A stretch of 64,000 bases of DNA from Closterium sp. NIES-65 (lineage: Eukaryota > Streptophyta > Zygnematophyceae > Desmidiales > Closteriaceae): NCBI GenBank assembly GCA_948144175.1, contig CANXME010002463.1, positions 124,001 through 188,000 of the forward strand, read 5' to 3'. Both the position numbers and the translations under genes were made by a program. Shown here one piece after another: positions 1 through 64,000 of this stretch; position 1 is the stretch's first letter, and each line of letters opens with the position of its first letter. A model generated the notes under the pieces. The model did no database searches and had not been told where the DNA came from. It saw nothing but the letters and a program-made list of their open reading frames with translations.

Positions 1-13
1 TTGCCTATGGGGG

Positions 14-147
14 TGTCTCAAACATTATATATGTTATGCTTGTGTAGGCTACAGTGGGTTAGCCTATAGGGGGTACACAATTCTAGGGTTTCCTACTTGT
101 ACTCATTTCACTGCTAGTTCATTCATTCCTGTTCGCTTATTCTCACA
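14..147 (+). repeat. LTR (3' LTR of a Copia element lying left of the window)
   Basis: The 134-bp sequence begins TGTCTCAAAC and ends TTCTCACA, with the TG...CA ends of an LTR. It is preceded at 1-13 by TTGCCTATGGGGG, which matches the polypurine tract before the 3' LTR of the other Copia-related elements here. It also carries the family signatures GTACACAATTCTAGGGTTT and a TACTTGTACTC stretch. The rest of this + strand element must lie outside the window. Confidence 0.7.
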
Positions 148-853
148 CTGCTCTTATTGTGTTGTTTAACACCGTGTTGCTTGGGTGTCCCATGCGTGCG
201 TGCCAGATGTCTTCGGAGGCGCGGTGTTCGGGTGAGCGTCGATACGCGTCGGAGTTGGAGTAGAAGCTGGCGGTGAAGTTTGCGCTTCTATGGACTTCCC
301 GTTGAGCCGGATTCAGCTGCCGTGCGGGTGTTGGTAGTGCTTCCTCGACGAGGTCTGGTGTCGTTGCTGCTGCTACTGTTGTTGTTCCTGCTACTGCCGA
401 TGATGTCGCTGCTGCTGCCGATGATGTCTCTGCTGCTGCCGATGTTGTCTCTGCTGCTGCCGATGTTGTCTCTGATGCTGCCGAATGTTGTATTGTTACT
501 AACGCACGTGTTCGTTCTGCTTCAGGAATGGTATGTGAATACCAAAAGCCTTCCGGACTGAAGTCGGGGTCGAGATCCGGTGGGTGCGTCCAAGATGTGA
601 AGGTGACGATCCCGTCAGTGTCTGCGGTGCCTAGGTCTGGGATGAGGACATTGTTCTTCAGGACCGCCTTTCCGATGTAGAGGCCGCCCTTCCTGTAGTA
701 CAGCTTGAACTCCTGGGTGGTACTGTCGGCTTCCAGATGTATGCCTTTCGCCATCAACTGACTGACGCTCAGTAAGTTGTAGCCAAGTCCTTCTGCTATT
801 AGGACTTTGGACATTTGCAGTATGACATTCGTCTCTCGTGACTGAAGTTGCAC
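143..853 (-). pseudogene. Truncated Copia pol fragment (protease tail to pre-integrase)
   Basis: The 236-codon open frame contains GLGYNLLSVSQL, the conserved block after the Copia protease, and WHARMGHPS, the start of the GAG-pre-integrase zinc-binding region. Between them lies an Ala/Thr/Ser low-complexity stretch of repeated TSAAAE-like units. Gag, the protease active site, the integrase core, RT and RNase H are absent. The frame ends by running into the LTR at 14-147, so this is a deletion remnant. Its family differs from Copia A, B and C, which have HHRLGHPS at this site. Confidence 0.75.
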
Positions 854-869
854 TACTCCTTGTCGTCAT

Positions 870-1004
870 TGTCATAAGTATGAAACAGGAATGGAGAAAG
901 AGGGGGTTCACTAGCAAGCAGTTGGATACAAATAGCAAACCCTAACTGGGTTGTACTCGCTATGGAGCACCCCACTGCAGGCTAGACAAGATAACATTCT
1001 GACA
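870..1004 (-). repeat. LTR, minus orientation, 5' of the Copia fragment
   Basis: On the minus strand this 135-bp sequence starts TGTCAGAATG and ends TTATGACA, and has the GTACAACCC and AGGGTTTGCTATTTGTA blocks shared by the LTRs of N1, N2 and N3. It is probably the 5' LTR of the fragment at 143-853. No TGGTATCAGAGC primer site is visible next to it, which fits a deletion of the leader and gag. Confidence 0.65.
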
Positions 1005-1989
1005 GTCGTATGCGCAGGTTCTGATTATTGGCGACAGTGATGACGACTTCTCGTTGAAGTTGGTGCTCGCGTTGAACAAAACGTCATGAAGAGCACATAT
1101 GTTGTCCGCAGCAACTGTCCAAGAGCACATAATTAAACTGTTTTACTGTTGCGGTTCGATACAGTGCGACTCGGGCAACTGCTCAATGTCGAGTTAGTTG
1201 TGTGTCCTTGCTGTCGCGCTGCATTTGTCAAGTCAATGTTCGCTGACCTTTGACTTTCGCGTAACCTCCAGCGGTTACTTGAACCTCCGAGGGTTGACTC
1301 GCTGGTGCCTTGATATGCTCTGCTTCGCTTGTGTCTTGGTGTTTTGACACGAGAGAGGCGCTTAAGATTGTTTGTTCCCAACAAGACGAACATCAACACA
1401 AGAATTAAAACGACATACTACTAGGTCAAAACGGGCTTGAAACCAGCATAAATCAATGAGAATAGGTGCAGCTTATCAACGACCTAAAATAGTACCATTA
1501 GATGCGCTGAAATTAATGACTAAAATTGATACTGCTTCTTACCGTCAACTAACGAAGTTCTAAGATACGCTAAACTATATGACTAGAATAAGAGCCTGCA
1601 TGGTAAGGTCTAGGTGGCAGCTTGATTTTCTTACCTGTTGAGTGGTAGGAGGAGCATGAGTGGCGGGAGGAAACATAACTAGGCATCTCTCACGATTGGA
1701 AAGCGGGAGAAAGAGGAAACCAAAACGAAACCCTAAGGCAGTTCACACGCAACAGTATTAAAAAAAAAAAACTCAACGCGACTTTTAACCCAAAGGTTTT
1801 GATAGTGGTTTCCAAAATTCGCCAGTCCATATGTGCTGGGTTCGATACCTGAAGCAAAGGTTTTGCGGTTTCTGCTAAACAAACATTCTATATCAAATAA
1901 GATAAAAACACTCCTAGGCATTCAAGGATGAAGATAAGATGTATATAAAAACCGGATGTGTGAAAAACAGCTTCGCAACTGAAAGCCTC
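1005..1989. other. Intergenic region without recognisable gene
   Basis: AT-richer than its surroundings, with A-runs near 1760. Short open frames here have no recognisable domain. I see no RNA gene or complete transposon. Confidence 0.5.
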
Positions 1990-2558
1990 ATCGGAATTCG
2001 GTCGTCGGAACGGTTTTGCCAGTGTCGTCGAGGGGGGTTGTCAGAGCCGAGAATGACGAGGCATGCGACTGACGCGCGTGCGGGCCCGCCAGCCTGGCCC
2101 AGGGCTGGGCCGAGCGCACGACCGCCACCCCGCAGCAACGCTCCAAGAGTGAACAGCGGCCCACGTTACCGGGTGGGGTCGGCGAACTGGCGACCCGTCG
2201 CGCGAGGGAAAGTAACCCTCGCACGAAGGCAGCCCAACCGTGCCACCTGCCCGCGAGGTCCTAGTAACCCATCGCGGCCTGACCGCACGGGCAGGCGAGG
2301 GCCGGGCGAAAAATCGGGGGCCCCTCGGGACACTTGACAATTTCGCGACCCATTGCGGTCGCGCCACGTGTTCGCCCGTGGCTTCGCAGCGCACGCATGC
2401 GAAATTTCGGACGATGCGAAATTAAAACATCTCGCATCTACCACCGCGATCCGCTACGAAAATCGATACGTGTCAGCCCTAGATGTCAGAATGTTCTTAT
2501 CTAGCCTGTAGTGGGGTGCTCTATAGCGAGTACAACCCTGTTAGGGTTTGCTATTTGT

Positions 2559-2681
2559 TGTCAGAATATTATGCTCTAGCCTGTAGTGGGGTGCTCCATA
2601 GCGAGTACAACCCTTCTAGGGTTTGCTATTTGTATCCCCATTCTTGCTAGTTCAACTCTCTTCTTCTTTCTAAATTTCACA
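2559..2681 (+). repeat. N1 5' LTR
   Basis: Starts TGTCAGAATATTATGC, ends AAATTTCACA and is followed directly by the tRNA-Met primer site. Confidence 0.9.
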
Positions 2682-2810
2682 TGCTATCAGAGCAGGTCGA
2701 TCCCCTTGGATCGATCCTGTGGGTGGGCTTACCACCTCGTTGCTTCCGCTGCAACTACTACTGCTACTCTCTGTGCCGCACGCCCCGTGGCGTGCGGCAG
2801 TTTTTCTTCC

Positions 2811-3000
2811 CGCCGTGCGCCCCGAGGCGCGCGGCGATTTTCTGCCCGCCGTGCGCCCCGAGGCGCGCGGCGGTTTTCTGCCCACGGTGCGCCCCGAGGC
2901 GCGCGGTGGTTTTCTGCCCGCCGTGCGTCCCGAGGCGCGCGGCGGTTCTCTGCCCGCCGTGCTCCCCGAGGCGCGCGGCGGGTTTCTGCCCCGTCACGCC
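2811..3000 (+). repeat. 36-bp tandem repeat in N1 leader
   Basis: About five copies of a unit built on CCGTGCGCCCCGAGGCGCGC followed by GGCGGTTTTCTGCCC. Each contains the hairpin-forming GCGCGCC/GGCGCGC type palindrome also found once in the leaders of Copia A and B. Confidence 0.8.
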
Positions 3001-3970
3001 GCGCGTAGCTCTCGGGAGGCGCTGCGACGGGCGACGGGGACCCGTGCGTCGCCCCCCCCCCCCCCCCCCGTCGCCGCTCCTATCGGCCCCGTCGCCGCCG
3101 CCAGCGGCCCCGTCGTCGCCGCCAGCGGCCTCGTCGCCGCCCTTGCACGGCCCCGGCCCCGCCCCGGCCATTTCCCCTCGCCTGTCGAGGCGACCCTCGG
3201 GGGGGCGCTTGGGGGAGGGGGGCGGGCGCCGCCCCTTCTGCCACCTGTTTTGGCGCCCTGGGAGGCCGCGCATCGGTCCCCCCCCCCCCCCCCCCCCCCC
3301 CTCTCTCCCCCCCGTAACCTCCCTACCCGCCATCCCGCCCTGCCCTGTGTTAGGGTTTGGGGGTGGCGAGTAGGGGGTGGCGGGTGTGTGGTCTCTCCTG
3401 CTCCTCCTCCTCCTCTGTCTCCCACTACTGCACCTGCCGCTGAGGGGGGTGGGTGTGTGGGAGTCGACGGAGTGGTGCTAGGGGGTGGGGTGTGAGTGAC
3501 CCTAGCGGTGTAGCAACGGGTGTGTGCCAGGGGGAGTGGGATAGTTTGGGGAAGCTGCATGGAGGTTGCCGACGTGTCGCCAACAGCACCTGTAGTCCGG
3601 GGAGTTGCTCCGGTAGCCCAGTTGTAGCCAGCTGTGCCAGCCGCCCGTGGGTCCGTTGCTCGTCTGCCGCTACTTTAGCCGCGGGGCCAGTTACTCCAGT
3701 ATTCCGGAGCGGTAGCCGCTGTGCCAGTGTGCCTCCTGTTGCCCGTGTGTCTGCAGCTTCAGCCGTTGCCTCCTATCTCCTCTCCTCTCACTCTCTCTCC
3801 TCCTCCTCACTTGCCCGTTGTGACTACCGCTAGCTTTGCTCATAATTGTGAACCTTAAACTATTGCTTCATGAACTTGTGCTCAGAATGTGTGGTGACAT
3901 TGTGATCCACCCTGAGCTTGTACTGCTTTGTTTGCTCTGCTGATTACACCCCACTTTGGCTATGGGGGTG

Positions 3971-4093
3971 TGTCAGAATATTATGCTCTAGCCTGTAGTG
4001 GGGTGCTCCATAGCGAGTACAACCCTTCTAGGGTTTGCTATTTGTATCCCCATTCTTGCTAGTTCAACTCTCTTCTTCTTTCTAAAATTCACA
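3971..4093 (+). repeat. N1 3' LTR
   Basis: Near-identical to 2559-2681 and preceded by the polypurine tract TATGGGGGTG. Confidence 0.9.
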
Positions 4094-5262
4094 TTTGTAT
4101 CCCCATTCTTGCTAGTCAAACTCTCTTCTCTCTTCTAACTTTTCTCATGCTATCAGAGCAGGTCGATCCCCTTGGATCGATTCTGTGGGTGGGCTTACCA
4201 CCTCCTAGCTTCCGCTGCTATTTCTACCACTACTCTCTGAGCCGCACGCCCCGTGGCGTGCGGCACTTTTTCTTCCCGCCGTGCACCCCGAGGCGCGCGG
4301 CGGTTCTCTGCCCGCTGTGCGCCCCGAGGCGCGCGGCGGGCTTCTGCCCCGTCGTTCGCCGTGTCGCCCTCTGGAGGCGCCGCGACGGGCGACGGGGACC
4401 CGCGCGTCGCCCCCCGTCGCCCGTCGTGGCCTGCGCGCCGCCCGTACAGGCAGCGCGCGGCCCGTACGGGCTGCGCCAGGACTGGCCTCGCCCTAGCCAT
4501 GTCCCGTCGCCCGTCGCGGCGCACCGAGGGCACGTGCACCGCCCCCCCCCCCCCCCCCCCCTTTTCCCGTCGCCTGTCGAGGCGACCCTCCGGGGCCGCG
4601 TGCGGGAGGGACTACCTGGGGGTAGGGGGGCGAGCGCCGCCCCTTCTGCCGCCTGTTTTGGCGCCCTGGGAGGCCGCGCGTCGGTCCCCCCCCCCCCCCC
4701 CCTCCCCCGTGACCTCCCTACCCGCCATCTCACCCTGCCAGTGTTAGGGTTTGGGGGGTGGCGAGTAGGGGGTGGCGAGTATGGGGGTGGCAGTTGTGCA
4801 TTCCTCCCTTTGCTCCTCCTCCTCCTTCGTCTCCCACTGCTGCAGCTGTCGCTGAGGGGGGTGGATGAGTGGGAGACTGGGGTTTAGGGTTTAAGGGGGG
4901 TGCATGGGAGTGGAGCTAGGGTTTGAGCAGTTGGCGTGTGCCAACCGTGTTAGGGTTTGCTATTTGTTAACTTTTCTCACTAGAGACGCTCCGCGCGCAG
5001 GCGAGTTGTGCGTCCCCTCGCCGACCTGGGCCAATGGACGCGAGGTCGTCGCTCCGCCAGGGCGGAGACGGGCCACCTGTGCCACTAGCGCATGCGCCCT
5101 CCGAGCCCTGCCGAGCCAGGCCCCACACCCTTAGGCGATGCTGAACGGCCCCACCCCCTTTTCATTGCGGAAGGTGGCTTCGCTCCTCATTTTCTCCTTT
5201 TCTCATTTTCCCAGACAGCTCTGCGCCTCCCCCTAGATCCGTGCTATCGTACCTTAGTCGAT

Positions 5263-8200
5263 ATGGAGCCGATCCCCGACGCCGAGAAGTCGGCGCCGAC
5301 TTGGGCTGACTTTCCCCTTAGACACCGAATGGGTCGCGGTCTCAGCTTCACCTTCGAGTGGGACGGCTTCCCCGCCCTTCGCGACCAGAAGAAAGAGTTC
5401 ACCGACAGATGCTTGGGATTCGCCATCAGGTGGGACTCAAGAAGTCGCGGTTTAGGGCGTCTATCGGTTCCGACTTCCTCTAGATGGGCGCAATAAGTAT
5501 ATGTCGGCGCCGTCGGGGGCGGATTGTCGCAGATTGTCGCGACTTCGTCCATGGACGTCGGTCGGCATAGCAAGCGTCGATCTGGTAGCGTTTGCTTATC
5601 TGCCATCCCATCATCCCTCATGCCCACTCGTGCGCCCAGGTACGCTTGGTTTTGCAATGAACTGAACGGCCAGAAGTTGTGGGTAATCGGAGTCGGCCCG
5701 CTTCGATCGGCCTTGAAGGCCGCAGACCATTCTTGCTTTACTACGGTTTTCGACACCGACATCGCCGCCATCCCGTTAAGCACGACGTGAGTTGTTTCCC
5801 CGTTGTCCAGTTATCGTTTTGTTTAGTCGGTCGCATCATCGCCTAATGTTGTGGTCGACGCCGTCGTGTATTGCTTGTGCAGCAGCGGTCCGCTTCCAGG
5901 GTCACACTGCAGCGTCATAGCCATCCTCTACCCAGGAGATCTGCTGAAGGCTGAGGGACAGGTCTGCAGGACCTCGATCCAGCACATCGACCCGCATACC
6001 GGGAAACTGAAGCACCGCGACGAGGCCGTACGCGTGCTGAAGTAAGTTGTGAATAGTCGTCGATTTCCCGCTTGTTATTCGCCGACCCAGGGTATCACAT
6101 GCTGACCGCCTTCCTTTACCACGATTCTCCAGGCTATTCCGCAAGGCAGTCCTGGCTGAGGTGGGGCGTCCCGGTAGGCAGTGGGACGGGGCACCGCCAT
6201 CACAAGCAGTGGTGGAGGACAGGCTTGCCGACTACGACCACCCTATCCGCGACGTGAGTTGCACGTTACACGTTTATCCATTAAGGAGGGTGCACGTTTC
6301 TGTATGCTCCGCTCACAATGTTATGCGTTTGTCGGTGTTGTATGCAGAAAGTGCCAGACAGAGTGTCGGACGAGAAGGTCGGCACCCGCATGCTTGCCGC
6401 GACGTCGTTCAGGTGGGTGGCCGAGCAGGTTGACCTGCTGACGGGCGAGAAGGGCCGTGGTGCGGTGAGACTCGAGAACATCAAGACAAAGGGGCTAAAG
6501 TCGTTGCGAGACAGCATGGTGGAGTACATCTGCAAGCGCATCGCCGAAAAACGCTATGCGGCACCGACATCACAACCCGCCGACAGTGTGATTGATGACG
6601 ACGGCGCGGAAATACAGACGGCGCCCCAAGCAGCAGTTGCCGCCCAGCATCAGAGGAACGCGAAGGTGTCCACGGAAGGAGGAAACGGTGGTGGAGGAGG
6701 CAACGCTGCGACAGGTGGAGGAAGGAAGGAAGAGGAGGAGTTGGAGGAGGATTCGGAGTTGGAGTCGGAGTCGGAGTCTGAGGAGGAGGCGGAGAAGCGG
6801 AAGGACAAGGACGAGGAGGAGGAGGAGGAGAAGGACGAGAAGGATGACGGCGATGAGGAGGAGGAAGGGAAGGATGAGGAGGGGGAAGGGAAGGATGGGG
6901 AGGGGGAAGGGAAGGATGAGGAGGGGGAAGGGAAAGATGGGGAGGGGGAAGGGAAGGATGAGGAGGGGGAAGGGAAGGATGGGCAGGGGGACGGGAAGGA
7001 TGAGGAGGGGGAAGGGAAGGATGGGGAGGGGGACGGGAAGGATGAGGAGGGGGTGGAGGAAGCGGTGGAGTACGAGGTGGATTTCGAAGAGGAGGAAGCT
7101 GCACTAGAGGCGGTGGGGTCGGTGGATGAAAATAACGAGGAAGCGGAGGATGGCGATTCGGGTAATGATACGAGGTCGGCAGATGGGGGGAAGGAGAAGG
7201 ATGAGGTCGGCATGGAGGCAATGACGGAAAAGGGCCAGGAGGAGGCGGCATGCGAAGGTGGGAAGGTGTCGGTCGACGCCGGCAAAGCGGCAAACACCAC
7301 GGGCGTGCAGGAGACGGGGGACGCTTCTGGTCGGCAGGGTAATGAGCTGGACGACGTCGAGCAGGTGCGACGGGAGAACTGGCTGTTGAGGGCGGAGAAC
7401 GCTCGGCTGGCGACGTTGCTCGATGCGGAGCAGGCTCGGCTGGACAGGTTTTTTGTTGGGATACATGGACTTGTCGACCACGTGAAGGAGTTGGCCGAGC
7501 AGGTCGACGACACCGATAAGTATGCGGCGGAACAGCTGCGAAACGCGACGGCGGCCATGTCGAAGACAATCACGGGCAACATCACCGGCAGCTTCGACGA
7601 AGCGTGGAAGACGATGAAGACCTTCGCGGAACAGGCGACGGCGTGGTTGGAGGACTTCGACAACCCGCAGGGTCGTGTGGCAGTTGCACGCGCAGTAGCG
7701 TTCGATGCGTTGGCCGAGCATGTGACTGGGGTGGTGGGCGAAGCGCAGCGGGGTTTGGAGCTGTACATCACGACGCAACTATCCGCCGCGCAGGTCAACA
7801 TCGCCACCGCTGTGACCACCAGGCTCCCCGTGCAGCCGCCACCACCGCCTCCGCCCACGCCGCCCGCCCTCCCGGAAGAGCTCTTGAAGTCGTTCAAGGC
7901 CGACATTATGAAGGCGGTGACGGAGGCCACCCAGCAGTCTTTCGTCGCTTCCGGGATGAAGATGATGGCCGAGATGGTCGGCACTGTGGCGCCTGGTCGA
8001 CGTGGGTCGTCGCCGTCGGCCAATGACGCCGATCACGCGCAACGGAAGACGGCCGACAAGCAGGTCCTGAAGAGGACGGGCGACGGAGACGACAAGGAGA
8101 GCGCGAAGGGCGACGCGAAGCGGAGCAAGGGATCGGACGGGAGCCGCGGCTCGAAGCCTGCGCCACAGAGCGTGGTCGGCCAGTTGAACACGAAGGCGGG

Positions 8201-10604
8201 GTGGAGGGTGATAAGGACGTCGAACACCAAGGGTGGCGGAAGCGGGACGGCAGAGAGTGGCCCTGCCGACGGGGCTGCCGCTAACGTCACCGCTCAGCCA
8301 GGCCCGCCTTTGCTCACCGAGAAGAGCCATCCTCAGGCGAGCGGTGGGAAAGTCATGACTGACAAGGAGGTCCCAACTGCTCAGGCGGCGGAAGATGGCG
8401 GCGCCGGAACCACCAAGGGACCGTCCGTCGCTGTGGCGGCCAAGGGCAAGACGAAGGCTGCTTCTGCTACGGTCGTCGGCACCACCAAGTGCCCTCCCCG
8501 TAACCCCCCTGCGGCTACCAGCGCGCCTGCCGGCCAGTCAGGTGCGACCAAAGATGGGGAGGCCCGTGCGCCCCCTCCAGCTCCAGGAGCCCTGGCTGCC
8601 GTCAAGGGCGGCGCGAAGGCTGCTTCGGCTAAGGGCGCTGCTCCGGCATCAGCTAAGGGGCCCCCCGGTGCTGACACGCTCAGGGAGATGCTCCGCCGCA
8701 TGGAGGCACATAGCAGGGACGTGCAGCAGCATCCCGTGGTCGACGCCGGCCTTGCCGGAACAACACGTCGCTCCGTCACTCCGCAGGTTGCCGGCACATC
8801 GTCCGGGGCCCCACCTGCAGCGCATCCGGTCGCCGCCCCAACGCCTGCGGACTCCAAGTCAGCGTTTCTGCGCGCCCATTTAGTCGGACGCAAAGCGGCT
8901 GCTCCACCGGTGACTCAGCAGGAACACGGCAAAAGCGCGACGACGACGTTGGTAAACGCGACCGCACCCTCACCAGGTGCAGCTGTGGTCGATGCAGCGG
9001 CAGAGAGGGGAGTGAGTGCAGCGCTAGCCACCGGCGGCCGCGCCGACAAGCATGCCGCACTCGCTGCCTTCCTGGCCCATTTTGATGCAGCAGAACGCCC
9101 TGAGCACGCCCCTGCACTGGCCATCATGGACACGGCGCATGTGGGGCCGTCGGCGACCCACGGTGGGGGGTCGGCGGAGCCGACGGCTGCAACGGGTGCT
9201 GTCGCCGAGAGTAGTGCGGGAGGGAAGGGGAAGGTCGACACCGGGAAAGGGAGCGCGGTCTCTTAGAGGAGCACGCAGGCGATGTCGGCGGGGAAGGAGA
9301 TGTCGGAAGAGAAAGGGAAGAAGTCGGAAGGGAGTCAGGACAAGAAGGGCGGCAAGAGTAAGCCGGGGAAGAAGGAGAAGGCGGAGGAGGATGACGAGGA
9401 GGGCGGCGAGGGAGATAAGGAACGCAGGGGGCATGGCATCCGCCAAGACAGATCCGGCGACGGGCATGGGTGGGTGCGCGAGATTAAGGTAAACGGACGG
9501 AATCGATACATCGGCAAGTCGAGGGAGAAGATGGAGTTGGCCTACGAGCACGCGATTGCGTACGTCGTCTACGACGGCTACGTGAGCAAGGTGCTCATGA
9601 AGGAGCTCACCGTCTTGAAGCCGGGGGAGTTGGAGAAATGGAAGGAGATGTGGGAGGAGGTCAAGTTCTTACCAACTGGGTTGTGGACGGTGATGTGGGC
9701 CAGAGGCTTGTGCCATCCGAGAGCAAGGTAAGACGGCTACCGACGCGCCGAGTTCTGTCGACCATGTCGGTGTCATTACGCTACAGTCGGTTTCGTTTTA
9801 ATGTGTTTGTGCGGCAGGATCGACGACATACTCGGCAGGTACCGTGGGTACGCAAGGTCAGGTGATGCGCTTCATGGGGTGCTCTGGCCGGCGATCTGGT
9901 TCCCCATCATCGAAAACACGGAGGAAGGCAAGGAGGAGACGGAGGCTCTCATGTCGGCGATGGTGAATCGCGTGTCGATGTGCGCGGCGTATGGGAAAGT
10001 CGCGGCGAGCGCGGCGTTTGGGAAGGTTGACGCGAGCGTAGAAGGGAATGCGGGAGAGAAGATGGGGATGGAAGGCGCGGAGGGGAAGGCGGACGAGAAG
10101 ACGGAGATGGCGGCCCAGGCGTTAGCGGCATCTGCATGCGCCCTCTGGTGCTTTGTGGAGACGGGAGCATCGTTGCTCGGTGCTGTGGGCGAAGGGAAGG
10201 CGGCGGCGATGGTGGCAGGTGCGGAGGAGAAGAGGGCCGAGGCATTCAAGAAGGTGATGCACGCGGTGATCGACTTAGCACGCAGTCGGGAGGCTCCTGC
10301 GGGGGAGGTTGCCCATAACGTCGCGCCATCGCTGCAGCGCCACGCAGTGGTCAGGGCCTTCGAGGAGGGAGTTGAGGAAGTCGAGGCCGACATGATCGCC
10401 AGAGAAAAGGTCGAGACCTTGGCGTTCTGGGGAATGTGCCCCGTCGTTGGGCCCAAGCTCAAAGAGCAGGGCATCGATGTGCAGTGTGACGCGAAGATGG
10501 AGTACGATATGGATCACAGGGGGAGGAAGGGAGAGAAGGTCAAGCAGGGCAAGGGCAGCAAGAGGAAGAAGGGCAAGGAGGGCAAGGGCAGTACAGATGC
10601 GTAG
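5263..10604 (+). CDS. Gene A1: companion gene of element 1, unknown function (six exons)
   Basis: I infer exons 5263-5429, 5640-5786, 5883-6041, 6133-6253, 6348-9727 and 9818-10604. All have GT-AG borders and compatible phases, giving about 1,586 codons. The ATG is supported by a 167-nt first exon of the same length in all three copies of this gene. Exon 5 has a Glu/Lys/Gly acidic repeat (about 6850-7060), a coiled coil (about 7340-7600, RRENWLLRAENARLATLLDA), a PPPPPPP stretch and Ala/Pro-rich linkers. Near 9470-9660 is a block, NRYIGKS...AYEHAIAYVVYDG, that recurs in A2 and loosely resembles AP2-type DNA-binding folds. The tail is Lys-rich. An in-frame TAG at 9264-9266 splits exon 5, and the same frame resumes with ATG at 9282. 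The protein could therefore be two proteins, a readthrough product or a pseudogene. No known family is recognised; a DNA-binding accessory factor is only a guess. Confidence 0.6.
6850..7060 (+). repeat. Acidic-repeat minisatellite within gene A1
   Basis: Repeats of 21/42 bp built on GGGAAGGATGAGGAGGGGGA encode alternating GKDEEGE and GKDGEGE units. The run is purine-only on the coding strand and preserves the reading frame. Confidence 0.85.
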
Positions 10605-11092
10605 TTGGCGGGCTGTGGTGTGCGGGATGCTATGGTATGGTTGGCACCGATGTTGTAGTAAATCTAATGACTTTTTTATCATAGGGCACGATTCTTCTTC
10701 GTTTCTGTTTGCTTCACTTTGTGATGACCCTAAACTCTACTGTTCATATTGAAACTTGCTAGCCGTCTTTGAACGATGAGCCTTGTCGGCGCATCTGTCG
10801 ACATCAATAAGAACATGCTACTCGGCGACGAGCTATAACTAGGTAAATGTCGACAGCCTAGCAACATGCAAACCTGCGAGACGTCGACATCTATCTGTGT
10901 TTTGATTAGTAATGAGCGACCGACTACATTTAACACGGCGGGATCAAGTAGGTTTGCAATGGCCTTGCTGTGGGTTGTTACAAACTAGCAGAACAACATT
11001 TGAAAAAGGGGGGGGGCGGGGGGGGAGGGGGGCTCAAAGTCTGCCACAGTTAACAGCATCGAACTACGCACACGCATATCCTACAAGCGCGC
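10605..11092. other. Convergent intergenic spacer of element 1
   Basis: Lies between the 3' ends of genes A1 and B1. Element 2 has an equivalent spacer of similar length (28391-28934). It contains several GTCGAC sites and a G-run near 11007-11030. No gene is seen. Both transcripts probably terminate here. Confidence 0.6.
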
Positions 11093-14000
11093 TCATGCTG
11101 ACTTCTTCCGCTTGGTCGGAGGACGGTGCACCGGAGCGGTCGGTTTGGCCGGTACTGTCGACTTGGCCGGTGCCGTCGGCTTCGCCAGGTCGGCCTTGGT
11201 CTTCGGCATCTGCTCCTCCCACGTGTCTGAAAACAAGGTTTCGACCCAATCACTCTGCTTCAGGTTGAGCGCCACAAGCGCACAGGCGAGGCGTAGCTTC
11301 GAGACCACCTTGGGGCCTAGCCCCTTGACTCCCATGCCAGCCTCTTTGGACAACATCGGTGACGTTCCCGGTTTGAGCACCGTGAGGGCATCGGCGAAGG
11401 TCCTGATGCCTGATGCCGCGATCCTGTGCAGTGTGTCGACCACGGCTTCGGTGTCGGCTTTGCCGTCGCTCGCGCGTAGCTGGCGCACCGCATCCATGAC
11501 CTTCAGCATGCGGCGCACCCTCTTGTTGAGTGCACCCTGCGTCGCGCCGGCGAGGAGGGTGTGGCGGTCGATGAACCCCGGCTCGGCGATCCTGTCGCAA
11601 AGCCGACGGGTGTCATTAGCGGTGATGGAGTTCCAGAGGCGCCAGGCGTCCCTCACGGTCTTGGCCTCCCGCCACGGTTGTACCACGTTGAGCTCGTAAC
11701 TAGCCTCCTCGTCCGTCTGTGGGGGTGGTGGGGGTTTGTCGTCCCCTCCGTCGGCGCCGGCTCCCATGTTGGCAGAATCCGCCGAGCCACCCTCGCTGGG
11801 AGATTGCACGGTAGCACACGGCGGGGCCTCCGGTACTCTCCGTGCTTCTGACACACGAAGTGCCTCGGTGAGACAGGTTATCTCGGCGGTGAGAGACGCG
11901 ATGGTGTCGTCGCGCTTCTCGAGCTCCTCCTAAAAGTCAATCTTCTCTTCGCGGCGCGCTCGATCACCTTCGTCAGCGTCGCCTTGAGGGATATGTTGTA
12001 GTACTCGGTGTCCATGCGGACAGAGATTTCCTGCAGCGGTAGGACAAAGACGTTAGCCGCGAGGTGGTTTGGAATGCCCTACATCCAGCTCGTCGTCGAC
12101 TTACCTGCCTGAATTTGGGTCGGGTCCCGACGCTTGTTGATCGTCTCGGTGTCGACCCGTTTTGCCCTCTGCTGGAAGAGGGGGATCCGGCAGAGCAGGG
12201 AGCCTTGGACGTACGGGTGCCATGGTGTGCGGACCAGCTTCACCGCTAGGTCCTCGGCGACGATGCGGCGCAACATCGCGAGTGTGCGCCAGAAGTGCAC
12301 CGCGGCTTTGTCGGCATCGGACCCCTCGGCAGCCTTCCCTTCCGCCTGCAATTCGTCACGTGTATTAGAAGTTCAGACACTGTCAGCAACACGACTCGGA
12401 AACAAGGATACGAGGGCGTTGACTAGCATACCGTCTTCAGCATGTCGTCGACGCTGGGGAAGATGTGCTCGGCGAGGAGCTTCAAGAGCTTATCGGAGGG
12501 CTCCACCCTGCTCTGGCCCAAGAAGTAGTCCTGCTTGTAACCAGAGTAACCGGCCTTCTTCATCACCACCCCCACCGGAATGGCGGTGATCTACGCTCGC
12601 GTCATCTTGTCGAGCGCCCAGTGACCCAGCTCCGCGATCTCGGCGCGCGGCGTGCCGTCGATGGCCAGCTCCTGGGCCCCTCCGGCTCGAGCGGCGTGCA
12701 CGTACCTCTTGCAGAAGACCCCGTTTTTGTCCCACAACTGCCGCGTACAGCGTTGGTGGCTTACCGTAGAGGGCTCCCCTTGGTCGGTGTCGTTTTTAGC
12801 GAAGAAGAGGTGCTTCTTGTACCAGCTCGCGCGTGTGCTGGTGTCCACCGGCGGAATGAGGCGGATGCCGTGAAACTGGCCGATCTGGTCGAGGATGAAG
12901 TGCAACCACAGGCCCGTCTCGCCGACGGCGCACAACTCCACTTTGAGGTGCCGCGCAGCGTAGCTCTGCTGCAAACGCGCATCCTTGGACGCCTTCGAGT
13001 TCCGCGCAGCGATGACCATGACGACCGGCTGGTTCTCCGGGTTCACCGACGAGGTGCTCGCCAGTCGGTACAAGAATATGTCGGGGAGCGTGATCTCGCG
13101 GATGCTTGCGCCGCGCAGGAGAGAATGGTAGGAGAGTAGCGTGAGCACCTTCAACAGCAGAAACCGCCACAGCGTCTGCGACGGGCCCGTACCCCGCGGG
13201 TTCCAAGCCTTAGCCGCCCACGTCGGCAGCACCCTGAACATGATCTGGCGGAACTGTTCTGCGGTGTAGGTATCGCCAATGGTTCCGCGACGCCGATCGG
13301 TGCAGTTCCTGCCGACAATGCCGAGGGTAAGGGGCATTTAGGGAGACGTCGACACAGTACATGACAACAAGAGAGTGGTCGACAGAGGTTAAACAAAAAC
13401 TCACTTGAGGTCCCGCTCGTTCTTGGTGCGGATCATGAACCGCACCTCCGACCTGACCACCGATATCTCACGCATGATGCTCAGGTCCATCTCCCAATAT
13501 ATCCTCACCTCCACTCTCGCCGCCATCTAGCATGCCTTTATGCGCCCGAGAAGCGTGTGCACCGTTGTAGATTGCACAGGCTGTGTTCCTGTGGCGTTGT
13601 CGCCCTCCTTGCTGGACTCGGCATCGAGCTTCATCTCCCGAACCATGTACTTCACGTATGCGCGAAGCCGGGACGGGGTGACCCTAGGGCCGTGCAGCCA
13701 CACGTGCGACCGGGGGACATCGGCCTCTTGGTCCCAGTTCTTCTTCTTGTCGTCCTGGATGTAGTGCCCTATCTCGTCGACGCGCTTAAGCCTGTACTCC
13801 TAGGGAAGCTTGTTGCGAATTTGCATCAACATCTTCGCCGCCCACCTGTTGTAGTGGTAGATCCACGAGGTGTACTGCCTCAGCGTGCTGTTCCTCTCCA
13901 CGGTCTGCAGGTGGCGTAGGGCGTCCAAGACGAGCACGTCGATGGTCGCGTACACCATGTCCTCCTCGACGAAGTCTGCTACCCTCCACTATTCGCGTGG

Positions 14001-14426
14001 CACCGACAAGTTCTCCTGGTCGGCATCCTCGTCCTGTTCGAGCAGATCATCTATGTGTTCAAGTTCCCGCCTGAGCCGTTCTTCCAAGGTGCGCTGACTA
14101 GTGCTACGCGGCGGACGCTCGTTGTTTTCGTCATCGCTTTCCTCCTCCTCCTCCTCCCCCCCATCCTCCTCCTCTTCGACCTCAACCTGGTTTCCAGAGC
14201 CGGCCGGTGCCGACGAAGTTCCTGGCCGTCCATTTCGCGTCGGATTCTGTTTCTTTTTCTCGTTGAACTCCCCGATCGGCGGTGGGGGAATGTCCTTGGT
14301 GAACTCCCCTTCCGAAATCTGCGTCAGCTGGTCAAGATCGTAGAGTAAGAGGAGCGTCTCTTCCTCGGTAGATGTCGGACTGTGGTCGGTGGATGGTCTA
14401 GCGTCAGTCATGTCGACGTCGGCCAT
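11093..14426 (-). pseudogene. Gene B1: Crypton-like tyrosine recombinase, four in-frame UAG codons
   Basis: Inferred exons on the minus strand are 14426-13405, 13308-12432, 12345-12105 and 12030-11093, with GT-AG borders and one continuous frame to a terminal TGA (about 1,025 codons). The N-terminus is acidic (EEEEDGGEEEEEE). A helical core-binding region follows (NSTLRQYTSWIYHYNRW). In the catalytic domain I see LLRG as the first Arg, HAAR as the HxxR motif, and GHW. Where gene B2 has the nucleophilic Tyr (HYLTTIP), B1 has TAG (12591-12593). Other in-frame stops, also TAG, are at 13800, 13527 and 11930. The C-terminal extension has a coiled coil and a PTAPAK-rich basic tail. A stretch near 12000 resembling the start of B2's last exon (EISVRMD) is out of frame, so at least one indel is likely. 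Either this is decaying or UAG is read as sense. Confidence 0.7.
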
Positions 14427-14770
14427 GTGGCAGCACGTATGTTGCTCTACCGTCGTCCGTTTGCGATGCGGAGGTCGGTAAACCAGAGACGGTACTGATT
14501 CACGGGTGCGGTGTACGACCGAAGAGTAGCGCGGCGGTCTTCCTCTAGATAACGTTCAATAACGTCTAACTCGTGTTCGACCTCGTTATTGTTTGGGTCG
14601 GTAAACCAGAGACGGTAATGAGTCACGGGTGCGGTGAACGCGCGTAGAGTTGCGCGGCGGCGGTCTTCTTCGAATTCTCGCTCAAGTGCGTCTAACTCGG
14701 CTTCGACCTTTAGCCGTTCCAACTGCGCTTTGATGTCGGCGTCTACAGAGTCGGCAGGGGGTGGAATGGG

Positions 14771-14895
14771 TGTCAGAATGTTATGCTCTAGCCTGTAGTG
14801 GGGTGCTCTATAGCGAGTACAACCCTTCTAGGGTTTGCTATTTGTATCCTCATTCTTGCTAGTGTAACCCCTCTTCTTCCTTCAAAATTTTCACA
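14771..14895 (+). repeat. N3 5' LTR
   Basis: TGTCAGAATGTTATGC...TTTTCACA, followed directly by the primer site. Confidence 0.9.
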
Positions 14896-16168
14896 TGCTA
14901 TCAGAGCAAGTCGATCCCCTTGGATCGATCCTGTGGGTGGGCTCACCACCTCGTTGCTTCCGCTGCAACTGCCACTGCTACTCTCTGTGCCGCACGCCCC
15001 GTGGCGTGCGGCAGTTTTTCTTCCCGCCGTGCGCCGCCCGCCGTGCGCCCCGAGGCACGCGGCGGTTCTCTGCCCGCTGTGCGCCCTGAGGCGTGCGGCA
15101 GGCTTCTGCCCCGTCACTCGGCGCGTCGCCCTCGGGAGGCGCCGCGACGGGCGACGGGGACCCGTGTGTTGCCCCCCGTCACCCGTCGTGGCCTGCGCGC
15201 GGCCCGTACAGGCAGCGCGCGGCCCGTACGGGCTGCGCCAGGCCCGGCCTCGGCCAGTACGGGCTGCGCCAGGCCCGCGCGCAGCCCGTACGGGCTGCGC
15301 CAGGCCCGCGCGCGGCCCGTACGGGCGGCGCCAGGCCCGCGCGCGGCTCGAGCCGCCTGCGCGCGGCTCGGGCGGCTGTGCCAGGCCCGTGGGCGGCCCG
15401 TTTCTCGCTGCTCCTGCCCTCCCCGCTGTCCCCCGTGCTTCTGCTGATGCCCCACCCCACCTACTGCCCATTCTCCTGAATTAGGGTTTGGGGGTGGGGG
15501 GTATGGGGGTGAAGCCACTGTGTGCTGTTCCCTACTCCTCCTCCTCCTCCGTCTCCCTGTGCTGCAGCTACCGCTGAGGAGGGGTGGACTTGTTGGAGCC
15601 GTTGGAGTGGTACTAAAGGGGGGTGAAGGGGGAGTGGAGCTAGGGGTGTAGCAGTGGGTGTGTGTCAGGGGGAGTGGGATGGTTTGGGGAGGTTGAAGGG
15701 GGTGGCCGCCGTGAAGCCAGCAGCTCCAGTCGCCCGTGAGACCGTTGCGCCAATTGCCCGTAAGCCCGTTGCGCCAGTCGCCCGTGAGCCCGTTGCTCCA
15801 GTTGCCCGTGAGTCCGTTGCTCGTCTGCCGCTACTTTTAGCCGCGGAGCCAGTTACTCCAGTAGCCCGTGTGCCAGTTGCTCCAGTTGCCAGTGTGCTAG
15901 TTGCTCCAGTTGCCCGTGTGCCAGTTGCTCCAGTTGCGCCGTGTGCCAGCAGCTTCAGCTGCCACCCACTATCTCCTCTCCTCTCATAGTCTCTTTCCTC
16001 CTCCTCACTTGCCCGTTGTGACTACCACTAGCTTTGCTCATAATTGTGAACTTTAAACTATTGCTTCTTGAACTTGTGCTCAGAATGTGTGGTGACATTG
16101 TGATCCACCCTGAGCTTGTACTGCTTTGCTTGCTCTGCTGATTACACCCCACTTTGGCTATGGGGGTG

Positions 16169-16293
16169 TGTCAGAATGTTATGCTCTAGCCTGTAGTGGG
16201 GTGCTCTATAGCGAGTACAACCCTTCTAGGGTTTGCTATTTGTATCCTCATTCTTGCTGGTGCAACCCCTCTTTTTCCTTCAAAATTTCCACA
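16169..16293 (+). repeat. N3 3' LTR
   Basis: Matches 14771-14895 with about four substitutions and ends in CCACA before the ATGGG duplication. Confidence 0.9.
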
Positions 16294-16334
16294 ATGGGTT
16301 GCGGCTGTTGTGCTCTAGGGCGACCTCTGGCCAT

Positions 16335-17400
16335 GCGTCGCCGACTGACGTTGACGTCGACGTCTACTGACCAAGTCGGCAACCGAGTAACCTACTGGCA
16401 GCTGAAAATTCTAAGTGCACGAGAGAGCAGGAAGAAACGCAGGAACGGACGTGGGAATGAGCAGGCCCGCACGGTCATGGACGGGTATGGTCCTGAGTGA
16501 CTCCGACGCTGTCGCGATTCACGCAAACCCCTATGCTCCTGCCGCCGTGCATGTGTTCTCGCATAGGCGGCGCACTGCCCGAAGTGCCACGCGCCAAGCA
16601 TGGCTATTGTGACTTCGCGCTGCACCGAAGGGGCGTAAGCCAGGCCCTTTCCACGGTGGAATGGGCGTGTGTTACGTGGCTTGGGGCCGACATTGGCCTC
16701 TCAGTACCGAAATTACTGCATGCAGGCTCGAATCTCCCAGGGTTCCGGAATTCTTGAATCCCACCGTGGCAGTCCTACCGTGGGCGCCCAAAGATCGGCG
16801 CCGACTTACATTCGGCGCGCTTGGTTGTTTCCTTAGGTTCGTTGAACATAGACAGCGTTGGGATTGTGCCGCCTGGCTTGGTTGTGGGCCTCTGGATGTA
16901 CTGGTCGACACCGACATCGCATGCAACACGCGATGCCACAGAACAGTTACATCCTGGACGGTCCGATTTTTGCCGCGTGGATCGAGCTGGCCCATTTTCA
17001 AAGGTGTGAATGTTTTCCCGCTTTGCGAAAATCACCGCTGGGGCGACGCGTAGCCACGACGGCCACGTCGTGGCAGCCTAGTACACGGTGGGGACGGTCC
17101 GGCTCCCCCCTACTGGTCCGCGTGGCGGCAGTCGCGGCTCGACGTGGCGAGCTTTCCTATTTTGTCCGCTGAGATTTACTTCTCAGGAATCTCCCAGCGC
17201 AAACGTATGTCGTCGGATTGTCGACATTCCTGAGTGCTCCCGAGGCCCCTGAGACGTCATTTGGGCCCAGCTTGGAGCTCGGAGGTCGTCGCGAGCTCGT
17301 CAATCCCGAGGGGGGCCCTTGTCCCTTCTGAACCGCGAAATTGGGCGGCGTTTTTCGTCGGCTGAGGTATATCATCCCCTAAGACGATTTCGTCGCCTCT
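16335..17400. other. Right arm of element 1 (upstream of the recombinase gene)
   Basis: No coding domain. Rich in GTCGAC, CGACGTCG and GGCGCCGAC-like motifs, as in the rest of element 1. It probably contains the B1 promoter and the right terminus. A T-run at 17401 follows. Confidence 0.4.
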
Positions 17401-18147
17401 TGTTTTTTTTTTTTTTTGAACCAGTTGATAGTGACTGATTACGTGAAACGTTTTATCAGTCGAGTGAAAACACCCTTAGCAGTGACCGTACCCTTTATTT
17501 TCTTACCATAATGTTATCGAGTCCCATGATGGTTACGAATGGCATATTTTCCCCTACAAAGAAAACATTTGCCTTTTCCTCTGACGATGTAGCGCGATGT
17601 CGGAGAGAACGCTCTCCCACGCGCGGGCTCGAAAATTGTCAGTCCGTGAGACACATCACGCACGATCTCGTATACAGTTACCAGAGGTTTCGCCGACGTT
17701 TCTCTCTGATATCCCAGCAAACACATATTACCACTCTGAAACAGACCAAAACACGCACCGAACCACCGCGCATCCCATAAATGTTTTCATTCTTGACTTT
17801 ATCCTCGCCCCAACCCACTCTGCTTTCATGATCTGAACTGACAGTCCCATCCCATCCCGTGTCTGTTCCGCTGCACCACTCAGTCGGTCAGCACCAAGTA
17901 CAGTATGTCCCACCTAATGCTGTTCCATCCCGCCTGTTTGTGAAAATGCAGTCTATTCGTAGATCTAGCGTCTCATAGGAATGCTGCTACTTTAGAGTGT
18001 AGGGCAGGACGCCAGAGAGTAGAGTTCTTTTCACTCAATTCTCCTCGGTAACTCCCAGCCAGCTCAGTCTCTGTCGATCCCGCCGCCACAACATCAGCAT
18101 TGGCTGATCTCTTGATCCATGCGCTTGATGCCACGAGCGCCCCGCCA
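17401..18147 (+). other. Region upstream of the LRR gene
   Basis: Lower GC than element 1. About 17700-17830 (TATCCCAGCAAACAC ... ACCACCGCGCATCCCATAA ... CTTGACTTTATCCTCGCCCC) is clearly related, in the same orientation, to 52845-52945 just left of element 3. This may be a shared promoter of an LRR gene family or an old repeat. No RNA gene is seen. Confidence 0.45.
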
Positions 18148-21100
18148 ATGTCGGCACCGACTGACCTCTTGTGCCTGGACTCCTCTCCGGTCGACCGCCT
18201 TTCGGACGACATACTGGGTCGCATCTTCAGCTACGTTGAACCCGTCGCTTATGGCGAGTCGCCAGCGCCATGTTCGCAGCAGCAGTTGGACCGCCTCCGC
18301 CACCCTCCTTCGCAGCCTGCACCGTATCGCTCCCAGCCATCCTCCGTCGGCCAACGACGCGATTCGTCTCATGATCTCACCGGGATCTCTAACTCTGGAT
18401 CTAATAAGATTGACGGTGGTTACTCCCTCGTCTGTCGTCGATGGTACCGTGTCGCCTGTGCGACCCGCTCGCACGTCGCACTGTCGCCTGAGCGACGGCT
18501 GTGCACCCGGCGATTCTTGAAGGGCGTCGCTTCGTTCCCGTCGCTGACGTCAATATTTCTGCCAGATGGCAGCCTCTCATTGGCCAACGATCACCTCCTC
18601 TCTCAATTAGCTGCCACGTGTCCATCGCTTACTCGCTTCCATCTCGGTAACATGGCCGAGCCGGTTACCATTCGCGGCAGGCGCGTCGCGTCCACGTCAT
18701 CTCGTCCTGACCACCGCGCCGCCTTCACTGAAGCCGGGCTGGAGTCGCTTTTCTCTTCCTACCCGGGGCTCGATTCCCTGGAGCTGCACTGCCCACCAAA
18801 TCTGACCACTCTTCCTCCGTCAATCTGCAGGTTGACTCGCTTGACGGCGTTAAAAATCACCGCTCGGGGACTGAAACGCCTTCCTGACGGATTCCGTCAA
18901 CTCTCCGCTCTCGTCAGTCTATCAATCCACTCAGAAGCCTTGGAGAAGCTTCCAGCCGGCTTCGCGACGGATATCGACGAGACTGTAGAAACTTCCATTC
19001 GACCGATTGGTTCTAGCATCTCAGATGCGTATGCGAATGCGAACGCAGCAGATGGATCGGAGAACGTCGCTCGTCAGAATAGTATCATACTGCCTCAGGA
19101 TGATAACTCTTCGATTGTTGCTTCGCTCGCCCCCCTCGCCTCTCTCTCCCTCTCGAACACCCCCTCTCCCGCACTCCTCTCCGCCCTCCGCCACCTCTCC
19201 CTCGACCGCTGCCGCGCTCTCCGCGCGCTCCCCTCATCCCTCCCCGCCGCGCTCCCACTTCTCGAAACCCTCGAGCTCCGCGAATGCGCCTTGCTTTCCG
19301 CCGTCCCCGCCTGCTCCCCGCGCGCCTCCCCCGCCTCCGCGCGCTCACCCTCACCTACCTCTCCTCCCTGCGCACCCCGCTCCCCGCGCTCCTCTCCGCA
19401 TTCTCCCCGCCTGCTCCCGGCGCAGCGGAGGAAGCGGAAAACAGTCTTCCCGGGGCAGTTTCGGAAGGGGAGAACGGGGGAGCTTGTAAGGAGGATGCGG
19501 GGGAGAGCAGGGCGGGACTGGCCCGGCTGGAGCTACTGGGATGGAAGCAGATGCAGGAGTTACCCGCCGAAGCACTCACCTCTCTCTCCGCCTCCCTCAC
19601 TCACATCACCATTTCCAACTGCCCCGCCCTCTCCTCCCTCCCGGACGAGCTTTGCCATCTGCCCCACCTCCGCTCCCTCACTCTCTCCTTCCTCCCACTC
19701 CTCACCTCCCTCCCTGCCTCCCTCCACCTCCTCTCCCACTCACTGCACCATATAGACATCACCTCGTGTGATTCGCTGCAGAGTCTCCCCGCGTCCCTTA
19801 CCGCCCTCTCCGCCCTGCGCTCCTTGAATGTCTCCGCCTGTGGCGCCCTCGCCCGCCTGCCGTCCGCGCCTGCGGCGCTGCCGTCCGTTCGTGCTGCACG
19901 GGGGGGAGCAGGTGCGGGGAATGGCAGCAGCAGCAACACCACTACCACTAGCAGCAGCACCACCGCCAGCAGCAGCAGCAGCGGTGGCAGCGGAGGGATC
20001 CTTGACACCAGCAGCACCACCTCCACTTCCCACGCGCCCCTCTCCCTACTCCCATCGCTCACCAGCCTGCGCGTCGCTCTCTGTGCGCGCCTCACCGCTC
20101 TCCCTCGCACCTGGATGCACCTGCCGTCGCTGCAGGAGCTGATCGTGGACGGTAACGGCCAAATGGAGTCACTCTTTGACGGGGATGACACTGTTCATAA
20201 TGATACTGTTTATTATGACACTGTTCAGTCTGACACTGTTCCTCCATTCCCCTCTCCTCTCCCCTCTTTGCATTCCCTCACTGTCTCCAACTGTCCTCGC
20301 ATCTCCCGCCTCCCTGCCTTCCTCTCCTGCTCCCCCACTCTCCTCCACTTGAAGCTGCACGACCTCTCTGCTCTCGCCCTCCTCCCGTTTCACACCGCAC
20401 CCAATGCTGATGTAACGGGTGTGACTTTAACGGGTACAGATGTGGTAGCTGGCGTTGCTGCTGCTGCTGCTGCTGTAGGATCGGACACACTTGAAGGGTC
20501 CGGTGGGATGATGGGATTGGTGACACTTCACATTGACTTGAAGGACAACACGCACATCACACACCTCCCTCACTCACTCTTCTCCCTCCCCTCCCTCGCC
20601 ACCCTCACTCTCTCACACCTCTCGCACGTCGCCTCCATCCCCCACTCCCTCTCCCTCCTCGCTCCCACCCTCACTCACTTGCACATCAGCCACTGCCCCT
20701 TGCTGACCGCCCTCCCCTCCTCCCTCTGCCGCCTCTCCTTCCTGCGATCCCTTGTCATCCAATCATGTGCGTCCCTGACGTCTGTCTTGGGAGACGGAGC
20801 AGGAGAGGCAGGAGAAGTGGGGGAGGGGGAGGGAGGTGGAGAAGGAGAGTGGGAGAGGGAGTGGGAGGGAAAGGAGGGGAAGCGGGAGGAGGAAGGGGAG
20901 GGAAAGGGGGAAGTGGGAGAGGGGGAAGTGGGAAAAGGGGAAGTGGGCGAGGTGGGGAATGTGGAGGATATGAAGCAGCATCATGGTATGGCTGCTATGT
21001 ACTCGTTAAAGGTACTCTCAGTCTCGGACTGTGAATCACTGACACACCTGCCGTCAAGCATCAGCCTGCTACCTCATCTCACCTCCATCTCTCTCAACTC

Positions 21101-21600
21101 CACAGCCTCGCCACGCTACCACCCTCCCTTCCCTTAGGCCCCTCCCTCACCACCCTCACTCTCTCCTCCTGTGATCGCCTCTCATCCCTCCCCCCAACCT
21201 TTGGGCTCTTGTCCAGCCTCTGGACCTTGAAACTTTCTAGCCTGCCCAGTCTCGCTGTCCTGATTCTTTCGGGCACCTGTCCCACCTGGAGCAATTTACC
21301 CTACACGACTGCTGCTTGCTGCGCTGCCTGCCTGACTCGTTCCCCCACCTTCCCCGATTGGCCCGGCTCAGCATCGCCAACTGCAGTAAACTCGAGGGTT
21401 TACCAGCAAATCTAGGGTTACTTTCATCTCTGGAATGGTTGGAGCTGGAATGCCTGCCAAAACTTTCCGAGCTGCCTGAGACAATAAGCCAGCTGCCCAG
21501 GCTTTGGCAAGTGGAGATCCGAGGATGCAAGAGAGTGAAAGGCGTTCCAGAGTGGTTAAGCGCAATGCCAGAGGTGGACCTTGTTGTATCATACCGGTAA
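18148..21600 (+). pseudogene. F-box-like leucine-rich-repeat gene with frame breaks
   Basis: The first ATG in frame is at 18148; an in-frame TTG at 18100 is less likely as a start. The N-terminus has an F-box-like segment, DRLSDDILGRIFSYV, separated by an insert from SLVCRRWYRVA. More than a dozen plant-type LRRs follow (patterns LPxSLxxLxxLxxLxLxxC, for example LPDELCHLPHLRSLTL). Low-complexity inserts include a Ser/Thr run (about 19915-20030) and an acidic Gly/Glu run (about 20800-20960). The coding pattern changes frame near 19305, 21105 and 21255 and ends at TAA 21598-21600. The LRR pattern carries straight across each shift, so these are single-base indels rather than introns. They could be assembly errors or genuine decay. 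The family role would be substrate recognition in SCF ubiquitin ligases, but the F-box assignment is tentative. Confidence 0.6.
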
Positions 21601-22311
21601 GTGGTGTGTTGAGTGAACTAGTCAGCAGTGAAGTCTTTGGCAAGTGGGTTGGATGGCGAACGGGGTGTATGTGTGTCTGATACGGCAGCGCCCGTAGCAG
21701 TGAGTTGTGTATTACATATATTTGATCCACAATGTGCTGGGCTGAAAGTCATCCCCTGATGCCCATGTGACTGCCACCTGAGGCATGCAGCATGCTGCAA
21801 AGGCTCTGTCAAGACTAGTCAACTGGAATACAGGGAGTGACAGATGCTGTGATTTAGATTGGTGGCCTGAGTAGTCTGGGTGGAGAAAGCTGTAATGGGC
21901 GGACAGACCTGGTCCGGTAGTACATACCAAATGACTTCGTGCCTCAGACTTAACAAGATTTGAATATATGCTTGATTATGATTGATGCTGAACGAGGCCT
22001 AGAATTACAGGATAGTGGTACTCCCTGTCAATAAATGGGACCTTCTAACCAGGGCGGCAGGAAGAGAGAGAGGAGAGAGCGAGAGGCGGAGGGGGCGGCT
22101 GCCTGCCTGGTCATACCCGCCAACCCCACCCACCTCCCCCCCTCCCCCCCCCCCCCACCCCCCACCGCGGCAGGCACTGTCAGGAGAGGGAGGAGTAGCG
22201 GTGGCTGGTGCTGAAACCACGCTCCCGTCAACTCCTCAAACCCTCCCCCCCCCCCCCCCCCCCCCCCCCCCAACAGCGGGGGCGCGAAGCTCAGCTCGCT
22301 GAGTCGATACC
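21601..22311. other. Intergenic region between LRR and thioredoxin genes
   Basis: No gene is seen. Contains a C-run cluster (22135-22160) and a long C-run (about 22247-22271), likely sequencing-prone simple repeats. Confidence 0.6.
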
Positions 22312-23096
22312 CTAGCGAGCGTACTTCTGGATCAACTCAAGAAGCTTCTCCTTACTCGCTCCAACGAGTTCGTCCGCCTTCTCCCCGTTCACGAACACAA
22401 GGAAGGTTGGCATGACGGTAATGTTGAACTGCTCTGCCACTGCCTGCAATGTTCGGAAGCAAGATTCGGAAGCAAGGTTCGGAAGCAAGGTTCGGAAGCA
22501 AGGTTCGGAAGCAAGGTTCGGAAGCAAGGTTCGGAAGCAAGGTTCGGAAGCAATGTTGGGAAGCAATGTTGGGAAGCAATGTTCGAAAGCAATGTTCGAA
22601 AGCAATGTTGGGAAGCAAGGAACCCTTTAGCGATCTCAAAGTGACGGAAATTATTGGTAAAGGGCAGATAAAAACAGGTCTCGACAAAGCGACAGGCAGG
22701 ACAAATCATGGAGAAGACGAACCGAAAGATCGTCGACATCCACTTTAAGAAAGGTGATGGATTGATATTGAGTCGCATAGTTTTCAAAAACCGGGCCGAT
22801 TGCCCGGCAAGGGCCGCACCAAGTCGCTGTGAAATCCACAATGACCTGAAAAATGAAGGAGCACCAAGGTCAGAAACTTAATCAAGTTCAGGTGCGACGG
22901 CTATCGATTGTAGCCAGCACAGTACAAAAACGAAACATAGAATCGATTCTCGGCATGCGAGAGCATAACGTAACTGCAGACCCAGCCGCGACAGCGACGC
23001 TGAGAGCTAGATCGACGCAGTTCAGCTCACCACTTCGGCGTTGAGGAGAAAGGACCGCCACTCAGGCTCGGATCCGACAACGGAAACTCCCGCCAT
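22312..23096 (-). CDS. Thioredoxin (h-type), three exons, intact
   Basis: Exons are 23096-23031, 22845-22723 and 22443-22312 on the minus strand, with GT-AG borders and all introns in phase 0. Together they give a 106-residue protein, the usual size for a cytosolic thioredoxin. Exon 2 encodes [17 protein letters not shown] with the redox-active WCGPC motif, and exon 3 encodes the cis-proline loop [19 protein letters not shown]. The start [13 protein letters not shown] fits the short N-terminus of h-types, and no transit or signal peptide is evident. It would reduce protein disulfides in the cytosol using NADPH-thioredoxin reductase. The stop codon is TAG; the next in-frame stop (TGA) is seven codons on. 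Intron 2 carries a 13-bp tandem repeat. This is the clearest conventional host gene in the window. Confidence 0.93.
22451..22620. repeat. 13-bp tandem repeat in the thioredoxin intron
   Basis: About 13 copies of TTCGGAAGCAAGG, with variants in which TTCGG becomes TTGGG or TTCGA toward the 5' side of the gene. It lies wholly within intron 2. Confidence 0.9.
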
Positions 23097-24567
23097 AGAT
23101 CGCCGCGAACAAGCACCGAAACTATCAGAAACGAGGGTTACAAAGCGTGGCTGATAGCTATGCGAAATACTGGAAATTCGTACCAGCGGCTGGCCTAAAT
23201 GCTGGCAGAATCAAGTTTCCTAAAATGCCTGGAACCTGGGAGTAAACATTCACGTCCAATTCATTCTTGGACCGAGGTGGAAGACCTCAGCGGAATCGGG
23301 TCGACGAGCCCGTCGACCTGTGTCGACTGGCGACCTGCTGCCCCGGGCAGAAAAAATAAACTAAACCCCCATCGGATGGCTGCTATTTTCGGCGGCTTTG
23401 CCCACACGTCAGTCCATCCGGGCCCTGGTGGCTTCGAACCCACCAGGTCCCCCTCCTGGTGGGAAGGGGTTCCCACCAGGGCCGCACGCCGATGCAAGGG
23501 CTGTCGCGGCCCCCAGCTGGGAGTCGCACGCGGGAGGGAGTGCCCCGCCCCCTCCCAGGTCCCTAGCGAGATCCGGGCGGCGGAGCGGGCTGGCGGGGTG
23601 GTCCCGGCCACGCCAGCGCCACGCAGCGTGGTCCCAAACCCGGGCCCAGCCCTGGCTCGCGAAACCCCTCGCGAAACCCCTCGCTCTCCAATCCGAGGGC
23701 GTGGGCCGAACCCCGGCGCGCCGAGACGGATCCGGCCAATCGGAGCCGTTTCCGACTGGTCCGTCCCTCGGAAGAACCCTCGCGAAGCATTTCGCATGCG
23801 AATCCGCGCGTGCGAATGGCAGTCCGGGCTGGCCGAAACGGATTCGGCCAATGGGAGCCGGTTTACGCCATCTCCGTGCAGCACGAATTGGAGCCGGCCA
23901 ATCGAAAGATCAAACGGAAAGATCAAACGAGAAAAAAATATTAATTTTCACTTTATGCATCGGATGGACAATATTAATGTTTACTTTATGCATCTGGGAA
24001 ACATTCAGTTTAATAACGGAGTAAACTGAGAAATAACGGAGGTTACGAGGTTACGTGTAATATAACGGAGTGTACTGTTAATTCGGGTGACCCTAAGTCG
24101 GACCTCGGCGGTCGCGACGAGGAAAATTATCTCTCCGCGGGAGTTAGCAGCCCGCTCCGAACGGGGCTCGCGGATGGTGTGCAACGTGGCGGACGTTGGA
24201 TGCACAAGCGTGCATGTTGCGGAACCTCCCCGCAGGGTGAGAGGCCCGCGCGGTGCGACCGCGAGTGCCGTCTCTTGTTTCCATATCGGCCCACTCTTAG
24301 GCTCTTAGGTTCTCGGTACGGGCACCTGGTGCTCATTTTCGTTCTCCGTCTTCACATCTTGTTCTCTTCCTGCTCGCCCGTTCCACGTAGAGGTCCTCGT
24401 CGCCTAGTGCTAGCAGAGATTCTGCTTGGCCGCGTTCGCGCTTGGTAGCATCTAGCGTAGCTCATATTTTCTGCCGCGAGCACATTTTCGCGAACCGTTC
24501 GTCCTAGATTCACGCGAGCACTGTGTCGCGTACGTTTCGTCCTCGTGCTTTTGCGGTCGTACCAGTA
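23097..24567. other. Thioredoxin upstream region and left arm of element 2
   Basis: No coding domain is seen. It contains an inverted-repeat cluster around CCTGGTGGG/CCCACCAGG (23420-23490), a direct repeat CTCGCGAAACCC (23655-23680), and 21-bp direct repeats with core GGCCAATSGGAGCCG (23728-23748, 23840-23860). An AT-rich patch follows, with three TAACGGAG boxes (24010-24070). The boundary between host DNA and element 2 could not be fixed. A pyrimidine-rich leader (24340-24380) resembles those before A1 and A3. Confidence 0.4.
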
Positions 24568-27500
24568 ATGAGCCGCGAAATGAAGGCGCTTAGAGCTGGG
24601 TCGAAGGAGGCCGCCTCCTGTCCGGCCATCATCTCTGTTGCGGGAGCCACGGTGGATCTCCCCCCCGAACAGTGGAGGCTGCTCGCAGAGGATAAGCATC
24701 CTCTCACGGCCCGTCTGTTCGACTTTATCACCGGGTGAGATCCATGCGTTCAAGTCCCTGACTCTTATATGCACGCGTTGTTTATGGTCGCGGTGTTTAG
24801 GCTGTTCGCGACATGTCAGCGGTAGTTACTCGTAGGCAGTGCAGGCCGCGGCATAACTCCGCTGTGCTTTTGGGTCGCGCTGTTACTGTTTGAGCTTTTC
24901 CCCGCCTTCTTTTACACCGTCCCGCACAGCGTGATTGTCCGGAGGTATCTGGAGAAGGAGGTGCATGAGCACGTCCGAATAGTGACGAGCGGTGTTGTCG
25001 CGGACATAGTCGCGGGTCGGGATGAAGCGGTCCATGCCTTTGGCGGTTTGATGGAGTGCAGCCTGGTGGTTTTCTGCATCTGGTCCGAGTGATTTTCCAT
25101 TGGGAGTGTTCACTTGTGCAGGGATTGCACTCGTTTAAGTGGTTTAACGCGGTCGTCAATGGCACGTTCAGGGACGTGGTCGACAAGAAGAGCTCGAACG
25201 CGAGCATGCTCATTATGCTACACCCCGACCACTTGTCGCTTGACGGTGACGAGTGGAACACGCGGTTCGTTCGCGTTGCTATTCCCACTGGTGGTGCGGA
25301 ACACGTCACCGCGGCTGATGCGATTGTGGAGTGAGTACCGCGTACTGGTTTATCATCAGTACCACGTTCATTTCCGCTCCGGGGCTCATGTCGCTAACCG
25401 TGCGCTCGCGTGGATATGTATGTGCTTTGGTGCAGGTGGTTTCAGGGTCGCGTCGACGAGGATTTTGCGGGCGGCTCCATTCAGTTCACCCGCTCCCGCC
25501 AGCTTAAGGATCCCGAGCGTCTGTTGGATCTGGTACGTCTGTGCTGTGTACGTGTTCTCGATGACCGCCAATAGTTGCAGTGGTGCTAACAAACCTCATG
25601 AAATGTTTTCGAGGACGCGACGTCATTCCGCGGCTCATGCGGCAACATCGCTTGTCTGTTCGCGTTCGACAAGATCATTGCACAGTTGGACGCGGTCGCT
25701 GCCAGTGGATCCGGGCCGCAATTCTCGAGGCCAACCGCGAAGACTCTGAATGCACTGAGGCATGAGGCGTACCAAACCGCCGAAGAGCTCGCGTTCAGCT
25801 TGAGCGTGGATATGACGCGACCCATGCACGGCGGTGAGGCTGAAGGGGCTGAAACGGGGAAGGTGCAGAAAGTGGCTACGGGTGCACAGGTTGCTGACCA
25901 TGGTGTTCTCGCTCTCACAGGTGCCGCTGGTGTTTCGAACCGCGGAGGTGCTCGAGGGGGGACGGTGGTCCACGCTGATGACGACGTGGCCGAGGATACC
26001 GCGACAAAGGGTGCAACCCGCGATGAGGCTGACCTCGCTGTTGCGCGTGAGGGGGAGGAGTCGAGCGAGGAGGAGGCGGAGGAACATGTGGTAGCGGCCG
26101 CGGCATCCAGCAGGCCCACTACCTCCGGCAAGAGCATCAAGCACCTCGCGCAGCACTTGGCCCCCGGTGCTGGAAGCGCGGGCCCGAGTGGTGAGGTCGC
26201 GGGCAAGAGTCCCGTGACAGGTCCGCGTGATCACGCGTCCCTGTCCTCGTTGCCATCGCATAAGCTTGCTGCCGAGATCCTGCAGCTCGACTGCAGGCTT
26301 GCAGCGCTGGCCGAAGAGAACGCACAGCTGAAGAAACGCCAGGAGTCGGGGGTTGGTGGGGTCGCGGTCGTGGGCTCTCACGAGCTTGCGTCCGCGCTTG
26401 ATAATGCGGTTCGGGTGTTGAAGGAAGAGGCGAGGGCGATCGCGCAGGAAAGAGCGGCACTGGTCGATACGCGTAACCAGGAGGCGTTGGTGCTGGGGAG
26501 AGTGGACGCGAGGCTGGGACAGCTGCAGGGGGTGGTGACAGACTCCATGGAAGCCGCTCAGAAGAAGCTGACGGACGAGGTTGCGTGGAAGATCGACAAC
26601 ATGTCGACCGCGGTCTCCGCGACAGCAGAGCGGGCGATCACCACCAGCGGGGTCACGAACGCGTTGCACACCCTAATCGCGCTCGTTGGAGGAGCCCCCC
26701 CGCCGCGCACGGATAATGAAGGAGCGGCCGCGACGGAGATTGCCGAGCTCGGGGATGCAGAGCATGGAAAGCGGGCAGCGGTTGCAAAGGCGGAGAATCA
26801 AAGGGGGGCGAAGAGGCAGAGAGGTTCCCAGGCAGCGGCCGCGGTGCGCAATCCGAGCGTGCAGGACATGCTGAAGCAGAAGTGGGGCGCTGCATCGCGA
26901 GGTCCAGCACCGCCTGGTCAACCGGGCTCGAGCTCGCGCTCCATCCCACATGGAGAAGCTGCACCCAAACCACCGGGCCCTGCCGGGGCAACCGCGACAG
27001 TGACAAGTACTGTGGGTCGGGGCAAGGGTAAGTCGGAGGATGGAGAGGCGCCGGCTGCTGCGGCAGAGGGCAGGCAGACCACGCTTGCACCCGCTCGTGC
27101 TGCAATCGCCGCGGGACATCTGCACAGCGCACTGGCATCTGCAGGTCCTATCGCAGCCTCGGTCGAGGGCAAGGCGGAGAAACGCGGACGGGGTGGCAAG
27201 AAGTTGCCCACTCCACCCGTGTACACGATCGACGAGGACGATGCGGATGAGGAGCTGGAGGGTCTCGTGAGCAGGTGGGTCGAGGCGGGCGACGGAGGAG
27301 AGAAGGGTGGGGAGGCCGCGGTCGACATTTATAGCGCCGGAGAGAGCGCGGACGAGCAAGACGGAGACGCCGTGATTGTGGAAGGTGGCACAACGGGAGG
27401 ACATGGTGACACCGCCCCCAAGCGCAAGGGCTGCGGCATCCGCGCTCCACCCAGGGGCGGGCCCGGATTGGTTTCTGAACCCCATCTAGGGGGGAAGAAG

Positions 27501-28390
27501 CGATGGCTCGGACACGGCGACCTCGAAGACCTGCAGTACAAGACCGCGATCGCGATGTATCCCTATGACGGGAAGGTCGACCCCGGGCTGAATTTGAGCC
27601 AGAAGCAGATCCGAGAATGGGCCGCGGACCTGTCCATCGCCGAGGGGTTACATACGGGCCTCTTAATCACCATGCACTACCGCAACCTCGTGGCAAGCAA
27701 GGACAGGTGAGCTGTGCCAATCCACCATCACCTAGTGCGTTCATACGATATCACATGGATCGCTCCCGCGTAGTCAGTCGCTTTGGTTTGTAATCATGTT
27801 CTGGCCGCTCCAACCCACTGCGTGGCAGGTGGCACCGCATGTTCGATTCCTATCGCGGGCTTACCAAGCCCGGAATGCACACCACCAACGTGATTGCATG
27901 GGCCGCGGTGGTAGGCAAGGAGGCTGCATCAGAAGAAGCGGATCTCGGCGACGTGGAGCCGACGGACTACGCAGGAGCGATCGCATGCGCCATTGCAATG
28001 GTGTGGGAGGTCACTCGCGGTTCTAACGTCACTGCCGCGGCGGATAATGGAAACCTGGCTGCGCGTGCAGCAGGTTGCTATGGAGAGCGAAGCCGTCTCT
28101 TCCCTGTAGTATCCGCATACATCATCAATGCGGTGCGGAAGCACAATAGCCGCGAGGAAGATGAGCCACAGGCTGTCCCAGACCCGAAGGCGGTCGCCGC
28201 CGCGATCGTGTCCGGAGTCGTGAACGAGGTCATTGCAAAGTCTCGCGATCTCAGGCACATCGAGTTGGCCGCCCGCGAAACGGTGGACGTTATCATCACC
28301 TGGTGCGACTGCTCGGTGGCAGGGAAGCAGATGGAGTCCTTGGGTTTGTACCTTGCCCTGCCAAAGGATCGTCTGAAGAAGCGCACTTGA
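24568..28390 (+). CDS. Gene A2: companion gene of element 2, unknown function (six exons)
   Basis: Inferred exons are 24568-24734, 24930-25065, 25122-25330, 25436-25532, 25614-27706 and 27829-28390, all GT-AG with compatible phases. They give about 1,087 residues ending in TGA, with no internal stop. Exon 1 is 167 nt, as in A1 and A3. The intron before exon 6 falls at the same place and phase as in A1 (AR|IDDILGRYRGYA versus DR|WHRMFDSYRGLT). Exon 5 has a coiled coil (about 26260-26640, LAALAEENAQLKKR), Gly/Ala/Pro linkers and RGAKRQRG, a possible nuclear-localisation signal. A block RWLGHGDLEDLQYKTAIAMY, followed by PYDG, corresponds to NRYIGKS...YDG in A1. I recognise no family. Conservation next to a recombinase in two elements argues for a role in transposition. 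Confidence 0.65.
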
Positions 28391-28478
28391 GTGCGTGTAG
28401 TATCGCGTAGCATGTGCACAGCCTGTCCGCCATGCTTGAGTTCTACTCGCGGTGGATTGTGCTGGTGCCTGTAGTAAA

Positions 28479-28521
<43 letters not shown>

Positions 28522-28934
28522 CGCGCGCGCGTGTGCGTGCGTGTGTGCGCGTGTGCGTGTGCGCGTGAGCACCTAGTGTTTACATGTGGAACAATATGCG
28601 AAGGTTTGTAGGATTCAGTGGGTGCGTGTTTTTGCGCGTGACATTTTAGTAGTAATCTGCATTCGTCTCAGGTATTCCCACACATTATCATTGTACACAC
28701 TACGACGCGAACAAGCTTTGTACATTAAGCAACAGCAGCACGCAATTAGCACGGCCGCGATGTAAATCAGCACTATCTGACAGCGAAACAACAACAGCCC
28801 GCGAGCAACACGGCCGCGTTGTAAATCAGCATAATCTTCGCGTAAACAACAACACTCGCGGTCGATTATAGGGACCCATAACATCGCACCCGAAGACGGT
28901 GATATCAATACGAACAACAGCGGGGTCAATCCAT
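28391..28934. other. Convergent intergenic spacer of element 2
   Basis: Lies between the A2 and B2 stop codons and contains the GT/GC microsatellite. An imperfect repeat includes GCACGGCCGCGATGTAAATCA and its near copy ACACGGCCGCGTTGTAAATCA at about 28749-28830. No gene is seen. Confidence 0.6.
28481..28567. repeat. GT/GC dinucleotide microsatellite
   Basis: A (GT)n run passes into (GC)n and then mixed GTGTGC units: alternating purine-pyrimidine DNA with Z-DNA potential. Confidence 0.95.
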
Positions 28935-31239
28935 TTACTGCAAGTCTGGCATGAGCGCACAGTACTGGGGCCACGCGACCGTGAACTCCGAAGCGGGAAG
29001 AGAGGCATCGATGAGACGGTCGCGAACAAGCATCCATTTCACACGCAACTGAACCTCCACCGGAGAGCCCTTCTTGAGCTGGCTCAGTTCCATGTCAACA
29101 CTCTTCTTCTTTACCGCGATCCCTTCCGATACACCCGACATGCCCACAGCACCTGACATGAGGTCGAGCTTGTCGAGCACTACCGCGATGTCGTCTCCTT
29201 GCTCCACCCTGTGGGCGATGAAGTTCATGATTCGCTTAACACGGTTTATCGCGTTCTGGCCGCCTCCCTCCTCTCCAATGAGCGCGGCCATTCGCGAAAC
29301 TGCGCCGCGGGGTTGGGCCAGAAGCGACTCTAGACTCTCGAGGATCAGCGGGTGCGTTGTCTTGTACAGCTTCCATCCGTCTGACGGTTTGGTGGCGTTG
29401 ACCCATGGAAGGACGATCGCGTCCCGAATCGTCTGTTCCCTGGTGGGCGCTGCGGCTTTCTTCCGCGTCCCCTGCTCGGTGGGACCTGTGGCATTGGTCG
29501 TCGCGGCCGCGGCTCCAGGAGTGGTTGCCTGGTTCGGAACCGCGGTCGGCCCTGAGCTGCTCACGGTGAGCCGCGACAGCTGGGCCTCCAAATCATTCAC
29601 GCGCTCATCCTTCTCGGCCAGTTTCCGATCGCGATCCTCCAGCAGCCCCTCCAGCTCTTTCACCCGTTTCTGAGTCGCGACCAACTCTAGGCCTAGTCTG
29701 GTGTTGTCAGCTTGTGAACGCGTGAAGTACTCAGTGAGGACGGTCACTTGGTTCTGCGCGTCCATTCTGGTACTCACCTCCTGCATGGGCAGAAAGCGAC
29801 CGCGAACTTGTTATGGTTTGGCATTGACATCACGGAAGAAAGATAACGCGACCATTCAGTACTTACCGCGGGCTGGGTCAGTGTAGGTGTGTTGCGTTGT
29901 ACTATGGCGAGTTGATTTGCCAATGAGACATCTGCAGCCCACGACGCAAACTCCTCTGTCTGGCAGAGCGGGTTGTTGACCACGTACGGGTGTCACGGCT
30001 GGTGGATGTAATACATCGCCAGGTCTTGCGCGACCGCCATCCTAGCGTCCCCATCCAGCTCCTTCAGTATGTTTAGCCCCGCGGTGTCCTGCTTCTCCGG
30101 CTTCTGCGTTTCCACCATCCTGCGGTTGTAATCCTTGCACTGTGACAATATAAAAACAAGGCAGTGAACGCTGTGCCAGGGTGGTATGTGAGATGCTTGC
30201 GGTCGCGTATGTGCGGACCACACATACCTGTTGCTGTCCTTTGTCCGTGGCGGCCCATGGGAAAATGTGCTTCCTAAGTAGCTCATCCAGCTTATCGTTG
30301 ACCGGAACAGTTGCGCGACCCAGGAAGTAGTCACCGTCAACCCCGGTGAAGCCCGCCTTCAGCAGCACGACCTCCCTTGGAATGGTTGTGAGGTAGTGCT
30401 TAGTCATCACGTCGATGAAGCGCCAGCCCCCCAGCCTCGCCAGCTGATCCGAAGGCATTCCGTCCGCGGACACGTGCTGCGCCCCCTCAGCCCTGGTCGC
30501 GTGAACCGCACGCGAGCATGTGATTCCCGCGTCCTGGAGAATTTTCGCCGCCCAGTCGTGATGAGTCGTGGGCGGTATTTGCTTCTCGTTGCCCGCGCGA
30601 AGGGGGAAGAACAGATATTGATCGTACCACGTGGAGGGTTCCGTGAAGTCGAGAGGGGGGGCTATGTTCTCGTAAAGGATGGGAACCAAGTCGTACACCC
30701 AGTGCAGCCACAGCAGCGTCGCTCCGACCGCGCACAGCGTCCAATCTATGTGCCTCACAGCAGATATGTAGTTGAGCGAGAAGTCTTTGTTTGTCTTGCC
30801 CGTCCTGCACGCGCAAACAAACATGAACGCGTTTCTAACTGGATCGGTCTCCGATTTTGCGCCTAGCTTCCACATCATCATGTCAGGCAGCTGCAGGTTT
30901 CTGATCGTGCATCCGCGGGCCAGAGTGTGATGACCGAGCACGGTCATCGTCCGGATGCAGAGGTCGCGATGCATTGCCTGCGTGTATGCTTTCTTGGCTA
31001 GTGTGAAGCTGGTCAAGATCGCGTCCATGCTGGTCTTCCTCATCATATGCTTGAACTCGTCCGGGGTGTACGTGTCCGCGGCCGTGCCCTGATGGCGATC
31101 CATGTGTTCCCTGCGCATGGATTGGGACGATAGTGCGGGTGTTTGTGGACGCGGGATTGTCAGGCATTAAACGAGTTCACTGAGAACGTATACTTACGCG
31201 ATAAACCGCTTGTATTGGTCGCGTACTTGAACGCGGACC

Positions 31240-31500
31240 TGTCAAAATCACTAGGTAATTGAGAGTAGAAACGTGGGGCCTAGGCTTAGTAGCCTAGGCC
31301 CTAACTTAGTATCGAGCGGGTTTTCACCTAGGGTGAGAGTCGAGTGAGTTGAGAGAGAAATTGTGAAAAGGTGGTTTCACTACAGGTTCAAGGGTACATA
31401 TAGCATAGAAACAAAATAAGGTGCACCACCAACAAAAGTTTACATAACTACACTAACTACAACTACAAGCAATTATAAAACATGACAAAATATTTCGACA
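31240..31500 (-). repeat. 3' LTR of the 31240 element
   Basis: TGTCAAAATCACTAGG...TATTTCGACA, 261 bp. Confidence 0.92.
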
Positions 31501-32229
31501 CGCCCCCATAATGCTTGTAGGTAGGTATGTAGTTACAGCAACAGCAGGTACCCCTACCATCTCCTCACCCTCCTCCTTCCCCTCCCCCACACTGCTGCAG
31601 AAGCAGCAGAGAAAGGGGGAAGAGAGGAGAGGTGGAGGGACGGCTGCTTGTTGCCTCACACCTGCCACCCCGGTACCACTCCCCCTCCTCACCCACATCC
31701 TCACACCCTCCTCCCCCAGCGGCAGCTGCAGCGGTGGGACTGAAAGAAGGAGGAGGGAAAGGGAGAGAGTTGACCCCACGCTCCAACACCCTCCACCCCC
31801 ATACCCTCCTCCCCACGGCTGCAGGGAGACAAGAGAAAGGGGGGGGTGGGAAGGAAGAAAGCCGCAGAGCGGCGAAGAGGCGTCGGTGCAGATGGGTCAG
31901 GGGCGGCAGCAGGGAGTGCTGGGGCGGAAAGGCCCGTCGCGGGCCAGTGCCACGGGGCGCACGACGGGTAGAATAAAAGGGCCCGATCGTGTGCCTCGGG
32001 GCACACGACGAGCAGGGCACCATCGTGTGCCACGGGGCGCACGATGGGCAGTAGAAGGGCACCGTCGCGTGCCACGGGGCGCGCGACGGGCAGGGGGAGT
32101 CACACGCCCGTGGGCGGGACAAGGTAAAAATAAAAAACCGTCACGCGCCCTAGGCGCGCAACCGTAAAATCTTAGCAGCGGAAGTAAAGCGGGCCCACAG
32201 GCCAGGACGAACACTAAGCTCCGATAACA

Positions 32230-32490
32230 TGTCAAAATCACTAGGTAATTGAGAGTAGAAACGTGGGGCCTAGGCTTAGTAGCCTAGGCCCTAACTTAGT
32301 ATCGAGCGGGTTTTCACCTAGGGTGAGAGTCGAGTGAGTTGAGAGAGAAATTGTGAAAAGGTGGTTTTACTATAGGTTCAGGGGTACATATAGCATAGAA
32401 ACAAAATAAGGTGCACCACCAACAAAAGTTTACATAACTACACTAACTACAACTACAAGCAATTATAAAACATGACAAAATATTTCGACA
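32230..32490 (-). repeat. 5' LTR of the 31240 element
   Basis: Near-identical to 31240-31500, with the primer-like site directly outside it. Confidence 0.92.
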
Positions 32491-34366
32491 GGACCCAGAT
32501 GCGACACTCTGCAAAGTCGCGCAGCAGGTTCAGAACGGGCTTCCTGAAGATCGCCCCGTCCAGCTTGATGAGCAGGTTCAAAGCCTTGAGACGCCCCATC
32601 AGCATTGCTGGGGTGCACTGGCGTCTCTTCTTCAAGGTCTTCTGCGGCCGCTTGAGTGTGGCCATCGTGTCCGCCTGCGCGACTGTCTCGTTCGCGAGGA
32701 AGGTCACGTATTTGCGTAAGCGCCACGGATTCGTCTCAGGGCCGTGGAACCACTGCTCGTCGCCCTCCGCCATCTTCCAGTCACCACCCATGTTCTGTTC
32801 GAGCGCGGCCCCAATCTCGTCCGGGTTCGCGTTTCTCAGCGCGGCCTCATCACCAAACCTACCCGCGTCCAGTTTAGGCAGCTCGTGGGCCATGAACCGC
32901 TTGTACTCGTTGGCCCAACCGCGATACTTCTTCAGCGTGGCCTCCGAGACACCGTAGAGGATTCCGTAGCACATCTCTCGTTTCGCGGCCGGCGTGTCGT
33001 CCACACCTAGCCTGTTCCAATCAGCGATAGGGACCTCAATGTCCCTCCGCGTACCCCGCACCCGTTCGTTGTCTTCCGCCTCCTCCTCGTTGAGCGCGGA
33101 CAGCGAGTTCGATAGGTAGTTTTCGTCATCGTCATTCCAACTATCGTCCGCATCGTCAGCGCCGTCCTCGTCATCCTCATCGCTTGTCCCCTCGCTCCCC
33201 TCCCGGGAGCCATTGCGTGCCGTGTGCGGCACTACATCGACTCTCCGCCTCCTTATACGCGGTCTATTAACTGGCCCGTTACCTGACCCGCCGTTCGCGA
33301 TAACACCGCTACCCCTGCCGCCGTTACCTGTCACCCCATGCGCTCCCTGCCCGTTCGCACTATTCTTGTTTGCTCCCACACCTGTCGCACGTCCTGCGCT
33401 CGCTCTCCCACCCCGTCGTATCGCACCTCTCCCTCTATCCGCGTTCCCTCTCTCCCCTGTCCCTCCTCCCGCGTTCCCCCTCGCACCCGTCCCTCTTCCC
33501 CTTACCGCGTTTCCGCTTGCACCCGCTCCACGCCCCGCGTTCCCCGCGTTTGCCTGTGGTTGCCCACCTACACCAGTCGCGTACGCTACAATCGGATGCG
33601 TGGGGGTGCGGATGTGGACGTCGGGGTTTCCGGGAAACAGTGAGTTCAGGTTCCATATTGGCGGCGAACGTGCACGCACGCGTGCATTCATCCCCGCTCC
33701 ACCATTCACCGCATGCCCTACACCACCGGCAACTACGTTCGATGATGGGCCGTCTGTTCGCGCTCGTGTGTCCAAACCGACAACTAATGCATCTCTAGGG
33801 TCTGGCGGGGCTTGCACAGCTGGCTGGCTTTCCGGATGAATCGCGCTGGGGAATGGTGTTGACGGCGCGACAGGAGGCGTCACTACAGATGCGGGTGCGT
33901 GCACCATGGGGTTTGGTTGAACGCCGATGTACCCGTACATGAATCCCACGTTCGAGTACTGCGGCCCTACGAAGCCACGCACAGGCATCCCAAAGAGCTG
34001 GCTACTGGGCACGGACGGTGGCGCGTCCCCATTACCCGGTTGATTTTGTAACGCGACCCCCGCTGCCGCAAACGGTATTTGTGGCCGCGGTGCTAGGTGG
34101 AGCCCGTTGACCAGTTGCTGTGGGTGAAACGTGGGCGTCCTGGACCCAAAAACCACTGGCTGCCCGTATGGGGTGCTCCATGCGGGGTTGAGCGCGTTCA
34201 CCCCATGCACGGGAGCGGTGGGTGGTTCGGCATTATGTATTTGATGCGCGGTTGTGTTGCCCGAAGCATTGACGGAGTCGTGAAGTATTGGCGCCGCGAC
34301 GCGATTCACGGTATGCATGCGGCGTGCGAGGTTGCACCTACTCGTATTCACCGTGTGCGTCAACAT

Positions 34367-35275
34367 GATGCGCGGTCACTATTTGTCCACCCGGGTGTGA
34401 CTTAGACGCGTCTACCTCGCGACCGATGTGCTCGCGGACATTCGAGCGCGGCACACAGCGCGGCCGTGATACTGGTGTCTGGTGTATCCCAGTGGGTCGT
34501 GAGGGGGTTGAGCTTGGTGTGCAACTGGCGATCGGAAAGTGGAAACTGTGGGCGTCCTCGGCGTAATGACCGGACACTGCGTGGACGTGCTTGACACGTT
34601 ACCGCGATCGCGCATCGTCCAAACGAACACACAGCTGTGTGGCTCGTTCAAATTGCGGCACGTGTCAGCCGGCATGGAGCCTACCAGATCGTGCCAGCTG
34701 TAACCGAACCGGGTCTGGCTGTGCGCTTGGCGAACCTATGCTTGTGCGAATTTTGTTCGCGATAAGTTGCGAGAGAGAACAACCAGTCGTAGCACTCCTT
34801 TGGTGTCGCGAACTCGCGGTTGCATGCGCGGGATGTCCCGCTCGTCAATGTTGCCGACCAATCACGTTCGTTTCGCGCCGAGCCGCGCATGCATCGGCGC
34901 GTAAGAACGAGGTGGGTTCTTTCGGTTTTCTGGGGTCCGCGGAGCTTTCGGTGGCAGCCTGGTGGGTTTCACTCAGCCACGCAGGGCCGCGCTAGGTCCA
35001 AACCTGGTGGGATCCTGGGTGGCCGACTTCGCCCCACGCTCCCCGCGATTTCTCCGCGCCCCGTGCATCCCAAGGCGTGGGCGGGGTTGTTCCCGAGCCG
35101 CGCCGTATGAACATACCAGAGCAGGGAGGCGTTGCCTACACGCATCTCCCTGCTGATGTAGACTGACGGCGGGTCCAGCGCGTTCGTTTTCAGTTCATCC
35201 GTCGTGGCGCAAGACGATTCCACATGGTGCACAACGGTTATTAAGCGTCTCCGTTTTGCACCTTGACGAACAAGA
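34367..35275. other. Right arm of element 2 / region left of Copia A
   Basis: No coding domain is seen. CGCG-rich to about 35110, so probably the B2 promoter and right arm. About 35110-35275 is more ordinary and continues at 42765 beyond Copia A. Confidence 0.4.
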
Positions 35276-35409
35276 TGTGAGAATCACTGAACAGGAATGA
35301 GAATGACTAAGTCAGAGTTGGGTACAAATAGCAAACCCTAGAAATCTGTACCCCATATGTGCTGCCCCACTATAGCCTACAAACATGCATCAGCTATAAT
35401 GTTCTGACA
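35276..35409 (-). repeat. Copia A 3' LTR
   Basis: Plus-strand reading TGTGAGAATC...GTTCTGACA, flanked by CAAGA. Confidence 0.95.
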
Positions 35410-35618
35410 CACCCCCATAGGCAAAGTGGGGGAGAACAAGGGGTCACAAGACCAGTCAAGCAAAGCAAAGCAAAGCAAGCTCAGGGTGGATCACAAAGTC
35501 ACCACACAGTCCGAGCACAAGAGCAGGGCCAGAGGCCAGTTCACATGCAGCAGTACAGACATATATATAAAACTAGACAAGCAGGAGCAGGTATATATAT
35601 GTCACAGTACAAGTGAAG

Positions 35619-38600
35619 TCAGGAAGAGAGCAAGTGAGGCAAGACAGGCACAAGACCCAGCTGGGTGCAGAAGCGCTGATGGTCACAAGGCGCGAGTGCC
35701 TTGGTGAACACATCAGCAGTGTTGGCCTCAGAGGCCACGTACGCAAGTCGCAACTGACCACGCTGCTGCAGCTCACGAGCAAGGAAGTAGCGGAGAGCAA
35801 TGTGCTTCGTTCTGTGCTCCAAGCGCTGCTCTCGACACAAGGCCAGCATGGCCTTGTTGTCTACGTACAGCACTGGAGGAGAACGAGGCGGCTCTCCAAG
35901 GTCAGTCAGCAGGTAGGTGAGCCAGCGAAGCTCCTGTGCAGCCATGGCCCCTGCGTAAATCTCAGCCTCACAACTGGAGCCGAGAACCGAAGACGAGCGA
36001 GTAGACCGCCACGAGACAGAGCCAGAACCAAGGCTGAAGGTGTAACCCTGTGACGACCGCTGCGTAGCCTGGTCGTCAGCCCAAGAAGCGTCCGCGTGGC
36101 CTGTAAGGACCACTGGACTCCGCCCTCCAAGCACTAGCCCCATGCCCGACGTACTGCACATGTAGCGCAATACCCTCTTTGCTGCAGCCATGTGCTCTGG
36201 TCGGTGTCTCCCAGGAGCAACATAGCGTGCAAGGATGCTCAGAGGGTATGCAAGGTCAGGTCGTGTGCAGGTCATCAGGTACATGAGGCAGCCAACAAGC
36301 TCTGCATACGGACCACTCGACTCTACGGACTCATCCGAAGGCAGAGCTGAGAGTGAGTGGCGAGTAGGCAGAGGAGTGGCCTGAGGCGAGGAGTACGTGA
36401 AGCCGAAGCGCTGAAGGACCTGCTGCACCATGTGTGACTGAGTCAAGGTAATGGTGCGGCGTGCTCTGTCCCGAGTGATCTGCAAGCCAAGGTAGCTGCG
36501 CAGTTCACCCAGGTCTGTGCACGTGTGTCTCTTCAGCAGCTCGGACTTCACGTAGGCGAGTCCAGCAGTGTCCGCTGTGGTAAAGACCAAGTCGTCGACG
36601 TACACAAGGATGTAGAACGGCGGCAGGGAAGTGTCGGTGCGAAGAAACAGCGACGGGTCAGCAGTAGAAGGAGCAAACCCAAGAGCCGCAAGCGTAGTCC
36701 TCAGTGTGTCGTGCCACTCACGCGGTGCCTGGCGGAGACCGTAGACTGGCCGTCGGAGGCTCCACTGAGTGCCAGGAGGGAAAGTCCCAGTGAAGCCAGG
36801 CAGACGGCGCAGCCAGATCTCCTCGTGCAGGCTACCCTGCAGGAACGCAGTGCTGAAGTCGAGAGAGTGAAGCTCGTAGTCGCGCTGAGCGGCAATGTGC
36901 AGCAGCACCCGAAGAGTGGTCATCTTCGGGGTGGGAGAGAAGGTCTGAAAGTAGTCAACTCCCTGCCGCTGACTGAAGCCACGAGCCACGTAACGCGCCT
37001 TGAAGACAGGCGGAGAGCCCGGCGGCCGCTTCACCCTGAAGATCCACATGCCACTGACGATGTTCGCCCCAGGAGGGGGAACCGCGTCAACGTAGGTGCC
37101 TGTGGACTTCCAGGAAGCCATCTCTGCATCCATAGCTGCCTGCCACTGAGAGGAGTAGGGACCCTCTACGGCCTCCGAGTAAGAACGCGGAGTCGGGATG
37201 TCTAGTGCATCCGGGTCTCCCTCAGGGGCAAGCAGTACAGACGCGAGATAAGGTGAAGCAGCCGCTAGACACTGTAACTCCTCCTGCCTGTCCTCTAGGA
37301 CGTCCGTGCCAAGAGCACACTCACCCCCGACGGACGGAGGACAGACAGACACAGACTCAGCAACAAGACTAGCAGCGTAGTCTAAGCGACAGCGAGCAGC
37401 AAAGTCGACGAGCTCAGTGACTAGGGCAGACGCAGCAGAAGACTCGAAGGAAGGGTCAGTGACCACAGTAGCAAGGAAACGCGTGACAGTAGGACTGGCA
37501 GCACGAAGAGAGTCCGACGCAGGGTCGGCAAGCGCAGGAAGAGAGGACGCAGGAGGAGAAGGCAAAGGGGCACGCAGAGGAGCAGTGGACGGACGCAAAG
37601 ACATCTGGTGCGTGCCAGGGACAGGAGGAGGACGCTGACGTGAACCGCGACCACTAGCGCGAGCAGGACGAACAGGCGACGCTGGACGAGACGCAGGCTC
37701 ACGACGCTCAGCAAGACCCCCAGTAGGACCAGTGTAAGGAGGGGGAGCAGGCAGTGGAGAGGAGGGCTCCAGGAGGGACTGCGACTGGACAGGCGGTGGA
37801 ACCTCTACTGGAGGAGAAAGACCAAGAACCTGCTGGAGGAGCGGAACGAAGTACGGTCGAGGCCGCGCAGCAGCTCCAGACACAGCAGGGACAGCACCAG
37901 CTCCCTCAGCGACAGCACCAGCGCCACCAACACCTCCAGCGGCAGGACCAATAGCAGTAGTCTTAGCACCAACACCCTCAGCAGCTCCAGCTCCAGGAGG
38001 ACCCGCAGGCCCAGCAGCTCCGGGTCCGACAGCACCAGCACCCTCGTCGGTCGAAGAAGCTCCAGCTCCAGCTCCAGCAGCACCCCCAGACTCAGCAGCA
38101 CGCCTCCAGCGGCGAGCGAACCAGTCGCGCAGCTCCTGTGGAGAGAGGGGCTCCCGGCGAGGCGGAGCAGCAGGAGAAACCCCAGGCCCAGCAACTCCAG
38201 ACGTAGCACCCCCAGGCTCAGCAGCTCCCAACTCAGCACCCCCAGGCGCAGCAGCTCCCGACTCAGCACCCCTAGGCTCAGCAGCTCCCGACTCAGCACC
38301 CCCAGACCCAGCACCCCCCAGCTCAGCAGCTCCAGGCACAGTACCCCCCGGCTCAGCACCCCCAGGCTCAGCACCCTCCGCAGTAGCACCCCCAGGCCCA
38401 GCACCCCCAGGCTCAGCACCCCCAGGCTCGGCACCCCCGCGTACAGCACCCCAAGAGTCAGCCCCCCAGGCTCAGCACCCGCAGCAGCACCAGAGTCACC
38501 AGTAACCTCGACCGGGTCACCTGCGTCTACCTGGGACACACCTGAGGGAGCAGGAACCTGAGGGGGAATGGGGTCTACCGGGGGAGGAACCGGCACAAGG

Positions 38601-41580
38601 AAGTCCGGGGGAGGGGGGGGGGAAGGAGTGCGGTAGGGGAAGAGACGGTAGAAAGGGACTGACTCGTCGAACGTGACGTCCTGGGAGGACAGAACACGAC
38701 GAGAGGAGGGGTGGTAGAACTGCCACCCTGGGGCGTCAGTGGGGAAGCCAAGGAAGACACAGGGAGCAGCACGAGGGGACAGCTTGTCCGCAGACAAGTC
38801 GCGGACAAACGCCCGAGATCCCCAGACGCGAAACGCAGACGCATCGCCAACCTTCCCCGTCCACAGCAAGGCTGGGGACATCGCAGGCCTAGAGACCCGC
38901 GGGTGAAGGTTGAGCTGATGCGCCGCGTACCTCACCGCAAACGGCCACAGAAAATGGGGGGCAGCCGCATGCATCATGGACGTACGAGCGACATCCATGA
39001 CCATGCCAATGCGACGCTCAGCAATCCCATTTTGCTGTGGTGATTCCGGAAGCGTGAAGGTCTGGCGGATCCCTCGTGCACGATAGTAGTCTCGAAGAAG
39101 GCGCGAGGAGAACTCGCCGCCTCTGTCCGAGTGCAGACGCAGAACAGGAAAGTCAGAGCCGAAGCTCTTCCTGAGCTGGAGACGAGCCTCGCTGATCCAG
39201 TCGATCAGCACCTCAGTGACAGCACCCTTGCTGCGCAAGGGGAGGACTGTGGTGTAACGCGAGTAGTCGTCAACCACCAACAGGAAGTAGCGCTCGTAAC
39301 CCTGTCCACGGACGGGGGCTGGGCCCCACACATCCATGTGAAGCGTCTGCAGGGGAGCCTCTGTCGGGGGGAAGTGGGAGGAGTGAGGAGTAGCCCGGAG
39401 GCGACCCTCGACACAGGGGACACAGGGAGGCCCTGGCCCGGGGGGGAGAGGAGGGAGAGACTGGGGAAGACCAGAGACAAGGACACGGGAAGCCATGCTC
39501 CGAAGACGGGACAAGGAGGGGTGGCCAAGACGGTGGTGCCACAGGAGAGTCTCGTGAGACAGGAGGCGACAGGAACAGGGGGCAGACTCAGGACCTGACC
39601 GGGACGCAGCAGCAAACACCTGACCCGACGCAGCTACCCGACCGGACGCAGGGACAGGAGGAGACGAAGTGGTCAGGGTGTAGAGACTCGACCCCGGCCG
39701 ACGCGAGAAGGTAGCCAGGTGTCGGCCTGTGTGTGCGTCCGTGCAGTGGGTCACCCGCTGACGCGCAGGAGTGAACTGGTTAACCCCCGCATCCTGCAGG
39801 GCTGCACCACTAACCAAGTTCGTAGAGAACGAGGGAAGGTACAGACCAGACAGGGTGCCCGAAGGGGCAGCCGGACACGGGAGGACAGTGGAAAAGTGAG
39901 ACAGGACAGGACCCCCAGAGGGGTCAGCAAGGGAGACCGCAACCGGCCGGCCAAGCGGCGTGAGGGTAGTGCGGTCTCGAAAGAAGGAGCGAGAAGCCCC
40001 AGAGTCAAGTGTGAAAGTGAGGGAGGACGAGGGCGACGCAGTACCTGAGAGCGCAGTCTCACCAGTACCTGAGAGCGCAGACGCACTGGCACCTAGAGCA
40101 GCAGCCTCACAAGCACCTAGCGCAGCAGCGCGGCACATGCCCGGGCCGGGCTGGAAACATCGGTAACCCTCATTCTCCTCACTATAAGTCACAGCATACA
40201 TAGCAGCAAGGATAGCATCAAAATCAAGATCAAAGATCGCTACACCAGCCCTAAGGAGCTCATCCCAGTGAGGGATCTCACTAGCCCCGGGGAACTGCTG
40301 ACGCCAAGCGTCCGTCAGGCGGCCAAAGCAGCGCTGAGTGGCATGGGCACCCCCACACTGCTCACCCGCGCGGTCGCCGGAACGAAGAACGTAGGTGCAG
40401 GGACCAGTACCCCCACCCCTCTGACGCCCAGCGTACCACTCACGAAGCTGCTGGGGCGGAGGGATGTCCCGTGAGCGCTGCTGCTGCTGCTGCCGCTGCG
40501 AGCGCTGGCCACCACCACCGCCGCTACGCTGCTGGGTACCACCCCGACCAGCTCCGCTCCCTCCACCACCTCCAGCTCCTCCGCCGCCGCCTCCACCGCC
40601 TCCACCGCCTCCTCCTCCGCCGCCTCCACCCCCGCCGCCGCCGCCTCCACCACCGCTGCCACCACCACCACCGTCTCCGCCACTGCTGCCACCACCACCA
40701 CCACCCCCACCACTCCCGCCGCCACCCCCACTCCCGCCGCCGCCACCGCCGCCACCTCCACCGCTCCCTCCAGCTCCACCCGCGCCCTTGCCCCCCTTGC
40801 CCTTGCTAGAGCGACGTCTCCCACTAGGGGCAGACGCCGCGCCGACCGACTCAAGACCAAGCAGGTCGGCAGCAGCAGCAGAGGCAACAGAGGGCAGCAA
40901 GGGGGAAGGAGAGCACCCCTCAAAGATGGGGGTGCGAGGGTCACCACGAGAAGCCCCTACAGCGACTATGCTCTTCTCAGCTGAGAGGAGGGCCTTCTCG
41001 AGGAGGTCGACGGTGAGGGTGGTGGGACAGACTGCGAGAAAGTGGTCCCTGACTACACGAAGGGAGTCAGGGAGGCGCGCGACTACGTAGTAGAGGGTGA
41101 TGTACATGGGGGGGGGGGGTTCTTAGCGCAGAATTCAGCAGGAAGGGCGGCGCGGTAGCGAGTGTCACTAGTGCGGAGGTGCGTGATGAGGTCAGCGACA
41201 GTGGGAAAGGCAGAGAGGTCAGGAAAGAGGTAGGGAAGCATGAGACGGCTCAGTGCAGCAGTGGCAGGGGAGGAGTAGCGCGCAACTACAGCGTCGTACA
41301 AGGTCTGAGCACTCTTGTACTGACTAAAGTGCGCGCGCTCAGAGGTAGGGAGGTGGCGACGCACAGCAAGACGTGCAGCAGCATCGCGGGTGGCCCACTG
41401 AGAGCGCACAGTGGGATCAGCATCAGCAGTAGGAGCAGGAGAGGCGCCAGAGGTGAGGTCAAAGAGAGAAAGGCTGTCAGCTCTGTCGCACTGTAAGAAC
41501 AGCTGCAAGTCGTCTAGCCAGACCTCAAAATCAATGGCGCGACCCTCAGCGTCAAAAGCTAGGACACTAGGGGTAGCCAT
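35619..41580 (-). pseudogene. Copia A gag-pol polyprotein with two frame breaks
   Basis: Starts MATPSVLAFDAEG at 41580. A frameshift lies in an 11-base G-run (41106-41116) near the end of the first gag segment; a second is near 38464, in the proline/alanine linker after integrase. Gag has a Gly-rich tract (about 40530-40800) and the variant zinc knuckle C-X13-C-X3-H-X4-C (about 40335-40410). The protease is LDSGASRSFF. Integrase has HHRLGHPS ... CVPC with catalytic MDVWGP, HSDRGGEF and QQNGIAERR. A linker of GGAEP/GVLSL repeats (frame-dependent) follows. RT has YVDD (36592-36606). RNase H has HADASWADD, CEAEIYAG and YVDNKAM. The order PR-INT-RT-RH is Copia. Given near-identical LTRs the shifts may be homopolymer sequencing errors. 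Confidence 0.85.
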
Positions 41581-41689
41581 GGCGACGACAGTGAAGCAGT
41601 GCAAGCAGTAGGGAAAGAGCTCGCAGTGCCAGTGGGACTGTGCTCACCAGGCACGGCAGGTCGTGCAGCTGTGTAGAAAGGCGGCTCGG

Positions 41690-42560
41690 CGACCGGACGG
41701 CACGGGTGCACAGCGGCTTGGCTGCAGGGCGGCTCGGCTCCCGGGCGGCTCGGCGGCAGGGCGGCTCGGCGGCAGGGCGGCTCGGCTGCAGGGCGGCTCG
41801 GCTCCCGGGCGGCTCGGCGGCAGGGCGGGGCCGTCAGGTGAGGTGGCGGGCCGGCAGGTGAGGCGGCGGGGCCGTCAGGTGAGGCGGCGGGCCAGCAGGT
41901 GAGGTGGCGGGCCGTCAGGTGAGGCGGCGGGCCAGCAGGTGAGGCGGCGGGCCGTCAGGTGAGGTGGCGGGCCGTCACGTGAGGCGGCGGGGCCGTCAGG
42001 TGAGGCGGCGGGCCGGCAGGTGAGGCGGCGGGCCGTCAGGTGAGGCGGCGGGGCCGTCAGGTGAGGCGGCGGGCCAGCAGGTGAGGCGGCGGGCCGTCAG
42101 GTGAGGCGGCGGGGCCAGCAGGTGCAGCGTCGGGGCCGTCAGGTGAAGCGGCGGGCCAGCAGGTGAGGCGGCGGGCCGTCAGGTGAGGCGGCGGGGCCAG
42201 CAGGTGCGGCGGCGGGGCCGTCAGGTGAAGCGGCGGGCCGCTGGGTGAAGCGGCGGGCCGTAGGGAGCAGCGGCCGGCCGGCAGGTGCCGCGACGGGCCG
42301 GCAGGGCCGCGTCAGAGGCGGCTGGGTAGGGGCCGCGTCAGTGGAGGCGGCGGGGCCGCGTCAGGCAGGCGGCGAGGCCGCTTCGTCGCGGGCGGCAGGG
42401 CCGCGTCAGCGCCAGCGGCGGGGCCGCGACGTAGCGGGCGGCAGGGCCGCGTCAGTGGAGGCGGCGGGGCCGCGTCAGTGGAGGCGGCGGGGCCGCGTCA
42501 AACAGGCGGCGGGGCCGCGTTCAGGTAAACGGCGACCCGAGGGGTCGCTAAAAAAAAAAT
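41690..42560 (-). repeat. Copia A leader tandem repeats
   Basis: Between the 5' LTR and gag. Units of about 20 bp (GTGAGGCGGCGGGCCGTCAG, alternating with GCCAGCAG) lie at 41835-42250, with 9-10 bp GGCTCGGC units before them and GGCGGGGCCGCGTC units after. A GCGCGCCTCGGGGCGCGC hairpin lies at 42562-42579 next to the primer-site side. Confidence 0.85.
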
Positions 42561-42630
42561 TGCGCGCCTCGGGGCGCGCTTCGGTGGGCCCTAAAAAAAA
42601 CGGTCCTTAGGAAGGACCCGCTCTATACCA

Positions 42631-42764
42631 TGTGAGAATCACTGAAGAGGAATGAGAATGACTAAGTCAGAGTTGGGTACAAATAGCAAACCCTAGAAAT
42701 CTGTACCCCATATGTGCTGCCCCACTATAGCCTACAAACATGCATCAGCTATAATGTTCTGACA
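42631..42764 (-). repeat. Copia A 5' LTR
   Basis: One base different from the LTR at 35276-35409. Confidence 0.95.
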
Positions 42765-43731
42765 CAAGATGCACAGGGCGCGGTGCATCATGTGTGAAAC
42801 GGGGTCCTCTCCGTCGTGTGTCGTTTTACAGGCTCGATGAGGGTTCATCGTGTCGAACTTGATATTTGTAAACCCACAAATTCGTTTAGGGAAATTATAC
42901 GCGCAGTCACAATTTTGGCCGTATTATCACGTTTGGTCACGAGGTTATCACGGACAGTCACACTACAGTACTTCGCTATCACGTGTGATCACAGCGCTAT
43001 CACGCGTGGTCACACCTCACCCCGCAGGGTTATCACGTTTGGTCACTCGTTGAAACGCCCGCCAAAAAGTCGAAACTCTCAAATCTACAGTACAGATTCG
43101 GGTACTATTATCTCGCGCGCGTTTTGTCTGTATTGAAAAACGTGATGTGACTGTCGAAATATACTCGGACCTTGTTAGGGACCGATGTAGTTTAATGCAC
43201 AGTCCGCATGTTGCAGTGAATATAAGCGATCAATAACAGTTTCGATTATACAATTAGTTTAGGGTGTGCATTTAAGAAGCAGCGTCGATTAGTTTCTCAC
43301 ATTGTAATTGATACCTTGACATTATGTTTTGCACGCGCAGTAATAAATAACCCAATTAACCCAAGTCCAAACCCTAATTTGATCACTTACGAGCAAGTCA
43401 GGTAGATGGAGTGATGGGTTGGGTTTGGTTGTACTTGCTACAATCTGATTCGGCAAGATCGAAACATCTGTTGTATTTTCACTATTTACTCAAATTTGTA
43501 GTCCCCGGACTTGGGTTGATTGGGTTATTTATTACTGCGCGTGCAAAACATAATGTCAAGGTATCAATTACAATGTGAGAAACTAATCGACGCTGCTTCA
43601 TAAATGCACACCCTAAACTAATTGTATAATCGAAACTGTTATTGATCGCTTATATTCACTACAACATGCGGACTGTGCATTAAACTGCATCGGTCCCTAA
43701 CAAGGTCCGAGTATATTTCGACAGTCACATC

Positions 43732-43862
43732 TGAGAAAGTTTGAACAAGAATGAATGACTATGAAATGAAGTGGGTACAAATAGGAAACCCTAATTGTGT
43801 TGTACCCCCTATGGGATACCCCACTATAGCCTACAGAAACAAGTAAGCTATAAGTTCTGACA
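43732..43862 (-). repeat. Copia B 3' LTR
   Basis: Plus-strand reading TGAGAAAGTTTG...AAGTTCTGACA. Confidence 0.95.
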
Positions 43863-44074
43863 CACCCCCATAGGCAAAGTGGGGGAGAACAAGGGGTCAC
43901 AAGACCAGTCAAGCAAAGCAAAGCAAAGCTCAGGGTGGATCACAAAGTCACCACGCATTCCGAGCACAAGTTCAAAGGCCAGAAGGCCAGTTCACATGCA
44001 AGATCATATATAGAGATATACAAGAGTCAAGCAAGCAAGAGCAAGAGTATATATAGGCGAAGGTACAAGCAAGG

Positions 44075-47000
44075 TCAAGAGGAGAGCAAGTGAGGCAAAA
44101 CAGGCACAAGACCCAGCTGCGTGCAACAGCGCTGATGATCACAAGGCGCAAGTGCCTTGGTGAAGACATCAGCAGTGTTGGCCTCAGAGGCCACGTACGC
44201 AAGTCGCAACTGTCCACGCTGCTGTAGCTCACAAGCAAGAAAGTAGCGGAGAGCAATGTGCTTCGTTCTGTGCTCCAGTCGCTGCTCTCGACACAAGGCC
44301 AGCATGGCCTTGTTGTCTACGTACAGGACTGGAGGAGAACGAGGCTGCTCTCCAAGGTCGGTCAGCAGGTAGGTGAGCCAGCGAAGCTCCTGAGCAGCCA
44401 TAGCCCCGGCGTAGATCTCAGCCTCACAACAGGAGCCAAGAACAGAAGACGAGCGGGTAGCTCGCCACGAAACAGAGCCGGAACCAAGGCTGAAGGTGTA
44501 ACCCTGTGACGACCGCTGCGTAGCCTGGTTGTCAGCCCAAGAAGCGTCTGCGTGCCCAGTGAGGACCACTGGACTCCGCCCTCCAAGCACTAGCCCCATG
44601 CCCGACGTACTGCACAAGTAGCGCAACACCCTCTTCGCTGCAGCCATGTGCTCTGGTCGGTGTCTCCCAGGAGCAACAAAGCGTGCGAGAATGCTAAGAG
44701 GGTATGCGAGGTCAGGTCGTGTGCAGGTCATCAGGTACATGAGACAGCCAACAAGCTCTGCAAACGGGCCACTCGACTCTACGGACTCATCCGAAGGCAG
44801 AGCTGAGAGCGAGTGGCGAGTAGGCAGAGGAGTGGCCTGAGGCGAGGAGTACGTGAAGCCGAAGCGCTGAAGGACCTGCTGCACCATGTGTGACTGAGTC
44901 AGGGTAATGGTGCGGCGTGCTCTGTCCCGGGTGATCTGCAAGCCAAGGTAGCTGCGCAGTTCACCCAGGTCAGTGCACGTGTGTCTCTTCTGCAGCTCGA
45001 ACTTCACGTAGGCGAGTCCAGCATTGTCAGCTGTGGCAAAGACCAAGTCGTCGACGTACACGAGGATGTAGAACGGCGGCAGAGAGGTGTCGGTGCGCAG
45101 AAACAGCGACGGGTCGGCAGTAGAAGGAGCAAACCCAAGTGCCGCGAGCGTAGTCCTCAGTGTGTCGTGCCACTCACGTGGCGCCTGGCGGAGACCGTAG
45201 ACTGGACGCCGGAGACTCCACTGGGTACCAGGAGGGAAAGACCCAGTGAAGCCAGGAGGGCGGCGCAGCCAGATCTCCTCGTGCAGGCTGCCCTGCAAGA
45301 AAGTTGTGCTGAAGTCGAGAGAGTGCAGCTCGTAGTCACGGTGAGCAGCAACGTGCAGCAGAACCCGAAGAGTGGTCATCTTCGGGGTGGGGGAGAAGGT
45401 CTGAAAGTAGTCAACCCCCTGCCGCTGACTGAAGCCACGAGCCACGTAACGCGCCTTGAAGACAGGCGGAGAACCCGGCGGCCGCTTCACCCTGAAAATC
45501 CACATGCCACTGACGATGTTCGCCCCAGGAGGGGGAACAGCGTCAACGTAGGTGCCTATGGACTTCCAGGAAGCCATCTCTGCATCCATAGCTACCTGCC
45601 ACTAAGAGGAGTAGGGACCCTCTATCGCCTCCGCGTAAGAGCGCGGAGTCGGGATGTTTGGTGCATCCGGGTCTCCCTCAGGGGCTAGCAGTACAGACGC
45701 GAGACGAGGTGAAGCGGCGGCCAGACACTGGAACTCCTCCTGCCTGTCCTCAAGGACGTCCGTGCCAAGGGCACACTCACCCCCGACGGACGGAGGACAG
45801 GCGGACTCAGACTCAGTGACAAGACGAGCAGCGTAGTCGAGACGACAGCGCGCAGCAAAGTCGACAAGCTCAGTGACAAGGGCAGACGCAGCAGACGACT
45901 CGAAGGAAGGGTCAGTGACAGCAGTAGCAAGGAGACGCGTGACAGTAGGACTGGCAGCACGAAGAGAGTCCGACTCCGGGTCGGCAAGAGCAGGAAGAGA
46001 GGAAGCAGGAGGAGAAGGCAAAGGGGCACGCAGAGGAGCAGTGGACGGACGCAGTGACATCCGGTGCGTGCCAGGGACAGGAGGAGGACGCTGACGCGAA
46101 CCGCGACCACTAGTGCGCGCAGGACGAACAGGCGACGCAGGACGAGACGTAGGCTCACGACGCTCAGTAAGACCTCCAGTCGGACCAGCGTAGGGAGAAG
46201 GAGCAGGCAAAGGGGAGGCAGGCTGTAGCTGTGGCTGTGACCGGACAGGCTGCGGACCCTCTAAGGGAGGAGGAGGAGGTGTAAGACCAAGAACCTGCTG
46301 GAGGAGCGGAACGAAGTACGGTCGGGGCCGCGCGGCGACGCTAGAAACAGCAGGAACGGCACCAGCAGCCCCGGCAGGAGCACCCACTCCAGCAGCACCT
46401 CCAGCAGCACCACCAGAAGCTCCAGAACCTCCAGCAGCAGCACCAGGAGCACTGGCCGTCGGACCGCCAACGGCAGGCTCAGCGCCAACTCCCTTAGTAG
46501 TACCAGCTCCAGGAGAACTCTCAGACCCAGCAGCTCCAGCACCCAAAGTACGAGCACCGCCGGGACGCGCGACAGCAGTACCCTCTGCAGCCGAAGAACC
46601 ACCAGCACCAGCAGCACGCCTCCAGCGCCTGGCAAACCACTCACGCAGCTCCGGTGGGGAGAGTGGCTCCCGGCGAGACGAAGCACCCCAAGGCACAGCA
46701 CTCCCAGGCTCAGCACCCCCAGGCTCAGCACCCCCAGGCTCAGCACCCCCAGGCTCAGCACCCCCAGGCTCAGCACCCCCAGACTCCGCACCCCCAGGCT
46801 CGGCACCTCCAGGCTCAGCACCCCCAGGCACAGCACCCCCAGGCTCAGCACCCCCAGACTCCGCACCCCCAGGCTCAGCTCCAGCAGCAGCACCAGAGTC
46901 ACGAGTGACCTCGACAGGCTCGACCGCGTCTACCTGGGACACACCTGAAGGGGCAGGACCCTGAGGGGGGAGGGGGACTACCGGGGGGGGGACCTGGTAC

Positions 47001-49977
47001 CAAGAAGAGCGGGGGTGGGGGGAGGGACGGAGTGCGGTAGGGGAAGAGGCGGTAGTAGGGTACCGACTCGTCGAACGTGACGTCCTGGGAGGACAGAACA
47101 CGTCGAGAGGTGGGGTGGTAGATCTGCCACCCAGGAGCGTCGGGGGGGAACCCCAGGAAGACGCAGGGAGCAGCGCGAGGGGACAGCTTGTCCGCAGACA
47201 AGTCGCGGACAAACGCCCGAGATCCCCAGACCCGGAACGCCGACGCATCGCCAACCTTCCCCGTCCACATCAAGACTGGGGACATCGCGGGCCGAGAGAC
47301 CCGGGGGTGAAGGTTGATCTGATGCGCGGCGTACCTGACCGCAAACGGCCACAGAAAATGGGGGGCAGCCGCATGCATCATGGACGTACGAGCGACGTCC
47401 ATGACCATGCCAATGCGGCGCTCAGCAATCCCATTCTGCTGTGGTGAGTCCGGAAGCGTGAAGGTCTGACGGATGCCTCGCGCACGACAGTAGGCACTGA
47501 GGAGGCTAGAGGAGAACTCTCCGCCTCTGTCCGAGTGCAGACGCAAAACAGGGAAGTCAGAGCCAAAGCTCCTCCGAAGCTGGAGACGAGCTGCGCGGAT
47601 CCAGTCGATCAACACCTCAGTGACCTCACCCTTGCTGCGCAAGGGGAAGACTGTGGTGTAACGCGAGTAGTCGTCAACAACCAGCAGGAAGTAGCGCTCC
47701 TGACCCTGTCCACGGACGCGGGCTGGGCCCCACACGTCCATGTGAAGCGTCTGCAACGGGGCCTCTGTCGGAGGAAACTGGGAGGAGTGAGGGGCAGCAT
47801 GCTGGCGCCCCTCGACACAGGGGACACAGGCAGGGCCAGGGCCCGGAGGAAAGGGAGGGAGGGACCGGGGAAGACCAGACACAAGGACTCGCGAGGCCAT
47901 GCCTCTGAGCCGAAGCAGAGAGGGGTGGCCAAGGCGGTGGTGCCAGAGGAGGGTCTCGTGAGACAGACGACGACACGAGCAGGGGGCAGACTCAGGACCT
48001 GACCTGGACGCTGCAGCAAACACCTGACCAGACGAAGGGACCCTACCAGACGTAGTACCTGGAGGAGAAGCAGTGGTCAGTGTGTATTGGCTCGACCCTG
48101 GCCGACGTGTAAACGTAGCCAGGTGGCGACCTGTATCCGCCTCAGTGCAGTGAGTCACCCGCTGACGAGCTGGGGTGAACTGGTGGACACCCGCATCCTG
48201 GAGGTCAGCACCACTCACCAAGTTCGTCGAGAACGAGGGGAGGTAGAGACCAGTCAGGGTGCCAGAGGGGGCCGCCGGACACGGGAGGACAGTGGAGAAG
48301 CGAGACAGGACATGCCCCCCAGAGGGGTCAGCCAGGGACACCGCAACCGGCCGACTCAGCGGCGTGAGAGTGGTGCGGTCCCTAAAGAAGGAGCGAGACG
48401 CTCCAGAGTCAAGGGTGAAGGTGTGAGAGGCCAAAGCCGACACAGTACCTGAGAGGGCAGACTCACCAGCACCTGAGAGCACAGACGCACTGGCACCTAG
48501 AGCAGCAGCCTCACTAGTACCTGACGCGGCAGTACCAATGCCCGGGTCGGGCGGGAAACACCGGTAACAGTCATCCTCATCACTACCAGTCACAGCATAC
48601 ATAGCAGAGATAATAGCATCAAAATCAAGATCATAAATGGCTACACCAGCCCTAGACAGCTCCCCCCCTGCGGGGGATCTCAGCGGCCTCCGGAAACTGC
48701 TGACGCCAGGCGTCGGTCAAGCGGCCAAAACAGCGGCGGGCTGTGTGGGTGCCTCCACACCTCTCCCCCGCACGGTCGCCGGTGCGAAGAACGTAGGGGC
48801 AGGGACCAAACGCACCACCACGCTGACGCTGCAAGTACCACTCACGGAGCTGCTGAGGGCCGGGGACGGTGCGAGAGCGCTGCTGCGGCTGCTGCTGCTG
48901 GCGCTGACCACCCCCAGAGCTGCTCCGCTGGGACGAGCCACCCCGACCCCCGCCTCCACCGCCACCCCCGCCTCCACCGCCACCCCCGTCTCCACCGCCA
49001 CCTCCCCCACCAGGACCGTCGCTCCCACCGCTCCCACCGCCTCCTCCGCTACCACCTCCGCCGCCACCTCCGCCTCCACCGCCGCCACCAGTACCTCCAC
49101 TCCCGCCACCACCACCACCGCCACCCCCACTCCCCCCGCCACCCCCACCGCCTCCTCCACCGCCCCCTCTAGCTCCACCCGCTCCCTTGCCCCCCTTGCC
49201 CTTGCCAGAGCGGCGTCTGCCGCTGGGGGCAGACGCCGCGCCGACCGACTCAAAACCAGCGAGGTCGGCCGCAGCGGCAGAGGCGACAGAGGGCAGCAGG
49301 GGGGAAGGAGAACACCCCTCAAAGATGGGGGTGCGAGGGTCACCCCGAGAGGCCCCTACAGCGACAATACTCTTCTCGGCCGCTAGCAGGGACTCCTCAA
49401 GGAGGTCGACAGTGAGAGTGGTGGGACAGACAGAGAGAAACTGGTCCCTAACGACACGAAGGGACTCATGGAGACAGGTGACGAGAAAGTAGAGAGTGAT
49501 GTACATGGGAGGAGGGTTCGCAGCGCGGAACTCAGCAGGAAGGGCAGCGCGGTAGCGGGTGTCACTAGCACGGAGGTGGGTAACTAGGTCAGCAACAGTG
49601 GGAAAGGAAGCGAGGTCAGGGAAGAGAAACGGTAGCATGAGGCGGCTAAGGGTAGCGGAGGAAGGGGAGGAGTAGCGTGCAACTACAGCGTCGTACAAGG
49701 CCTGAGCGGTCTTGCACTGGCTAAAGTGGGCACGCTCAGAGGAAGGGAGGTGGCGACGCACAGCAAGACGTGCAGCAGCATCGCGGGTCGCCCACTTGGA
49801 GCGAACAGCAGAGTCAGCATCAGCTGGCGGGGCAGGGACAGCGCCAGAGACAAAGTCAAAGAGAGAGACCTCATCTATCGCATCACACAGTAAGTACAGC
49901 TGCAGGTCTTCAATCCAGACGGCAAAGTCAATGGCCCTCCCCTCAGCGTCAAAAGTAAGAACATTGGGGGTGGCCAT
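44075..49977 (-). pseudogene. Copia B gag-pol polyprotein, two frameshifts and one UAG
   Basis: Starts MATPNVLTFDAEG at 49977. Gag has a long Gly/Ser tract (about 48940-49180) and the same variant zinc knuckle (about 48735-48800). Frame breaks lie near 48665, in a C-run, and near 46985, in a G-run after integrase. A TAG at 45604-45602 replaces the Gln of the SSQWQ motif conserved in Copia A and C. Protease (DSGASRSFF), integrase (HHRLGHPS, MDVWGP, HSDRGGEF, QQNGIAERR), RT (YVDD at 45050-45064) and RNase H (HADASWADN, CEAEIYAG) motifs are all present. The integrase-RT linker carries many GGAEPGGAEP repeats (46680-46890). Identical LTRs suggest either sequencing indels or very recent damage. 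Confidence 0.85.
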
Positions 49978-50059
49978 GGCAGCAGCTGAAAGTCTCACCG
50001 GGCTGGGAGAGTCGGGTAGGTCAGCAGCAGAGGAACACAGCTCAGGGACAGCAGCACGG

Positions 50060-51050
50060 CTCCTCAGGTGGCTCGGGCGGCTCGGGCGGCTCGGGCGGCT
50101 CGGGCGGCTCGGGCGACTCGGGCGGCTCTGGCGGCTCGGGCGGCTCTGGCGGCTCGGGCGGCTCGGGCGGCTCTGGCGGCTCGGGCGGCTCGGGTGACGC
50201 AGGGGCTCGCGGGCGGCGCGGGCTGCTGGGGCTGCTCACGTGCCGGTGGCGGGCTGTAGCTGGGCCGGTGGCGGGCCGTAGCGGGGCCGGTGGCGGGCCG
50301 TAGCTGGGCCGGCGGCGAGCTGTAGCAGGGACCGGTGGCGGGCTGTAGCAGGGCCGGTGGCGGGCTGTAGCTGGGCCGGCGGCGGGCTGTAGCAGGGGCC
50401 GGTGGCGGCTGTAGCAGGGCCGGTGGCGGGCTGTAGCTGGGCCGGCGGCGGGCTGTAGCAGGGGCCGGTGCGGGCTGTAGTGGGGCCAACGGCGGGCCGT
50501 AGTGGGGCAGGTGGCGGGCTGTAGCGGGCCAGTGGCGGGGTGTAGAGGGGCCAGTGGCGGGCTGTAGCGGGGCCGACAGCAGCTGGAGCGGGGCCGGCGT
50601 AGGGCCGTGGTGGGGCCGACGAGGTCTGGGCGGGGCCGACGAGGGGCCGAAGTGGGGCCTAGGCGGGCCGGCGGGGCCTAAGCGGGGCCAACGCGGGGCC
50701 GACGGGGCCTAAGCAGGGCCAACTCGGGGCCGACGGGGTTTAGGCGGGGCCGACGCGGGGTCAAAGCGGGGCCTAAGCGGGGCCGACGGGCCTAAGCGGG
50801 GCTACGCGGGGCCGACGTGGGGCCTAAGCGGGGCCGACGAGGCCTACGCGGGGCCGACGAGGGGCCTAGGCGGGGCCGATGAGGGGCCGACGGGGTCTAG
50901 GCGGGGCCGACGCGGGGCCTAAGTGGGGCCGACGGGGGCTACGCGGGGCCGAATAGGGGCCTAGGTGGGGCCGACGAGGGGCCTAAGCGGGGCCGACGAG
51001 GGGCCTAAGCGGGGCCGACGAGGGGCCTAAGCGGGAGCACGACGGGGAGG
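50060..51050 (-). repeat. Copia B leader tandem repeats
   Basis: Three blocks between gag and the 5' LTR: (GGCTCGGGC)n at 50070-50190; units built on GGCGGGCTGTAGCTGGGCCG at 50240-50560; units built on GGGGCCGACGAGGGGCCTA at 50600-51030. The hairpin GCGCGCCTCGGGGCGCGC is at 51079-51096. Confidence 0.85.
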
Positions 51051-51146
51051 GCGACACGGAGGGTCGCAGAAAAAAAATGCGCGCCTCGGGGCGCGCTTCG
51101 GTGGGCCCTAGGAACAGGCCCTAAGAAGGGACCTGCTCTGATACCA

Positions 51147-51277
51147 TGAGAAAGTTTGAACAAGAATGAATGACTATGAAATGAAGTGGGTACAAATAGG
51201 AAACCCTAATTGTGTTGTACCCCCTATGGGATACCCCACTATAGCCTACAGAAACAAGTAAGCTATAAGTTCTGACA
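51147..51277 (-). repeat. Copia B 5' LTR
   Basis: Identical by eye to 43732-43862. Confidence 0.95.
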
Positions 51278-51600
51278 ACATCACGTTTTTCAATACAGAC
51301 AAAACGCGCGCGAGATAATAGTACCCGAATCTGTACAGTAGATTTGAGAGTTTCGACTTTTTGGCGGGCGTTTCAACGAGTGACCAAACGTGATAACCCT
51401 GCGGGGCGAGGTGTGACCACGCGTGATAGCGCTGTGATCACACGTGATAGCGAAGTACTGTACTGTGACTGTCCGTGATAACCCCGTGACCAAACGTGAT
51501 AATACGGCCTAAATTGTGACTGCGCGTATAATTTCCCATTCGTTTATCTCACCAAGCGCGTTTCGGTCGGAGGTGCTTGTCGTTTTTGCCCGCTTTTAAC

Positions 51601-52372
51601 CAGGGCCCAAAATAGGTTTAGGCTCACTCTTTCAAATCAGGGTGGCAGGCCCTCCGTACCCTGACTGTTAGGGTAATTTTCGTGGTACACTGTTACAGCA
51701 GTGTAAAAATTTGGGTACACTGATTTCAGCAGGGTATGTTTTCCGGTACACTGATGCATTAGAAAATACTTAGAAAGGTGAGAATAGTCGAACGACGAAC
51801 GTGAGAAATGTGAGAGAATGGCGAGAGGCTGAGAGACTCCTTGGGAATCACGAAGCCCAAGAAGGCCCAAGCAGCACGGTTTCCGCGCACTGCGGGAAGT
51901 GCATGGCAGAGGCTGCAACACCACAATCACTGCCATGTGGTGCAAATGACAGCACGAAACCCACCTGTCGCGCATTTTGGCACCCTTGGCAGTGAGCGAT
52001 GCTTCGGGAACGCCCTACGTTGCTTGGATGTTGCTCAACGGACCAATCATAGACGTGCGCGTGCAGCTCACTGCTTCTACGTTGGCGCGCTAGTGGGCAT
52101 ACCGTACAAATGCTCCAGTGGGTCCGTGGTGAAATTTGTCTTTGCGCGTACTGTGGCGGAATACTCAGTTAGAAAAAGATCCGGTAACAGTGTAGTTGAG
52201 CCCGTACCCTGATACAGCCAGTGTAACTAAACTTGTTACAAGAGTACTTTTCTCAGTATCCTGATTTCACTAGGGTAAAAAATTGCATAGCCTGATTTCA
52301 CAAGGGTAACTGCCAAAAAACGGCCTACCATCAGGGCAAAAGGGGTATTTTACCCTTGAAATTTGGGGCCTT
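51601..52372. mobile_element. hAT-like non-autonomous element
   Basis: The 8-bp duplication CTTTTAAC is at 51593-51600 and 52373-52380. The left end starts CAGGGCCCAAAAT, the CAGGG start usual for hAT elements. The right end, reverse complemented, reads AAGGCCCCAAATT, an imperfect match. Subterminal regions on both sides repeat TACCCTGA...AGGGTAA and GATTTCA motifs. The 772-bp interior has no transposase or other recognisable coding region. Confidence 0.75.
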
Positions 52373-52380
52373 CTTTTAAC

Positions 52381-53016
52381 GTCTACGAGTCACATTTCCC
52401 TGCGTATTGCCGTCCCTGCTCCCAAAATGTGGCCATAAATACGTTTTTGCAACTGTAGGCCGGCCTGACCTAATCATAACTAATAAATTTGGCCTCGTCT
52501 TTAGCGCGAATGCATGTAACCGTAATACTCTGCCACCAATTTTCTTCAACGTTTAGCAATTCAAAGATGAACTGATCACGCGCGTAAATCGATCCTATGT
52601 GACATAAACGCATCGCTCCCAACCTTCTATGTGAACGTACCGAGCTGGTGGCATAATCGCGGGTGCATCAAACGAGTAAGTGGGTGTAAACCGAGGTCCT
52701 AGCCAAGCAACGTGTTACGTAACGGGCTTGGTTCACGAACTCGACGGTCCGCAAAACAGAAATTCAACCAGTCACATTTTCGCAAGGTGTGTCGGAGGCA
52801 AGCCCCTGGTTGGGCATTTCGCAATTTTCGCAGACATGTTGCTATGGTATCCCAGAAAACACCACCATATCAGAACATGCACCGGACCACCGCGCATTCC
52901 ATAACTTTTTACGTTCTTGACGTTGCCCTTCCCCCGCCCCACTCAGCGACTGCGAAATTGCGAAGAGTCGAAGACCATCTCAAGAGTCACGACCTGAAAT
53001 GAACATCCCAACGCAA
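52381..53016. other. Host spacer left of element 3
   Basis: No gene is seen. 52845-52945 is related to the region upstream of the LRR gene (17700-17830). Confidence 0.5.
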
Positions 53017-54704
53017 TTCGGCCATCGGAGTCGATTTGCCTGGGTCGTCAGGAGGGGTCGTCAGAGCCGGGCATGACGAGGCGGGCAACTGACGCGCGTG
53101 CAGGCCTGCCAGCCTGGCCCTGGGCTAGGCCGAGCGCACGACCGCCGCCCCGCAACCCCTCCACGAAAGTAAACAGCGCCCCACGTTATCGTGTGGGGGC
53201 GGCGAAGTGGCGACCCCCTCGCGCAAGGGAAAGTTACCCTCGCGCGACGGCAGCCCTTCCGTCCTTGTTGCCTGCGAAGTCATTGTGACCCTCGCGACCT
53301 GCCCGGACGGGCAAGCGAGGGCCATGCGAAATTCGGGTGCTCCCCTCGGGACATTCGACAATTTCGCGACCCGTTGCGGTGACGCCACGTGTTCGCCCGT
53401 GAATTCGCATCGAATGCACATTTCGTACCCGCCGAAATTCGAGCGACATTAGATTGCTCGCATCGCGGCGCAACATTTTCGCGACCAGCTGTGAAATCGA
53501 CATGTATCGATCGAAACGTCGCACCGCGCGCATGCGAATTTGCGCCCCCTGGCCGACCGAGGCCAGGGGACGTGACGTCGACCTGCTGGCTCGGCGGCGA
53601 AGTGCACTTGTGCCACGCCACTTGTGCATGAGCCCTGCCGAGCCAGGCACCACGACCCATGAGGCGATGCTCAACCGGGCCTGCAAGGCTCCGCCTCGCT
53701 TTTCTTTGTGGAAGGTGGACTCGGCCCTCATTTTCGCCTTCTCGTTTCTCTTTCATCCTTTTTCCCAGCTCTGCGCCTTCCATACTCCCATTGTATCTTC
53801 CCTTAACCTGTAGCATCCTCGCTTTCCCGCCATGGTGGCCGACCCGAAAGCCGCCGAAGCGGCGCCGACTTCTCAGGACTTCCCCCTGCATCTCGACATC
53901 GGTAGAGGACTCACTGCCAAGTTCGAGGAATACGACTGCGCCGTTCTCACAAACCCTAGCCTAGAGTTTAACGCCCGTTGCTTGGGACTCGGCCTCAAGT
54001 AAGTGTCTTACGGGGATGTCGGCGTCTAGCACTGGCTTCCATGCTGGTCGAGCATTCGCGGGGTTCCATGCGACCCGTCGTTTAGGTCGACGAGTTTAGG
54101 GTTCATGTCGATCACATCGTTGATGTTGACGTACGGTGTTAGGTCGGCGTCGGCGCTGGGTTGTGCCATAGTCGTTCGGCTCCCTTCATTACACCGCTGC
54201 GAGGGTGATGAACCGTCATACTATTGCCACAACCATCATATCCACCGTCGTGCCGTGCACCCCGTCACTCAATTCTTCTTACTATGCATACGTGCAGGCA
54301 CGCATGGATGCACGCAACGCCTACCAACGAGTGATTGTGGTCGATAGGAGTCGACCGGCTTTCGGGCGGCGATGGGACAGGACGACCACACATGCTTCGC
54401 GATGGTTGTCGACGCCGACGTAGCGGTTATCCCACTAACATCGAGGTGAACTAGTTCGGGGTCACCCTGGTGTGTGCTGCAATCTGTGTCCGTGATCTGT
54501 TCTGAGTGAAGTCGACGTGCATTGTCTGTGCAGCATCGCACCGGTCCCAGGATCATATTGCAGCCTTGTCATCATCCTGTGGCCCAACGATTCGTTGAAG
54601 GCATAAGGGCAGAAGATCAGGACATTAATCCGGCACGCTGATCCGCGGACAGTGAAGGAGTGGCACCGCGATGAGGCGATCCGCGTGTTGAAGTGAGCTT
54701 GACA

Positions 54705-54846
54705 TGTCAGAATCCCAACCACTAGACCATTGGGATAAAAGGGCTTGTTTCAGTAGCGGGTCAGTGCGCCCATAACCCCCCAGGCAAACGCGCCTGTAAC
54801 CCCTCTTAGGATCGATCGGGGATCTCACAGTGTAGCTCTACTGACA
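54705..54846 (-). repeat. TRIM 3' LTR
   Basis: Differs from the other LTR at about three positions (for example AGACC/AGATC and GGGCTT/GAGCTT), plus one base in a C-run. Confidence 0.9.
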
Positions 54847-54939
54847 CCCCCCCACACTGGGAGGCCCAGGACTGAGCACAGTGGCAACGGCCAACATGTG
54901 CATACACCGGGATTCGAACCCGAGACCGCTCTGATACCA

Positions 54940-55082
54940 TGTCAGAATCCCAACCACTAGATCATTGGGATAAAAGAGCTTGTTTCAGTAGCGGGTCAGT
55001 GCGCCCATAACCCCCCCAGGCAAACGCGCCTGTAACCCCTCTTAGGATCGATCGGGGATCTCACAGTGTAGCTCTACTGACA
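54940..55082 (-). repeat. TRIM 5' LTR
   Basis: Adjacent on its left to the tRNA-Met primer complement GCTCTGATACCA. Confidence 0.9.
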
Positions 55083-55315
55083 CGACAGTGTAGTCGACGT
55101 CGCATGCAAATTCCCAGCGGAGCGTGCCCCATGCTTACCGACCGTCTATGCCATGCTTATGCAGGTTTTTCCGGGCGGCTGTTCTGGCCAAGCTGCGGCG
55201 CGATGGTAGTAAATGGGAGTGGGCGAAGCTGTCCAAAGAAGAGGTGCAGGAGAGGCTCGCCGACTGCGATCAACCCCTTCGAGATGTGAGCACCGAACGA
55301 TTTACCGTCCTATGG

Positions 55316-56578
55316 TGTGACATCCTTGTGGAGAGTCACTCTACAACGGTAATGAGCTAGACTACGGGGTTGGGACGAACTACTAGGAGTGATCGTAGCT
55401 TTGCTTGTGTTGGCACATTCACGAGAGAAGTTGGCAAGAGTTTCACTAGCAAAGTTGGAATTACTGAATGATTCAACAAGCGATGGCAACAATGACTATA
55501 TCAGGCACCTAGCAACCCTACTGCTAGCCTGGTCGACCGCCAGCGCAGCTCGGTCGACCGCCTGCCTGCGTTGCGTAGAGGAGCTGCGCCGACACTGCAG
55601 AAGGGCAACCTGCAAACAGAGCAGGTCGACGGCATGCCAATGCTGCAGCAGAGCGGCTGTCCAGCGTTGCCCCGTAGAACACAGCAGTGCGCACGCTCAC
55701 AGATGCGCGCAGACGATTGGCCCGACTTGCCTCGTTGGGCATCCGTCGGCTGTTGTCTGCGCCTGACGAGCCACATCGACTCTGAGATACCAGCCCGCAG
55801 TCGCCTGCGCCATCACATCCTCGACGACGTTCGCGTGCCTCCGCAGAACTCGTCGAGCAGGTTACCCGGTTGACCCGGTCGACCACCAGGTGCTTCCGGT
55901 CGACCACCACTGCTTCTGGTCAACCACCAGGTCCCTCTGGTCGACCACTAGGTGCCTCTGGTCGACCACCAGGTGCCTCTGGTCGACCACAACTCTCGTC
56001 GAGCTACCCCCTGGTCGACGGACCCGTTCCGTCGACCGGAACAGTCAGCTGTTGTCGCCAAGCTCCCCTTGCCGACAGCTGCTCACTTGTCAGGTCGACA
56101 GACTGCTCCGTCAACCTCCCGGTCGAGCTGAAGGTTGACGGGATGCTCGGAGACCTTCTGGTCGAGCTGCAGGTCGACGGGATGCTTTGGAGACCTCCCG
56201 GTCGAGCTGCAGGTCGACGGAATGCTCCGGAGACCTCCCGCTCGAGCTGCAGGCCTTGGTCGACGTCCCACCCGTCTCCCAGACTAGTCACTTGCAGCTG
56301 TCGAGCTCCGTGGTCGACAGCAACACCACAGCGGTCCCCTGCAGCTCGACGAAGCCTGCCGAGCAGCTCTCCCACTGTGAACGGCCGGCTGCTACTCCCG
56401 TACATCTGACCATGTCGTCGGCGTTGCCCAAGCGAGGGCGGGGCCAACACTCCATTTCCGTTAACACTCCCCTACCGCGCTCTCGCTCGGGCCTCCAGCC
56501 CACACGTCAGTACTCCTCGACGTGCACCCCACACACAGCACGCCGTCACCGCACCAGCCGTGCAGAAGGGCACGGCAC
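55316..56578 (-). other. 3' non-coding part of Copia D, with GTCGAC-rich tandem repeats
   Basis: Starts TGTGACATCC inside intron 4 of gene A3 and runs to the stop of the Copia D fragment. It should contain the 3' LTR of that element, but without a partner LTR the border cannot be set. 55880-56000 has repeats of TCTGGTCGACCACCAGGTGC, and 56120-56240 has repeats of GTCGAGCTGCAGGTCGACGG. No coding domain is seen. Confidence 0.55.
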
Positions 56579-57348
56579 CTACTGCTGCACTTTGTCATCG
56601 CCGTCGCCAACGTCGGCCAGACGAACTTGGCCGATGGCGACAGAGAACCGGTTGAAAGCCGGAAAATGCAGCGCCTTCGTCAGGAAGTCCGCCGGCTGCT
56701 CGGTGATCGGGATGTACTTCAGCACAAATTTCCCGCGCCTCACCATGTGCTGCAGCCAGACGTAGCGTCGCTCGATGTGCTTGAGGTTGCCCGTCAGCCC
56801 CAAGCCCTCTGCGATCGTGATTGCCGACTTGTTGACGCGGAGGATGGTCGGCTTCCCAGCGTTGAGCAGCTTGAATTCCGCAAGGAGGAAGCGAAGTCGA
56901 CGTCCCTCCTTGCCGGCATCTGTGGCCGCCACGTACTCCAATTCGGTCGATAACAATATCGCGCACTTGATGCGCAAGCTCGACCAGGAGACGGCGGCCC
57001 CTCCGTAGACGAACATGTAGCCTCCTGTGCTCGTCTGGTTCTGCTTGTCGCCCGCATCGTCGACGTCGACGTAGCCGATCAGCTCCAACAATTCTGGTCC
57101 ACCGCCGAACCCCAAAGCGGTGTCGCGGGTGTCGGCGAGGTAGGCGAGGCAGCGGTCGACCTCGCGCCAATGCTGGTCGCTCCTCATCGTGAGGCCGCTC
57201 CCCGGCTTGCTGCAGGCGAACGCGATGTCCGGCCTCGTCATCGTCGCCGCGAACTGCAGCGAGCCAACCTTCTGCCCGTACTCCTCCTCCTCGCGCTCCT
57301 GAGCCTCCTCGTCATCGAACGTCAGCAGAGCGTAGGCGTCGACCGAGA
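56579..57348 (-). pseudogene. Copia D: C-terminal RT and RNase H fragment
   Basis: The open frame runs from the junction at about 57348 to TAG at 56579. It has the Copia RT C-terminal motif VGSLQFAATMTRPDIAFACSK, then RNase H motifs: LIGYVDVDDAGD, TSTGGYMFVYGGAAVSWSS, STELEYVA and KHIERRYVWLQHMV, with ITEQPADFLTKAL at the end. It belongs to a different Copia lineage from A, B and C (KHIERR versus KHIALRYF). Its upstream gag-pol is missing; instead Copia C joins it. Classical catalytic spacing is partly altered (GYVDVDDAG for the usual YSDADWAG), so activity is doubtful. Confidence 0.75.
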
Positions 57349-60300
57349 CTGGTGTAACCCTGAGACGACCTCTGAGTAGCCTGGTCGTCAGCCCAAGAAG
57401 CGTCTGAGTGCCCAGTGAGCACAGGCCGCTCACGCCCTCCAAGCACTAGCCCCATGCCCGACGTACTGCACAAGTAGCGCAACACCCTCTTAGTTGCATC
57501 CATGTGCTCCTTCCTGTGACGGCCGGGAGCGACATAGCGTGCTAAGATGCTGAGAGGGTATGCGAGGTCAGGTCGAGTGTAGGTCATCAGGTACATGAGG
57601 CAGCCCACAAGCTCTGGATACGGACCACTCGACTCTACGGACTCATCCGAAGGCAGAGCTGAGAGCGAGTGTCCTGTAGGCAGAGGAGTGGAGTGAGGCG
57701 AGGAGTACGTGAAGCCGAAGCGCTGAAGGACCTGTTGCACCATGTGTGACTGAGTCAGGGTAATGGTGCGGCGTGCTCTGTCCCGGGTGATCCGCAAGCC
57801 AAGATAGCTTGTCAGTTCACCCAGGTCTGTGCACGTGTGTCTCTTCTGCAGCTCGGACTTCACGTGGGCGAGTGCGGCAGTGTCCGTAGTGGCAAAGACC
57901 AAGTCGTCGACGTACACGAGGATGTAGAACGGCGGCAGCGAGGTGTCGGTGCGCAGAAACAGCGACGGGTCAGCAGTAGAAGGAGCAAACCCAAGAGCCG
58001 CAAGTGTAGTCCTCAGTGTGTCGTGCCACTCGCGCGGCGCCTGGCGGAGACCGTAGACTGGCCGCCGGAGGCTCCACTGGGTACAAGGAGGGAACGACCA
58101 AGTGAAACCAGGTGGGCGGCGCAGCCAGATCTCCTCGTGCAGGCAGCCCTGAAGGAAAGCAGTGCTGAAGTCAAGAGAGTGTAGCTCGTAGTCACGCTGA
58201 GCAGCGACGTGCAGCAGAACCCGAAGAGTGGTCATCTTCGGGGTCGGGGAGAAGGTCTGAAAGAAGTCAACTCCCTGTCGCTGACTGAAGCCACGAGCCA
58301 CGTAGCGCGCCTTGAAGACAGGCGGAGAACCCGGCGGCCGCTTCACCCTGAAAATCCACATGCCACTGACGATGTTCGCCCCAGGTGGGGGAATCTCGTC
58401 GACGTAGGTGCCTGTGGAATTCCAGGAAGCCATCTCTGCGTCCATGGCTGACTGCCACTGAGAGGAGTAGGGACCGGCCATCGCCTCTGCGTAAGAGCGT
58501 GGGGTCGGGATGTCTAGAGCATCCGGGTCTCCCTCAGGGGCAACAAGCATGGACACGAGATGGGGCAAAGCGGCGGCAAAGCACTGGAACTCCTCCTGCC
58601 TGTCCTCAAGGACGTCCGTGCCAAGAGCACAATCACCCCCGACGGACGGAGGACAGGCAGACGCAGACGCAGCAGACGCAGACGCAGCAGACGCAGCAGA
58701 CTCAGCAACAAGACTGGCAGCGTAGTCTAAACGACACGCAGCAGCAAAGTCGACCAGCTCAGCAACTAGGGCAGACGCAGCAGCGGACTCAAAGGAAGGG
58801 TCAGTGACAAGAGAAGCAAGAAGACGCGTGACAGTAGGACTGGCAGCACGGCGAGAGTCCGACTCCGGGTCGGCAAGTGTAGGAAGAGAAGACTGAGGAG
58901 GAGAAGGCAAAGGGGCACGCAGAGGAGCAGTGGACGGACGCAGAGACATCTGGTGTGTGCCAGGAACAGGAGGAGGATGCTGACGTGAACCGCGACCACT
59001 AGGGCGAGCAGCTCGGACTGGCGACGCAGGGCGGGACGCAGGCTCACGACGCTCAGCAAGACCTCCAGTAGGACCAGTGTAGGGAGAAGGAGAAGGCAAG
59101 GGAGAGGCGGGCTGTAACTGTGTCTGCAACGGGACAGGCTGTGGACACTCTACGGGAGGAGAAGGACCAGTGGAAGGCGGGAGACCAAGAACCTGCTGAA
59201 GGAGCGGAACGAAGTACGGCCGAGGCCGCGCAGCACCGCCAGAGACAGCAGGGACAGCACCAACACCTCCAGAGGCAGCACCAGTACCAGTAGCAGCTCC
59301 AACTCCAGCACCGCCAGCAGCTGCAGAAGTACCCTCAGTAGGACCGACAGTCGTAGTCTCAGCGCCAGCACCCGCAGCAGCTCCAGCTCCAGAGGCACCC
59401 CCGGGCCCGGCAGCTCCAATACCCTCAGTACGAGCACCTCCGGGACCCGTGGTACCAGCTCCCTCGGCAGCAACAGAACCTCCAGCACCCGCAGCACCCC
59501 CAGCTCCAGCAGCTCGCCTCCAGTGCCGGGCAAAACACTCACGCAGCTCCAGAGGAGAGAGCGGCTCGCGGCGCGAAGAACGGTCTGGAGAACCACCAGG
59601 AACAGAAGCAACAGGCGCAGCACTCCCAGACGCAGTACCCCCAGGCTCAGCACCCCCAGGCTCAGCACCCCCAGGCTCAGCACCCCCAGGCTCAGCACCC
59701 CCAGGCTCAGCACCCCCAGTCTCAGCACCCCCAGTCTCAGCACCCCCAGGCTCAGCACCCCCAGTCTCAGCACCCCCAGTCCCAGCACCCCCAGGCTCAG
59801 CACCCCCAGTCCCAGCACCCCGAGGCTCCGCACCCGCAGCAGCACCAGAGTCACCAGTGACCTCGACAGGCTCGATCGCGTCTACCTGAGACACACCTGA
59901 AGGGGCAGGACCCTGAGGGGGGAGGGGGTCTACCGGGGGGGGACCTGGGACCAGGAAGAGGGGCGGCGGGGGGAGGGACGGAGTGCGGTAGGGGAAGAGC
60001 CGGTAGAAGGGAACCGACTCGTCGAACGTAACGTCCTGGGAGGACAGAACACGACGAGAGGTGGGGTGGTAAAACTGCCACCCAGGTGCGTCAGGGGGGA
60101 AACCCAGGAAGACGCAAGGAGCAGCACGAGGGGACAGCTTGTCCGCAGACAAGTCGCGGACAAACGCCCGAGATCCCCAGACACGGAACGCCGACGCATC
60201 GCCAACCTTCCCCGTCCACAGCAAAGCTGGGGAGGTCTCCGGTCTGGAGACCCGGGGGTGAAGGTTGATCTGATGCGCGGCGTACCGAACCGCAAACGGC

Positions 60301-62939
60301 CACATAAAATGGGGGGCAGCCGCATGCACCATGGACGTACGGGCGACGTCCATGACAATGCCGATGCGGCGCTCAGCAATCCCATTCTGCTGTGGAGAAT
60401 CCGAAAGCGTGAAGGTCTGGCGGATGCCTCGTGCCCGGCAGTAGGCTCGCAGAAGGCCGGAGGAGAACTCTCCGCCTCTGTCCCATTGTAGACGGAAAAC
60501 AGGAAAGTCCGAGCCGAAGCTCTTCCTGAGCTGGAGACGAGCTGCGCGGATCCAGTCGATCAACACCTCAGTGACCGCACCCTTGCTGCGCAAGGGGAAG
60601 ACTGTGGTGTAACGCGTGTAGTCGTCAACCACCAGCAGGAAGTAGCGCTCGTGACCCTGTCCACGGACGCGGGCTGGGCCCCACACGTCCATGTGAAGCG
60701 TCTGCATCGGGGCTTCCGTCGGAGGAAACGGGGAGGAGTGAGGGGTAGCCCGCAGGCGACCCTCGACACAGGGGACACAGGGAGGGCCAGGCCCCGGAGG
60801 AAGGGGAGGGAGGGACCGGGGAAGGCCAGAGACAAGAAGGCGAGAGGCCATGCCCCGGAGACGAGGCAGGGAGGGGTGACCCATCCTGTGGTGCCACAGG
60901 AGGGTCTCGTGGGACAGGAGGCGACTCGAGCAGGGAGCAGACTCAGGACCAGACCTAGACGCTGCAGCAAACACCTGACCCGAAGTAGCTACCTGACCGG
61001 ACGCAGGAGGAGAAGACGGAACAGTGAGTGTGTACAGGCTCGACCCCGGCCCACGTGTGAACGTGGTCAAGTGTCGACCCGTGTCCGCGTCCGTGCAGTG
61101 GGTGTCCCGTCGGCGCGCAGGGGTGAACTGGTCAACCCCTGCATCCTGTAGGTCAGCACCCGCCACCAAGTTCGTAGAGAACGAGGGGAGGTAGAGACCG
61201 GACAGGGCGCCAGACGGGACCGCAGGGCACGGCAGAACAGTGGAGTAGCGAGCCAGAACAGGACCCCCAGAGGGGTCCGCCAGGGAGACCGCCACTGGCC
61301 GACTAAGCGGCGTGAGTGTGGTGCGGTCTCGAAAGAAGGAGCGAGACGCCCCTGAGTCAAGAGTGAAGGTGAGAGAGGGCGGAGCCGACGCAGTACCTGA
61401 GAGAGCAGACTCACCAGCACTTGAGGACACAGACTCACTGGCACCTAGAGCGACACCCTCACCAGCACCTGGAGCAGCAGCCTCAACAACACCTAGAGCC
61501 GCAGTACCAATGCCCGGGTCGGGCGGGAAACACCGGTAACAGTCACCCTCCTCACTAATAGTCACAGCATACATGGCAGCAAGAATAGCATCAAAGTCAA
61601 GATCAAAGATAGCTACTCCTGCCCTAGACAGCTGGTCCCAGCGAGGGATCTCAGAGGCGTCAGGAAACTGGCGGCGCCAAGCGTCAGTCAGGCGGCCGAA
61701 GCAGCGCTGGGTGGAGTGTGGACCACCACACGGCTCACCCGCACGGTCGCCAGTGCGCAGGACGTAGGTGCACGGACCAGTACCCCCACCCCTCTGACGT
61801 GCAGCGTACCACTCACGGAGCTGCTGCGGGGAGAGGGTCTCCTGACCACGCTGCTGCCGCTGCTGGTGGCGCTGACCGCCACCGGAGCCACTCCTCTGCG
61901 ACGAGCCACGACCTCCTCCGCCGCCTCCTCCGCTGCCGCCGCCACCACCTCCGCTGCCACCGCCACTCCCACCGTCGCCGCCGCCACCGCCGCCTCCGCC
62001 TCCACTCCCACCACCACCGCCGCTGCCACCCCCGCCTCCACTGCCGCCGCTGGCACCTCCACTCCCACCACCACTCCCGCTACCACCCCCACCTCCTCCG
62101 CTGCCTCCACCGCCGCCTCCACCGCCCCCGCCGCCTCCACCACCGCCCCTGCCCCCCTTGCCCTTGCCAGAGCGACGTCTCCCAGTGGGGGCAGACGCCG
62201 CATCGACCGACTCAAAACCAACTAGGTCGGCCGTAGCAGCAGAGGCGATAGAGGGCAGGAGGGGAGAGGGGGAACACCCCTCAAAGATGGGGGTGCGCGG
62301 GTCACCACGAGAGGCCCCTACAGCGAGAATGCTCTTCTCGGCTGCTAGGAGGGACTTCTCGAGGAGCTCAACAGTGAGAGTGGTGGGGCAGACTGAGAGT
62401 AAGTCGTCCCTGACTCCGCGAAGGGAGTCAGGGAGGCGGGTGACAATGTAGTAGAGAGTGAAGTACTGGGGTGGGGGGTTCTTGGCGCAGAACTCAGCAG
62501 GAAGTGCAGCGTGGAAGCGAGCGTCACTAGTGCGCAGGTGGGTAATGAGGTCGGCGACTGTGGCAAAAGCAGCAAGGTCGGGAAAGAGGTACGGTAGCAT
62601 GAGGCGGCTCAGTGCAGCAGTGGCAGGGGTGGAGTAGCGTGCAATAACGGCGTCGTACAAGGTGTGAGCACTCTTGTACGACCCAAAGTGTGCACGCTCA
62701 GCGGGAGGGAGGTGGCGACGTACAGCAAGACGTGCAGCAGCATCGCGTGTGGCCCACTGTGAGCGAACAGTGGCATCCTCAGTAGCAGCAGGGGCGGGAG
62801 AGGCACCAGAAGTGAGATCAAAGAGAGAGAGGCCGTCAGCTCTGTCGCACTGTAGGAAAAGCAGTAGGTCGTCTACCCACACGTCAAAGTCTATGGCTCT
62901 GCCCTCAGCGTCAAAGGTGAGGACACTGGGGGTAGCCAT
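57349..62939 (-). CDS. Copia C gag-pol polyprotein, long intact frame truncated in RNase H
   Basis: Starts MATPSVLTFDAEG at 62939 (an upstream in-frame ATG at 62987 is possible) and stays open for about 1,860 codons. Gag (about 61640-62939) contains a Gly/Ser tract and the variant zinc knuckle C-X13-C-X3-H-X4-C (about 61704-61780). The protease is LDSGASRSFF (about 61345). Integrase has HHRMGHPS ... CVPC, MDVWGP, a changed second-Asp context (QWDRGGEF instead of HSDRGGEF) and QQNGIAERR. A linker of GGAEP/GGAET repeats lies at 59630-59830. RT has YVDD (57902-57916). RNase H starts (GHSDASWADD) but the homologous sequence stops at SSQGYT, where Copia D begins in another frame. The 5' LTR lies beyond the window or at its edge. 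Without a full RNase H it probably cannot transpose by itself. Confidence 0.85.
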
Positions 62940-63009
62940 GCCAGCAGTAGGGTGAGGGCAGTGCGCAGAGTAGAGTGCAGTGCTCACCAGACAGGGAAGT
63001 GTAGGGGGC

Positions 63010-63900
63010 TCGGGCGGTTCGGCGGCTCGGGCGGCTCGGGCGGCTCGGCGGCTCGGGCGGCACGTCGGCTGGGGCGGCTTGGCTGCTGGGGCGGCTCGGC
63101 TGCTGGGGCGGCTCGGCGGCTACGGCGGCTCGGCTGCTGGGGCGGCTCGGCCTCTGGGACGGCTCGGCTGCTGGGGCGGCGGGGCCGGGGGATGAGGCGG
63201 CGGGGCCGGCAGGTGCAGCAGCGGGGCCGGAAGGTGCAGTGGCGGGGCCGTTAGGTGCAGCGGCGGGGCCGTCTAAAGCAGCGGCGGGGCCGGCAGAGAG
63301 GACGGCGGGGCCGTCAGGTGCAGCGGCGGGGCCGGCAGGTGCAGCGGCGGGGCCGTCAGGTGCAGCGGCGGGGCCGTCAGGTGCAGCGGCGGGGCCGTCA
63401 GGTGCAGCGGCGGGGCCGTCAGGTGCAGTGGCGGGGCCGTCAGGTGCAGCGGCGGGGCCGTCAGGTGCAGCGGCGGGACCGTCTGAAGAAGCGGCGGGGC
63501 CGGCAGAGGGGACGGCGGGGCCGTCGGGTGCAGCGGCGGGGCCGTCTGAAGTAGCGGCGGGGCCGGCAGAGGGGACGGCGGGGCCGTCGGGTGCAGCGGC
63601 GGGGCCGGCAGAGGGGACGGCGGGGCCGTCAGAGGGGACGGCGGGGCCGTCGGGTGCAGCTGCGGGGCCGGTAGAGGGGACGGCGGGGCCGTCAGAGGGG
63701 ACGGCGGGGCCGTCACGTGTAGCGGCGGGGCCGTCTGAAGCAGTGGCGGGGCCGGCAGAGGGGACGGCGGGGCCGTCAAGCGCAGCGAAGGGGCCGATAG
63801 GGGGGACGGCGGGGCCGTCGCAGGCGATCGCGGGGCCGCCAAAGGGGACGGCGGGGTCGCGAGGGGCAGAGGGGGGCGGCGCGCGATGCGGCGCGGCCGT
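63010..63900 (-). repeat. Copia C leader tandem repeats
   Basis: GGCTCGGCGGCT-type units (63010-63180) are followed by about 25 copies of a 21-bp unit GTGCAGCGGCGGGGCCGTCA(G) and variants to 63900. Position and composition match the Copia A and B leaders. A-runs at 63939 and 63988 resemble the A-run next to the hairpin in Copia A and B. Confidence 0.85.
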
Positions 63901-64000
63901 CTAGGGGCGGCGCGACGAGGCCGCGGAAGTGGCGCGCCCAAAAAAAAAGGAAAGGGCGGGCGGCTCGACGCGATCGGGCCGCCAAAGGAAAAAAAAAGGG

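Follow-up and report, generated by a model that had tools for sequence, protein, structure and literature searches.

The Starship captains and other fungal DUF3435 recombinases are tyrosine recombinases that move large DNA elements. Among the Cryptons, CryptonF and CryptonS of oomycetes may include an additional gene, for a C48 (Ulp1) peptidase, according to the survey by Kojima and Jurka (2011, PMC3212892), so that the single recombinase gene ascribed to Cryptons in a first-pass annotation of the DNA studied here does not hold as a general description. The VANDAL/Hiun elements of Arabidopsis encode the VANC anti-silencing proteins, as described in the consulted section of PMC5735166. Below we compare these systems with two elements, F1 and F2, found in a window of 64,000 nucleotides from Closterium sp. 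NIES-65 (contig CANXME010002463.1, positions 124,001 to 188,000). Each element carries a gene B for a recombinase and a second gene, A, on the opposite strand, and the window holds the remnant of a third A gene:

~2022-17383: whole F1 element, delimited by comparison with loci L038, L030-L036 and L039; left end less certain than right
5263-10604, plus strand: gene A1, exons 5263-5429, 5640-5786, 5883-6041, 6133-6253, 6348-9727 and 9818-10604
11093-14426, minus strand: gene B1, broken; catalytic part at ~12426-13335
23410-35118: whole F2 element (window copy, nested LTR insertion included), with ends common to the fetched regions
23410-23904: F2 left terminal region, starting with CAGTCCATCCGGGCCCTGGTGG and containing CCTGGTGG/CCACCAGG units
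24568-24734, plus strand: A2 exon 1 (167 nt)
24930-25065, plus strand: A2 exon 2
25122-25330, plus strand: A2 exon 3
25436-25532, plus strand: A2 exon 4
25614-27706, plus strand: A2 exon 5, mostly of low confidence in the model, with a predicted coiled coil
27829-28390, plus strand: A2 exon 6, holding part of the helical C-terminal domain
28935-29780, minus strand: B2 exon 4, C-terminal part
29867-30139, minus strand: B2 exon 3, with one in-frame stop in the window copy
30228-31110, minus strand: B2 exon 2, catalytic core (K, HxxR, W, Y), from the Pfam NDC10_II match of the spliced protein and the residues
31198-34366, minus strand: B2 exon 1, N-terminal part, interrupted by the nested LTR insertion
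31240-32490: nested short LTR (TRIM-like) element in F2, with the 5-bp target duplication GGACC
35105-35118: F2 right end, GTATGAACATCCCA in other copies and GTATGAACATACCA in the window copy
53832-55307, plus strand: remnant of a third A gene, of another F1-like lineage

The gene layout proposed in the first-pass annotation was largely borne out. The two pairs of multi-exon genes, for which gaps of about 490-545 bp had been given, are convergent, with stop-to-stop distances of ~488 bp in F1 and ~544 bp in F2, and exon 1 of A indeed measures 167 nt and ends at a GT donor in all three copies (at 5263, 24568 and 53832). Both A1 and A2 (24568-28390) consist of six exons; the window copy of A2 is free of in-frame stops and A1 has one, in exon 5. 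The proposed conservation of intron positions stands for four of the five A introns, whose phase agrees between A1 and A2, and fails for intron 2. The extents had to be redrawn, as F2 ends at 35118 instead of 35275 and F1 reaches beyond its supposed core of 5263-14426. Nested LTR material occupies ~2430-4983 and ~14772-16292 within F1.

The left and right ends of F2 are, where present, common to 10 fetched regions with unrelated flanks. Neither terminal inverted repeats nor a target duplication of several bases turned up in the five copies with both ends or the three with the right end alone. The two ends share only CA, or TA in one copy (~2 bp), whereas direct repeats of 4-6 bp are given for Crypton ends, and of 5-6 bp for those of the oomycete CryptonF and CryptonS. 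F2 occurs partly in head-to-tail copies with a tandem spacing of 10.42 kb, and the single tandem junction that was read is simple, end joined to end, as circular intermediates would leave it. The LTR insertion at 31240-32490 is missing at the same place in the other fetched F2 copies that cover the site, and in one copy (C1798) genes A and B are both open. An F2 right-end look-alike lies 60 bp upstream of F1 in locus L038.

Judged by its residues, gene B is shown to be of the tyrosine-recombinase type, with the catalytic residues kept in most F2 proteins. K, W and Y are present in all 14 aligned B proteins; in the 12 proteins that include the HxxR region, its H is always retained and its R is retained in 11. 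Six of the nine B proteins aligned at the first catalytic R have it; it is replaced in the three F1-type proteins aligned there and present in the B1 of the window (LLRGASIRE). Moreover, the spliced B2 protein (gene at 28935-34366, whose window copy has one in-frame stop and the nested LTR insertion) matches Pfam NDC10_II with E 1.8e-12, and B1, 33% identical to B2 over 239 aa (E 1e-47), scores 26.2 bits against the same family (E 5.3e-6), just under the cut-off of 26.3. This profile check, which the first-pass annotation had suggested, supports placing B with the Crypton/NDC10-type recombinases. The sequence of the B2 core gave no match to PDB sequences, and the structure model of B has a mean pLDDT of 34. 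F1 and F2 resemble Starships in being large and in relying on a tyrosine recombinase for their movement; unlike them, they have a Pfam match to NDC10_II and two regular genes in 10-11 kb, without noticeable variable cargo.

F1 and F2 share with the oomycete CryptonF and CryptonS a Crypton/NDC10-type tyrosine recombinase, an additional protein gene and, as far as the consulted part of that survey goes, the lack of a detected reverse transcriptase (RT). They differ in their streptophyte host, in convergent genes with introns and in family-specific words across the element. In addition, CryptonF has a C-terminal GCR1_C domain, for which neither B2 nor the C-terminal piece of B1 gave a Pfam match at E up to 10. 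The VANDAL transposase is of the Mutator type (MULE) in the account consulted, whereas no Pfam match to a MULE transposase was found in B. A DIRS-type retrotransposon was rejected, as a Pfam scan of six proteins or protein pieces of A and B showed no RT domain. An RT was noticed, on visual inspection alone, in a copia-like frame nearby.

The A-B pairs are not a product of chance: the DNA of A2 has at least 40 matches (the best 40 of 75 candidates were scored) and that of B1 at least 45 (the best 40 of 294 were scored). A adjoins B at 34 of the 40 B places scored for F2, and A1-type A does so at at least 22 of 40 for F1, which bears out the co-conservation proposed in the first-pass annotation. 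Three of the 18 F1 B places without the A1 type were inspected, and all three have another A lineage. The idea of a host gene caught by chance was rejected, since dozens of loci show A and B together in this arrangement. For A the median dN/dS amounts to 0.43 (41 of 45 pairs); for B it is 0.40 (44 of 45 pairs). Nearly identical B genes adjoin different A lineages, and on this sequence comparison A behaves like an exchangeable cassette. B was more conserved than A in one comparison, which resembles the more conserved transposase in the available description of VANDAL; the idea that A always evolves faster was dropped, since F1 and its relative C1967 show the reverse trend (80% for the last exon of A, 66% for the B core). 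Among the matches listed, all protein relatives of the F1 and F2 genes are from Closterium.

The A proteins are 1,100-1,600 aa long and, as anticipated, unrecognised: no Pfam match is better than E 2, and A gave no hit to DUF1985, a difference from VANC. A1 and A2 are barely similar in sequence: blastp gave a single match (25% over 113 aa, E 6e-4), and a profile comparison of their N-termini gave E 0.087, which alone is not significant; their homology thus rests mainly on layout and intron positions. In the predicted architecture, an N-terminal region with poor matches is followed by a middle of low confidence with a coiled coil (helix predicted at residues 415-503) and by a helical C-terminal domain. 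The C-terminal domain had no clear match in the fold search, which does not indicate a new fold, since it was modelled only within the larger protein. The N-terminal region has weak fold matches to the Ulp1/C48 family, so the known C48 partner gene may survive in A in strongly diverged form. An AP2-like reading of the A1 segment NRYIGKSREKMELAYEHAIA, considered on visual inspection, was dropped; Pfam returned nothing.

The two families are further set apart by short DNA words, which together with the exchange of A and the true element ends go beyond the first-pass annotation. F2 is rich in CGCG and F1 in GTCG/GTCGAC, in introns and spacers and, for CGCG and GTCG, at synonymous codon sites as well. 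Relative to the dinucleotide expectation, CGCG is raised 3.9-fold in the spacer between A and B of F2 (z 6.1) and 4.3-fold in the B introns (z 4.9), and GTCGAC was found three times, against ~0.1 expected, both in the F1 spacer and in the F1 B introns (introns placed by eye); it is missing from two short F1 stretches (5000-5262 and 14427-14770). Under synonymous-codon shuffles CGCG reaches z 4.7 in A2 and 6.2 in B2, and GTCG and CGAC each reach 3.3 in A1, where GTCGAC alone attains just 1.9. GCGC, CCGG and ACGT are not raised under these shuffles (z 1.3 at most). The observed/expected ratio of CpG is 1.06-1.12 in nine of ten F2 stretches (the tenth, 0.91, includes non-element DNA) and 1.05-1.06 in eight F1 loci, compared to a mean of 0.87 in 18 flanks (range 0.47-1.18) and 0.71-0.79 in three copia-like elements. 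The word stays the same where A lineages differ, both inside F1 and between F2 and locus L037, most of whose A part is no longer alignable at the DNA level. The word is therefore not tied to A by itself, and B is a possible reader as well.

These properties recall the VANDAL/VANC system as far as its description was available: an element-encoded second protein with conserved and variable regions, and a short element-specific word that has accumulated and differs between related elements. The VANDAL words are 9-mers that occur mainly in non-coding tandem arrays, whereas those of F1 and F2 are short CpG words (CGCG and GTCGAC being palindromic) that are raised in exons too, and for A an anti-silencing role would be drawn by analogy. 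We give an even chance to the reading that Closterium has two superfamilies of large Crypton-like DNA transposons, F1 and F2, in which A helps in a sequence-specific way, perhaps against silencing. B would excise the element as a circle, and insertion would proceed by crossover within the shared CA, into targets similar to the left end of the element itself. A, alone or together with B, would dimerise via the predicted coiled coil, bind the family word along the element and so mark it as self. This marking would most likely protect the element from methylation and silencing, the part that VANC plays for VANDAL elements.

The words might instead be a by-product of mutation or methylation context, or the compositional signature of another host, with no bearing on the function of A. 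Both words contain CpG and both elements are CpG-rich, and single sites are not specially protected: between F2 copies the retention of non-coding sites is 0.894 for CGCG, against 0.917 for TCGC, 0.919 for CCGC, 0.894 for ACGT and 0.828 for GCGC, and that of coding sites is 0.900 for CGCG and 0.907 for GCGG, so that CGCG is not better kept than several other CpG words. We nevertheless consider a by-product unlikely, as the words differ between two related elements of the same nucleus, the enrichment exceeds both dinucleotide and synonymous-codon shuffles where GCGC, CCGG and ACGT do not exceed the latter, and L037 keeps its word despite the divergence of its A part. Still less probable, in our view, is that A is a recombination accessory factor (for end binding, synapsis, target choice or control of excision) without any role against silencing. 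The regular convergent pairing and the similar constraint on A and B would suit such a factor, as would the short terminal sites on which the Crypton recombinase is thought to act in the consulted part of PMC3212892; yet the words extend across the whole element instead of sitting at the ends, a poor fit for end binding, and different A lineages beside nearly identical B genes are odd for a close-fitting partner of B.

Somewhat unlikely, and the least so of these alternatives, is that A has a diverged Ulp1/C48 fold (a SUMO or NEDD8 protease), as a relative of the C48 gene found in oomycete Cryptons, and acts as enzyme, decoy or scaffold on the SUMO/ubiquitin-like system of the host, the words then having another cause. 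The fold matches described above point this way, whereas sequence and profile comparisons found no C48 match in A, in contrast to the oomycete second gene, which is a C48 gene in the part of the survey consulted. The novelty claimed for the group is affected accordingly: no description of a two-gene Crypton-like group of Closterium was found in the literature searched, but two-gene Cryptons as such were already known and A may be a diverged form of their partner.

Returning to a sequence-specific A, we tentatively propose, as a scenario that is possible and rather less than probable, that Crypton-type transposons, in the algae that are sister to land plants, acquired a sequence-specific system of self-recognition and anti-silencing of their own, independently of VANDAL/VANC in flowering plants, with A swapped as a cassette and the whole element, codons included, rewritten with its word. 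If A reads the family word, this would be a second, independent case of a transposon marking its own DNA by a short word, in the algal class closest to land plants, and, if true, it would open to experiment the hard question of how mobile elements distinguish their own copies from the host. Even if A has no such role, F1 and F2 represent a two-gene Crypton-like group of high copy number, in which the partner genes are exchangeable and both genes are open in at least one copy.

The mobile character of F2 (23410-35118), the second of the two Crypton-like elements in the window, can be read from its copies elsewhere. In the searched assembly (874 Mb, 2400 contigs) F2 was common to all 10 retrieved regions, the flanks of which are unrelated; some copies have internal deletions or missing ends. 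The left end, at 23410, reads CAGTCCATCCGG; the right end, which occupies 35105-35118 in the window copy, reads GTATGAACATCCCA. Both are present in five copies and the right end alone in three further ones. The two ends share CA alone (in one copy the left end has TA), and these copies showed no inverted repeats at their ends. Past the CA the target sides are GCTCCTTC, TTTCATAC, GCTCTTCG, GTTTCTTC and GAGCAGGG, the majority of which are, in our own reading, similar to the element's own CAGTCC. The other element, F1, starts near 2022 and ends at 17383 with ...GGTATATCATCCCCTAAG, which resembles the right end of F2. On another contig (G000:C1769:2611487-2656212) six matches to A2, the partner gene of F2, lie on a single strand at a spacing of 5.9-10.4 kb; three are partial, and the three full ones are spaced 10.42 kb. 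This series is a head-to-tail F2 array, and the single tandem junction read is ATCCCAGTCC. Such an arrangement and junction are as expected with a recombinase that uses circular intermediates.

Gene A has six exons in F1 and F2, and B2, the recombinase gene of F2, has four. In the F2 copy on contig C1798 both A (1103 codons) and B (1304 codons) are open, and every net length difference between its A exons and those of the window copy is a multiple of three. When the 10 F2 copies were projected on the C1798 copy, by which insertions are hidden, A was stop-free in six and B in five, with deletions in some of these. Pairwise dN/dS had a median of 0.43 for A, from 41 of 45 pairs, and of 0.40 for B, from 44 of 45, leaving out pairs with dS <= 0.02, gapped codons and stop codons. 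The Pfam family NDC10_II matched B2 with an E-value of 1.8e-12 and B1, its F1 counterpart, with 5.3e-6, slightly below the family cut-off; the best match in a Pfam scan of A was no better than E 2.

The two genes were also found together across the genome. At least 34 of the 40 B2 core matches have A2 or A2b, in the same orientation, no more than 16 kb upstream, at a distance of 3.30-3.54 kb in 22 of the 34 paired places, and six have no A2 or A2b match inside 16 kb. Conversely, B2 accompanies at least 26 of 40 A2 matches and at least 10 of the 23 merged A2b places, among the matches listed. These counts are lower bounds, as the best 40 of 70 or 75 candidates were scored, and the internal deletions in F2 copies bear on them as well. 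For F1, an A1-type last exon accompanies at least 22 of the 40 listed B1 matches, in 20 cases at a distance of 1.16-1.65 kb.

Relatives of the encoded proteins were restricted to a single genus among the matches listed: Closterium accounted for 32 of 32 for B2 (residues 455-1070), 53 of 53 for A2 and 54 of 54 for A1, with relatives of A1, A2 or B2 in strains NIES-53, NIES-64, NIES-65, Naga37s-1 and Yama58-4. Since the search requires shared five-residue words and about 8000 candidates were scored for A, distant relatives of A or B may exist outside Closterium. Among the titles and abstract openings listed for Cryptons (including those in algae, Streptophyta, Viridiplantae and Chlamydomonas), tyrosine recombinases, Closterium transposable elements, anti-silencing and DNA methylation, no such elements are described. 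The Crypton host table of PMC3212892 is without green plants, and the main text of PMC10407611, on these Closterium genomes, contains "Crypton" zero times.

Each element is loaded with its own short DNA word. CGCG occurs at 18.9 per kb in F2 versus 5.4-5.8 in adjoining sequence, and GTCGAC at 2.05 per kb in F1 versus 0.4-0.5, both controls including the F1 tail. Because these first host controls (starting at 17000 and 16300) took in the last part of F1, 18 flanks are the preferred control, with a mean of 7.2 CGCG per kb and, over all flank DNA, 0.66 GTCGAC per kb. The two outliers among the flanks sit at elements themselves: C1995, with 19.6 CGCG per kb, at another F2 copy, and C1967, where GTCG plus CGAC reach 23.5 per kb, at a relative of F1. 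The excess over dinucleotide shuffles is highest in spacers and introns; in exons, CGCG still exceeds synonymous-codon shuffles in both A2 and B2, as do GTCG and CGAC in A1, where GTCGAC is weaker (z 1.9). L037, a relative of F2, has kept the word (15.3 CGCG per kb), with 27 sites in aligned B shared, 10 found in the window alone and seven in L037 alone. Between F2 copies, site-by-site conservation of CGCG was no better than that of TCGC, CCGC or ACGT, which counts against site-by-site constraint.

The window also holds the following retroelements:

31240-32490: TRIM-like short LTR element, 1251 bp long, inside exon 1 of B2
35400-42300: copia-like retrotransposon, by eye
43850-51000: copia-like retrotransposon, by eye
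57000-63900: copia-like retrotransposon, by eye

The LTRs of the TRIM-like element measure about 260 bp and its target duplication, GGACC, is 5 bp long; the F2 copy on contig C418 carries a related insertion in B at a different position. The copia-like elements are mostly 81-96% alike across the listed 300-nt stretches (families D10-D16), and their CpG o/e (0.71-0.79) is below that of the adjoining Crypton-like elements. Numerous GGTCGACCACC-like units at about 55900-56500 adjoin the third A remnant and may be part of a retroelement instead of F1. Between F1 and F2, long open frames with leucine-rich-repeat-like sequence (18052-21415, + strand) are, judged by eye, probably a host gene. A tandem array of a 13-bp unit, GCAAGGTTCGGAA, lies at 22420-22640, and a 225-bp inverted repeat with arms 98% complementary and a 138-bp loop at 43144-43731.

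B1 can lie beside another lineage of A. Three of the 18 B1 places that are without an A1-type exon were inspected (L031, L032 and L034), and in all three B1 and the window copy share about 95% identity, the DNA match breaks off some 70 bp beyond the stop of A, and the A end is of the type of proteins P0122 and P0129, the former being 48% identical to A1. Near-identical B1 beside an A of another type shows that gene A is exchangeable between elements. The comparison of F2 with L037, in which B (77-88% protein identity) is closer than A (37-54%), points in the same direction. The F1 relative on C1967 has the opposite pattern, with 80% identity in the last exon of A and 66% in the B core.
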